Positions 1-64,000 of a DNA stretch of 64,000 nt are shown here, piece by piece. A program made the translations under genes and the position numbers. The notes beneath the pieces are model-generated. The model did no database searches, was not told the origin of the DNA, and worked only from the letters and a program-made list of their open reading frames with translations. Each line of letters begins with the position of its first letter. Position 1 is the stretch's first letter. Source of the DNA: Edaphochlamys debaryana (lineage: Eukaryota > Chlorophyta > Chlorophyceae > Chlamydomonadales); NCBI GenBank assembly GCA_016858145.1, contig JAEHOE010000003.1, positions 1,550,001 through 1,614,000 on the forward strand, written 5' to 3'.

Positions 1-48
1 CCGCGCCTACGCTTTCCCTGGCCTTTACACGAGCAGCCCTGAACACAC

Positions 49-2802
49 CTGCGGCAGTACGGGGTTGGCCAGTTGCAGATGGTCGTACAGCCGCCGCAGG
101 CTCCTGGGAGGGGCGGGGGTTTGGGGGCTTGTGATGAGCACAGGAGTTCGGGGTCCTTCATGACCCGCCCCGCCCAGGTAGTGGAGCCCGTCTCCCCTCC
201 CTCCTTCCCTTCCCTTCCCATCCCTTCCCTTCCCTTCCCTTCCCTTCCCTTCCCTTCCCTTCCCTTCCCTTCCCTTCCCTTCCCTTCCCCTCCCCTCTCC
301 TCCCCTTCCCCTCACCGCCCCTCCTCCCTGTACCCCCACTCCGTCCCTCACCGCCCCTTCCCTCCCTCCCCTCCGCCCTCACTTCCTGCCCAGGGGCGTG
401 TCGAAGTTGGATGCCGACAGGTCCACGCCGCTGGCCGCGCGCCGGTCGCCCCGCGTGAGCGCCCCCAGCGACTGCAGCCGCCGGGCCACGGCAGCGGCGA
501 AGCGCTTCTCCCCGCCGATGCGGGTGGACATGAGCCTTAGGGGGGGAGGGGGGCGGGTGGGTTGGAGGGGGGCCCCATGAGGGGGGAGTAGGAGGGCAGG
601 AGGGAGTTGGGTGGTGTTGGGGTAAGCGGCGACCATACGCACTGCAGCATGCTCTCCACACGAGGCGTGTGTCGCCAGTCCACTACCCCCAGCCCCTCCT
701 CAACAGATGCCCCAAAGCTCACTTGTAGATGGGGGCGGTGACCTGGTTGGAGCGGTGGGAGCGGCCCAGCTGCTGAATGGCCTGGGGGGGGGGGATGAGC
801 AAGGGGTTGGGGTGGGCGGTGATTCCCTAGTGCATCCGCAGTCCCCGCGTCCGCTTGGGATCATGCATGATCTATCCGGATCTATCCGGATCTAATCGGT
901 ACCCCGCCCCTTGATCTGCACCTATCCCGCCCCACCTTGTCCGCTGACCAGGGCAGCTCGATGGTGAGGTGCAGCCGCCGCCGCTGGTTGGCCACCGCCC
1001 TGCGGGGGACCCAGTACGCTTAGACAGGCCAAGGCATGCCCTGCCGCCGCGCTCCCTGAGGCGCACCCTCCATAGGAGCACACCCCTGCACACACCCCGT
1101 CATCTACTGACCTACCTTCGACCTCACACCTGATCCCCCCCCCCTCCCCTACCGTGACGCGTGCAGGCTGGTAATGGTGGAGGCTGCGACCTGTTCCGAG
1201 GACCCCCCTCCCCGCCGTGACGTGCAGGGGAAGGCCCATACGCCCCCGGCCCCCTTCCCCCCCTACCGTGACGCGTGCAGGCTGATCCCCGTGGAGGCTG
1301 CGTCGCTGATGATGGCCACCAGCTTCTTGCCGCACATGAAGGCGTCCTTCTCGGAGACTATGTGGGGGTTCGGGGGTTCGGGGGGGTCGGGGGTGGTCGT
1401 GAGGGACGTGAGGGCGGAACACGGGAGGTCGGGAAGTGCCCAGGCCTGCTTATATATACCTTTCCTGATCATGCCCCGGCCACCCCGCAACCCCCTATCA
1501 ATCTAACAAGAGTGAATCCGCCGTTGCCCTGACACCCCGCACCCCGTCCCTCCTCACTGTTGAGTGAGTCCATCTCGTTGCTCTCGGGCTTGGCGCGCAG
1601 CTCGTACAGCAGCCGGGGCCGGGGGGCGGGGGCACCACCCCCACCCCCGCCCCCGCCACCCCCCACCCCCGCCCCCCCTGCCGGCTGAAGCCGCACCACC
1701 CGGCCCTTGCGCCCCGTCATCTCCGCCACCTGGGGGGCAGCGGGTGAAGGTTGGTGACTAAGGGAGGCCAAGAAAGGCAAAAGGTAGGCACACTGTCACT
1801 CTTCAAGTACCAGACACCGGTCTCACACTCGCTGCCGAGCTGGACAGCCCCTCGCCATGGCACGCCGCGCCCACGCCTGCCCCAAGCCCCCCTGAACCAA
1901 CTCCACCAACCCCCCTCTTCTCCGATTCTCAACACGCCCCACCTTGCCCGGCCCCCCCAGGGCGTCGATGATTTCGTCCAGGAAGTTGGGCGGCAGCGGC
2001 AGCGCCTCCGCGGCCGCCAGCAGCTCGGCGCGCATGGACACGCAGCCGGGGACCTCCTCGCCCTGGGGTGGGGGCTGACCTGGCTGCTGGGGGGGGGCCT
2101 GGGTCGGCGGCGGGGGGGGCTCGGGAGCCTCCCAGTCCTGGGCGTAGCCTGTGGAGGGAAGAGGAAGCGCGGAAGAAGGGGGGTGTTTGGAGTGAGCGGG
2201 ATGTGTCGCCTACGCCAGGGAGGCGAGGGAATGCGCAGACTCAAAGGCCATCCCTGGCTCACCGTACGCGCCGCCGCCCCCGACCGCGTAGTCCGGCACG
2301 TCCCCTGCGGCCGCCGCCCCCGCGCCCTTGGCGCCGGGCGGCAGCTTCCTGCGGGCGGCGGGAGGGGGAAGGGAGGGATCAAGGCTGAACACGCAGATCG
2401 CGTGAGCCAGATGTGTGTCAGCCAATCCCCATCGTGAGGTTGCGGTCCAGACGCTCGCCTCCACGGACCTCCGTACGCCCGCGGGCTCCCGAGCACGCAC
2501 AGCACGCACAGCCGCGCCTCGCCATGCCCCCTCAGGAGCCTGCTCCTAGCCCCCTCCCTCCCGCCTCCCCGCCTTACCGCGTGGGGAAGTGCGTGGCGAT
2601 GAACCTCAGCAGCATCTCCTTGGTGGGGCTCACGAAGCCGGGCACGGGGCCGGGCTCCAGACCCACGGCGTCAGCGGCGGCCTCGCCCGTGGTCTGGGGT
2701 GGGGTGGGGTGGGGTGGGGGGAGTGATAGGAAGGCAAGGGCATAAGCAAAGATACGGGCCTTGCAACGGGGATGGCTTAGGGCCCCTCAACACCCCCCCT
2801 CA

Positions 2803-2836
<34 letters not shown>

Positions 2837-5800
2837 CACAGAGCACCTCTTCCCACCCTTGCTTCAAACTTGCAGCCCCACGCCCCACCCCCCACACCTG
2901 CAGCCCAATGACCACGCACTGCCCCGAGCTCAGGGCCTCACGGGCCTCAGCGATGACGGCCGGCACCTGGGGGGAAGAACCGAGAGGGGCAGTGGACGGC
3001 TTGGGAGGCTGGCGCGGCGGCTGGTGCTTTAGCGTTACACTTACTAGCTTGCACCCTCCCCACCCCACCCCAATGCCGCTGGCTGCCGCTACATCTTCCT
3101 TCCCTCCAGCTGCCAATCCGTCAAAGTAAGATCGCCCCCCATCCGCCCCCACCTTGATGCTGACGCATAGCAGCTTGAAGAAGCGCTGCAGTGTGGCCCA
3201 GTAGGCCTTGAACACGTCCCGGCCCGACCCGGTGGCGGCGCAGGCGGCCTCCAGCTGCAGCCGCAGCCGCTGCCACAGCTGGGGAGTGCGGGGGGGAGGG
3301 GTGCGGGGTGGGGAGGGAGAAGGTGTTGGGGAGGATGCAAAGCTTGGAAGGGGTGTGTGGAAGGGCGGGCGGAGGGTGACCGCTCTGGCGGTTGGTACCG
3401 CAATGCCTAGCCTCTCCTCTCCCTCCGCCCGCACCTGTACGGCGTTGTCGTACATGCGGATCTGGTCGGGGTTGAGGGGCGCCTCCACCTCGCTAAACTC
3501 AGCCTCCCTGCGGAGGAGGGTGGGCGAAGGGGACCACAAGCCATCGCTGGTCCCAAGCCTCGCCCTTGCCCAACCCAGCAACCGCTACCGCACCCCGGCT
3601 CTCAAGAACACTTTCTGGTGATAAACGGCCGTCATATTGCTTGAATTATCCCTCATGCCGCGCCCCTCTCTTACCTGAAGCTCAGCCCCCGCGCCACGTA
3701 CTTGCCCTCCGCCTTCATCTCCATGGCCAGCATCTCCATGAAGGACACGCCGCGGCGCTTCATGCTGGGAAGGGGGGGGGGCACGGGATTTTGTGAGTGT
3801 GTGAAGGACACACCCCGCCGCTTCATGCTGGGGAAGGGGGGGGCACGGGATTTTGTGAGTGTGTGAAGGACACGCCCCGCCGCTTCATGCTTGGCGGTGG
3901 AAGTGTAAGGGAGACTGGAGAGCCCGAAAGGTATGGCGGCAGCCAGCGAGGGCAGTGCCAAGGGGTGGGAAGCCTTCCAAGCGCTTGACTCCCTCCCGAG
4001 CCCCCCGGGGGGCCGCACCTCTCCAGGAAGGCCTGGAAGCTGTCGAAAGCGGTGCCGGGGCCCCACAGGCCCATGCGGGACATGTAGGCCATGTTGCCCA
4101 CCTTTGGGGGGGTGGGAGGGGGAAACGAAGGGGGCGCGAGGGTCGTTGATTCGCGCCAGCGCCAGCGCTGACCGGGACCACGCCCACGCCCTCCGCACAG
4201 CCCGGCTTCCCACCTCGCTGACACCCGTAGCTGGACCCTAGGCTACCGCATCGACGGGCCACACTCCCCTGCGCCCCACGCCCACGCTCACGACCCCTCA
4301 TGGCCATCCCGGCCCACCTCGCTGACGCCCGTGGCCGAGGCGTAGAGCACCCGGGCCTGGGGCAGGCGCTCCTGCAGCGAGATGACGGCGGAGGCCACCT
4401 GGGGGTGGGGGGGGGGTCGAGGTGGAGGTCACAGGTCGGGCAGAAACAAGGACAGGAGGAGCCCCCTTCCGCTCCGTCAAGCAAACCACAGCGGCATCCC
4501 CTCTCCTCCCTTCCCCCCCCCTTGCCTTGGTGGACGCCGACTCCTTGCCGGGCACGAAGTTCTTGGCCTTGTGGCACTCGTCCTGGCGGGGGTGGGAGGG
4601 GTGGGAGGGGTGGTGGGGTCGGGGCGTGGGGTGGAGAGGGCAGCAGCTTGTGGTATGAAGGGTGTGACGGTGACTTGCTAGAATGAGTTGCCTCAACCCG
4701 CCCACCGCCCACCGCCCACCGCCCCACCCACCAGCACGATGAGTCCGTCCCAGGCCGCCTCCGCCGCCCTGGCCCCCGGGCCCCCGTCCGCGGCGCTGGA
4801 GCCCCCCTGCGTGCCCACGCCGTGCACCAGCCAGTCCATGACCTGGGGGGTGAGGGAAGGGAAGGGAGTTGATGCGGTGTTAGCGTCAGTCAATGCCGTG
4901 AAGAGGGCAGGGGAGGGAGGGGGCAGGGGTTGTCGGCTCGACAGCCAACTGCGTTGCCCCCACCTTGCCTGTGGCGCCCACCGCCCCTGCCCCCGCCCCT
5001 GCTGGTCCGCGCCCCCCCCCCCCCGCCTCAGCCTGCCCTACCCCGCCCTCGCGCCTGCCCCGTTGCCCCCGCTACCACCCCTCTCCGCCACCGCCACCGA
5101 CAACACTACCCCCGCCCCAGCCGCGCCTGCTGCAGGCGCGCGCGGCCCCTCTGCTGCGATATGAGGGCGGAGTAGGTCCTGCACCGGCGCCAGAAAGGGG
5201 GGGAGGGGGGGCAGGGACGAAAGACGTGAGTGAAGAGGCGAGTGTTGCGGGCACCGCCGTCGGAGCCGTCCGCCATCCCGCCGCTCCGGCACCCCCAATC
5301 TCTCCTGGCCGTGACTTGCTCAGCACTCGGCACCCCTCTCCCCAACGCTCCTCCCCCCCCCTCACATGAACAGCACCCCCTCCCGGTACTCCTGCGCCAG
5401 CCCCAGCGCGCGGCTCTCCCGGTCGAGCGAGGAGACGTTGTTGATGACCTGCGGCCGTGCGGGCGGGAGGGAAGCGGCGCGACACGACAGGAGCGGCTGG
5501 CAAGGAGAGGAATGCGCATTGGGTGTGACAGGGCGAAAGGAGCCCTCCTCTCTCTGCCCCCCTCTCTGCCCAGTGGTTGGTTAGCGGCTGCTCCCGGCCA
5601 TGGGGCTAAGGGCAACGGAGGCGCACGTGGGACACGGGCATGCCTCTCCCTCTGTCCCCCCCCCCCCCACCGCCCCTCTCCCCCCCCCCCACCGTGACGT
5701 GGCAGCCCAGGTCCCTCAGGTCCCGGGTGGCGTCCGCGTGCAGGTCGGAGGAGGTGGACAGCCACAGGGCGCGCCTGGGGGCATCGGGTGGGGGGGGGGG

Positions 5801-7056
5801 CGGGTGTGAGACAGAGGCCGGGCGCGTGCCAGCAGGCTGTGCCCACCGACCGAGCCCCATGCATCCGAACGCCATAACACGTGCGTGATTCAGCCAGCCT
5901 GCAGCCCCCGTGCCCCGGACGCCTCCCCCCATGGTCTTCCGGTGCCCCTCGGGCCCCGCTCCCGCCTCACTTCCTGCCGCGGGCGAAGTTGTCCACGATC
6001 ACGCCCGCGATCTGCCGCCCCTTGCCCACGCCCGCGCCATCGCCGATGAAGAAGCCCGCGCCTGGATTGCGGTGCGCGGCACACCGGGAGAGGGGCGGCG
6101 AGGGGCGAGGGCGCGGGGGTGGGCATCGTTTCAGCGGCCCCTACCATGCAGCATCAGTGGCGGTACCCATGGCCGGAACTAATGTGCTCTCCTAGGCCCA
6201 CATCGATATCAACTCACCAGCAGAGCAAACATAGGCTGTGCCCCGACTACCCCTGTACCCCGGACTCACGCTCCCCGCTGGTCACGCAATCCCCGCGCCC
6301 CGCGTCCCAATGGTACCGCACCCCTCCCATCGTCTAGAGCGGCCCAGACACTTCCCCCCACCCCCTCCGCACTCACGCTCCCCGCTGGGCAGCTGCTGGC
6401 AGTGCTTGTTGCAGGCGTACAGAACCCCCTCCAGCTGCAGCTGGGACAGCCGGCCCGAGGCCACCACGTCGGGGGGCAGCGCGTCCCACAGCGGGTAGGA
6501 GCAGGGGGGCAGCGGCACGGCGCTGCAGGGGCGCGGGGGAGGAGAGGGGGAAGGAGGGGGTGAGGTGAAACGAGGAGGCAAGGAGCCGGAGTGCGGGAGT
6601 GCGGCCCGGCCCTGACGTTGCCCCACCGCCCCTCAACACGTCCAAAGCCCAGACCCCAAGCACGCACGCGAGCGATGAGGCCTCCGCCACGTCACCCGGG
6701 TGGGGCTTGCCGCGGCCGCCCAGGCTGCGGCACACGTAGGAGCTGAAGACCTGCGGCGGGAAAGGGGGAGGCGCCGAGCGGGTGTTGCGTGGCTGTGGCC
6801 CCGGTCTGTGGCCCGCGTTCCTCGCGGTCGGCTCGAGGTTACACCACAGCTCAACAGCAGTCGCCCGTAGTGCTTTGAACAACGCAGCCAGAGCAAAGGG
6901 GAACTCGGCGAGAGCCCATTTGCGCGGCGACATAATTCTCGGCCTGCTCGCCGCGAGCAGTCCGATACAACTCGGGCTCGTGGCTGATTCTTAGAAGCCT
7001 ACCTGCTTCGTCGCGCTTTCCGCCAGACCATCATCGCCACCCGCCTCGTCGGCCAT
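49..7056 (-). CDS. SBNO: Strawberry-notch (SBNO) helicase-like protein, 3' partial
   Basis: Nuclear superfamily-2 helicase-like regulator. Seen: start ATG at 7056, then exons 7003-7056, 6668-6750, 6377-6522, 5971-6061, 5693-5774, 5366-5448, 5127-5178, 4732-4842, 4526-4582, 4318-4398, 4019-4101, 3675-3764, 3435-3507, 3153-3278, 2898-2966, 2578-2693, 2263-2348, about 2080-2148, 1943-2062, 1558-1729, 1267-1357, 936-999, 723-781, 383-535 and 49-103; the rest lies beyond base 1. Family motifs in order: [19 protein letters not shown] (P-loop, residues about 101-109), [15 protein letters not shown] (about 235), [89 protein letters not shown]. Phases close throughout except around 2062-2148, a low-complexity linker whose junctions are uncertain. 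Two introns look GC-AG (donors after 4526 and 5127). Its introns carry copies of exon edges. Diverges from the leucyl-tRNA synthetase gene across 0.87 kb. The family assignment is firm; the target in algae is unknown. Confidence 0.9.
203..290. repeat. (CCCTT)n pentanucleotide microsatellite
   Basis: About 17 copies of a TTCCC unit inside the second-last visible SBNO intron (104-382). On the SBNO strand it is a purine run (GGGAA). Confidence 0.9.
1147..1304 (-). repeat. Duplicated SBNO exon 3' end plus donor
   Basis: The last ~20 bases of the exon ending at 1267 and its donor (plus strand cctaccgtgacgcgtgcagg) recur at 1147-1190, inside the downstream intron, 114 bp away. After a short mismatched stretch both copies share ggtggaggctgcg or a close variant. 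Confidence 0.85.
2804..2833. repeat. (CA)n microsatellite
   Basis: About 15 CA dinucleotides within the SBNO intron between 2694 and 2897. Confidence 0.95.
3737..3900 (-). repeat. Triplicated SBNO exon 5' end plus acceptor
   Basis: The start of the exon at 3764 (coding MKRRGVSF) with its AG acceptor and flanking G-rich sequence is present three times at about 64-bp spacing (from 3737, 3802 and 3866 on the plus strand). Copies share tgaaggacac, cgcttcatgc and gattttgtgagtgtg. The two extra copies lie in the upstream intron and offer alternative acceptors. Confidence 0.9.
4213..4341 (-). repeat. Duplicated SBNO exon 3' end plus donor
   Basis: The end of exon 4318-4398 (coding ATGVSE, then gtggg) recurs with a few mismatches at about 4213-4236 in the intron, roughly 104 bp away: plus strand acctcgctgacgcccgt versus acctcgctgacacccgt. 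Confidence 0.85.
6264..6388 (-). repeat. Duplicated SBNO exon 3' end plus donor
   Basis: An 18-bp perfect repeat, actcacgctccccgctgg, at 6264-6281 and 6371-6388. The second is the real donor and end of exon 6377-6522 (PSGE, then gtgagt). The first is a full-quality decoy donor inside the intron, 107 bp away. Confidence 0.9.
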
Positions 7057-7929
7057 GAGCGCCCTCGCCTACAACTTTCGGCTCGCAGGTGGATCCTAGC
7101 TCATGCCTAGCTACACGTCATGTATGCCACAGGTGCAGGCTGGTGTGTGTGAAAAGGCCTGTGGTACTCTGCGCGCCAAAACGCGAGTGTCAGCTGCCCT
7201 GCGTGCGATGAGGTGCCCCCGCTAGCCCGCTTGCCCCCGACGTGCCCCCGCCTCCCCTCGCCTCGTGTCCGGCTGCGCTCCTCCGTCCCACGGCGTTATC
7301 TTCCACATCCCGCCACTGGTGTTTGATGAGCATGACGCACACCCCGCCCTGTTCCCCTGGTCCGGGTCCATAATGTCCGGTCTCGTCCGACCTAGCTCCG
7401 GCGTGCAACCGGAACAGAGGAGGCTCCACACGGAGCGAATTTCACTAACGGATCAGCTTCTGGCGCCCTCCTCGGCGCGCCTGCCCTGCTTGGGCCTGGC
7501 TGGCGCGGATGGATGGGTGTTGCACATCCTCGCGGAAGCCACCACCGCTGTCAGTTTGAGCGATTGCTAAGGTAATTAAGCATCTGAGCAATGCGCTGGA
7601 GCGCCTGGGTGCGCTTGGCAGCCGTGAGCTCGGAAAGCCCAGGCGCAGCGTGTCCCGAGGAGCGTGGCTGTATTACAAGTAGAGTTGTACAAAACAAATC
7701 CGAGCGCACAGAGAGTTGCGACTCTGCCACGCTCTGGCGCCTCGCGGCGGTGCAAGCCAGTCGCGCTCCATGGAGCCACTCGGCCTTCACCGAAAGCCCC
7801 TGCCAGTGCACAATTGAGCATCGTATTCAATAGGAGCTTGCAGCCCAGTCGCGTTCATGCGCTGAGTGCGCACTCCAGAGCACGCGCAGGAAGGCACCAC
7901 ACGTCCACTTGGCACACGAAACTCGTAGA
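7057..7929. promoter_or_regulatory. Divergent intergenic region SBNO / leucyl-tRNA synthetase
   Basis: 873 bp between two start codons that point away from each other. It must hold the promoters and 5' UTRs of both genes. No extra conserved coding stretch was found, nor a convincing TATA box. Confidence 0.6.
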
Positions 7930-10252
7930 ATGTCCTCCCGACTGCTGGCTGAGCCTGCCGGTGGGCTGAGCACCACTCGGTCGCTCAAGCCGGGGGCTGC
8001 CGTGCCGCTCCGGCCTTGCGCACTGCGATGCAAGCCTTTCTCCAGCAGCGCTGGTCCTCGCCCATATGGGCCCCTGGCGGGCGCCTCTTTCGCCGCCCGG
8101 CCTGTGCTGCAGCGCGTGAAGGCCGTGGAGACGGTCGCTCCTCCGGAGGCCCCATCCTCGCCCGCGTCTGCGGACGGAAAGCCGTCGCAGGCCTACCCGT
8201 TCACGGAGATTGAGGCGAAGTGGCAGGCGTACTGGGAGCAGAACCAGACCTTCCGCACGCCTGACCAGGTGGATACCAGCAAGCCCAAGTACTATGTGCT
8301 GGACATGTTCCCCTACCCCAGGTGCGCTGCGCCCCGGGCCGTCAGCGCGGTTGCCGCTATGGCTCTCTGGAGAGCTTGGGGATACGAGGACAGGGTGGAG
8401 GGTGGTGTGATGCGGGGGGGCCTGGGGCTTGGGGCTTGCAGCCTTGAGGGCGGGTGAGGGAGAGGGGTCTGTGGCGGTGCGTGGCGTGGGTGGCCCTGGC
8501 CGTCGCTACGTCACGGCTAGCCTGGCGCCTGGGTCCCACGCGGTCTCGCCTCGCCGCTCCCCCCCCCCGACCTGGTCACCCGTCTCCACCCCCCATCCTC
8601 CACCCCCTCCCGCCGGCCGCCAGGCCCCACCCACCCACCCCACTCCTCAACCACCTGCCCCTCCCCACCCCCCCCAACCCACCCCCAACCCACCCCACCC
8701 CACCCTCCACCCCACCCCCTTACTTCCACCCACCCACCCCCCAGCGGCGCCGGCCTGCACGTGGGCCACCCCGAGGGCTACACCGCCACCGACATCCTGG
8801 CCCGCTACAAGCGCATGACGGGCCACAACGTGCTGCACCCCATGGGCTGGGACGCGTTCGGGCTGCCCGCGGAGCAGTACGCCATCCAGGTGGGGGTTGG
8901 GGGGTGAGGGGAGGAGGGGGAGAGGGGATGGGGGAGGGAAGGGGGCAGGGAGGGGGCAGAGGGGGAGGGCAGGGGCTGAGTCGGATGCGGAAGGGGGGCT
9001 AACGGGGTGGGAGTGGAGCGCTGGAAGGTGCAGCGGCCGAAGCAGGGGCAAGGAGGTTGGGGTCGGGGGCGCACTGCGGGTGCGCTTCGCAGCAAGCCCG
9101 CCTGCCCCACCCCACCCCGCCTCCCGCCTCCCGCCTCCCACACCGCCCCCTCCGCACCCCCCCCTGCAGACCGGCACCCACCCCGCCGTCACCACCGCCC
9201 GCAACGTGGACCGCTTCCGGCAGCAGCTCAAGGCGCTGGGCTTCAGCTACGACTGGAGCCGGGAGGTGGCCACCACGGACCCGGAGTACTACCGGTGGGG
9301 TGGGGGGGCCGGTGGTGTTGGGTGGAGAGGAAGGGCCGCGGGGAAGGGGGGTGGTAGGGGGGGGGGGCAGGACCGGGACGAGTCGGGTCAGGACTCGGAG
9401 CACTACCGGTGGGGGCCGGGCGGGGGTTGGAGAGGGGGGTTACGAAACGGAGGCGTTGGCCTATGCACTGGCGCCCACCCCGCCTCCGCACCCTCTGCCT
9501 CGTCCACACCTTGATCCGCCAGGTGGACCCAGTGGATCTTCCTGCAGCTTTTCAAGAAGGGCCTTGCCTACCAGGTGGGGGGGGGCGTGGGGTGGGGTGG
9601 GGTGGGGGGTTGTTAGGGGGGAGGGCTTGGGGTGGGGTGGGGTTAGGAGGGGCCGTGGGCCCGGGGCGAGGAGGGGAGAGCGGTGAGGGCCTGGGAACGC
9701 GGGATGAGGGCTACGAACGTCAATAGGCGCCCGGGCGTGGGTGATGTTTGGGTGGGCTCACTTGCCGTCCTGGCTTGGACACCGATGCCAGATACCTGCG
9801 GGAAGGGGTGCCCCTGCTCTTGAACCCCTCTACCCTCTCCCCAATCCCCCCACCCCCCCAACCCTACCCCCGCAGGCCGAGGTGCCTGTCAACTGGTGTC
9901 CCGCCCTGGGCACGGTGCTGGCCAACGAGGAGGTCATTGACGGGGTGAGGGGGGGGGGTGAGGGGGGGCTGGGGGGGAAGGGCCAATGGGTGGATGGTGG
10001 CGGAATGACGTGAGGGGGAGGCTGGGGTCTTGAGGGAGAGCGGACGAGGGCGACGGGGGAGATGTGTTGAGCAGGTTAGAGGGCAGGACCTTCAAGGCGC
10101 GATGCAAAGGACCCTCCGACCCACTCCTCACCCCCCCACCCCCCACCCACCCCCCACCCCACCCCCCTAACCCCCACCCCCCTAACCCCCACCCCCCTAA
10201 CCCCCACCCTTCAGCTCTCGGAGCGCGGCGGGCACCCCGTGGTGCGCATGCC

Positions 10253-10288
<36 letters not shown>

Positions 10289-13200
10289 GGAGCGCCTGCT
10301 GGCGGACCTGGACACGCTGGACTGGCCGGACAGCATCAAGGACATGCAGCGGAACTGGATCGGAAAGAGCGAGGTGGGGCGGGGAAGGGGCGGAGAGCTG
10401 GCGTCTTGGGAGGGGCCGCACGGCCCCAGCCAAAGCGCATGCGCCGCTGAAGCACCCCCCGTGGTGGTACCTGGCCGGCGTAACCCGCTGTAACTCGCCA
10501 ATGTAACCCAAACCGAAACCTCCAACCGCCAACGCCGTACCCCCAGGGCGCCGAGGTGCAGTTCGCCCTGGCCGGCGGCCCCGGCGCGCACCTCCCCGCC
10601 GACGCCTCCGTGAGCGTCTTCACCACCCGCCCCGACACCCTGTTCGGGGCCACCTACCTGGTGCTGGCGCCGGAGCACCCGCTGGTGGCGCAGCTGGTGG
10701 GGACGGGGGGGTAGAAGGGGGGTGAGCGTGTGTGTTTCGTGACGCGTGGGGGTGTCGGCACGGGGCCACCTACCTGGTGCTGGCGCCGGAGCCCCCCCTG
10801 GTGGCGCAGCTGGTGGGGACGCGGGATGGGGGGGAGAGGGGGGAGCGTGTGTGTTTCATGACGCGTGGGGGTGTCGGCACGGGGCCACCTACCTGGTGCT
10901 GGCGCCGGAGCACCCCCTGGTGGCGCAGCTGGTGGGGACGCGGGATGGGGGGGAGAGGGGGGAGCGTGTGTGTTTCGTGACGCGTGGGGGTGTCGGCACG
11001 GGGCCACCTACCTGGTGCTGGCGCCGGAGCACCCCCTGGTGGCGCAGCTGGTGGGGACGCGGGATGGGGGGGAGAGGGGGGGAGGGAGGGGGGGAGCGTG
11101 TGTGTTTCGTGACGCGTGGGGGTGTCGGCACGGGTCCATGTGCCGGCTGGCGCAGCAGCAAGGAGCGGCGCACAGGGGCAGGGGCCACAGGGCCGTCCTT
11201 CACACACGCTCGTGTCTCTGCCTCCACGTCCTGTGCCCAACCACCACCCCCAACCAAACCCCAACCACCCCAACCACCCCCAGGCCACCCCCGAGCAGCG
11301 CCCCGCCGTGGAGGCCTACGTGGACGCCGCCTCCCGCAAGTCAGACCTGGAGCGCACGGAGCTGCAGAAGGATAAGACGGGCGTGGCCACGGGTGGGGAG
11401 GGGCGGCGCTGGGGCTGGGGTGGGCTTGGGTTGGTTGGGGAAGGATTGTGTGGGTTGGCTGTGGGGGAGGTAGCACAAGAGGGGAGAGGGGAAGTGGAGG
11501 GGAGGTGTTCAGAGGTGAGGGCCGGGCGGGGCCATGGGGTTGTGTGAGGAGGGAGGACGTGGTGAGATTGCAAAGCTCAATCGCTCATCTTTTCCCTGCT
11601 CCTGCGCACCCCTTTCCCCCCCCCCCCCAGGCTCCTTCGCCGTCAACCCCGTCACGGGCGAGCGGGTGCCGGTGTGGGTGGCGGACTACGTGCTGGGCTC
11701 GTACGGCAGGTGCGGTGCGGCTGCGGTGCGGTGCCGCACAGCACGGCCACATGGCCGCAGGGGGTCATGAAGCAGGCGGCGGCCGCCAGCAGCCGGTTTT
11801 ACGCTGGTCCTCTCGCGACCATCGCCCATGAAATACCGGCTCCAACACCCCACACGTGTCTCTCAACGCCATCCTCCTCAGTAACAACCCCCACGTTCCT
11901 CCCTTCTCCCCCCCCCCCCCTAGCGGTGCCATCATGGCAGTGCCGGGTCACGACTCCCGGGACCACGAGTTCGCCGTGCGCTTCAGCCTGCCGATCAAGC
12001 AGGTGTGTAATATTTTTTGGGGGGGGGGGCCTCGGGGGCGGGGACGGCGGGGGGAGGGCGGTGCGGAATGGGAACTCGCCCGGCTACCTGGCAACGGCGG
12101 CGCCCGACCGCACATCCTCCATACCTCCGTCCCTTCTTCCTTTCCCCCCGCCTCGCTTGGCCAACCCCCAGGTGGTGAAGCCCGCTGACGGCTCCGAGGT
12201 GGCCCTGCCGTACACGGAGCCGGGGGTGGCCACCGGCTCCTCCTCTTCCGCCCTGTCCCTGGACGGGCTGGGCACGGAGGCGGCCAAGGAGGCGGTGGTG
12301 GCGTGGCTGGAGACCTCGGGCAAGGGGGCCAAGCAGGTGGGGAGGGGCTGGCGTTTTGGAGGGGGCTGGAATGGTGGAGAGGATGGTGCGAGCAAGGGAG
12401 TATGCTGGGGCCGAGGCTGGGGCGAGGTGGGTTATAAGCTGGTTGGTTGAGGTTGTCGCCCTTCGCCTCGCCCCGTTCTGCCGTCCGAGGCGCCGAGGCG
12501 GGGGCGCACGCCATCCGTCCCTCGGGACTGGGGCACACATTATGTCGTACTTGGCCCGACTCTTTCAACCCCATACGCTATCTACCCCCCCAGATCAACT
12601 ACAAGCTGCGCGACTGGCTGTTCGCTCGGCAGCGGTACTGGGGCGAGCCCTTCCCGCTGGTCTACCCGGAGGGTGGGCGGGGCGGGGCATTGGGGATCAG
12701 GAGGGTGCTGCAGGCTGCCCGCTATGCGCCTACGGGGTACGGCGGCTCTCAACGAGCAGCAGGGGCAGTAGTCACGGGGCGAGCGCGCAAGACGCAATGC
12801 AACTGGAACTTCAAGTTCCTTCCTTCTTCCGCACCGCAGGCAGCGATGAGGCGGTGCCCATCCCAGAGTCGGAGCTCCCTCTGGTCCTGCCGGAGACGGA
12901 CAACTTCAAGCCCAGGTGGGGGCAAAGGGACCCCGGGAAGCCAATCGTGTGGGAGTCGGGAGTCTTGTACACAAGATCCCAGATGCAGCCATTATCATCG
13001 TCAACCCCCCCCCCCCCATCCCGCCCCACATTGCCGACCCCTCCCGCGCGCCTTCTCCTCCTCGCCCCCCACCCCCCCAGCGGCACCCCCGAGTCCCCCC
13101 TGGCCGTCATCCCCTCGTGGGTCAACACCGTGGACCCACGGGACGGCACGACGCCCGCGCGCAGGTGGGGTCGGGGCCGTGCGTGTTATGTCTCCGCGTT

Positions 13201-16200
13201 GGCGTCCTCGGCCCTCGGCCCTCGGCCCTCGGCCCTCGGGCTCAGCCGTGGCCATTCATGGGTCGTCAGGCTGGGAAACATTTATTCCGGGACCGGGGAA
13301 CGTATTGGCAGCAAGGCTTGGCCTCCGTCAGGGCTGCTTCAGAGAATTCCTCGAGGCCGAGTCCGCGGCATGGGCTGGACAAGAGGTGGTTGCAGCATGG
13401 GTTCCGAGTTCAGGCACTGACGCCTACCCCTGCGTGCTGCCCCGCAGGGAGACGTCCACCATGCCCCAGTGGGCCGGGTCCTGCTGGTGAGCGGGATCGG
13501 GGAAGGGGCTGGGCAGGTGTTTAGTCCAGGCGCATCAGGTAGGCACATCATCGGCCGTGTGTTTGGGAGGATCGAGGGTTCAGATCATCCACATCTCTCA
13601 AGCACATCTCAGCAAGTTTCCTCCCCCCTCCCCACCACCACCACCACCACCTACCCCCCCCCCCAGGTACTACCTGCGCTACATCTCCCCCCGCCACTCC
13701 CAGGCGCTGGTGGACCCCGAGGCGGAGCGCTACTGGATGCCCGTGGACCTGTACGTGGGGGGGGCGGAGCACGCGGTGCTGCACCTGCTCTACGCGCGGT
13801 TCTGGCACAAGGTGTGGGGGGCGGGGGGGAGTGAGAGGAGGGTGGGGGGGAGGGGGAGGGGAGTCGAGCTCGGTGGAGGGCGTAGGAGGGTGGGAAGGCT
13901 TATGCTGGGCGGGAAAGGGAAGAGGGGGAAGGGAGTTGGGCCAACTGCCTTCTCAACGCTCTGACCTCGGGACGTGTCCCTGCCGTACAGGTGCTGTACG
14001 ACCTGGGCGCGGTGACCACCAAGGAGCCCTTCGGCCGCCTGGTGAGTGGGTGTTACCCGGGGTGATCTACCGTACGCAGCGGGTGGGGCCGCGCCCGCAG
14101 CACCCCACCGGGCGCCCTCCGCCTCCCCGCAAGGAGACTTGCAAACGGCCCCTACCCTTCCCTTCCCCACTGCCCCTCCCTCCCTCCTCCCTCTTTCCCC
14201 TCCTCCTCCCCCCCCAGGTGTCCCAGGGCATGATCCTGGGCGAGGTGGAGTACACGGGCTTCCGGGACCAGGACACGGGCGAGTGGAGCGAGGAGGGCGC
14301 GCCGGGGGCGGTGCCGGTCAAGGTGAGGGCGATAGACCTGGGGTCGCTGATTGGGGGACGGAGGGAAGAGGCTAAGGTTCCTAGCCTCTCGGCGCCACGT
14401 TCCCTCTCGGCTGTGTCGCGTGGGAGGTCCCTGCGTTCTGCCTGACCCACCCCACCCCTCACGCAAACCCCCCTCCCCAGCTGACGGACGCCGAGGTGGA
14501 CAAGAAGGGCGACGGCTACGTACTCAAGGCCGACAGCAAGGTGGGGGGAGGCGGGAGGGGGTAGCGGATAGCGGGTGACCGGTGTAGCGGGCAGTGTGTG
14601 AATGCCCCGTTCTGGTGTGGTTTGTGTGCGCCCAACGGGTGCGCCGAATGCAGGGCGACTGACGGGCGCATCTCCAACTCCCTCCCCTCCCAATGTCCAA
14701 CCGCACCGCCACTCACCCGAGCCCCTCTCCCTCCACCCCTATTCGCCGCCAGGTCCGCGTGTCCGCCCGCGCGCACAAGATGTCCAAGTCCCGCGGCAAC
14801 GTGATCAACCCGGACGACGTGGTAGACCAGTTCGGGGCGGACTCGCTGCGGCTGTACGAGATGTTCATGGGGCCGCTGAGGGACACCAAGGTGGGGTGGG
14901 CTGGAGGGGGGAAACGGGGTGTGGGGGAGGCTGAGCAAGTATCATGAGGGCTTCTGTCGTGTGGTTAGACGGGGCAGACGGCACGGTGCTCGTCTGCTCG
15001 CCTCTGGGCCCTTGAAGACGTCCTCCCTCTGAACCCACGTGTCATGACTGTCCCACCACCCCACCCCACCCCACCCCACCCCACCCCCCATCACCCCCTA
15101 CCCCCCCACCCCCTACCCCCAGGTGTGGAGCACCCGCGGGGTGGAGGGCGTGCACCGCTTCCTTGCCCGCGTGTGGCGCCTGTTCGAGGGCGGCGTCAGC
15201 GACGAGGCGCCCACCAAGGAGCAGATGCGCCTGCTGCACCAGACCATCAAGAAGGTGGGGGGGGGCGGGAGGGGGGGGGGAAACGGAGGTGGGTTACGGG
15301 TATGCGCGGTCCAAGCGACCTCCAAGTTGCAATCCAACCTCTCTCAACTCCTACCACGGTTACACACCCAATACCGATACTCGACGCGCAACCCCCCAAC
15401 CCCAGGTGACCACCGAGACCGAGGAGCTCCGCTTCAACACGGGCATCGCCTCCATGATGGAGTTCGTCAACGGAGCCACCAAGGACTGGAAGAACAGGCC
15501 CCGGGCCGCAATGGAGGTGGGGGGGCGGGGCGGGGCGGGGCGGGGCAGGCGGTGGGGTGTCGCCTCCTTTCCTGCTCACCCGTCCTCTCTTTCCGCGCCT
15601 GGCCCCTGCTCCGTGCCTCCCGAAACGCCGCCTCTGACCTCCCCTCCTACCTCCTCCACCCCCCGCCCCCCCAGCCCTTCCTGCTGCTGCTGGCGCCCTA
15701 CGCCCCCCACATCGCCGAGGAGCTGTGGCAGCGCTGCGGCCACGCCGACAGCCTCACCTACGCGCCCTGGCCCGCGGTGGACGAGTCCCTGCTGGTGGTG
15801 GACTCGGTGACCCTGGCAGTGCAGGTGGGGGGCGTGTAGGGGGGGAAGTGGGAGGCGGAGGAGAGGGTTTTTGGTTTTAGGTGGGGTGGCGATGTGAGGG
15901 GCCGACGCGTGGCAAGCGGCCTCAAGTGAGACCACGTGCAATGGCTGGTCTCCTCCTTGACATCCTCTTCAAAACCTCCTCTCCCTCCAGTCCCTCCTCT
16001 CCCTCCACTCCACTCCCCTCCCTCCCCTCCTCTCCCTCCCCCTCCGCCCCAGGTCAACGGCAAGACGCGCGGCACCGTGGAGGTGGGCGTGGCCGCCCCC
16101 CAGGACGAGGTGGTGGCGGCGGCGCTGGCCAACGCCAACGTGGCCAAGCACACGGGCGGCAAGGAGCTCAAGAAGGTCATCTACGTGCCCGGCAAGATCC

Positions 16201-16226
16201 TGAACCTCATCGTGCCCAACAAGTAG
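7930..16226 (+). CDS. LARS2: Leucyl-tRNA synthetase, bacterial type, organellar
   Basis: Charges tRNA-Leu in plastid and/or mitochondrion. Start ATG 7930; the Ser/Arg/Ala-rich first ~60 residues look like a transit peptide. Exons: 7930-8321, 8745-8889, 9170-9294, 9523-9574, 9876-9944, 10215-10373, 10547-10696, 11284-11392, 11631-11709, 11924-12002, 12172-12336, 12594-12672, 12840-12915, 13081-13164, 13448-13486, 13667-13811, 13991-14041, 14218-14322, 14481-14540, 14753-14890, 15123-15254, 15406-15516, 15675-15824, 16053-16226. These sum to 2868 bp, 955 residues, all phases closing. Class I signatures: HVGH (HIGH-type) at residues 136-139 (8758-8769) and KMSKS at 730-734 (14777-14791). The CP1 editing domain shows TTRPDTLFG and [10 protein letters not shown], so proofreading looks intact. 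The anticodon-binding and C-terminal parts (MEFVN, VNGKTRG) are present. Several introns and the 3' UTR hold copies of exon edges. Confidence 0.96.
9279..9413 (+). repeat. Duplicated leucyl-tRNA synthetase exon 3' end plus donor
   Basis: The end of exon 9170-9294 and its donor (gagtactaccggtgggg) recurs at 9392-9413 with two substitutions, 113 bp downstream in the intron. The copy keeps a usable ccg|gtgggg donor. Confidence 0.85.
10161..10209. repeat. 15-bp C-rich tandem repeat
   Basis: Three copies of CCCCCTAACCCCCAC directly before an acceptor in the synthetase gene (exon 10215-10373). It resembles a telomeric motif by composition only. Confidence 0.85.
10646..11140 (+). repeat. 119-bp tandem repeat spanning an exon end and donor
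   Basis: Four copies (starting near 10646, 10762, 10881 and 11000) plus a truncated fifth. Each carries the last ~50 bases of exon 10547-10696 (coding [16 protein letters not shown]), the gtgggg donor and ~65 bases of intron ending in tgacgcgtgggggtgtcggc. Only the first copy is contiguous with the upstream coding part; the others lie in the intron. Confidence 0.95.
13206..13240. repeat. (CTCGGCC)n minisatellite
   Basis: About five copies of a 7-bp unit in the synthetase intron 13165-13447. Confidence 0.85.
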
Positions 16227-16446
16227 AGTGCGAGGACTGGGAGAAGAGGGGGGACAGGGGGAGAGGAGGCTTGGCGCGATCAGGGTAGTTCTCGGCGTGC
16301 CCAACAAGAAAAGGTGGAGCGCGGAGGTGCGGGGGAGCAGGGGGCGAGGGGGTGGAGGCTTGGCGGACGTTGTCGGACGTTATGGCAAGGCGCCAGCGTG
16401 ACAGGGAACGGGCGGAGGGCGGGCATTATCGTGCCAATCAAGTAGG
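16203..16446 (+). repeat. Decayed copies of the synthetase stop-codon region
   Basis: The last codons (cgtgcccaacaagtagagtg at 16211) reappear as cgtgcccaacaag near 16294 and as cgtgccaatcaagtagggg near 16427, in the 3' UTR. Flanking G-rich sequence is also shared. Confidence 0.75.
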
Positions 16447-18201
16447 GGCGAAGGCATGGTGGGTCGTGCGCAACGAGTGTGCCGGATAGGGGGGCGTGCG
16501 CTGGCGCGCTCTGCCCAGCCGATGGAGGGCGGGATGACGCGTTGATGTGTTGCATGGCTAAGGAGGAGCTACGGTGAAGGCTTGCGGCAACACGCATAAT
16601 GGGCGCTCAGTTGACTCTATACCTAGGGAGGAAAAACAGGCAGAGCGAGGAGGAATCGGGGTCGGGAAGGGCTGCCGGTTTCGGGGAGGCCGGGCAGAGG
16701 TGTGGGAACCGCTGTGAGCTCGTGAGCCCAATGCATGGAGTGGAGTGGCGAAGCGAAAGGAGAGGCTCATGCATTGAGGGTGCAGACCTGGGGCGTTCTG
16801 TGCTCGCAGGGGCCGTGCAGCGTAGTCCGGACGACGACGAAGGGGGATGCAGCTGAACGCAACTAGGCTGTGCGCAACGCGACAGAAAGAGGGAGAGGCA
16901 GAGCGACAGGCATGGGCAAGCAGCCGCACGGATGATCCTAAGGGCCGCACCACGCAACGCATTCGGACTCGTCACTTATCTTTCCTATGCCATCTTGTGG
17001 TGCCGAGGCCCCCAGCGTGTGCGTGCAGGCGTCCGCGGATCCCAGAACGTGGCGCAAGCTCACCTGCGAAGCGGATGGAAAGCGCCACGTGCAGACCTGG
17101 GGCGGCGGGGGGCCGCTCGACCGCTGCGGCAGGGGCGTGTCGGCAAGCCTCTGGTAGTCATGTCTTGCACGGACGGGCGGCATGGAGGAGGGGTTATATG
17201 CTCGCAGGGGCCGTGCAGCGTACTGCGGACGATGACGAAGGGGGATGCAGCTGAACGCAACTAGGCCGTGCGCAACGCAACAGAAAGAGGGAGAGGCCGA
17301 GCGACAGGCAGGAACAAGCAGCCGCACGGGGGATCCTAGGGGCCGCACCACGCAACGCGTTCGGACACACGCTCACAAGACCACGGGGCATGGCCGCATG
17401 GGGCCAAGCCCCAGCTTCTGAAACACAAACCGTGTCACTTGCCGGACGCCGGTTGCAGGTGGCCCTGCAGCTGACCATCACGTTCCAGGGGCTCCAGTGA
17501 GAGCCTCCTCGAGACAGCACACCCTCTCTCAACCCGCCTGAACCGCAGCTCTCAACACCAACAGCACACCACACGCCCCGGTCCGCCTGCCACCACCACA
17601 AACCAGCATGTCCGTTAGCCCACCAAGAGGGCTATGCCATTGCTCAGCTGCATGTTGGTTAATGCCAAGAAGTCTTCAATAAGCCTGCCCTCACTCATCC
17701 GTCTACGCCCGGCCTGCGGTTCGGCCATATCTCCGCGTTGCCTTGCCAGGCCCCGTAGCGTGTCGCCCGGTACCGGCACAGGCATTGCGCAGGTGCCCGC
17801 CATTTAGCAGGGGTCCCCAATAAAACAGCGGGCCTTCGGCACAAACCCCCGCAGCCTGCGATCTGTCCTCACTCCCGTGCCGCGTCACCCTGCGGCTGGG
17901 TGCCCCTGTGGCTTCCCCCAGGTACCGGTAGCGCGCCCCTGCGCCGCCTGCTGCCTCCCCGTCCTTGGGCCTCCGCAACAAGGCTCCTCGTCTCTCTGTC
18001 TCCACCTCCATCTCCAGGCGGGGTGACACCTCCTTAGCCCCTCCTACCCCCTCGCGTCTGAAGCCGAGCGTGCCCTCGTGCACTGCGCCGCATCGCGCCT
18101 CGCGTCTCCCTGTCCCCACCTTCACCTCCATCTCGGCTTACATCCCCTCATCCCCTCGTACTGACCCCCCCCCCCCCCCCCGCACACACGTGCCGCCCAC
18201 G
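16227..18201. other. Convergent intergenic region, synthetase / LYR gene
   Basis: No supported gene. It holds the 3' UTRs of both flanking genes, the decayed stop-region copies and a 167-bp direct repeat. A TTACA (minus-strand TGTAA) at 18138-18142 lies about 60 bp after the LYR stop. The short open frames here lack family signals. Confidence 0.7.
16802..17366. repeat. 167-bp direct repeat pair
   Basis: 16802-16968 and 17200-17366 are the same sequence with scattered substitutions and small gaps (both begin gctcgcaggggccgtgcagc and end near gcaacgc-ttcggac), 398 bp apart. Non-coding; no terminal inverted repeats seen, so not called a transposon. Confidence 0.9.
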
Positions 18202-18794
18202 TCACTCCGTGGTGGCGCCCCGCAGGCTGATCTGGATGTCCCCGCCGCCGCCCGCGTCGCCCCGCGCCTCGGGCAGGTAGGAGCGCAGGTCGGCCAGCCC
18301 CCGCTGCGCCAGGGTGAGGCACTGGGAGAGGCGGGTGGGGTCGGCCAGGTCCTGGGGTGGGGGAGGGGAGGAGGGGTGGGGGGTTGGGGAAGTTGGACAG
18401 CAGAGGGCGCGGCCTGGTGTACCAGTCGCCTTGGCGTGGCAGACAGGGAGGGTGGGGTATTGGAGGGCTGGAGGGGTGGGGGATGGGAGGGTTTGGCTGC
18501 TTACGCCCTATCAGGCGCGAGGGCGTGGCCCTGATAACCCGCAACCCGTCAATTATAGGCATGGCGTGCCAGGCCCCTCGACGTGGCACGCAGCCTGTGT
18601 TTGGGGTTCCCCTTCCCCCAACCTTGCACCCAAAGCCCTCCGCACGGCCCCCGGCGGCTTCACACCTTGTTAGCGCGAAACTCCGACTTGATCTCACGAA
18701 TGATCGAGTCACGCTTCTTGCTGGGGAAAAACTTTGCCGCCTTGAGGATGTGCCGATACAGCGTCAGCGTGCTCCCAGGACTCCCCGCCGACAT
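18202..18794 (-). CDS. LYR-motif (Complex1_LYR) protein
   Basis: Small mitochondrial-type LYR protein; the family helps Fe-S cluster delivery or assembly of respiratory complexes, usually by binding acyl-carrier protein. Two exons: 18666-18794 and 18202-18351, with donor gtgtg, acceptor ccccag and phase 0. The product is 92 residues. The LYR tripeptide sits at residues 12-14 (TLYRHILKAA), followed by the family's basic helix and the conserved EFRANK at 38-43. The second half (LADPTRLSQCLTLAQRGLA) matches the usual second helix pair. The C-terminal tail is Gly-rich. Length is normal for the family. Which LYR subfamily it belongs to, and hence its client, cannot be told from sequence alone. Divergent from the UVRAG-like gene. 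Confidence 0.85.
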
Positions 18795-19312
18795 GGGGCC
18801 CAGCTGATCTACCGACAAGCCTCCCTGTGATGGTTTGCGGCTGGGCAGCGGGCTCCGGAAATGGGGTTTCCACGAGGGATGGCAAAGAGTGGCAGTTGAA
18901 GCAGGCGCGGGCGTGTGGTGATGTAGTTGGGAGTTTGAGATCAAGAATGTCACTATGGGAGTGGTGGTGGCATGGGTGCGGGCCGGGTTAATGCGCCACT
19001 GCATTCCAAAGCGGCACCATGCGAACGTGGCCACCCTCATTCTGCTAATTTGGGCATTCCATGACCAACTCATCGCAGTCACAAGTACAATGACTAGTGC
19101 CGTTACCCTTGCAAGGCGCGTTTGCGCCTTTGGTCAACCGCATCAGGCACATCTCGCGCTGATACGCTTTACGGAGACCACTTATGACGTCTAGGAACCT
19201 TGTAGAGGCGTTTCGTGCCTGACATCAGGCGGGAAGCTCGCCAAACGATGCTGGATGCTCTGCAGTGGGTGCGTATGCAGATGGCTTTGCGCAGAAGTCC
19301 AGCCCGGGCTGC
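18795..19312. promoter_or_regulatory. Divergent intergenic region LYR / UVRAG-like
   Basis: 518 bp between opposed start codons, so it probably carries both promoters. Slightly less GC-rich than the genes. No conserved element was recognised. Confidence 0.5.
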
Positions 19313-22300
19313 ATGCCGCCGGCTTCCAAGGAGACGTTGCCCAAGGTCTTGAGCTGCTCATGGCTCCAGGCCAAACGTGTCACGCGCTTACTGCGTGCCC
19401 GGCCCTGCCTCCCTCCCCAACCCCACCCGCAACAGCGCCCCTCACGCCGCCTGCGGCACTTGACCGCGGTCAGCCTACACAACCTCTTCGACCCGCAGGC
19501 GCCCCCTGGCGCCTGCGGTGCCCAGCAAGCCGTAACCAAGCCCCCAGGCTACCGCTATGAGCTGGACACGTGGGACGTGGCGCGGGGGGCGTGGCGGCTC
19601 TACTACCGAAGCGAGGAGGTGCGGCAGTGCGGGCGCCCCAAACCACACCAAATCGCACATGCCAAAGCCCCACAACCCGCCTCCAAACCCAGAGCTGCTG
19701 CCCTCCTTTTCCCTCATTCCACGTGCAGCTGCCTGCGGACCATGATCTGGACTGGGACCGCCTGGCGTTCGACCCGGAGTCGCCCCAGGCCCTCTCCGGC
19801 GTGCGGCACCGGAGGGACGTGGGGTCGCTGCGGCTGAGGGTGGTCGCAGCGGCCCCCGCCCCCCCGCCGGCCGCTAGCCTGGACCCTAACGACGCCTGGT
19901 GGACGCGTCAGGCCGGGAACGGGCCGGCGGCGGGCGCAAGTGGAGGGTCCGCTGGGGGTGCGGACGCGGTGGAGGAGCGTGCAGCGTCGTGCGTGGGGTC
20001 TGCAGCCGAGGAGCGCGGGGCTGGGGTGGAGGACTGCGCAGCTCCGGACCCTGCAGGCGCGTGGGGGCCTGCAGGGGCCTCGGCCAGTGACTATGCGGCG
20101 CAGCTGCAGCCCCGCCTTGGCCGCAGCGACGGCGGCAGCAGCAGCCGGGGCAGCGCTTCTGAACCACACGCCACACCCCCGCGTCAGGGCGGGGCGCAGG
20201 CAGAGAGCGCCCAGGAACACCCGCCGCCGCCGCCCTCGCCGCTGCCGCCAGGAGTCTGCGACGCCGGGCAAAGCCAGGGCGCAGGCCGGGCGGTGGCGCG
20301 CTTGGTGAGGCGCGTGGTCGCCCGTGTGGTTGCCGGAGCTGGCGAGCAGCTGCAGGGGGGACAGGAGCTAGCAGCTGATCAGGGGAGTCAGGAGGGTCCA
20401 GAGCTAGTGGCGATGCCAGGGCAGGCGCAGGCGCACGCCCAGCAGGGCCAGCAGGCAATGACGGAGGAGCCGCGGGAGGGAGTGGAGGGGCTGGTGCGGC
20501 GCGTCTTCTCCAGAGTGGCCCGCCAGGGGCAGCCGCCGACACCGCCCCTTTCTCAGCAGCCGCAACAGCTGCAGGAGGAGGCGGTCGCTTCGGCGCTGGT
20601 CTCACGCGTGTTCGACCGGCTGCTTGGCAGGACCCCGCAGCAGGCGCCGGGCCCCACGCAGCCAGCTCCATCGCAGAGCGCCGGGGCGCACGGCCCGGCC
20701 TGCGTGACCCTGTGCGGCAGCTGCAATGCGTGCCGAGCCGCCGCGGCCACGGACGGCTCCGCTGCAAGCCCCTGGGGGCTCGACGCAGCGCCGGGCCTCG
20801 CGCGGTGCAGCAGCAGGGGCAGCAGCCGCAGCCCCAGCCCCAGCCGCAGCCACAGCGGCGGTGGCAGCATCAGTGGGAGCGGGAGCGGGAGTGGCAGTAG
20901 CTGCAGCGTCGACAGCGAGCCCAGCGGCAGTAGCAGCAGCCAGCGGGTGGGCCCCGGGCCCCACGACGGCCCTGATACACACGCTGCAGCCCCGGCGGCC
21001 CCTGCCCACGAGGGCTGGGCTACGGCCGTCCCCACGGCCGTCACTGCTGCCGCTATCAAAGAGGATGGCGCAGCCGGGCGGAGTGCGCTGCAGGAGCTGG
21101 AAGCGGCTGCCGTGGATGCGGTGGCGGAGACGGAGGCGGAGGCTGCCGTGCCGCTGCTTCCGGGGCGGGTGGTGGCGGAGTACGTGTTCCAGCTCCGACA
21201 GCTCGTGCCGCTAGGTGGGTGGACGGGGCCCGCGGATGGTGTCTACTGCCTAGCCCTGCAGTGTCTAGGCTGCCGTGTTGGTCGTGGTTTCGGTGGGGCT
21301 GGGTGCCACTGGGTAGGGGCATACAGTTGTACAGCAAGCCGGGGATTGCACTGTTGGCCTGCTGATCCCCCCACCCCCCATCCCGCAACTTGACACGTTC
21401 CCTGTGCGCTCCTCACCGCAGAGCCCCGCGCGCTGCAGCGCCTGTGGGCCGCCAACCTGCCCATCTTCACCCTTGCGCCGGACCGCCGGCCCCACACGCT
21501 GCGCAGCGCGCTCCCGCCTCCACCGGCACCGCCGCCCCCGCCCCCGCCTCCGCCGGTGGCTTGGCCCCCCGCGGCCGCCTCGGGGCCCGGAGGGCGAGGC
21601 GGCGTGCCCGCAATGGCGCCGGGGGCGGGGTTTGGGGGTAAGCCCCCCCGGCGCGTGCCCTCGGCGGTGGCGGCTCCGGGCGGCTCGCTGGGGTCCCTGG
21701 CGGAGGCGACGGGCGAGGCCGCGGCCGCGGACAAGCGCGCCTTGCTACGGTGGGTGCTGGTTCTCGACGGACGGACTGTTGCATCTCATCTTGATTCCTA
21801 CATATCCTCATCCACGCTCACGTCCAGCTCGTCACCGCTTCACTCCCACCTCTACTTCCCCTCCCCTCCCTCCCCTTCCTCCACCACCCTCCCCCTTTTT
21901 ACCTCCCCACATGTCGTCCACACCCCACACCAATTGTTTGCACCTCTGCTCACCTTACCCCGCTCTACTTCCCGATGCCCCCTACTCTTCCCCACCCTTG
22001 TAACCCCCCCAGCTGGCTGCTGTCCGGCAGCTCCATCGTGCAGCCGCTGCAGGCGCAGGGCTCCCTGGAGGAGGAGCTGGCGGAGGACGCAGCGCTGGCG
22101 GCGGCGGCGGCGGCGCAGCAGCAGGGCCGCAGCGGCGGCGGCAGCCGGGGTGTCAGCGCCAGCGGCGGGCTGGGCTCGGGCCCCGCGGGCTTCGGAGGCG
22201 CGGGCGCAGGCGGCGGGAGTGGAGCGGGAGGGGAGGTTGTCAGCGGGGAGGGGACCGGGGGAGGAGGTGGTGGAGGTGGAGGGTGGGGGGCAGGCCGGGG

Positions 22301-25300
22301 CCTGCACCACGGGCGGCTGAGCGCGGAGGACGCCGCGGCACTGCTGGACCCCGGGCCCGCGCCCGGCTTCATCCCCGGGGCCATGGCCGTGCTCTTCAAC
22401 CGACAGGTTGGTTGGCGGTTGCCAGTCGGCGGTTGGCGGTTGACGGTTGGGGTTTGGGGCAGGGTGGACCGCGGTATGACTATCCGCGAGGGGGCGCTCA
22501 CGTGTGCAAGCCTTCAGATGGGTGTCAGCGTTTGGCCATGACCTTGTGTGTGTCCTGACCCGCGCCCTCAGGAGTTACCGCGTGGCAGCTCCGCTGCTTC
22601 GACCAACCGTTTGGGCCTGGGCCTGGGCCTGGGCCTGTGCCTAGGGGGCTCGCAGGCGAGCCGAAGCACAGCTTCCCTGCCAGCCTCTCCCCTGCCCATT
22701 GCTGCCGCCGTCAACAACATCGTACCAGCTCTGCCGCCGCGCGGGCCCTCGCCTCTGCTGCCCCCTCTGCTAGCGCCATCCCGGCGGGGCGGCGGCGCCA
22801 TGTCCGTCTCATCCTCCGCGTCCGACCTGCTGCAACACGCTCAGTACGAGCACGGTACGGCAGCACACCAGCCAGCCGTACAGCGCCTGCCGTACTCGGC
22901 CGGCGCCTCTTACGACAACCTGCTGAGCGCCGCCGCCGCACACGGGGGCGGCGCAGGGCTCGCGTCCTACATGTTTGGCGGCTCGCCTTCGCCCGGGCAA
23001 TCCCTCAGTGGCGCTGCTCAGGCACAGGAGCCCTCCCTGAACGCCATGGGCGGCGCCGCTCTGTCTTCCCTGCCCGTGGCACGAGCGGGCTCGCCGCCGC
23101 CCCGGCCCCACAGCACGGGCCCGCTGCTGTCCTCTCGCGGCGGCTGGCCTGGCGGCGACGGCCCGACCCTCGACGGCCTCCCTGCGCCGCCCTTCCTGGC
23201 CCCCGCCGCGCCCTCGGACGGCGCTTCCCTAGCCTCCAGCAGCGGCAGCCCGGTCGTTGGCGCAGCGCCGCCCAGGCCGGGCCACGGTCACCGCCGCAGC
23301 CTCACGGCTTTGCCTTTTGGCGCTGCTTCCAAGGCCTTCTCTGACCCTAGCCTGGCGCTCGCAGCCCAACAGACGCCGCTGCCAAACCGCAGCGAGGGGC
23401 AGACATGGGCGAGCGCAGCCGGCGCGCTTGCGGCAGGAGGGCCGGGCTTGGGGGCCGGGGGTGCAGGCGGGGGCCCGGGGGTGCGGCGGCGGGGGGCCGG
23501 GGTGCTGCCCCACTCGGCCTCCCAGCCGGCGGGCGTGCAGCGGCTGTGTGATGTGCCCGAGGTGCGCGCCAGCATCCGCCGGCTGACCCACCTGCAGGTA
23601 GGTGCGAGGGTGGGGGTCTCTATGGACATGGGCAGGAAGGCTTGGCATGGGTGCACGCGCTGACGGACTGACTCGAATAGCAAAAACTGTTCAGGTGCAG
23701 GTCCAAAGGTGCAGAGAACTCAACTGTGCCGCTTGTAAAATTATCAAACGCAAACACCGACCCCGACCCCCATCCCTCCCTTCCTCTGCTTCCCAGGAGC
23801 GCCTGCACGACGCCCGCTCCGCCGCCCGCTCCGTGCGGCTGCGGCTGGAGGCGGTGGCGGGGGCGCGGGGGCGCAGCGACCAACTGGAGGACGCAGCGCA
23901 GCGGACACGGTGGGGAGGGGGGCCGTGCCGTGGGGCGGAGAAATGTGGTTGGCGGTGTTGTGTACTCTTGCACAGCCTAGGGCCAGGGACTGGTCTGGTG
24001 ATTGGTCTCTCCCTTGCGTCTTCTCCGGTGGGGTCGGTCACTGCTCCATACCGAGATTGCGTGCTCCCTCTTACAGGGCGGAGCGGGACGGCTGGGCTGC
24101 TCGTGCCGAGGAGGCCGCGCGGGCGGGGCAGGCGCTGCGGGCGGCGGTGGCGCAGCGGCGGCGGGCACTGGCGGAGCGAGCCGGGGCCCTGCGCCACGCC
24201 GCCAGCGTGCTGCAGGTACGGTATGCGTGGGGGCGGGACGCAGGGCCGCCAATTCGTGCCGTGCCGTGTCATGTCGCGCCGCACGCTGAGGCCGGCTGTT
24301 ATTTAGGGGTTGAGCCCCTCTGGCTTGCTCTGTCCTGGGGCCCAACCTTGACCGCCGAAAGTCCTTGTTAGCGCCAAGTTGTTCACATCGCAGCCCTTTC
24401 CGCCCTCTTGCGACCCCGCTCAGACCTCGGAGGAGCGGCGGCTCCGCGCCGAGGCGCAGCTGGAGGGCCCCGAGGGCCGGGGGCGGCTGGCGGCGCTGAC
24501 GGCGGCGCTGGTGGCGCGGCGCAGTGCCATGGTGGCGGAGCTGGGGCGCATCTACCAGGTGCGGCAGGGGGCGGGCTCGGGCGGCCTTGTCGTTGGAATC
24601 CATGGTCTTTCCTGGATCACGGTTCACGGTTCTGGATCACGGGCCACGGTTCTGTGGTTCTTGGGTGCGACCAAGCGCAGGTGAGGTTGACGCGGCCTGG
24701 CCTTCCTTGCCTCTGCCCGTGCTGTGTGTCGTACCCCGGTTCCAGACGAGGCCTTGCCGTGTAGACGCCGAGACTCCTTCTTTTCCACAAGGCTTTTTTC
24801 TCCTTTCCCTACCTCCCTGCCTCTCCTCCCCTCGCCAGATCGAGCCCGTGTCCGAGGCCCTCCTGGAGCCCGACCCTTTGGACCTCACTCTGGAGAGCTC
24901 CTGGGCCGGCGCTGCGGAGCCCAGCCCACGGGAGGAGCAGGAGCAGGCGGACGCGGCGCAGGCGGCGGCGGCGGCAGCGGCGGCGCGGCTGCCGGCGTCC
25001 GCGCGGGCGGTCGTCGTGTCGGGCGCGGGCGCGGGCGGCGGCGCGCCGCGACCCATGCGGCTGGCGGTGATGGGGCTCGAGGTGCCCCCCGACCTCGTGC
25101 GGCGGTGCCTGCAAGGTGGGTGGAATGGAACGTTGTTTGCACTTGAAGGGACGGAGCAGCCCGCTGGAGGGATGCAAGGTGCAAGCCTTGGGCGTCTCCC
25201 TTTCCGGCTCTGCGTGCCATCGGGAACGATAGCTCACTCACTCCTCCCTTGCGTGCGTTTGCGTCTGCCCGCCCCAGGCCCTACCAACTGGTCCCCGCTG

Positions 25301-26122
25301 GACCTGGGTCGGGCGTACGACGCAGATCAGCGTACGGCAGCGAGCCTGGGGTACCTGGCCGCCGTACTCAACCTGGCGGCGTCGTACCTCGCCGTACCCC
25401 TGCGCTACCCCGTGGCCCCCCGCGTCTCCGTGTCGTACATCTCCGACCCCGTGCCCCCCAGCGTTGCCGTACGCTCCGGCATGGGCGGGTACGGCAACGG
25501 CTGGGGCGGCAGCTGCGGGGCCCAGGGCTACGCTCCGGCAATCGGAATCCCGGCGGCTCCCAACGCACCAATGCCGATGCAGCACTCCCCCTCCTCCCAA
25601 CACGCCGCCGCCGCAGCCGCCGCTACCGCCCCCGGCGGTGAGTGGCGGCTGCTGAGCCTCGCCACCGGCTCCCTCAACGCCGCCGCCGCCCCCGCCCCGC
25701 CGCCGCCCGCGCCGCCGCCCGCCGTCGGCCTCATCCCCGGCCCGCGCGGCGTGGGCACGGCCGGCCGCCTGGCTGTCTTCTCCTCCCTTTTGAACTACGC
25801 CCTAGATCCAAGGGTAGCTGCCACGCCCGCCGGCGCGCTCGGCGAGGACGCGCACCCGCAGGGCCTCAACCCCTCGGCCGGCCTGCCGCTGTTCTGGGGC
25901 GACGGCGCGCGCGACCGCACCCGCTTCGCCTACGCCGTGCACCTGCTGTGCAAGGATGTGGAGCAGCTGCTGGGGGCGCTGGGCATCCCGCCCGTGGCGC
26001 CGGAGCAGCCGCTGCAGAACCTGTACGTGCTCGTCAGCGCGGCGGCGGCGGCCACGGCGGCGGCGGGCAGGGGCGCTGGGGGTGCTGGCCAGGGGGGTGG
26101 GCGGGGCGGCGGCAGGGGTTGA
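19313..26122 (+). CDS. UVRAG: UVRAG / VPS38-like protein
   Basis: Subunit of class III PI3-kinase (VPS34) complex II, acting in endosome traffic and autophagy. Exons 19313-19618, 19729-21214, 21422-21749, 22013-22406, 22572-23597, 23797-23909, 24077-24215, 24424-24558, 24839-25115, 25278-26122: 5049 bp, 1682 residues, phases closing. The order matches UVRAG: an N-terminal C2-like part (RRLRHLTAVSLHNLF, LYYRSEE), a central coiled coil encoded from 23797 to 24558 (rich in Ala, Arg, Glu), then the C-terminal BARA-like region (GPTNWSPLDLG, ASLGYLAAVLNLAASYLAVP, FWGDGARDRTRFAYAVHLLC, KDVEQLL). Human UVRAG is about 700 residues; the excess is Ala/Gln/Ser/Gly/Pro low complexity in exons 2-5, probably disordered. 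The start at 19313 is the first in-frame ATG after an upstream stop; the first ~35 residues are unconserved and could differ. ATG14 is the alternative, but the N-terminal C2-like match favours UVRAG. Confidence 0.85.
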
Positions 26123-27559
26123 GGGCGGGCGGTGGGGCGGAAGGGGGCGGCGGAGCTAGCGGCGGTAGCAAGCGGAGGGTAGGGTAGTGACGACGAGGGG
26201 GAGGAAGCAGCGTCGTCTGTCGGCAGCAGGGTCAGTGCGAATGACGGTTGGGTGAAGCTGCTGGGCGATGGCATTCGGGAGCAATGCCCCTTTGAGCAGC
26301 AGGACGTGCGAGCGGATGAGCAGCTGGTTATGACCCAGTAATCACTCCTAGGCATGTAGTATGCCGTGGCTGAGCTTCGGTCGTGTAGGGGAGTTAGGCC
26401 AAGCAAAACGTGTGGTGTGTGGGGCGGGGGCAGGACTCGGTTGTGATAGGCCCCGCCCGCTGGCGGATCGGAAGATGGTCGGCCAGCGCTTGGCCGGTAG
26501 GGAGGGCCTAGTACCTTACATCATTACCACGGACGTGATGAGCAACCGCACTGGGCCGTGCCTGGTATTAGTTGCCTTGCTCGCGCAACTTGTATCATCA
26601 CCCTCAGAGAGACCGGTACGTCCGGCAGGCTGCTGCCGTTTGGCCCCGGGAACGTTGCTTCAAGCGGGCCACCCCTTACCAATTATTAAGTCAGGGAAAA
26701 AGGATGACAGACAACCAACAGCATACAAGCGTCGACAAGGACACCCAACGCACGCTGAATAAGACAAGGACGTTGTGTTCACAACAGACGACAGGGCTGG
26801 GTGGCCCCGAAAACAAGACAGGCAGAAGTGCGCTCGGCCCCCTGATGACCCTGACTCAGCCTAGGACCCGGACGGCGCAGACCCTCAGCACAGGCGCCCT
26901 TGCGGGCTGCGGAACCCACCCAACACAGCGGCAGACGTCACCTACTAGCAGGCGGGGTGCGTGCGCCCGAGCACAGCCACAGAACTCCACCGGAAGGGGC
27001 CAGGCCCCGGACCCGGAGCACACATAATTGCCACGCACACAACCAACAACAACAACAAAAACAACAACAAGGGCTTCACCAACAACCGTGCCAGCGCCAG
27101 CCAGGTCAGGCAGGGCGTGGCACACCTCAAAAGCCCATTCCCATAGCTGGGCGAGGGAGCCAATAATCATCAATCCGTCGGATCCTTTCTTGCCGGTAGC
27201 TATATGGGGTAGAGATCAAGTTGGAACCCAGAAATCATTCTCGAAGTTAGGCTACGCGTGGGGCTCTTGGGCATGCATGGACCCTTATGCGGTACGTAGT
27301 CAAGCATTAGCTAGCACAGCACAGGCGTCTTCAGGGGTCCCTCCTCTGCAGCATAGCACGAGTATGTATTGATGAGCACCTACCGTCATCATCGAGCTAT
27401 GCATCAAGCTGACAGAAGTGGGAGACCAAAACGATGGATCAAGTCCGTCCCAGAAAATTATAATCTAGGTTAAGCGTCTGATACACCCGCCGGGGCACTT
27501 GCTTTGGGCAGCAGCCCCTGCTGTACAGCAGACTTCTAGTATCAGCATGTCCACCGGAT
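26123..27559. other. Convergent intergenic region, UVRAG-like / mosaic surface gene
   Basis: 1.44 kb with no supported gene; presumably two 3' UTRs. A TTACA at 26516-26520 is a candidate minus-strand poly(A) signal. A CAA/AAC-rich stretch lies at 27044-27075. Confidence 0.6.
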
Positions 27560-30500
27560 CTAGCGGACCTTGATGTTAAAGCGGCGCTCGATGGGGCAGA
27601 CTTTCAGCTTGAGCACGAAGCGGTAGCACAGGTCCTTCACCACTCCTCCAATCTTGTAGTTGAGAATGTATTGTCCCGTGCTGCCATCAAACTTCAGGGC
27701 ACTGCCCAGTGACGACGCCAGCGAGAGCTGTGGGGCGTGCAGGGGGGTGACGTGGGGAGCGAAGGACAGGGTGCAGGAGTTTGGCGGTGTAAGGTAGAAG
27801 GCAGCAGGGCACCCAAGCCTATGCACAAAGACCTGCCAGGCAGCCATTGCCGGCATTGCCTGCCCCTTTCCTCTCACCTCGCTGCCCACCGCCGGGCCCT
27901 TCGGGTTGGAGCAGGCAACGTTCTGGAGCTTGGGGTAGCCATTCAGAGTGTCGATGATGCCCAAACCTGGGGCGGGTGGCGGGTTTGTGTGGCCGGGCGG
28001 AAGGCCCTAGGGTTATGAAAGTGCTAGAAAGGATGAGGGAGCCATGCGTTAAGTAAGAGAGTCTTAACAGCAAAGCAGGTGGCTGGTTGGCTCACCGTAA
28101 TTTCCTCCCAGGCTCCACTTGATAGGCAGCGTTTGAGCCGGCGTGAGAGTCATTTCGGTTGCGCCGGTGGCGTTGACGGGCGGGAGGAAGCCGCTCCACG
28201 CGCAGTTCTCTGCGGGCCGCCGTAGCAGGAGGGTGGCGTGGTCAAAGGCGGGGGGTAAAAGCTTGCAAGCTGCCAAGTGTTTGGTGTACTAAGCGGGGGG
28301 TTGACCCCCCTTTCTCTGCCAGGGGATCTGCCCCCGCCGCCGGGCGGGGGAACACGCTCCGTTGATTGTTAGGGGCACTCCCTCTGTCGGGAGGCATCGA
28401 CATCACGCGCGCAACATCAATTACTACCCATGCACGCTTACCGACGGTCAAGGTGAAGCTCTGGGTAGCTGTGTTGCCCGCGGCGTCGGTGGCCGTGCAG
28501 GTGACTTTGTTGGGCCCAAAGGCAAAGGGATCCCCGCTGGCGCCGTAGCGCCCGCCGCTCGCAGGGGTGCACCGGGCGGTGCCGGCGCCGTCTTTGTTGT
28601 CCCAGGTTGACGGAGCGGCATAGGTCACGACGCCCTGCCAAGGGTGAAGCAATTACTGTCAAGGGTGGAGCAACTAGGGTAGGAGCAAGGGAACACAGGT
28701 CTGAATGGTGTCAGGCCGGGGCGCGGCGGCGGCGAGCGAGGAACGAAGGGGCTACTGTCCAGCCACCTGCTGCTGGGCATGCACTACTGCGATCTCAAGC
28801 CACCCACCTGAGGCTTTGACACGTCGAAGGCAGTGTCCGACACGGCGATGAAGGGGGGCGTCTTGTCCACGACGTCGAGGGTGAAGGAGGCAGCGGCCGT
28901 GTTGCCAGCGGCATCGCTGGCGGTGCAGGCAAGGGTGTTGGCTCCAAAGGGCAGGGCCCCGCCCAAAGGCGGCGCGCACTCCACGGTTGCGGTCCCATCA
29001 CCCATGTCATCGTCTCCAACGAAGTCGATAGCCGTAGGGAGGGAATAAGTCACTGCTGGGGAGGTGAGGACGGCTGGGGATGGCATGGCGGGTGGCGGAT
29101 TCGGGTCCGTGTTAAAGGTCTGTGCGCCCAGGGTTGCAGAGACGAACTTCGGCGGCGTCTTATCCACAACCGTGATGAGCTGGGTGGCAGGGAATGAATG
29201 CCCCCCGGCGGAGTCTGTAACGATCCAGCTAACACTGGTGTCTCCCACAGGGAAGAGCAATCCCTCTGGCGCATCGTTGGTGATACTGGAGACCTCGCCG
29301 GAGTCATCCGTGGCGGTAGCCGTTCCGATGTCCGCGAACGTTGCGACGCCCGTTGCAGTTACCGCAGTGACGCCAGTGAGGGATGCGGGGGCGGTGACGG
29401 TGGGGGGCATGTCTGTGGGGTAGGAAGGCATGCCTTTCATCATTTCATTGCGTTGCTTTCGTTGCTTGGTCCCACACCAAAGCAAGCAGGAGTAGACCTA
29501 CCGGTCCTCTGCCAGAAGCAATGCCCATACCACGGGCTATCGCCTTCCAAGACGGTCTTCATTAGGCCTTCATCGTCAAAGGCTAGGCATTCAGGGCGCG
29601 CAAGGCACTCGACGGCCGCCTGGTCAGGTGACCCGGCATAATAGAAGCTATCTGCAATCATACGGGAATTGAGGAAAGCGAAACGTGGAAATGCAAGCAA
29701 GGAACGCAGCCTACATCACTGATAGATCCGCACTTACCCCAATGGTTAACGTCAGGGATTGCAGTGAAGCCCGGATGCGATGGGCATACTGCATTGATAG
29801 ATCCAAGTAAGAAGCGAGAATGGGCCATCAGGTAGGGCAGGCATTCGTCTTCATTGTGGGCTGCTACAATTTTTAATGCACTCACCGCAACTCTGTTGTG
29901 TCTCAGACCAGATATGCCAATAATTGCAAGGGTCTGAACGAGAGTCAGCTGGGATAACAACGCATACAAGCATTCAACCTTTCTATCCATGCCCGCTCAC
30001 CACAGGACTGCGCTGTACTGATGTAGGTGCGCGTGGAGTCGGTGCAGCTGCAAGTAAAGGTGTCGGGGCCGGTGGCTGTGCACATGGCGGTTCTGTCCGT
30101 GCCGCACTCGCCATTGCAGGGGTCTGCACATTGCCAACCAATCAATTGTTTGTCAACCGGCATACCGGCCCTGCCTTCCATCTTCGAGAGCTCACCACAC
30201 GACTTCTTTGCCTCGAGATAGGTTGCGGTGGGATCCACACAGCCACAGCCCCCGTCAGGGAGGCATGTCGTGGTGCCGTCAATACCGCAATCCTCTCGCC
30301 CATTGCAGGCTGGGTCTGTGGGGAGACGGAAAACCGGTTGTGTGTCGGGTTAGTCGGGTTAGCACAGGATTAAGGAACGCCGCCGCCCATGCTGAATCAT
30401 CCCAGTTACATACCTATGCACATCAGGATAGCATCTTGCGAATGGCCACAATTATGGCGACCCCATCTTGGGTAACCAGCACGGGGACAATCCCAAATGG

Positions 30501-33276
30501 TGGAATGCACGTCTGGGTCACACTGCACGTCATCCTGGGGATTAATGGATGCGCGTGTTGCGCGAGGATCATTAATTGCATGCAATCAAATCACGTGCGT
30601 ACTATGCGTACGGACAACAGGAAACTAATAACTCACCAGCCAAATCTTCTGCCCATCGGAGCCACTCCACCCTTCCTGTAGTTCTGCCAAGTAGTAGCCA
30701 TAGAAGCCAGATCCACCGAGTCCCAGCTGCCGGCATGCAACCCATGCGTTGTAGTACGTAAAGCCATCATCACTGCACGTGGACGGGCGGGCAAGCGGTT
30801 AGATAGAATATCGGGTAGCAGATCGAGCACGTACGATAGCGGATGCCCCCCATCCGTTTCCCCGCCCCCCACAAAACGAGGAAAATCGAGCTGCTGCTGG
30901 CTTTGGACGAGTGCGTACTACCTAGTAGACCCGCCGGCCCGCCTGCTGGCGACTACTGGCGACCCGATACGTAGGTCCGAGCCCGCGCACAACAGGGACT
31001 GCCCCGCCGCCAGCCAACAGCCCTGCGCGCCAGCCCCCCAGACCCCGCGCGCCGCCGCTCGCGCCTTCGGCCCACTCACCACACAGTGCCCCACTGGCCT
31101 TCGTGCAGAACTTCGAGCCTTCCCCTGAAGGGGCCCGGGACAAGGCGAGCGGCTCCTGCGGCGGCACAAGGCGGGAGATGGAGGCGGCATGCAGCAGGTG
31201 GGGCTGATGAGTATGGCTTTTTTTGGTATATATGGTCATCAGCGCGTGCCTGCTGTGCTGTGCCGCCTTACCGCAGGCCTTGGACCCAGGAAGCAGAGTG
31301 AGCGCTGAGTCCTTGCAGCGGCACTCAAAGGTCCCAGCACCGGTCACGGCGCATGTGGCGGATCCGTCCACCGTGTTGCACTCGCCAACGCAAGGGTCTG
31401 CATGCGTGCGCAGACGCCATAGATATATACAAGTCAGCGATGCATTATGCTGTGCTGGGCAGCTCGCTCGCTCGCGCTATTCATTCAACCCGAGCCCCCA
31501 CCTACGAATACTACGAACGAATGACCCCACATACATGTTTGTGCATGCACCCACGCGCACTCACTGCACGACTTCTTGCTGGGCATGAACGTCAAGGCTG
31601 GGTCCACGCAGCCGCACGTCCTTGTGACGGCGTCGATCACGGTGCACGTGGTGGTGGTATCGTTGCCACACTGCAACACGCAGGGATCTGCATCCACAAA
31701 AACTCAGGTTCTCGTCGGCTGTCCGTAGATAGACTGTAAGCGCTTGACATGCATGTCCACTCACCAATCTTCTGCCACAAGCAATTCGCACCATGGACCA
31801 CCACGGTTGCGCTCGTCTTGATGGTCCCCATGTATGATCCATCGTAGGAAAACCCCTTGCAGTTTATGTTCTCGTTGCATGCTTCGTACAGCAGGAGAGG
31901 GACAATGGTTGTCTGCTGGTCAAAATCATCAGAGCTGAGAGTGTCGATATCATCGCCTGCATTAAAAAACGTGCGTGGGCTGGGTGCAGTATGGGCTGGG
32001 TGCAGTACTGATGATGTGATTGCATTGTCAAGCCATTCCCTTTGGGGCATCACTACACGTTTACCAGGATGTATGGCGTCAACTACTAGCGTGTAGCCGT
32101 CAAACTGTCTGCACTGAGTTTCTGCGCACAGCACATACAGCAGCATGGTCCGGAATGCGCTTTCATGTCGTCATCAGGTGCTTTGCCTGGCTGCTGGATA
32201 GTGGACCACGACACGACACTTACCACATCTGTGGCGCGCGGTTGACCATGTTTGAACTCCCCTGTCGCAAGTGCAGGTGTACTCGTCGGCATACACCAGA
32301 GTACAAGTTGCATCAGCACCGCACACGTCAGTTGTGCATGGATCTGCGGCAGCAGGGGGCAGAGGCAGCAGCAGGTGTCAAACCTCTTCTACCTCCATTT
32401 ACTTTATCAAACCCTCCCAGCCCCTCTAGCCAGTCGCCATTCATAATAGCCAGCCCTCCCCCCAACCCTTGGGCAGCAAGCTCCGCCGATCGATCGCCTC
32501 CCGGTTCCGCCGCCGTCCCCGCCCCATGCCCCATGCCCTGGCCCCAAGCAAGTCCCACAACACCCCGCCGCCGGGTACCAGCCCAATTCAAGACGTTGAT
32601 GTTCAGAAGCCGCTCACCGCAAGTCTGAGTCATGTCATCGTAACTGATCCTGAAGTCATAGCAGCGGCATGTGTAGGACCCGTCATTCATCATCTGGCAG
32701 TAGGCGGTGCCATCTTAACCGCATATGTATGGATCGTTGCAGGGGTCTGCGGGGCATGCATATATACAGGCATACGCAGCTTATTTGTACCAAATCAACT
32801 CATTAAGACCAACTAGTGCCAGCAAGGATGGAACTGACCGTCCTGCTGCAGCCTGCGAGCGCTTTGTGATGACTCGACTCCTGTGATGGGGGTGCTACGT
32901 GGGTTTGGGGCGGGCGGCGGGTGCAGCTAGTGCAGCGGCGGCGGGCGGCGGCACATACCGGCTATACCGGCATTCTTCGCCACAGACGACTCCGCCGAGC
33001 TGTGCAGCATGCTTCCTGCACGGGAGGACACATACACGTGTGTCGAAACCAGGATGGCAGCGCACCTCAGGATACTCATAAAGAGCGTGCGGCTAGCTCG
33101 CTCGCGTAGCTCATCATGCCCAGCCCGCCTGTGCGTCGTCCTTGCACCCGCCGGCATCGAACTTGCGAACCTGTTTCCATGTGAGCATGGCTCCTGGCTA
33201 TTCCGGCAGCAAACACAATCAGACACAGGCCGACAGCAGCAGCCCCGGCGGCAACGGGGCGCTTGAGGCGCGCCAT
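27560..33276 (-). CDS. Secreted mosaic protein: Cys modules, PAN-like, SRCR, HYR, PxKF
   Basis: Predicted cell-surface or extracellular-matrix protein. ATG 33276 opens exon 33171-33276, a signal peptide (basic start, then hydrophobic AAGAAAVGLCLIVFAAGIA). Modules in protein order: EGF-like DPC modules at about 32620-32745, 32227-32345, 31568-31692 and 31277-31402; a PAN-like module at 32076-32122 plus 31765-31960; an SRCR domain over 31079-31166, about 30639-30775 and 30409-30534 (RLEVLHEGQWGTVC, ACRQLGLGG, HNCGHSQDAILMC); DPC modules at 30193-30312 and 29998-30125; a second PAN-like module at 29740-29790 plus 29505-29650; HYR repeats in 28809-29411 and 28441-28633 (CTATDAAGNTA, VVDKTPP); and a PxKF-like end domain in 28096-28209, 27878-27966 and 27560-27727 (LPIKWSLGGNYG). 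Minor exons at 32950-33030 are unresolved. The exon near 32715 has an in-frame TAA, so the gene may be broken or that exon skipped. Many modules sit on single exons of matching phase, suggesting exon shuffling. Confidence 0.75.
32715..32717 (-). other. In-frame stop inside a Cys-module exon
   Basis: Reading the exon that starts after the acceptor at about 32746 in the phase shared by all other DPC modules gives DPCNDPYICG, then TAA, then DGTAYCQMMNDGSYTCRC. Sister modules have A, T, N or I at that place. Confidence 0.8.
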
Positions 33277-34104
33277 GGCCGAATGGATGGGTGGAAAGTT
33301 GAGGTAGGCGCCTGCTGCCGACGACGCCGTGAAGCAAGGTTTGTGGCTAAGCGGTAATGCTTATGGAAGCAAGGGACGACTCCAAAGGCCACTCAAGTGC
33401 GTTTCGTGATGACCCGAATTGGCCTAATGCAACTTGCCACCGGATTCCGAAAGCGACGAGTTGGCTCCGAAAGCAAGGATCCCAGACTGTCTATGTTGTT
33501 GCGTCACCCGTTATGCATCACACTCGGGGCCTAGGCAAGGGTAAGTAAGCTGCTGCAGGTTCAATTGTTTGCGTCCAACTGCCGTATTACGCAATTGCGC
33601 GTCATCCGCTCCGTAGTAGTAGTGCACGGTTCCTAGCCCGCGAAAAGAGGACAGTATCCAAGGACCGACCGTCCCTCGAGTCGGAAAGTTTACGAAAGTT
33701 GGCCGCACCAGCCGCGTCCACGACTACATACGCTGCCGGGTACCAAATGTACATCGTAGCACGACGCGACCTACGTAACCTACGCAATAGAGATCCCTAC
33801 GTCACCTCCATCCACGGGGTGTCCCCGCGGGGCGGGGGAGTCCGGCGGGTGTCCCCCCGGCGGGGTGATCCAAGCCGGCAACCCCGGCACTAACCGGCAG
33901 AAGCTCCGGTTTGCTTGTCGCTGCTGGTTGCCCACGGTTGCCCAATATGCAACCCGACGTCAAGCGACAGGCCCCCCGAAAGTTTGCGATACCTACCGTT
34001 CTTCTTCTTATATTGACTCACTTGACACGAACAGCCCCGGCAGCCTGGGCGTAGCGTACGGGTGTTGGGGGTTGTGCAGATAGAAGGGGTGTCGTAACGG
34101 TGGG

Positions 34105-34195
34105 GCTGTCGGGGCTGCGCGGGGAGCGGTACTGTCGGCTGCCGGGGCTGCGCGGGTGGGGCTGTCGGCTGTCGGGGCTGCGCGCGCTGTTTGGT
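34105..34195. repeat. Short tandem repeats of a GCTGTCGG / GGGGCTGCGCG unit
   Basis: About three copies of a ~27-30-bp unit reading ggctgtcggctgccggggct or close variants. Related copies recur around 34575-34630. Confidence 0.75.
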
Positions 34196-34215
34196 GGGAT
34201 GTATGGACACGCGCA

Positions 34216-34866
34216 TTAGGGGGGGTTACCCGTTCCCTGCCGTAATGTAAGGCACCTGGACTACCCCCCCGCACCCACTTGACCCCCTAGTTGAAGCCGC
34301 GGGGTTACGGGGTCTGATGGGTTACCCGAAGTGGGTAGTCTGGGGGGCACCGCCGGCACCCAACCCGGTCCGACGGGTAACGAACCCTGCCTGACCCGGG
34401 GGTCAGCCGGGGTAGAGGTGACGTAGGGTCGGCTCTCGGGGCTGCGCGGCCCTTCCGGGGGGGTCACCCGTTCCCGTATGCGATGCAAGGCACGTTGTGA
34501 TGTGGGGCACAAGAACAGCGCGGGCAGTCTGAGGGCGCGCAGAAGGGGTGTCGTAAGGGCGAGCATGTCTGGCATCGGGGCTGCACGGGCGGGGCTGTTC
34601 GCTGTTGGAGCTGCGCGGTTGAGGCTGTCGACTGACATTAGGGCGGCGGGGGTTACCCGTTCCCGGCCGTAATATAAGGCACCTTGGCCACCCCGCGGTA
34701 ACCACCTTGACCCCCTAGTCGATGCCCCGGGGTAGGCCGGGTTATGGGGTCGCATGGGTTACCCGACCGCCTAGTCTGGGGGGCACGCACCTGTACCCAA
34801 GCAACCCAGGTCCGTTGGGTTACCCTGCCTAATTACCCGGGGGTTAGCCGGGGTAGTGGTGACGTA
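34216..34866. repeat. Diverged direct repeat of about 220 bp
   Basis: 34216-34428 and 34639-34866 share, in order, ttacccgttccc, taaggcacct, cttgaccccctagt, gggttacccga, tagtctggggggcac, cccgggggt and gccggggtag. A third fragment (cacccgttcccgtatg) lies near 34467. It could be a decayed mobile element; no terminal features or protein were seen. Confidence 0.85.
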
Positions 34867-35228
34867 TCGCACCCCGGTTAGGGAGCCCGACGTAGGGGCA
34901 TGCACTTGATGACCGAGGAGTGCACCTCCGAGGGGAAACCGTACTTGTGTGCGTGCTGCCCCGCCGGGCGGCATCATCACACAGATGCTGTAACGTACGC
35001 CTTACAGGCATGGCTTCTCCTAGGGCTCTGCCCTCCCGTATTCCCGTATTCTCTGGGCCCTTTGGGCCCAGGTGTGTGCATACGGCAGCTGTGCTGCCGT
35101 ACTATCGGGCCTCGCCTATGGCTTGGTCTCCCTTATTCTTATCGGGGTCTTTAGACTCCACCAAGTACTGGACTAGCTCGTTACAGATGCTGCTGGCCAC
35201 TTCATACCCACGCCCCCCCCCTGGACAT

Positions 35229-35330
35229 ACACATGCTTGCGGCCGCACTGGCCATCCCAGGAGTTGTGCACGTGCACACCCAGCAGCGCCCTTGCACTTC
35301 GGACAGCACGGCCGCAAGCAAGCATGTGTG
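35229..35330. repeat. Imperfect inverted repeat
   Basis: cacatgcttgcggccg (35229-35244) is matched on the opposite strand by cggccgcaagcaagcatgtg (35310-35329), leaving a ~65-bp loop. gttgtgcacgtgcaca-type sequences also pair near the loop and beyond it. Confidence 0.7.
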
Positions 35331-36507
35331 GTGCACCGAGGGGTTGTGCACACACCCCCTGGGCTGCAAGTGGTCAAAGCGTGCCAAGAACTAAGGTTGG
35401 GGCAAGCCCGTGATGGGGGGCGGAATCCTTCTATGCAAACACCGAGGACTGGGTAGCGAACCAAATCACATACGGACGTCGGGTAAGGGCCTGGTGCCTC
35501 GTCGGCGCAAAAGGATCTGAGGCAGGCAGCAGACGACACGACCCGCACGCGGCATCCACCATGTCGCCCACATGCATACTGCCCACCCACCCGCCCGACC
35601 CACCCACCCACCGAATCACACGTTTTCTCGCAGACCGCAGCCAGCGCCTCTTTCAGTGCAGGCCAGGGTTTGGCGCAGCGGCTAGCAGCAGGTGTGCGTG
35701 TGCCAGCCTCCATCGAGCGAGAGAAGCATCGAGCTCAAGCGTGGGCGACCAATTGAGTTATTATTCAAGGATTCATTACAAAGAAGCGTGGAGCTATCTA
35801 TAGCCAGAGCGCGATAACGAGGGCGCGATGTCGCGCGTGCTTGCTTCTGACCAGCGGAGTGCTATCTAGCCCAGCAGCTGGTCTTGGGGCAATCAGTGAG
35901 CCGCGATGATACTCTGCTTTAGGCATCACGGGCCGCAGTTCCGCTGTTTTTGTGCATGTTACTGTGTGGTCGTGGGCTCACGGCTCCGCTACTGTAGGAA
36001 TAAGAAATGTCAAGCAGCAAGGCTTGGGCTAACGAGGTCGTGATTCACATTCTGCATTCACCGTTCAAATTTGACGTTGCTACGGATTCGGGATCCGCAT
36101 TCGCCTAGTGGCCCAGCGGCAGGCGGGGGCCTGCGGGGGGGTCGGATGGGCATTAGCTCCTGCCGCCCTACGGCCCCCGTATTACCCCTGCACCCGCCCT
36201 GTACGTCCAGTCGCTGCTGATCCTGGACCCTCCTGGACAGGCCTGGACCCGTGAGGCTGCCAGGCTGTCACCCCAACTTGGGAGGCGCGCAGACCCCTAG
36301 ACTCAGCAGGACTCAGTGCGCCCAACTGACGCATCTAATGCAGCTGCGCCTTTCATCTGGGAAGAGTTCTCACACCAAGCACGCACAAACCCACGCAACT
36401 GACTCGTGGCCTGCCCAGTCCAGTCCTGCCCCTGGACCCGCCCCCAGGCAAGAGCGTGACCTTATGGCATGAGCGCATGACGCCTATACTGCCGCTTTGC
36501 CCGCAGG

Positions 36508-36546
36508 CCGCTCTCGAGTCTCGACGTCTCGACGTCTCGAGACTCA
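36508..36546. repeat. Near-palindrome built on TCTCGACG
   Basis: ctcgagtctcgacgtctcga runs on into cgtctcgagactca. Two tandem TCTCGACG units sit between CGAGTCTC and GAGACTC arms. No neighbouring gene explains it. Confidence 0.8.
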
Positions 36547-36786
36547 ATTGCCATCGCCCGAGCTCCTAGGCGTGCATGCATAGGCCAGCGGCAGTACGCG
36601 CATGCCTCCCCCGTGGTTGTGCACTGACGTGACATCCTCTTCGCTCCTCAGGCCACGCCGCCATCACCGCCTTCTTGCCTCGGGCCAAACTTCGCAGGGC
36701 ACGCGCAGCCAATGCACCTACCCCCGCCACCCAGACACCGATTGGTAATGTGGTAGGGTCAAGGGGCCCAGGCGGAGGGCGCTCAA

Positions 36787-37026
36787 GAAAGAGGGAGAGG
36801 GGGAGAGGGGGAGAGGGGGAGAGGGGAGAGGGGGAGAGGGGGAGAGGGGGAGAGGGGGAGAGGGGGAGAGGGGGAGAGGGGGAGAGGGGGAGAGGGGGAG
36901 AGGGGGAGAGGGGGAGAGGGGGAGAGGGGGAGAGGGGGAGAGGGGGAGAGGGGGAGAGGGGGAGAGGGGGAGAGGGGGAGAGGGGAGAGGGGGAGAGGGG
37001 GAGAGGGGAGAGGGGGAGAGGGGTGA
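36787..37026. repeat. (AGGGGGAG)n purine satellite, 8-bp period
   Basis: About 28 units in ~240 bp, nearly pure G/A on the plus strand, with a few shortened units (gaggggagagg). Any open frame through it (poly GEGERGR) is a repeat artefact. Confidence 0.97.
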
Positions 37027-37557
37027 GGGGCGGCCCTACGCATTGGGGGCCTCACCCGCTCAGCAGAGGGAGGGGCAGAAGACATCAACGAAATGTAGCG
37101 CTTGGTTAAGGGGAGTAGGGGTTATTATGTACAACGGGGCGTAGTAGAGGCGAGGAGGCTGACAGTGTGTACCCGCGCGGGGGGAGGGCACCTGGGAGGG
37201 GCGTGGGACCTAGAGGGCTCAGCGCGGACGGCCGACCCGCGGGGCCGTTCGCGGTGCCGACCGTGGGAGCTTCTTCGACGTCGAAACAACACATATGCAG
37301 CTATGCTGACTCTGTTCTCAAGCGATAGGGATGCTGGGCTGGGGCGACGCGCTGCAGCAAATGCCCATCTCGGGGCTCGCGTATATGTCCCTGAGCTGGC
37401 TTCTCGTCAGTAGCATAGATACACACCTGCCCAAAAGCCCCAACGGCACTGCCCAGTTCACTGCTATCGACACTACGCGCTTCAGGCAGAAGGCAATTGT
37501 CGCCAAACCCTATCTCGTCTTCCTCACTCCACTGAACGGAGAGGGTCCAGATCAGCC

Positions 37558-40500
37558 ATGCAGACTTCCCTGCAGCGTCGTAGCGGTGTCGTGGGCTCAG
37601 CGCGTGGCCAGGTCGGAAGTCGACGACCTGCTGTCGGTCGTCGCTCGTGCGTCGTTCCGCGAGCGGCAATTGGAGCCTCCGGTCCTGGCCTAGATGAGCC
37701 GATTGTACTGGTTGACGGCCGCGTTACAAGTGGGCCGGTGAGTCCCAAACTAGGGCGAATTGCGATCACCATGTGTTGGAGCCTGCGCGCGTTCTGGCCA
37801 CATGCAGCCGCTGTATGTTTCAGCCTGCTGATCGTGAGCATTAGCGATTTCCGGGGCCTTCCCGCGCAACTTCTTGTGGGATTCCTGCCACGTCCTTCTT
37901 GCGAGGCCTTCGAGCAGCTCCCGCCACCCACACTTTGCACCTATCGTTCTCTCCCAGACAGCAACACAGAGCTCGCCTGCAGGCTTGGCTCTCGGCTGCT
38001 GGTCGCGTGCGTGTGGGCCTTCGAACGTCCGCGTCACCCCCCCAACCGCCTTGCCTCCCCGGCGCTCTCTGCCCCCACCCCCCAGGACCTGTCCGTGACT
38101 GTCAATGGCATCAAGTTCCCCAACCCCTTCGTCATTGGCTCCGGGCCCCCGGGCACCAACTATCAGGTGAGTGGTGTATGCACTGTCTCATGAGGGCGGG
38201 GAGACAAGGGCGGGGAGACCTGTGCCTCCTCCTAGACAATGCCCACTCGGCTCACGACGGCCCCCACACCCCGCCACCACCGCTGCCCGCAGGTCATGAA
38301 GAAGGCCTTCGATGAGGGCTGGGGCGGCGTCATCTGCAAGGTTGGGCCGCGGGGGGCAGGGCTGCAGGGTGTGTGGGCGGGTGCAAGGGGGGTCCCTGCA
38401 GGGGCGAAGGGACAGGAGCCTTGGCCCGGAAGCCCTGTCTGGTGCATGAGGTTGGGGCCAGGGCAAACGGGCCACTGCTGGTCCAGTTGCCCCTCCCTCT
38501 TATGTCTTATCTCATGGAGAAGTGCTGCCGGCACTGCGGAGGCCAGGACGAACCGGAAGGGCGGCAGTGGGTGCCAGAGCCGGGCACTGTCTCCTAGCTG
38601 GGGCTGAAGCCTCCCTTCGCTGCTGGCGGGAGGCGCGGCGCATGCGTGGCCACACGTGGCGTGCTCCGCGGCTTCATGCCGCCCTCAACCCTCACCCCTC
38701 CCGGACCCCCTCACCTTCACCCCCTCACCCCACCCCTTCTGCGACCCCCCCTCACCCCACCCCTTTTGTGAACCCCACCCCTGTACCCGCAGACCCTCTC
38801 CCTGGACTCGTCCAAGGTGGTCAACGTGACGCCCCGCTACGCCAAGACGCGCGACTACTCGGGCCGCGTGTTCGGCTGGCAGAACTTTGAGCTCATCTCG
38901 GACCGGCCCTTTGAGACCATGATTGCCGAGATGAAGCGGCTGCGGGAGGAGTACCCCAACCGCATCCTCATTGCCTCCATCATGGAGGAGTACAAGTGAG
39001 GGGGGGGAGAAGGGAGGGAGTGGGGGGAAGGGAAGGGGGAGGGGTGGAGGGGTGGGCTAGGGGGGAGGGAGGCGGTAGGGGGCAAGGGGAGGGGCTATGG
39101 GACTGCGTCCATCATGGAGGAGAGGGCAGGGGTGGAAGGGAGAGCCCTGACTCGATCATGGAAGAGGTCAAGTGAAGGGAGGGGAGGGGGGGAAAGGGGA
39201 GGGGAGCAAGAAGAGGCAACGGGGGAGGGGGTCTCGCCATGGTCCTTCACATTACGCCCAAGGCTCCTTGAAATGACCCTGCTGGACTCTCCCTCATCAC
39301 CCCTCGTCCCCTTCCCGCCCCGCAGCAAGAACGCCTGGGAGGAGATCATCGGGCGCTGCCAGGAGATCAACGTGGACGCCTTTGAGATCAACTTCAGCTG
39401 CCCACACGGCCTGCCGGAGCGCAGGTGGGGCGGGAAGAGGCGAGGGCCGCTGGTGGACCACCCGGATGGGGGCGGAGCCGCGACCAGCAAACATGAGGCT
39501 CTCTGGGATGACAACCTGAGTACTGGGGGCTGGGGCTCGGATGGAGCGGGAGGCGGGACGGGGGGCTGGGCTGCCATGCAGGGGTAAAACGCCTTTGGAA
39601 TAACGCTCTGCCCCCTCGACCACCTCCTTTCCCACCCACCCCTCTTCATCTCTTCCCCCCCCAGGATGGGCATGGCCATGGGCCAGGACCCTGAGGTGCT
39701 GGGGGAGGTGTGCGGCTGGATCAACGGCGCCGCCAAGGTGCCGGTGTGGGCCAAGATGACGCCCAACGTGACGGACATCGCCTACCCGGCTGACGTGGCG
39801 CTCAAGGCGGGGTGCGAGGGCGTGGCGGCCATCAACACCATCTCGTGCATCACGGGTAGGGGGGGAGGGGGGAGCAGGGGCGGGCCTCAGGGGGGGGAGG
39901 GGAGAGAGGGGGCTACTAGGGGGAGGGACTAGGGGGCGGGGGGCGTGGCGGCCGCAACTCACCATCTCGTGTATCACGGATAGGGGGGTGGAGGGGGGGA
40001 GGGAGGGGCCAGCAGAGGGCTGCCAATGCGACCGGCCAGCAGTGAGGAGGGAATGTAGGCGCAGGACTTGGGCAGGCAGATCGGCAGGGACCACAGGACG
40101 GCATAGGACCCCCTGCCGAGCCTTCGCCTCCCCTCCCCCGTCCCCCAGGCGTGAACCTGGACACGCTGCGGCCCGAGCCCTCTGTCGAGGGCTACTCCAC
40201 GCCCGGCGGCTACTCTTGGAAGGCCGTCAAGCCCATTGCGCTGGCCAAGTGCACCGCCATCGCCAAGCTCATCGAGCGGGACTACAAGGGGCAGGGCAGG
40301 TGGGGCGGCAGGCGGGGGCGATGGGGGAGGGGCAAGGAGGGCGGAGGGGTGGGGTAGGAGGAAAGTGGCACGGGCAGGGAGGGGGAGAGGGGCGGCGCTG
40401 GGGCGCCCTCGTCAATGGGCAGGCAGATGGAAAGGCAGCACAGCGCGGCCGCCTGGGCAGCACGGCGCATAGTGCAAGGCACTTTCACCCTGCCCCCTGC

Positions 40501-41430
40501 CAACGCTGCCTAGCCCTGTCCCTGTCCCTGCTCCCGACATGCGCCCGAGCGACTCTCGGCCCACCCCACCACTTACCCCCACCCACCCGCAGGTCGCTGT
40601 CGGGCATTGGCGGTGTGGAGACGGGCGGTGACGCGGCCGAGTTCATCCTGCTGGGGTCGGACACGGTGCAGGTGGGTTGGTGGATGAGGGAGGCAGGGAA
40701 ACAAGGAAAGGGCCGGGGCTTGCGACAGTCGGGAGCAGGTGCAGGCGCGATTGGAGCTGACGTGAGACCAGTCAAGCTGGCAGGGAAAGGGTGGGGAGGG
40801 TAGAGGGAGGGCAGTCGGCAAGTGTGGCCGTTGTGGATACGGCCGGGTTGAAGGAGGGACAAGGGGAGCAGGTGGGAGCATGGCTGGTACTGGCGACCTC
40901 CTAACCACCAACCCTACAACCGCCAACCGCCAGGTGTGCACGGGCGTCATGATCCACGGCTACCCCGTGGTCAAGAACCTGTGCGGCGGGCTGCAGAAGT
41001 TCATGGCCAAGCACAACTTCAAGTCGGTGAGTCCATGTGTCTACGGAGCTGCCTCCTCTCGACGAGAGGTGCACGGCGGAGGACGCTTCACCGGGGCGCA
41101 GCGAGGCAGCGCGTTGGAGCATTACGGATGGGTCTTTGTTGGCGTTCGGCGGCCTTGCTTGCGCTGCCCTTCCCCAGTGCACGGTGTGCCACAGCTACGC
41201 GCACACTTTCCGACCCCCATTCTCCACCCTCCCCGCCTCCCGCCCCCCCGCTGCAGATCGACGAGTTCAGGGGCAAGTCGCTGCCGTACGTGACGGTGCA
41301 CAGCGAGCTGGTCAAGCGCCAGCGCGAGGCCATCGCCGCCAAGAAGCAGCGCGTGGGGCTGAGCAACGACGCCGAGTGGAGCGGCGACGACTTTGTCAAG
41401 AACGCCGAGAGCATGGTGGCCAACCGGTGA
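37558..41430 (+). CDS. PYD1: Dihydropyrimidine dehydrogenase (NADP+), plant type, plastid
   Basis: First step of uracil/thymine breakdown: reduces the pyrimidine ring with NADPH on FMN. Ten exons: 37558-37737, 38086-38166, 38293-38340, 38793-38995, 39326-39424, 39665-39855, 40149-40299, 40593-40671, 40934-41026, 41257-41430; 1299 bp, 432 residues, all phases closing. Residues 1 to about 40 are Arg/Ser/Ala-rich without acidic residues, as in a plastid transit peptide. The mature protein opens with DLSVTVNGIKFPNPFVIGSG, the dihydroorotate-dehydrogenase-like FMN barrel. The active-site Cys is in NFSCPHGLPER. FMN and substrate motifs follow: VWAKMTPNVTD, EGVAAINTI, LRPEPSVEGYSTPGGYS, GIGGVETGGDAAEFILLG and VCTGVMIHGY. 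The length fits the plant enzyme, which lacks the Fe-S domains of the animal protein. Introns 4 and 6 and the 3' UTR hold copies of exon edges. Convergent with HCF173. Confidence 0.96.
38975..39180 (+). repeat. Copies of the PYD1 exon 4 end in its intron
   Basis: The exon end tccatcatggaggagtacaa|gtgagg (to 38995) is echoed by gcgtccatcatggaggagag at 39105-39124 and by cgatcatggaagaggtcaag followed by tgaaggg near 39154-39180. Spacing is ~130 and ~180 bp. Confidence 0.85.
39818..39990 (+). repeat. Duplicated PYD1 exon 6 end plus donor
   Basis: About 48 bp ending exon 39665-39855 (gggcgtggcggcc ... accatctcgtgcatcacgg|gtaggg) recurs at 39941-39990, ~124 bp downstream, as accatctcgtgtatcacgg|atagggg. 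The copy's donor has decayed from GT to AT. Confidence 0.9.
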
Positions 41431-41615
41431 GCGGCGCCTGCGGGGGCCGCCTGCGTGGAGGGTGGCCAACCGGTGAGCGGAACTCCCTGCGACAGGCTAG
41501 GAGGGGTGGCCAACTGGTAAGCGGTGCAGGCGGCCGGGAGGGCTGGCCAGCCGGCGAGCGGTGCAGGCGGCCACTTGATTTACAACAGGCGTGGAGGTGG
41601 CCAACTCTAGAGTGG
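41416..41615 (+). repeat. Minisatellite grown from the PYD1 stop-codon region
   Basis: The sequence ggtggccaaccggtgagcgg, which holds the last codons and TGA, is repeated at 41461 (exact), 41505 (ggtggccaactggtaagcgg), 41542 (gctggccagccggcgagcgg) and in part near 41595, at ~37-45-bp spacing in the 3' UTR. Confidence 0.92.
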
Positions 41616-43134
41616 CCCACGCCTGGCCACAGAGGAGGGGCTGCCAGCGGACTGGGCCAAGACAGAGTGGGATTGTTAGAGGACTGGAGGGGCGCTTGGG
41701 ACGTCCAGCGGGCAGCGGTGAGCGACTGGGACACGTAGACCTGCAATATCTTTGAGGTTGAGAGTATCGTTGCAGCGAGCATGTGTGTCCTGAGTTGATG
41801 GCTGGTAGCTTAGCATGACCTAGCTTCGGACCGCGGGCCTTGCGTTGTACACTAATACTCTGTCAGGGTGTGTGATTGATGCTATCCGTGCATTCGATGG
41901 GTTTTGCCGGAATTCGGACCTCCATTGCAGCCGAGCGGGTGGCGTGGGGAAGGCGAGCCTGGGTGACGGGGGCAGGGGCATGTGTGACTCGACTGGGAGC
42001 TCGCGGTTCAGGAAGGCGCCCGTTCTTCTGTGTGCCTTCAAGCTTATGACGTGTGCTGGCGACGGCAAGCTGCAGCTTATGACGTGGCGTGTCCTGTGAG
42101 GTTTGACGGGGAGAAGGTTGTTGATTGCCGAACCCCTGATCTGTGTCGTGTCCTCGCTTTGGGACGAGGTAGAGATGCGGTGCCCGTGATTATGGCATCG
42201 CATACTCTTCGTGATGTAAGCTTACATGCTGCGCCCACGGCCCAACTGCAAAACTGGGCGGAGCAAACGTGCACATCGAGTGCAGGGCGTGTGCCCTGCA
42301 CTCGCCCTGTACCCACCCAAGCTGGACATCGCCTTTGCAGGCCTTATCACACCCACACGCACAGATACAGCTTGGGGTTCCCTTCGGCCCGCGCCCCGAC
42401 GCCATAGGGATACCGCCTTGAAGCAGCAACCCAGGCTCGCGGCCTGAGGAAGCAGCGCCAGCCCTCACCCCTCAGCAGCTCGGAGCACAAGGTTCACCGG
42501 ATTGTGGTTCTGATGCACGAGCGCCTGCAACCCGCAGCGCACGGCAACCCCAACTGCCGGCCCCGCCCTAACGCAACAACGAAACGCGGTTTCACTCTTC
42601 TCTTCTCGCTCACCCATACCCCGGGCGGCCCGCCCTCGGCCCGCAAAACTGCGCTCAAGCGCCTGCCTCCGCGGCAAAGGCCGTGCGCCCCACGAATCCT
42701 GGTTCGACCTCCGGCAATAGCCTCGCCGGCAGTAGCCTCGCCATAAGTTCATCAACCCAAGCGCGGAGGCTCATCTGGACACAGATGCCCAACAGCCCCC
42801 ATAATAGCCGCTAGGCTAACATGTGCTCCGGACCTACCGGTACCCGCTTAAGAGCTAGGCAGGAAGCCCTAACCCCAGCCCCAAGTCCCCAAACCCCAGC
42901 CGCAGCGACGCCGTTCCCGGCTCCCCATGTCGGCCGCTGCGCTCGTGTTCCCCCGAGGTGCTCCCCCGAGGTATTCCCCACCTCTCCGCCACCTGCGGCT
43001 TCCCCTCTTACCACAGCTCCTTCGCCCTCCGACCTCCTCTCCTCAGCCCCTTCCCGGCTCCTCCTCCATCCGGCCGCTCCTCCTCCTCCGCTCCTCCTGC
43101 TCGGCTCTCCATGGCTCCACACAGCACAGCCGCT
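41431..43134. other. Convergent intergenic region PYD1 / HCF173
   Basis: 1.7 kb of presumed 3' UTRs. No further gene supported. It contains the stop-derived minisatellite and a palindromic double poly(A) signal at 42215-42226. Confidence 0.7.
42215..42226. terminator. Palindromic TGTAAGCTTACA: candidate poly(A) signal for both strands
   Basis: A perfect 12-bp palindrome giving TGTAA on each strand, near the middle of the gap between convergent PYD1 (stop 41430, ~785 bp away) and HCF173 (stop 43135, ~910 bp away). TGTAA is the usual poly(A) signal in Chlamydomonas-type algae. Confidence 0.6.
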
Positions 43135-46100
43135 CTACGTGTTCTTGGCCAGCGAGGCCACCGCCGCCCGCAGGTAGTTGTTCTTCTTATCGGGCACGTG
43201 CGCCACCAGCTCGTACATGGTGTTGTCCTCGTCGCGCTGCGGTACGGCAGGAACGGCAGGTACGGCGGTTAGACGGCTGGTTGCGGTTGCAGTGTACGGG
43301 CCTGACCCTTTTCCCGCGGGCCTGTGCACGCCCGCACACGCACCCCTCACCCCTCCCACCCCCCTCCCCTCCGTTACGCACCTGGTACTCGTAGCACACG
43401 TCGAAGGTCTTGTTGCGGCCCTCCGGCTCGTGCAGCGCGCGCAGGCAGATGTCCGCCACGTCGGCGGCCGAGATGGACTCGGTGATGCGGTCGCCCTGGT
43501 CGAACACCAGCGCGCGGTAGCCGCCGGGCTCGTCGATCAGCGTGCCTGTGGATCGGTTAGCAGCAAGGGCGGAACGAGGAGGTGAGCACTTGGCGATGTG
43601 GCGCGTGGCGAGCCCGTAATTGAAACCTCATCTGACCTCGAACGCGCACTTTTACAAAGCCCGGTCGCCATGACCTTCAGCCCCCGTGCCTTCCGTGGCC
43701 CACCCACCCGGGCGGATGATGGTGTAGCCCAGGCCGCTGAGGCGCAGGTTCTGCTCGCCCCTCCGCTTGGCCTCCGTGATCTTGCGCAGGTCCGCCTCGT
43801 CCACGCCCTCGCGCGAGCGGCCCGCGCACGACACCAGCACGAACTCGGGCTCGGAGCCGCCTTTGGGAAGGGGGACAAGGGGGGGGGGCCAAGAAGGCGG
43901 GGTTCAGCGTTCGCAATGTGTTCCCCGCAAACACCCACGCTCCCCGCGGCTGGCGGGGCAGCCCTCGCGCTACCCCCCGCGCCCTGTACCGGCCCCTTCC
44001 TTCCCCCCCGCCTCCCCCCACTGTCCCCTTCCCCTCCTCCCCTTCTCTCTCACTCTGGTTACCAATTCGTCATAAATCTCCCCCCTTCCCCCCCATTGCC
44101 CCGCCTCCTCACCCGGCAGCGCCTTGATCCAGTCCACCTCCAGGCTGAACCGCTGCTCCCGCGCCGCCTCCGCCGCCATCTCCTGCAGCGACCGCCCGCT
44201 CAGGCCCTTGGCGGCGCGCGCCGCCTGCGCCGCGGCGCCCGCGGAGCGGCGGTTTTCGTAGCGGAGGGTGATGTTGCTGAGCCTGGCGGGGTCCAGGGGG
44301 GGCTGGCCCTGGTACTCGGAGCGGAAGGCGGCGAAGGGAAGTCGAACCGTCAGGTAGCCCTCGCGCGTGGGGAAGCGCGCGCCGTAGCGGTGGCCCTCGG
44401 CCGACTCCAGGATGGTCAGGTACGAGTGGCCGTCGCCGCGCACGCGCAGCACGAGGCCCTCCGTGCCGGCCGTGCGGTGCTCGCCGCCCGGCAGGGCCTC
44501 GGTGAGGGAGGCGCCCACCTCCGCAATGGCGCCGCGCGTCCCCAGCGAGCCTGGAGGGTGGGGAGGAGGCGGACACGGTTGGAGGTTGGGAGGACGGGAG
44601 CACGGGGCCCTGCCTGGCCAACGCCGCAGTTTGCGCGGTAGCCGTATGCGCCTTGCGTGGTGGCCAAGCTCAACCTGTCGGCCTAGCTGGATATGCTACG
44701 ACGTTTGCGGCATGCGGACAAGCGCATGAATTGATCAAGGCGTGGACGCAGCGCGTCTGTACCGTACTGCCAGGCAGCGCCCCAGACGTGCCCAGTGCCC
44801 TGTGGTGTACCCAGCCATGCTCGCTGACTGATATAATGCTCGAGTGCACACAGTTATGGTGTACGCACACGGGCACATGCCAACCCCTGCAATGCCGTCA
44901 TAGATCGTAGGCGTTCAAAGGCGGCAGCCCCACCCCCCCTCCCGCCGTGGGCAGGTACCGCAAGCGGGTTGGTGGGTGCTGAGACATGTTGTGCAATGCG
45001 GCTTGCGCGGATGCACGCGAGGGCTCGGCGTGTGGGGAATTGCCGGGGCGGCAGTTGTTCCCTGACCCTCGGGCGCATCGACCCTGCCACTGCACACGCC
45101 CAGCCCCTCCAGGCCCCGGCGAGGCTCCCGATGCCGTTCCTCCCCTTGCCCCCACCGAGCCCAGGACCGCTCCACAGAGCCCTCCTGCGGCCCCGCCTTC
45201 CCACCTTCCATCCAAACCCCAGCCCCTCCCACCGGAACTCAAAGCCACGGGTCCTGCCAGGCCCCAGTCCTTTCCACCACACAGCGCTCTGCAACACCCA
45301 CCCTTCCACCCTCCCGCCCGGCCGCAAGGTGACTGGGGGCCTGGAGCCGAGCGTGCCCTGGTGCACTCGCTTGCATTGCGGTTTGCTTTAAACCCTCCCT
45401 CCCTCCCACCCATCCACCCTCAGTTCCACCCTGGGACCTGCTGGAACAGCAGGTTGTTGCTCCACCGCCACTCCCTCCCAGCCCACTCACCCTGGAATAG
45501 AAGGTTGTTCTCCTCCGTGATGACCGCCTCGGCAAAGTTCGCCTGCGCGTAGGGGTCGTTGCGCCGCTCGCGGCCCTCAGCCACCGCGGCCGCGTCCTCG
45601 GGCGTGCCCACAAACCGCACGTCCCACCGCCTCTGCGCGAGAGAGATTCAATTGGAGCGAAGGAGGAGGATTCAGAGGCAGGAAGGGGCATTCAGACGGG
45701 CGCGTTTGGAGGGAGCGGGAGAGGCGAGCTTCGCATGCGGTGCCTGGGGTACCGTACCTCGCAAGCTTTCTAGGTTGCTAGGGGCGCGGCCTGACCTGGT
45801 GGAAGCGGGAGTTGAAGTCGGCCACCTCCTTCTTGGCAGCGCCGTTGAACTTGGAGCCAGAGCGCTTGGCGCGGCGGTTCATCTCGTCCTGAGGAAGGGA
45901 GGCGGGGGCAAGGGGTGAGAGGAGGGGTCGGGCGGTGCGCTTGACCTGATGTCTGCACACGCCAGCAGCCGCAGCTCTGCCTCTCCCTCTTGACCACACC
46001 AGCCCACCGACCACCCCATCGGAAAAGCCCGAGCGAGTGCCCCTGCGCGCCCCACACCTGCAGGGCCTTGACCACGTTCATGACACCCCGGTCGTCCACG

Positions 46101-47116
46101 CGGGTCAGGTCGGCGGTGAAGGCGCTGCGGGCGGCAGCGCAGAAGATGACCTGGGGGCGAGGGGGGGGGTCACCAGGAGGGGGTGTAGGTGAGGGAGGAG
46201 GGCTTCGAGACACGGCAGTGGTGGGAAGCATGGCTGTGGTGAGGCGAGGACTCGTGCAAGCGGGACGGAGAGACGGGGTTGGAGGACACAGCGCCTGAGG
46301 GCTGCTACCTTACGACTGCCCCCGTTGATAGCGGATCACGATGGGCCCCTTAATGGCCGAAAAACTCTGAGTCCTACCGGCTGAAAAACCACGAAACCGG
46401 CCGCCTTTCGGTCGCCGCGAGGTTTAGGGGACCCCCCCCCCTTCGCTTCAGCCCCTAGATACATCCTCCTTGCTGACCCTCGCTTCTCCAACGCCCCCCA
46501 GTGCCCGGCTGACCTTGTTCACGCCCCGCACGGCCTTCTGGCAGGTGGCCATGTCACCGACGTCGCCCTCCACAACCTCCACGGAGTCGGGGATGGCGTC
46601 CTTGCTGACACCCGCGCGGTTCCGGAAGAGCGCCTTGACGGTGTAGCCACGGAGCAGCAGCTTACGCACGAGGATGCGCCCCACGCGCCCCGTGGCCCCC
46701 ACGACGAGCACAGTCGTGTACGCGGCTTGGGGCGCCTGGAAGTCGGCATCGGGGCCAACCTCCAGCACGTTATCCACGATGTAGGAGCGGGTCGGCGAGC
46801 TCACGCGCGACAGCTGCCCCCAAACGTCGTCGAAGGCCTTGCGAGCCTGGCGCCCGAGCTCGTAGGGGTTGATCGAGGAAAGAACGTCTGGCGACGATTC
46901 CTTGCCCGGCTGCGAGCTGCTCGCGCCCTCGTTGCTGTTCGCCCGAAAGAACTTCTCCCTCATAGCCTCATAGTTTGGCTCGGGGTCCTCAGCGTTAGCG
47001 CGCACGACCACTGGGCGAGGCGGGGCAGTGGCCGGGGCTCGGCGTGCCGATGTGTGGTTGCCGCGAGCGACCGCCGAGCGGCCACCGCAGACTTGGCCGC
47101 GTAGCAACGTGTTCAT
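43135..47116 (-). CDS. HCF173: HCF173-like psbA mRNA translation factor, plastid
   Basis: Atypical short-chain dehydrogenase-like protein that binds psbA mRNA and promotes D1 synthesis for photosystem II. Eight exons: 46514-47116, 46058-46150, 45796-45888, 45491-45632, 44113-44550, 43708-43860, 43382-43545, 43135-43236; 1788 bp, 595 residues, phases closing. Residues 1 to about 40 are a plastid-like transit peptide. A Rossmann fold follows, with VVGATGRVGR at 138-147 and then VEGDVGDMATCQKAVRGVNK. A CIA30-like domain is inserted (exons 4-5: VLRVRGDGHSYLTILESAEG, YLTVRLPFAAFRSEY). The dehydrogenase part then resumes (LRLSGLGYTIIRPGG, VFDQGDRITESISAADVADI, VCYEYQ). This split order is diagnostic of HCF173, and the length agrees with the plant protein. 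Shares a 389-bp divergent promoter region with the At1g75140-like gene. Intron 44551-45490 is the longest and holds nothing recognised. Confidence 0.94.
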
Positions 47117-47505
47117 TCCTGCTATCTAAGCGCAATTGATCAGCGGCGTTGATTGGGTGTGTCGCCAAACACCGCAGACTCGTGTGGCTTGCAGAAGCTT
47201 TACACGCTCTCGCGCCGGGCTCTCCTAGCCGCGGTCGCTGTGCTCGAGCTAAGCGAGTGCGAGTGATTGGTAAATAGCTGCTGTCGTCTGCGAAACGGGG
47301 TCTTTCCGGCCACCCAACAGGCCGGACCCCGATGACAGGGGCCGGGTCCCCCATGCACAAGTCCCTTCGGAGACCGGATTTTGCACCGCTGAGTGCGAAA
47401 TCTGTTGCTGAAAGGGCCAATCTACCCAGATAACCGATAGACGTGAGCTGGTCACGCACATGGAAATGGCGCGATGCGAGCTAGCCCGGGTTCCGTGAAC
47501 AAACA
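47117..47505. promoter_or_regulatory. Compact divergent promoter region HCF173 / At1g75140-like
   Basis: 389 bp between opposed start codons, so promoters and 5' UTRs must overlap or abut. No TATA box was recognised. Confidence 0.6.
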
Positions 47506-50500
47506 ATGCCTGCCCTCAAATGTGCTTGCGTGCTGGTGCTGATTGTACTATCGATCAGCCCAAACTTGCTAAGGGCGGAGGATACAGCTGGCGGTTCAGG
47601 GTCCGCACAGTCCCCGCCTGCGGGCTCTCAACCAGAGTGTGCTGATAGCTCCAGTCCGGGCACATGTGAATGGGCCGGGCGGGCGCCGGCTGAAGCGACG
47701 GAGGTGTGCGCAGCCCCGGACGAGGTTGGCACGCATCCTGCACCCACGGAGGCGGTGCCTCCACCGGAGAGGTCCAGTCGACCTACCAACTCAGCTGAAC
47801 AGCCAGCTCCAGCCTCTGTCCCGGACCCTGCACCCGACCCGACTGCAACGGCCTCCGCGGTCCCGCCAACATCCGCCCCGGTACCAGCCCCGGCCGAGGC
47901 CACCGCAACCGCGCCAGCCCCAACGCCTGTGCCGGCCCCGGCGCCGGCGCCTGCCACCGCTGAGGGCGCAGTCAACCAACATGAATCTCAGGGTTCAGAT
48001 AGCACCGACAGTACCGACACGAGTAGATCCGTGAAGCTGGAGGAGGCTCGGCCGGTGGAGCCGGGCGCAGGGGCAGCGGCTCCTGCTCCCGCTGCAGCGG
48101 CCGGGTCTGGCGAGGCGAAGGGGGCGGGCGCCGGCGCCCCTGGGGCAGGCCTGGAGGAGCTGAGGGTCCTGCTGGCGGCGGCGCGGCAGGCGGTGGCGGC
48201 GCTGGAGGCGGCGGTGGCGTCGGCGGAGCAGCGGGTGGCGGGACTGGCGGCGGCGGCGGCGGTGGGGGCTGCGGCGGCTGCGGGGTCGGACCCCGCGGCT
48301 GCAGTGCTGCACAGGTGGGCCCAGGGTACAGGGCCATCCATTGGCCTAGTGTTGTGTGCCATCGCACTATGTTCATGCCAACCTACTCCAGGGCGTTCGT
48401 GTTTTAGTGGTCCTCAACGGGCCCCCAGCCCAGTCCTGATACCCTTTAGCAACCCTAACCCCCAACCGGCTAGCCCAAACCCTGGTCCCAGCCCTCACCC
48501 TACCCGCTCCCCACCCTGCCCTCAACTCCGCAGCCTCGGCCTGGACGCGTCCACCTCCTCCGCCCCGGCCCGCGCCGCCCTGCGCCTGGCCCTGCAGCAG
48601 CTGCTGAGGGAGCGGGAGGCGGCGCGGGGGGCCGGGGCCGTGCCGGGGGCCGCAACCCCGGGCCTTGGGCTGGGGCTGGGGCTGGGGCTGCGTGGGGCGC
48701 ACCCCGTCCACGCCACGCTGCTGCCGCCGCGGACCGAGGTCGACGCGGCGGCGGCGGACGCGGCGGCGGCCACCGCCGGGCACTGGTTCGGGCATCACTT
48801 TGCCATGCGCTCCGCCTTGCGCCTGGGCCCCGGCCCGCCGCCCTTCCCGCCGCCACCGTCGCCGCCGCCGCCGTCCGCGCCCGCGCCGGATGCCGACGCC
48901 GCCGGCTCTGGCGCCGCCGCCGACGGGCCCTCGCCCTCGGGTGTGGTCACCTGCGCGTTCGCTTTCGAGCTGCCGAACCCAAATACTCAGGCCACGGGGG
49001 GCGGCGCGCTGGTGTACATCGTGGCAGGCGACGCTGCCGGCGGGCTGTACTTACTGCGCCCCGTGGACGGCGCCGTACTCGCTGCCGTACCGACCGGTAC
49101 AGACTCGCCCGTGACCGCCTGTACGGCGTACTTCACGCGGCGGTTGGAGTCGGTTGTGGTGACGGGGCACGCCAACGGCCAGACGCGCAGCTTCGCGGTG
49201 TCGATCCAGGATCCGCCGGCGGATCCGGACGCGCCCGGCGGCGGATCCCACCACAAGCGCAAGCCCGGGATCTCGCCCGCGCAGGAGGGCGGCATGCTGG
49301 GGCATATCACGATAGCGAGCGTTACGCTGCGACACGTTGTCGAGTCGATGCCACCGGCGGCGTTGCCGTGGCCAGCGGTTGAGGAACTGATCGCGCCTGG
49401 GGCCGGCGGGTCGGGGGAGGAGGGGCTGGGGGTGATGGCGGGGGACGGAGGCGCGACGGAGGCAGGCGGGGCCGCGGCGGAGCGCCGGCGTGCGGCGGCG
49501 GCGGCGGCGGCGCTGGAGGCCGAGGTGCCGCTAACGGGGCCGCCGGCGCCCATCATGCACCTACTGCCGTACAAGTGAGCAGGGCCGGGTTTTCCGCTTT
49601 CTCACGTCCGGAGGGAATAGGACTGGACGAGGCAAGCTCAGGGGGGCAGCCTGGAGCTGTTTGCCTCCCAACCTCCTATGCCCCTACCCCGTATGCACTC
49701 CCACAGTACCTCCACAAGCGAAGCTCTGTCTGGAGCAGGCGACGGCATCCCGCTCAGCAACAAACTCCCAACTCCCAACTCGCAACCCACCCCCCAATCC
49801 TTCCCACCCACCCTCCCAACCGCCCACCCCCAGGCTGGGCAACAAGGCCTCCGGGCGGCGGCACGTGCTGGTGCTGGACCGCGCCGGCAACGTGCGCCTG
49901 GACCGGGAGAACGGCACCAGCCGCTACTTCGCACGCACCAACCGCACGCAGCTGGCCGTGCGCTTCGGTGAGGGCGGGCGCGGCGGCGGCGGCGTTGTGT
50001 ATGGGGGGGGAGGGGGTCTGCGGGGCTGAGGGAGAGCGCAGCAGAAGAAGATGCGGAGTGTTTGGCTCCCTGACCCGACTGACTCCCAGCCAGACCTCGA
50101 ACCGCGTGCTCGTGTGACCCCGCTCGCAGCTCCACCCGCGACCCGCCCCACCCGCCTCTCAGCCGACTCCACGTCTCTACCCCGCCCTGTCCCGTCCCCC
50201 CCCCCCCAGCCGGCACGTACGCGGTGATGCTGTCCGCCCACCACGCCACGCTGGTCAACACGCTGCAGCCGAGGGCGCCCCGCGCCTTCGCGGTGAGCCC
50301 CCGCCACGCGCCACCCCCCGTGCAAACAGTGCCGCCCTGTGCCACCCTTCTCCGTGCACGCCGCCTCCTTGGCACGATGTCCCGACGCCGCTGCCTCCCT
50401 CTGCCATGCCCCCTGCCATGCTGCCTGCCATGTCCCCTGCCTGCACTGACCTCCCGCGCGCCGCCAACCCCTCCCTACCCCGCCCCCGCCCCGCCCCCCC

Positions 50501-52642
50501 CCCCCCGCAGTGCCAGCACCTCAACGGCTCCCGCCTGCTGACCGCCTCCTTCGACGGATCCCGCGTGTTCCGCGGCTACGGCGTCAACACGCGTGGGGAG
50601 CTGCTGTCGCTGGTGACGCCGCACGAGGGCCGCCTCACAGCCTGCAAGGTGGGTGGATGGGGGGGCGCCGCTGGGCGCATGCTGGAGAGCCCAACCGCAG
50701 TATCACCTGAGAGCACCTTGACTGCTGATCGCAACATGGCTCCTAGCCGGGAGCTCATTCGCGAGGCCTAGACCGCTGCGGCGCCGCTTGAGGGACGGAT
50801 CGGGGCCCGAAAACCGAGGAAGCTGGGGGCTGGGCGTTACCGAGTCCAGCTTGTGTCCTCCCGCGCTGCCGCCCCCCCCCCCGTTCCCTCCCGCCCCCGC
50901 ACCAGGTCCACAAGGCCTCGCCGCTGCCCTGGCTGGACATCGCCGCCGCCACGTCGCGCCCCTCCTCGCTGCTGCTGACGCCCATGCGGGGCTACCTGCT
51001 GCTCACGCACGGGACCACGCACGTGGTGCGCTGGGGTGGGGGCGTGGAAGGCGGGGGCTCGGGGGGGGTGTAGGCACGTGTGGTGGAGGTCCGGCACGGG
51101 AGGGGCAGGGGGCCCTCCGCGCAGCGTTGGGGAGGACTGGCGTGGAAGAGAAAGGGAGGTGGATTTGAACCAAGGGCTGCCGGTTCAATCCAAACCAACT
51201 CCCAACTTCCAACTCCCCCCTGGCAGGTCTTCAACGTGACGGGCGTGCTGCGCAGCGGCCTGCCCTTCCTGGCCGCCGTGGGGGACGGGGAAGTCGGTGC
51301 GTAGGGCAGGGAGAGCAGTGTTGGCAACTTTCAACCTGCCCGCCGCATCATCCTGGCCCGCATGGATGCTGGCCTATCAATGGACGTGCCCGTGCCCTGA
51401 CCACCCGCCCCCCTGCCCGCCCCGCCACCCCTCCCCTCGCAGCCGGCATCGCCAGCCACATTGCCATCACGCCCCCGCCGCCCAGCCCTCCGGGCAACGC
51501 CCCCGCCCAACCCTCTTCCGCCACCTCTTCCGCCACCTCCTCCCCCGCCTCCTCGTCCTACACGAGGGACGCCCCCGGCCCCGGCTCCGGGGGGCTGCCG
51601 GCCTTCTCCGGGGGCCTCATCAACGGACTGCTGCCGCCCCCGCCCGTGGTGGCAGTCGGGCAGGGCAGCCAGGTCCTCATCCTTGGCGTGGGGCCCGAGC
51701 CCCTGCCCTCCCCGGACCCGTCACCGTCTTCGGCCGCGCCAGGGCCCGACGCGCCCGGGGGCCCAACCCAGGCCCAGGCCCAGGCCCAGGCGGGCCCGCT
51801 GCAGGCCCCCGCCGCGGGCCTGGTGGTGGTGCTGGAGTCGCGGCTGCCCCGCATGGCGCCCAGCGCCGCGGGGTCCAAGGTGTGGTCGCAGCCCATCTTC
51901 ATAGGTGCGTGCGTGCGTGCGTGCGTGCGTGCATGTGCGGAGGCTGGGGCCTTGAGGCTTGCGTCCTCGAGGGCCGTATCCGCTCCCTCTTGCGAAGTGA
52001 GCCGAATGCCGAAGCCGAAGCCGCCCTGCCTTCACACCCCGGCCCCCGCTCAGCTCCAGGTCCAAAGCCCCCGGGCACCACAACTCCCCTGCCTCCCTCC
52101 CTCGCTCCCTCTCCTCCCTAGGCGCCATCCTGATCGTGGGGCTGTACCAGTTCTGGCGCATGTCCAACACGCGCAGCCAGCAGGCGCAGACGCAGGCGCT
52201 GCGGGGGGGGCCGCGCGGGCCGCTGGGCGGCTTCCGGCCGGCGCGCGGGCGGCGGGGCATGTACGGCCCCGGGTACGGCGACACGGACTACGCCGGGGTG
52301 GGTGTGGGGAGGGGTGGGCGGAGCGGTTGGCCGGCGGCTGCCGGAAAGGGCTCGGACTCTGGTGTGACTCTGTGTGGGCTGACGGCCCGGGCCCGTAGAA
52401 GCAGGTCCTGGGCTCCTGGCTCGCCTCCTACAGAGTTCTCACTCCACCCTGCCGCTCTCCTTGCGCCCTCCTCCACCCGTGCCGTGCCGTGCCGTGCCCC
52501 GCTCGCCCCCACCCCGCCGCCCCCGCCCCTCCAGCAGCTGCCCATGCAGCCCCGCAGCGCCCTGCGGGGCAGCCGGCCGCGCACCGACCGGCCCGCACGC
52601 TCCGTGAGCTATGCTGACGAGGACGATGAGGGGGAGTACTGA
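47506..52642 (+). CDS. Type I membrane protein, At1g75140 family, beta-propeller-like
   Basis: Uncharacterised plant-type single-pass membrane protein. Exons 47506-48314, 48534-49574, 49834-49967, 50210-50292, 50511-50648, 50906-51025, 51227-51296, 51443-51904, 52122-52297, 52535-52642: 3141 bp, 1046 residues, phases closing. The N-terminus (LKCACVLVLIVLSISPNLLRA) is a signal peptide. A long Pro/Ala/Glu-rich lumenal stretch with a possible coiled coil around residues 215-250 follows. The conserved propeller-like region begins near VTCAFAFELP and runs through VYIVAGDAAGGLYLL, VVVTGHANGQTRSF, HVLVLDRAGNVRL, LNGSRLLTASFDGSRVFRGY, MRGYLLLTHGTTHV and GQGSQVLILGVG. Near the end, QPIFIGAILIVGLYQFW is the transmembrane segment, then a basic/acidic cytosolic tail ending EDDEGEY. 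The order matches my recollection of the Arabidopsis family, which is ~600 residues; the excess is low complexity. Intron 48315-48533 is a multiple of three without stops, so retention would keep frame. Function unknown. Confidence 0.8.
51905..51929. repeat. (GTGC)n microsatellite at a donor
   Basis: Six GTGC units start exactly at the donor following exon 51443-51904, so several gtgcgt donors sit in tandem 4 bp apart. Confidence 0.9.
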
Positions 52643-52760
52643 GGGGGAGGATAGGGGGGGGGGTAGCCTTCGAAGCGCCGTCGAGAGGTGCCGTGAAGGG
52701 GGCGAGAGGGGAGGGCAGAGGGGAAGCTAGGCGGACGAGGACGGTATGGCGGAGTACTGA
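52616..52760 (+). repeat. Copy of the stop-codon region in the 3' UTR
   Basis: The coding end gacgaggacgatgagg ... gagtactga (52616-52642) reappears as gacgaggacggtatgg ... gagtactga at 52734-52760, exactly 118 bp downstream, with the TGA conserved. Confidence 0.9.
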
Positions 52761-53615
52761 ACTGTGAAGGAGGGCCGGGAGTTGAGGCCTTCAGGGCAGC
52801 CCTAAAGCGGGTCAGAGGTCAGAGAAGAGGGGAAGAATGATACCAGTAGCATCTGTAGATGGGAGGGGAACAGTGAAGTGCATGGACGAAGATATCGAGA
52901 TTGCGCGCGTGGTGTGATGCCCACCGGGTGGACGATGTGAGTGAGGCGTGAGGGTCGGTGGTGTATGCGTGCTGGCCTGACCGCACAAACGCACGGTGCG
53001 CAGGATTGACGACACCGTGAATGGGTGATGCCGTGGGACAGGGGCACTGCCAGCAGAAGGATGGCCGGTCCCCCACAGGGGTGGTCACCCCTGGTCCCCC
53101 AACGACCCCTTGCATCCCGGGGTTAGAAGACATCATCAGGGTGCCAGGCCCTTCTTAAGCATTCAAGAGGACCCCGGGGGGTGGAAGCTTTGGGGTGGCG
53201 GCAGGGGTGGAGCAGGAAGGATGGCTGGCCTTCTTCACGCACGGAATATAGTACGAGGTGGGGGCGGCGGCAGCGGAACGGGGGTCCGGGGCGGCAGGGG
53301 AAGGCGTCGTGGTTTCGTACGGCCTGCAATGGGCGCCATTCCCGCCACGCTCACCAGCGAGCCCAGTCTCGCCCCGGACACGCCACATACAAAACGCAAA
53401 TCCACTACAGAGCCTGTGATGAACTTCTGACTCTCAGCAACGACAGAGCTACGAGTCGGCCCTTACGCAACATCCCTCTCGAGACCACCAAGAAGCGCAA
53501 TTCAGCCTCGTTTTTGCGTTATATGTGAACTATACGTTGCCTGCAGAAGGGTAGAGAAGCAGTAACTAGTTCACAAGCAAACATTGAGTAAACACTGGAA
53601 CAAGCGCCGGGAGCC
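52643..53615. other. Intergenic region before the glycosyltransferase cluster
   Basis: About 970 bp between genes on the same strand: 3' UTR of the upstream gene (with the stop-region copy) and presumed promoter of the next. No supported gene. The last ~250 bases before the ATG are visibly less GC-rich. Confidence 0.6.
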
Positions 53616-56600
53616 ATGGCTGTGCCACATCACGGCGCTGTCGGTGGTTCTGTCCCGCGACCAGCTGGGACGACGCAAAACAGAACGCTTCTCGTCGCGG
53701 TGCGTGTGTGCCTGCCCACTTCCTTGGAGTTGCCTTGAAGCTGGCCGGGCTACGGCCTCCTTGTGACTGTCTAGCGAAAAGATATAGATTGGGGCATAAG
53801 AGGGGTGGCCTTCCGGTGGGCGGCAACCGACCATCCCTGCGCTTCGGTGCCACTCCGCCCCGTCGCCCTCCTCCCTGCAGATCCTGGCGATGCAGGGCGT
53901 CTTAACGCTCATCCTGCTTTTCGTCTTCGGCGATCGGTTGCGTCAGATGCATCAGAAACCCGTGCCGGAGCCGACACGCACGATGGCACGGTCCTTCGCC
54001 AGCGGCGCCGACTTCGCCACGCAGCGCCGCTCCCTCCACGTCGACGACGTCAAGCGTGTACGTAATGACATGTCCGTGTCTGTGGTTGGCGAGACCGAGG
54101 ACATGGGTGTTGCTCACTCACTGCTTGGCTCCTCCTACCCAGGCCTTGCCTTGATAGCGCCGCCTCACACACACCCCATCCCCGCTGCCCCGTGCATTGC
54201 AGTACTGGGTGCAGACCGCTGCCACCACCAAGACCAACGTCAGCGTTACGGCCATGAAGCAGAAGCTGATGGACTACCTGCTGTCGGACAGGTTCCAGCC
54301 GCCGGCGGCAAACGCACCCCGCCGGGGCATCGTCATCCCGACCGGTGGGGAGGGCGGGGCAAGCCGGAGTGCGTGCCTGTACTTTCTGACCAGCCACTCA
54401 CCGCCTCCCTCCTGACACACCCGTTCGCTGTTGCTCAGGTGGGCGGCATTACCTCCCTCAGGCCATCGTTGCTCTGCGCACCCTGCGACACCACCTGGGG
54501 TGCACCATCCCGGTGCAGCTGGTGTGGTGCGGCAAGGACGAGATGTGGGACGGCGTGTGGAGGTGAGGCGGCCGGGAGCAGGATACTAGGAAATGTCCGA
54601 AGTAACCTTACACTGGTATCTTGGTCAAGGATCCTTTGGTTTAACCGGCTGATGTGTCGCCCGCCTCTCGTCTCAGCTTCCTGGAGCGGGAGTTTGCGCC
54701 GCTGATGGGTTATGACGCATGCGAGCACGAGTCCATTCCCGAGCATTGGTACAAGGTGGGGGCGGGGGGCAGCAGGGGGCTATCAAGAGGGGCCGGATAG
54801 GAGCATGCCTGCGAAAGATGAGGGCTGGGTCCGTCGGTGCTCAGGATGGGCGCTCCCAAGCACCGCCGTCACACCCTGCTCCCGCCTGCCTAACTGCCCC
54901 CAGGGTCCGTCCAAGGGCTTCAACCTTAAGGCATACGCCCTCCTCGCCGCCCCTTTCAAGGTGGGCTGGGCTGTCCGGCTCCGTGGGGTGTGCGTAGTGG
55001 AGACATATGCGTGCTGCATACACCGGCCGACCATGTCCCGCCGCCTTTACCCTCACAGGAGGTCATGCTCTGGGACAGCGACGTGATCCCCGCCGTGTGC
55101 CCCGACTCCCTGTTTGACTCGGAGGAGTTTAAGCTGCACGGCAACATGTTCTGGGGGGACTCGTACGGAGAGGGCATGTTCCAGAAGGTGGTGTACAAGT
55201 GAGCAGAGGGCACATTAAGCACCTTCCCACCTTGTGTGCAAGTCGGGCCACACACACACACACGAGTCGGCCCCGGCATCCTCCCTGCACCACTCCTTCT
55301 TGCATTAGGTCATCGGCCGTTCCCGATGAGCGGCCCGCCTGGCTAACTGGCTCTGCCGGCCCCACGACCCCACTGCCAGGCTGCTGGGCCTGCAGGACCA
55401 GGTCCACGACCTTATCGCCACGGGGAAGGGCATCTTCAATCGCTACGCAGAGAGCGGGGCAGTCATGGTGGACCGCACACGGCACCTGGACATGCTGGAG
55501 GTGGGCCCCGGAGTTAGATGGGGCCATAGCGGATTGCAGGAGGATGCGGAGGGCCGTGTACATGAGCCTGTGTCGCATTCGCGGGACACGTGTGCCTCCT
55601 ACTGAGGTCCTGGTCCCCCTGCCCCCCGCCGTCCAGTGGGCCTGGTGGATGAACGCCATGGGCCACGACCTGACGTACAACTACATGTACGGCGACAAGG
55701 ATACCTTTGGAGTGGCCTTCGCCATGGCGGGCAAGCCCACGGAGTACTACCAGGTGGGGGCGGGGAGGAGGAAGGGGTGGGGCGATGTGGGTCGGGCGGG
55801 GGCCGAGCGGGTGTCATGTGGGTCGGGCACGCAGTGGTGTCGTGATGTGGGTCGGGCCCTTCAGCCAATGCTCCATGCCTCAAGCGTGTTTGGCACCTCC
55901 CGCCGCCAGGTGCCGGTGCCTCCCGCTGGCGTGTGGACGCACGACACCAACATTGGGTGGCACCCCAACAAGCCACAGCTGCTGAGACAGGTGGGAGTCG
56001 TGGGACCTGGGCATCCAGGGATACCCAGGACACGCACCGAGTCTTGTGAAGGCGCTTGAGGTTCGGTAGTTCATCACGCTCCACCTCCACTTTGTCCACC
56101 ACATCCTCAGGGCCACTGGTGGATGAACTCTCTAGGTAAGCAGACGCTGATCGGATCAGTACACATCGCTCAGGCCTCGCTAGCGCGTGCCTCCGCACGG
56201 CACCCTTCACTGGGGCGCTGCCCAGGTCCCGCTGTCCGCTGCCCATCGGTGTCACGCCTCTCGTCCTTTGCACCTCGCCCCTTTTGCCCCATGCTAACCT
56301 GCAGTCCACTTCAGCCCCTGGGGTCAGGCCATGTGGTGAGTGCTACCGACATTGCGCACTGGGCCGGTCGAGTGCCTCTTGCACGATACGGAGACATGCC
56401 TGACCATTGTGGCCAAGTTCCCGCCTGTGCTGCGGTCCCGCGTCGCAGGCAGCACCGGGTCACTGGGGAGATGTACGTGCGGTCGCCTGGGCCCCCAAGG
56501 GTGAGCCCGCTTCCTAGCCCTTCTCCTCTTTTACGCCAACCCTCTGAATGATCCCGCGCTCCTTAATAACCCCGGCTCACTGTGTGAAGGACTTCGGGGC

Positions 56601-57568
56601 CGTCGAGCGCAACCATATGCTTCTCCTCGAATGCATTCCCTAGCTCTCCCCTCCTTTCCCTAGCTCTCTGGGGGAATGGCTCCCGCGCTGCGGGGTTACC
56701 CGGACTCTCTATCTGAAGTGGTTCCTGGCATTGGGACCGCGTCCTCAGCCCCACTCCTTCCCACTCTTCTCCCGATGCACACAACAGGACGAGGTGGTGA
56801 CACCGCCCATGCCCGTCAGCTGGACAACTTATCACATGGCCTTCGCACCCACGGACGGATCGGCGCAGTTCCCGGCAATTGTCGTGATGCCGTACAACTT
56901 GACGTACCTGCAAGCCATCTCCGCCACCACCCCCGCCACGCCCGGCTGCCCCCCGCTGGTTTGGGCGGCCTACTGGCACATGCGCACCCACGCAGTGCCC
57001 GTGGCCGTAAACACAACCCTGGAGGAGCTGTGCTGCGGGCACGGACACGCACAGGGCGAGGGCGGCGCGAGCACCGGGGGCGGCTCTTGGGCGGCCCTGC
57101 GGCAGCGATCCCTAGTGACCCTCGACACGGGCGCTGGGGCCATCGCTGCGCAGGGTGCCAAGCACCACCCGTGCTGGGGCGCCGCGGGCGACCGGCCGCA
57201 CCTGCTGGGCATCAACGAGGCGTGGGAGCGCCGCACACAGGGTCCTTACAGTGAGTGGGTTCTGCTGGGGCCAGGTCGTAGCCTGGGCCGAGTCCTGGGG
57301 CGAGTCCTGGGGCTCGAAGCCCGCTGACCCACAACGCGTGTGATGCGCAGTCTCATGAACTCCACCTCATCGTGGTACCTTACCCCCCGTGCCCCTCCCG
57401 CCCCCACCAACCACCCCAGGCGGCTGGGGCGTCCCCCGCGAGCCGCTGTGGGCGGTGCCGCTCAACATGACGGAGCTGTGGGTCACGTGGGCGGCCATGA
57501 ACGAGACCTGGCACTGGGAGCACACGCAGGAGGCGCTGAGGCCGCTCACACAGAACAGGCGGCAGTGA
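53616..57568 (+). CDS. GT71-like (mannosyltransferase-type) glycosyltransferase, copy A
   Basis: Predicted type II Golgi glycosyltransferase of the MNN1 / alpha-mannosyltransferase (GT71) kind. Fifteen exons: 53616-53699, 53881-54057, 54203-54344, 54439-54562, 54677-54755, 54904-54960, 55059-55198, 55380-55500, 55637-55753, 55910-55990, 56111-56135, 56305-56335, 56449-56500, 56788-57250, 57420-57568; 1842 bp, 613 residues, all phases closing. A short cytosolic head (28 residues, ending LLVA) leads to a membrane anchor (ILAMQGVLTLILLFVFGDRL) and a stem. The catalytic part has RGIVIPTGGRHYLPQAIVAL, IPVQLVWCGKDEM, KGFNLKAYALLAAPFKEV and the metal-binding DxD as LWDSDV (D227-D229), then HGNMFWGDSYGEGMF and WWMNAMGHDLTYNYMYGDKD. 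The C-terminal third (from MAFAPTDGSAQFPAIVV) has no recognised domain. Sequons such as NMT and NET lie near the end. Donor sugar and acceptor are not predictable. Tail-to-tail with copy B. Confidence 0.82.
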
Positions 57569-58463
57569 TCTGGGCTTCAACGTGACCGGAATGTCGGCCA
57601 TTGTGCAATAAGCATGGGGCACCAACAGAATGCATGAGCAATAAGGATGCTGACGCATGAGGATTAGGTGTGGTGGTGCCCCTCTTGCCGCCATGCACGT
57701 GTGGTGAGCCCATAATCTTGTCGGGTGCTACGTGCGTGATGTTTGGATTCATCCGTGATGATATGCTTTAACTATGATCCGTACATAACGCGCCGCCAAC
57801 TCGCATGGCATTCATTGTGTGAAGTAGCCGCGTAGCCTAGAAATGTGACCTCGCTTATGCGGAATGCTAAGATTCTGCGGAGACCGGGAGGTCTAGTGTA
57901 GCTTCCAAGACCTTAAGAGCGTAGGGACTAGAGCTGGAAAGAGGAGTCCAACTTGTCTAGAGTGGTGCTGAATCTAGTTAAGAGCCGTTGTCCGGCCCAT
58001 AGCAAGCCTCCACAGGGGGCTTTGCGATGGTGTCGGGGTTAGGGCACGGATCAGGGCGCTGTACTGTGCTGCGCTGCGAGACGCGCAACAGTCTCCACCT
58101 GTGTGCCCGGGAAGGGGCACCAAGCCTGCCTTGAGTGTTACATGAGGCGTGTGCACATGCGTCACGCGTCAAGCGCTTTGCACCCATAGCCGCCTGCCCT
58201 CCTCGTCGAGCTGGCCTGGCGTCGTAAGGACCAAGACGACGTGCCTAAGGAACTCGCTGGCCACAACGTGCACCACCGCAACCTCAGTAGACTGAAAGAT
58301 CTCGTTGTGTACATACCCCTTGTAAGCTCCCACTGCCCCACTCGCCTGGACTACCCCTCAGCACATCCGTCATTGCAGCATTCATACTTTTGGCTTTGCA
58401 AATGCTCGCATTCCTACTTCATCTAGGCTCTTGGCGGGCTCTTGCCCCCTCGCCAACAACATC
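57569..58463. other. Centre of the inverted duplication
   Basis: 895 bp between convergent stops; no supported gene. Holds both 3' UTRs. Candidate poly(A) signals: TGTAA at 58321-58325 for copy A and TTACA (minus-strand TGTAA) at 58138-58142 for copy B. Confidence 0.65.
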
Positions 58464-61400
58464 TCAAGACCGGTCTCTCCGCCGCTTCTTCATAAGCGGC
58501 CTCAGCGCCTCCTGCGCGTGCTGCCAGTGCCAGGTCTCGTTCATGGCCGCCCACGTGACCCACAGCTCCGTCATGTTGAGCGGCACCGCCCACAGCGGCT
58601 CGCGGGGGACGCCCCAGCCGCCTGGAGTAATTGGTGGGGGCGGGAGGGGCACCGGGGAGGAGGGGGCGTCAGATGTAAGAGGTCGGAAACTTGGGACAGC
58701 ACGTATGGGCGCGGCCAGCCTGCACAATAAGCCCAAATCCGCACCTCGGGCAACCCGGCCGCCCGCCTGACTCACTGTAAGGTCCATTCGTGCGGCGCTC
58801 CCACGCCTCGTTGATGCCCAGCAGGTGCGGCCGGTCGCCCGCGGCGCCCCAGCACGGGTGGTGCTTGGCACCCTGCGCAGCGATGGCCCCAGCGCCCGTG
58901 TCGAGGGTCACTAGGGACCGCTGCCGCAGGGCCGCCCAAGAGCCGCCCCCGGTGCTCGCACCGCCCTCGCCCTGTGCGTGTCCGTGCCCGCAGCACAGCT
59001 CCTCCAGGGTTGTGTTTACGGCCACGGGCACTGCGTGGGTGCGCATGTGCCAGTAGGCCGCCCACACCAGCGGGGGGCAGCCGGGCGTGGCGGGGGTGGT
59101 GGCGGAGATGGCGTGGAGCCAGGTGAGATTGTACGGCATCACAACGATCGACGGGAACTGCGCCGATCCGTCGTTGGGTGCGAAGGCCATGTGGTACTGC
59201 CGGGGAAGGAGGGCGTTGAGCGGGAGCGAAGGGGAGAGAACCACATCTCAAACCTGTCTTTCTCACGCCTGCAGAGCCCAGCCGGCAAGCCCACAGAGGC
59301 AAAGGGTGCGCACAATCGTTGCCATGACCCAGGAGCCCATGACCCAGGAGCCCAGGACCTGATGCCACGGAGCGCCAAGCCAACAGCACCCTCGGGGCTC
59401 ACCATGGTCCAGCTGCTGGGCATGGGCGGGGACACCAGCTCGTCCTGCACGGGGAGGGGGACGGTGCGGTCCGCTGGCGGTACTGGGCAGAGGTGCAGGT
59501 GCGCGCGGCAGGCAGTCACGCCAGGGTCACAGGCTCCTTCCGCTGGGCCGAGCCTGTATAAAGGCATGAGAGCTATGTCTCTCTGCGGCGAGAACCTCGC
59601 AAGGGGCAGGGTAGGGTGGGCTCACCCGCGGCGGCGCGTCGGCCCACATGTGTATCTCCCCAGTGACTCGGTGCTGCCTGCGACGCGGGGGAGAGGAATC
59701 CTGGGGCACGTGCACAGCCGCCGGCACCGGGTGGCCTGCAGCTTCCTAGGCCCGAGCTGCTGGGCAGGGTGGCCGGCGCACCCTCCCAACTCCAGACTCA
59801 TTCCACCCAGCTCTTCGCTTACCACAGGACTTGGCCCGAGGGGCTGAAGTGGGCTGCAGGGCGAGGCGGCGCGGGGCATTCAACCTCAGAACATAAAGAT
59901 TGCTGAACATCAGCAGCGACGGGGGTGAAAGGGTAGCAGTGCGTACGCCATGAGAATGCACATGCGATCCTTCTCCAGTCGGCAAGCGCGCGTTATCCCC
60001 TCACCGAGTGAGTTCATCCACCAGTGGCCCTGCGGAGAGGCGGCAAGATCACAAGGCGTGAGGCAAACAGAAGAACGAAGCGCAGGCGAACACTCAGCCG
60101 CCCAGCCCAACCTGGTTTCCCCAACCAGGCCCTACCTGCCGCAGGAGCTGCTTCTTGTCCGGGTGCCAGTCGAGGTTGGAGTCGTGCGTCCACACGCCCC
60201 CCGGGGGGACCGGCACCTGAGTAGGCAGGAATCACATGCTGACGACATGGCTGACCACTGACCACTGACCCTGCAGGTCTGGACCAAGTGGGGAGTCTGG
60301 GGACCACGGACTACGTCGGGGGCAGCATGGCTCCAAAGGCCGCACTGCGTGCCGACCCACATGGCACCCGCTCGGCCCCTGCCCGACCCACATCACCCCA
60401 CGCACCCCCCCTCACTCCCCCCCGCCCCCACCTGGTAGTACTCCGTGGGCTTGCCCGCCATGGCGAAGGCCACTCCAAAGGTATCCTTGTCGCCGTACAT
60501 GTAGTTGTACGTCAGGTCGTGGCCCATGGCGTTCATCCACCAGGCCCACTGGACGGCGGGGGGCAGGGGGCCCAGGACCTCAGTAGGAGGCACACGTGTC
60601 CCGCGAATGCGACACAGGCTCATGTACACGGCCCTCCGCATCCTCCTGCAATCCGCTATGGCCCCATCTAACTCCGGGGCCCACCTCCAGCATGTCCAGG
60701 TGCCGTGTGCGATCCACCATCATCGCACCGCTCTCTGCGTAGCGATTGAAGATGCCTTTGCCTGTAGCGATAAGGTCGTGGACCTGGTCCTGCAGACCTA
60801 GCAGCCTGGGGGACAGGGCGGGGAAAGCCAGGAAGCGGGCAAGGACGGGGTCACCACTCGGCCGTCACTCAACAGTCAAGCGCAGAGCAGCTAGAACAGA
60901 GTGTCGGGCTTGTTGAGTTATCATCGGCCCGCGATTCGCGGCTCACCTGTAAACCTTTTTCTGGAACATGCCCTCTCCGTACACGTCCCCCCAGAACATG
61001 TTGCCGTGCAGCTTGAACTCCTCCGAGTCAAAGAGGGAGTCGGGGCACACGGCGGGGACTACGTCGCTGTCCCACAGCAGGACCTCCTGTGAAGAGGAGA
61101 GTGGGCCAGGAGGGAAGGCTTAACCAGTGCATGCCAGAGCGCATCTGTCTCCGTCACGCACACCCCACACGTCCACAGAGTCGGAGAGCCCAGCCCACCT
61201 TGAAGGGCGCGGCAAGGAGACCGTAGGCCTTCAGGTTGAAGCCTTTGGACGGACCCTAAGGGCAGTTAGGCCGGCGGGAGCAGGGTGTCATTCGCTGGCA
61301 TACCCCAAGCCGGCACCCCTCGATAGCCCCTGCCTCTCCCTGCTTCCACCTTGTACCAGTGCCCGGGCAGAGACTCGTGCGCGCATGCGTCGTAGCCCGT

Positions 61401-62426
61401 AAGCGGCGCAAACTCCCGCTCCAAAAAGCTGGGGAGGACGGTGGTTGACACGTTAGTACTAGGAACATGATGGCATTTTTCAACGTATGGGCATTCCCCA
61501 CCTCCACACTGGTTCCAACATCTCGTCCTTGCCGCACCACACCAGCTGCACCGGGATGGTGCACCCCAGGTGGTGTCGCAGGGTGCGCAGAGCAACGATG
61601 GCCTGAGGGAGGTAGTGCTTGCCGCCTAGACACCAGCAGAAGTAAGGGGGGTCACAAAGGCGGTAAGCGTCATGCCGCCGTGTAGGACAAGCACGCACCC
61701 CGGCTTGCCCCGGCCTCCCCACCGGTCGGGATGACGATGCCCCGGTGGGGCGCGTTCGCCGCCGGCGGCTGGAACCTGTCCGACAGCAGGTAGTCCAGCA
61801 GCTTCTGCTTCATGGCCGTAACGCTGACGTTGGTCTTGGTGGTGGCAGCGGTCTGCACCCAGTACTGCAATGCACGGGGCAGTGAGGTGCGGAGTGAGGT
61901 GGGTTCAACAATGGAGTGGGGTGGGCATGTGGGCGGCGCCGCTGCGGCCCGTGCATAGCAGGAGCCTTAGTTATAGCAGAGGGAGGCACCTCAATTTCAC
62001 TCTCGTTCACCATTGCGCCATGTCCCTACGTACACGCTTGATGTCGTCGGCGTGGAGGGCGCGGGGCTGGGGCCTGTACTCGTGTTCCTGACTACTGCTT
62101 AAGGACCGCGCCTCGCCCGGCAGCTGCTTTGACTCCTGCATGGGGATGGTGGGCGTGTACCACCAGCCCCTGCCTAGAACGGCTAGGAGGACGGCGGTGA
62201 GGACAATCTGCAGCACCAAGGCCTGGGGGGCAGCGGCGACACGAGCGGGGCTGGGTAGGGTGGGGGGCACCAGGCCGTGCGGCGCGTTGACCCCCAGGTG
62301 CTCCGCCTTCAAACGCTCTCACGCAGACTGCATATTCTTGACGCAGCATTGCGACGGCGTGCTCACCGCGACCAACAAGCGGTTTCTGCCAGCGCCAGCC
62401 CATCCATCCCGAGTTCCGGAGGCCAT
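58464..62426 (-). CDS. GT71-like glycosyltransferase, copy B
   Basis: Paralogue of copy A on the opposite strand. Sixteen exons: 62367-62426, 62034-62222, 61723-61864, 61502-61625, 61350-61428, 61199-61255, 60947-61086, 60685-60805, 60432-60548, 60136-60216, 60005-60029, 59823-59853, 59626-59677, 59403-59444, 58776-59196, 58464-58621; 1839 bp, 612 residues, phases closing. Head (20 residues, ending RNRLLVA), membrane anchor (ALVLQIVLTAVLLAVLGRGWW) and stem differ from A. The catalytic part is almost the same, including LLWDSDV and WWMNAMGHDLTYNYMYGDKD, so it looks active. The large penultimate exon of A is split here by an extra intron (59197-59402) at phase 0; the two pieces, 42 and 421 bp, equal A's single 463-bp exon exactly. 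The C-terminus ends MKKRRRDRS, three residues longer in the last exon. Start chosen because ATG 62426 is in frame and gives the same LLVA junction as copies A and C. Confidence 0.82.
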
Positions 62427-63060
62427 CAGGTAAAGCGCTGACAATTCCTAGTGCAGCATGGATATGATCAGGTCGGTCAAACGAGGCCGGTGGGCCGAGA
62501 GCGCGCCGATGTCAAGGTCAATGCTTTGCGCTGGATGCAGTATCAGGGCAGCCTGATCGTGATGCTAGGTGCATTGTCAGCTGAGGATGTGCTGCTTGGT
62601 CTGGCTTGGTCTTGAGAGCGTTGCCCTACTGGTCGCAAGCGGGGTGCGCGGGGTCTTGGGATGGTATCAAGCGAGGGAGGCGCTCGCAATGGAACAACAA
62701 CTGTGTGGAGGTGGCAGTCCGGGGCGACCTCGCCCCGGGGTGACGCGGGGCAGCTGACAGTCGGTTGGCTGTCGGTTGGCCGTGGGACCTGCGCTCCTCC
62801 CGCCATCGCCACCATATGCCTGTCACACCCAGCCGCGTTTCTGAGCCAAGCATACACAAGATCAGGTGCTAGTCCCTAAAATCATTCAATCATCAAGCGC
62901 AGCGCTCGGGACCAGCTTGACACCTGGTGCAGCTCGTAGTGTGTTTCGCGCTTATACGCCTTACCTGCATCGCAATGGAAGAGCGGATATGACGCGCGCC
63001 CTGTATTGTCGATTGCAAGTCGACATCGCTTGACCACTTTGCTCGGCGAATTAGACCATC
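62427..63060. promoter_or_regulatory. Divergent intergenic region, copies B / C
   Basis: 634 bp between opposed start codons; presumably both promoters. No supported gene. Confidence 0.5.
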
Positions 63061-64000
63061 ATGACTTCACAAGTGGAGGCCCATAAGCACAACAACAACG
63101 CTCGGAAGGGGCTCCTTGTCGCGGTGCGCCGGTCGGGGCGCACTACAATCGGCTTTGTCGCGGCAGTGCCCCTTGCGCCGCTGCAGCGCTCATATGGCTT
63201 GTGCAGTTCGGCTCAGATGGCAGGCTCCGGGCAGGGTCGTGGGCGGCACGGACCACCGCCTTTGCCCCCCTTCCCACCCCGGCTACCGAGCTCTCCCGAA
63301 AACGGTGCTCAAATTCCCCCCTGCGGCAGATCGTGCTATGGCAAGGCATCCTGACGCTGGTCCTTGTGCTGGTCTTTGTGCACCGCGTCAAGCGGCCAGA
63401 CCATGGGTCAGACGCTGGTGCGCCAGGGAGAGCGAAGGTGGAAGCAGCCCAGTCATAGTTTTGGCGTGCTCCCCTCCGCACGTCTACTTTGCCAGTTGAC
63501 TGCTGCTTTACCCCGACTCTCGCCTCGCCTCGCACAGGTAATCTAGCAAGTGACGCCGCTGTGCTCCGAGCGGCCTACACGCGTACGGCAGTGCCCACGG
63601 GGGAGGCAAGCGCCGCAGGACGCGCTGCGACGCTGGCCGGGCAGGACCTTGCCGATGCCCAGGCGTGGGACTCGTCTTCATTGGGGCAAGAACTGCGGTC
63701 AGACGTGATCAAGCGGGTGCGTCAAGCAGGCGATCCCGTCAAGGGCGGGCACCCGCAAAGCACAGCTCTCGGCTTGGCTTACTGATGCCCGACCCCTCGA
63801 CCTGCTGCTGACCTCGCTTGTCCTGGGCCCCTAGGCGCCTCTGGGCGCCGCGGCAGGTCGCCGCTGTCCAGGGAGCCCCAGACGCGACGCAGCTCACACC
63901 ACCCCCCATGCGCCCGATGGTCTGTCCCCCATCCGCAGTTCTGGACCCCCACCACCGCCCAGGCGGGGGATCGCAGCGTTGAGGCCCTGCGGGAGCGGGT
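63061..64000 (+). CDS. GT71-like glycosyltransferase, copy C, 3' partial
   Basis: Start of a third, more diverged paralogue, cut by the window edge. Exons 63061-63123 (MTSQVEAHKHNNN..., ending GLLVA), 63330-63417 (anchor IVLWQGILTLVLVLVFVHRV), 63538-63716 (stem, ending SDVIKR) and 63939-64000+ (FWTPTTAQAGDRSVEALRER). Exon order, the LLVA junction before the anchor, the D-V-I/K-R junction and the YW/FW opening of exon 4 all mirror copies A and B, with consistent phases. The catalytic part lies outside, so activity cannot be judged. Confidence 0.75.

Follow-up and report, generated by a model that had tools for sequence, protein, structure and literature searches.

Copies of exon edges in introns of Edaphochlamys debaryana and a dispersed 25-nt word at intron borders

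Two described systems are close to the repeats analysed here. Introners, as characterized by Gozashti et al. (2022, PMC9860276) and in the Micromonas paper (PMC3879977), are whole introns with similarity at both intron ends; their target duplications, if any, measure 3-9 bp. The potato study (PMC4974935) describes an 83-bp duplication within an intron, with the structure unchanged. The introns of the algal group to which our sequence belongs are unusually long, without the usual 60-110-bp peak; according to PMC8226300, the benefit of such lengths is unknown and their driver is probably ancient.

A sequence-only reading of the window, i.e. the whole 64-kb stretch of E. debaryana DNA analysed here, had listed eleven short exon-edge segments that recur nearby (seven at donors, one at an acceptor, three at stop codons). 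All of them could be located, with minor corrections, and one donor copy was found in addition (in the NAD(P)-binding/CIA30 gene). The genes and copies are:

49..7056, minus strand: SBNO (strawberry notch) helicase gene, 24 exons in the HMM gene model, Pfam AAA_34 and Helicase_C_4; incomplete at the window edge, host to four exon-edge copies
1153..1188, minus strand: SBNO copy of donor edge 1267-1302, spacing 114; decoy donor GTAGGG retained
3739..3891, minus strand: SBNO tandem repeat on the acceptor side, 2.4 copies of 62-63 bp, including the exon head at 3764
4214..4231, minus strand: SBNO copy of donor edge 4318, spacing 104; intron part similar too (p 0.01)
6270..6284, minus strand: SBNO copy of donor edge 6377, spacing 107; GTGAGT retained
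7930..16226, plus strand: bacterial-type leucyl-tRNA synthetase (LeuRS) gene, 24 exons; phmmer match to 1h3n, E 1e-247
9391..9408, plus strand: LeuRS copy of donor edge 9294, spacing 114; weak, anchored score 14.0
10645..11081, plus strand: LeuRS array after donor 10696, made of exon tail, donor, G-rich tract and word M (see below); period 119 (spacing 116-119), 3.7 units
16428..16445, plus strand: LeuRS stop-region copy (source 16209-16226), spacing 219; stop codon retained
36748..41430, plus strand: PYD1-like dihydropyrimidine dehydrogenase gene; phmmer match to 1gt8, E 3.5e-66
39104..39122, plus strand: PYD1 copy of exon tail 38972-38990, spacing 132; ends 5 nt before donor 38995, donor unmatched
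39960..39979, plus strand: PYD1 copy of donor edge 39855, spacing 124; the copy has AT for GT
41461..41572, plus strand: PYD1 stop-region copies (source 41415-41434; stop 41430), a series at +46, then +44 and +37
45440..45458, minus strand: NAD(P)-binding/CIA30 gene, copy of donor edge 45491, spacing 51; donor lost
52725..52760, plus strand: copy of stop region 52607-52642, spacing 118; TGA retained

The alignment of LeuRS with 1h3n runs without a gap across the 10696/11284 junction, and the PYD1 junctions are gapless against the solved homologue.

The last 45 nt of each exon were compared with its own downstream intron in 324 kb of the genome, comprising the window (W) and the blocks C1, C2 and C5, at a score cut-off of 20. 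Exon edges were taken from a self-trained HMM gene finder; exons shorter than 25 nt were merged into introns (e.g. the copy at 1153, initially called a 15-nt exon), and low-complexity masking took 7-16% of the sample. Donor edges are copied in 12 of 457 introns, against 0.59 expected from other introns, and stop regions resemble them (4 of 63, 0.14 expected), whereas acceptor edges (2 of 465, 0.30 expected) and start regions (0 of 62) hardly show copying. Exon-edge copying is thereby confirmed as real and recurrent and, as had been claimed, it is local, direct and non-random: at the same cut-off the donor edge was found in no next-but-one intron (0/407) and in no inverted copy (0/457), inverted acceptor copies number 1/465 (0.37 expected), and exon interiors gave none (0/386 for -90 to -45, 0/257 for -135 to -90). 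The exon 3' edge recurs in the upstream intron in 1/407 (0.30 expected), the exon 5' edge in the downstream intron in 1/407 (0.22 expected), and the mirror control gave 1/469 (0.27 expected), without excess at score 22. The per-intron rank test is weaker, with p <= 0.01 in 11 donors against 4.7 expected and in 4 acceptors against 4.7. Because the two cross-tests show a weaker excess at score 18 (6 seen and 1.19 expected for the 5' edge downstream, 4 and 1.48 for the 3' edge upstream), as does an exon-internal anchor at score 14 (8 seen, 2.3 expected), part of the copying is not edge-bound. Anchored donor matches at score 14 number 29 of 458 in the sample (6.3 expected). The copying is uneven: at a score of at least 18, copies occur in 8 of the 356 introns beyond the window, with none in the 100-kb C1 block (0/131), three of 130 in C2 and five of 95 in C5.

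Spacings are mainly 104-137 bp and cluster, 12 of 15 lying within 34 bp, which was matched in 0 of 5,000 simulations; 16 anchored distances fall at 100-140 nt, against 3.8 expected, in keeping with the reported enrichment near 105-130 bp, and ten of the 13 donor cases without word M share a spacing of 104-137. The outcomes that the sequence-only reading had named as refuting it thus did not occur. The copies are found at 51-137 nt, once at 370, inside introns 193-1424 nt long. As they lie within longer introns, the proposed lengthening of introns is supported but the suggested gain of introns by duplication across AG|GT is not; duplicates of the Rogers type (exon end plus intron end, or intron start plus next exon start) were not found. 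Decoy donors are indeed left behind. Of 16 cases, nine have a copy donor that scores near its native counterpart and seven have a weakened or lost one (including GT to TT, AT and AG); in 12 of the 16 the spacing is not a multiple of three, and in nine an in-frame stop comes before the donor of the copy. The sequence-only reading had explained the exon-bound appearance by constraint on the exonic part, which proves too weak as the sole reason: the copied exon part spans 12-52 nt in 14 measured cases, below the prediction from random placement (p 0.0003 judged by the longest part and 0.0001 by the median), and exon-intron repeat pairs peak, per base of distance, at 90-149 bp, compared with 20-49 bp for intron-intron (array units aside) and intergenic pairs. 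Immediately past the donor, copy-bearing introns have a higher G content (0.567 in 16 cases vs 0.437 in 407 introns, p 6e-5), and the G-rich stretch restarts after the copy (0.525 vs 0.322, p 2.4e-6, 14 cases including CSN4). The intron part is similar too (p <= 0.05) in the LeuRS and CSN4 arrays and in 5 of the 13 other cases, but not in the remaining eight.

The LeuRS array belongs to a dispersed family at intron borders, and the purely local origin put forward in the sequence-only reading is not supported for it. The family is defined by two features within the array:

10697..10756, plus strand: proposed element of ~60 nt (splice site, G-rich tract and M) from the 22-locus alignment; left end putative
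10727..10751, plus strand: word M, CGTGTGTGTTTCGTGACGCGTGGGG (25 nt), first LeuRS copy, 30 nt from the donor; more copies at 10846, 10965 and 11097

The genome holds 44 exact copies of M and 230 within 3 mismatches (exact ones included), and none of the reversed word. Twenty regions were read, drawn from 58 plus 15 non-self matches; the M loci read number 22, of which 18 have M (within 3 mismatches) and four have variants (L050, L051, L052, CSN4), and since the locus queries held the G-rich tract, M sites without it would be missed. The 22 loci differ in exon peptides; at most of them the exon edges are gene-finder predictions, with a Pfam family in one of nine locus peptides and, for the L043 peptide, a RAD50 match at E 1.5 only. 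In all 22, M begins 25-48 nt outside the predicted exon edge and is directed away from it, at 17 donors and, on the opposite strand, five acceptors. The alignment of the 22 loci shows a G-rich tract of 25-48 nt, and conservation drops to about zero immediately past M. At 17 of the 22 (13 of the 18 with M, all four variants) the segment ahead of M recurs behind it with a score exceeding every null score, and the duplicated exon part measures 22-59 nt (mean 45); in L041, L042, L047, L049 and L054 no significant exon copy was found, and in L048 the copy, judged by eye, ends before reaching the donor. Array periods at M loci are 107-127, once 132. Five single-M loci (L040, L043, L044, L045, L053) have the order copy - M - copy, which is not given by one tandem duplication of an M-holding unit.

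Of the 22 introns, 12 were read as far as both ends, and inverse M is absent, within 6 mismatches, from the opposite border of these; its sole occurrences, in L043, L045 and L054, lie across an exon. In the 13 M-less donor cases taken together, among them six of the seven donors listed earlier, M is not in excess (mean 6.77 vs 6.76); the best single score, at 4318, has p 0.02. When words are sought in the sample by loose edit distance, shuffled ones match as often as M, and M folds no better than shuffled sequences. A search of Rfam with seven M loci returned six matches, all under the gathering score, and the 20-nt core of M has no match in prokaryote genomes or viral contigs, nor the element region in plasmids. 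An all-against-all comparison of 938 intron ends gave 208 pairs; the strongest among the top 40 inspected join paralogous genes, and one pair among these 40 (C5 donor 30658 and C5 acceptor 38127) looks, from its sequence, like a diverged M.

We propose, as a reading about equally apt to prove right or wrong, that exon-edge copies were left behind when a ~60-nt element inserted at intron borders, with a long duplication of its target and frequently with later tandem amplification. The element would arrive directly against the exon edge, and the adjoining 22-59 nt of exon would be duplicated together with the old splice site, so that the exon tail would be followed by the element, a second exon tail and the old intron. 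The reading frame of the exon would be unaltered because the element's own GT (AG on the other strand) can act as the new splice site, and the old site would become a decoy within a lengthened intron. Once formed, exon tail plus element could be amplified by unequal exchange or slippage into arrays with units of 107-127 bp (one step of 132). Copies would persist where the first signal encountered is right (donor, stop) and be mostly purged where it is wrong (acceptor, start), and those without M would presumably share this origin. In favour of this reading are, besides the M loci themselves, the spacing shared by most M-less donor cases, the shortness of the copied exon part and the G-richness of the introns and of the stretch past the copy. 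Against it stand the lack of an M excess in the M-less cases and the five loci with no significant exon copy; neither a mobilising enzyme nor an empty site was found. The left end of the element is uncertain, as the duplication in L045 and L050 extends through the G-rich tract to M.

Ordinary local tandem duplication of 50-140-bp segments over a splice site or stop, by slippage or paired-nick repair, is an alternative that we entertain while leaning against it; the intron half would decay fast and the exon half stay recognisable, with M spread separately and caught in some units. It agrees with the similar intron part in 5 of the 13 cases, with direct repeats below 150 bp, which exceed the 1-3 kb control in intron-intron, exon-exon and intergenic pairs alike, and with the SBNO acceptor repeat, a simple tandem repeat of 62 bp. 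The spacer of this repeat, examined as a second dispersed family, gave no further match in the genome search (a 17-nt word of it has 5 genome matches vs 4 for the control). Copy - M - copy loci, however, require more than one step, random placement would give longer copied exon parts than those seen, and at C5 38704 the match covers 31 of 31 exon bases while the intron, over ~100 bp, is not similar (p 0.26). For the 13 M-less donor cases plain tandem duplication may be the explanation.

We consider it rather unlikely that replication is stalled, or R-loops or quadruplexes arise, at the G-rich tracts beside donors, the nascent strand slipping back into the exon and duplicating exon tail and tract. 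The G-richness of copy-bearing introns past the donor fits this, as do the regional means, nominally higher in W and C5 and by a small margin in C2, but the dispersed 25-nt word is left unexplained, the C2 40441 unit is G-poor (0.21), and the acceptor side, with its complementary C-rich tract, has few copies, so that selection would have to be added. That selection maintains the copies as functional decoys or as alternative splice sites is very improbable: while nine copy donors score near native, the weakened or lost ones, the mostly out-of-frame spacings and the preceding in-frame stops argue against it, and stop regions are copied too. Chance or low-complexity matching, suggested by the G-rich introns and the masked share of the sample, has practically no probability left; it is refuted at score 20 by the other-intron, inverted and mirror controls.

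Exon-edge copying may be one way of intron growth, and a mutational process that adds ~100 bp per step at splice borders, with the protein unaltered, is a concrete candidate for the cause of long introns. If insertion of an element is the true reading, it would be a one-sided relative of introners, probably filtered out by the published introner search, and would offer a natural experiment on the choice of the spliceosome between identical neighbouring donors. More speculatively, and in our opinion improbably, M could mark a new kind of micro-element (~25-nt body, G-rich tail) targeted specifically to the splice borders at either end of an exon, which supplies a splice site, duplicates ~45 nt of exon as its target and seeds exon-bearing arrays; repeated over time, it could then be a main engine of the group's long introns, with their G-rich start and C-rich end as a fossil record.

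Among known systems, introners (PMC9860276, PMC3879977) share with the M family that they are short multi-copy families at splice borders of many unrelated algal genes and can supply a splice site. Unlike them, the M element shows similarity at one border only, in longer introns, and in place of 3-9 bp target duplications and/or terminal inverted repeats has the 22-59 nt exon duplication and frequent arrays. The introner search required similarity at both ends, and one-sided M elements would therefore probably be discarded. The potato RdRp case (PMC4974935) is likewise a local direct duplication over an exon-intron border; in our sequences no new intron is seen and the copy remains within the old one. 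Titles and abstracts of the open-access literature searched contain no description of exon-edge copies or of word M. Tandem duplications with filler from plant break repair also combine short direct duplications with sequence inserted at the junction. Such filler is normally unique, whereas here many loci share one 25-nt word. SINE-like retroposons, which can have long target duplications, resemble the M element in one sharp end, one variable simple-sequence end and a duplicated target, yet the body of M has only ~25 nt, its duplication ~45 nt, at exon edges, and no source RNA came up for the seven loci compared with Rfam, none of which has a match at the gathering score. Intronic minisatellites and satellite DNA resemble the exon-edge arrays in their tandem units of ~60-130 bp; unlike them, every array read here carries the end of its own host exon as its seed.

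Every exon-edge copy put forward in the sequence-only reading, i.e. an exon end (donor, acceptor or stop) repeated nearby in its own intron or 3' UTR, was recovered in the window, and the coordinates match predicted exon edges. The work covers one genome, with gene models predicted by our own hidden Markov gene finder, self-trained on a 324-kb sample comprising the window, G000:C3:1550001-1614000, and, as controls, 100 kb of contig C1, 100 kb of C2 and 60 kb of C5; 20 further loci were also read. The gene finder returned 551 exons and 489 introns (median length 194 nt, donor consensus mostly GTG[A/G]G), and merging of exons shorter than 25 nt into introns left 66 gene models with 469 introns. 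The joined proteins of LeuRS (bacterial-type leucyl-tRNA synthetase), CSN4 (in C5) and PYD1 align to solved homologues without gaps over the junctions concerned, so that the native donors there are right. The predicted PYD1 gene span also contains GGGAGAGG x 29 (window 36793-37023).

With expected counts derived from matches in other introns (score 20), donor edges recur in their own intron 12 times (0.59 expected, n=457), stop edges 4 times (0.14, n=63) and acceptor edges twice (0.30, n=465). No match was obtained at this score for start edges (0.05 expected, n=62), the exon interior from -90 to -45 (0.35, n=386), inverted donor edges (0.59, n=457), or donor edges compared with the next-but-one intron (0.51, n=407). 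The intron interior from +20 to +65 gave 5 matches (0.30 expected, n=360), two of them the LeuRS and CSN4 arrays. At score 18 there is a weaker excess of exon 5' edges in the downstream intron (6 observed, 1.19 expected) and of 3' edges in the upstream one (4 and 1.48). Edge-anchored donors at score 14 number 29 against 6.3 expected (n=458), and anchoring 60 nt into the exon yields 8 against 2.3 (n=254; 0 against 0.1 at score 18). A weaker, per-intron rank test finds p<=0.01 for 11 donors and 4 acceptors (4.7 expected for each). The bias of donors and stops over acceptors and starts would be the expected remnant of selection, provided that the first signal encountered is the one used. The cases are distributed unevenly (8 among 113 introns in the window, 0/131 in C1, 3/130 in C2, 5/95 in C5), and all 16 are confined to ten genes, against 13.5 genes expected at random (p 0.014).

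Spacings had been said to cluster at about 105-130 bp, and a narrow cluster was indeed found: 12 of 15 fall inside one 34-bp bin, matched in none of 5,000 simulations (a 370-bp case was excluded, and the window case at 9294 included though below threshold), and 16 edge-anchored donor matches lie at 100-140 nt (3.8 expected). A blind direct-repeat scan (score 22) showed a strong short-distance excess, high at 90-149 bp and dipping at 150-199 bp, over a background of 0.03 per bp at 1-2 kb. Of the pairs joining an exon or its edge to an intron, one lies at 20-49 bp, four at 50-89, 13 at 90-149, three at 150-199, five at 200-299 and six at 300-400. In the first three bins there are 21, 9 and 17 intron-intron pairs (11 of the 17 being CSN4 and LeuRS array units) and 13, 5 and 4 intergenic ones. 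Per base of distance, the 90-149 bp peak belongs to the exon-edge pairs.

The exon part of the copy measures 12-52 nt in 14 cases, shorter than predicted under random placement, and 0 by the same measure in the PYD1 case at 38995. As at an intron start, the sequence 3' of the copy is once more rich in G (0.525 vs 0.322, p 2.4e-6), and G just past the native donor reaches 0.567 in copy-bearing introns vs 0.437 (p 6e-5). Among the 13 cases outside the two arrays, five also show similarity in the intron half at p <= 0.05; copy donors are intact in 9 of 16, the others being altered down to GT>TT or AT. In the excluded 370-bp case, a 45-nt exon segment near C5 donor 55487 recurs 370 bp downstream, with similar segments at other C5 intron ends, which looks like duplicated first exons. 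Across the first 200 nt of 215 copy-free introns of at least 200 nt in the whole sample, the G fraction drops from 0.52 to 0.26 and that of C climbs from 0.21 to 0.41; complementary tracts should therefore flank many exons. Two adjacent, inverted paralogous genes in the window (53983-57568 and 58464-62013) have introns that are still similar, one donor start being identical across 68 nt, which we read as gene conversion or recent duplication.

Searched against the genome (141.9 Mb, 502 contigs, G+C 66.4%), a unit of the LeuRS array at 10696 gave 58 non-self matches and the CSN4 unit 15. Of the LeuRS-unit matches, all except three end no further than position 59 of the 119 counted from the donor; several are serial, ~115-120 bp apart. 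A 25-nt word of the LeuRS unit, M, has 44 exact copies, at 34 loci separated by 500 bp or more and clustered on certain contigs (6 on C59, 5 on C65), and 230 copies within three mismatches; reversed M had none in the genome search. We read 18 loci from the LeuRS-unit query and two from the CSN4-unit query, which with LeuRS and CSN4 themselves make 22. M is present within three mismatches in 18, and variants with the same start occur in L050, L051, L052 and CSN4. In all 22, the word nearest the exon begins 25-48 nt beyond the predicted exon edge and is directed away from the exon, at donors in 17 and, on the opposite strand, at acceptors in five; L043, L045 and L054 carry an inverse word on the other side of the same exon too. 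A G-rich tract beginning at the splice site fills the gap between edge and word, and conservation is lost directly 3' of the word. The pre-word segment is repeated after the word in 17 of the 22, reaching 22-59 nt into the exon; a single word flanked by two copies is seen at some loci, and arrays with as many as 8 words at others. The copy is 8-18% diverged beside a word intact or with one change in L041, L043, L044, L045 and L053, a contrast biased by the finding of these loci via the word, and copy and word are both intact in L040. In L048 (G000:C77:374050-374600) M is followed by a short exon piece and then a long repeat run. Diverged M-like words were also seen by eye at intron borders of the C5 block (G000:C5:200001-260000); by edit distance alone they are no better than chance in a control comparison.

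Diverged M-like words seen by eye in the C5 block
Positions near 30658, 38127, 40559, 41170 and 42011; all but one of these five within the CSN4 gene

For the M-bearing loci we propose that an element would insert at the border of an intron, duplicating a long target segment, and that subsequent tandem growth would produce the arrays, which would explain position, orientation, single-word loci and arrays alike. All cases of the sequence-only reading except the 10696 array lack M. Their spacing and anatomy are largely common with the M loci, and M is not enriched in their donor cases taken together; the M-less cases may be decayed elements or other elements, or they may be plain tandem duplications, of which the acceptor repeat of the SBNO helicase gene (3764) is the clearest.

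The exon-edge-copy pattern is undescribed in the titles and abstracts of the mostly open-access literature searched. Duplication across AG|GT, which had been invoked as a route to intron gain, does not describe these copies in the form of the Rogers model (PMC4974935). The closest known system is that of introners, which are defined by whole-intron similarity, with duplications of 3-9 bp where seen (PMC9860276); the proposed M element is one-sided. Because introner detection in that study required the two ends of an intron to be similar, the published search would probably have lost a one-sided element.
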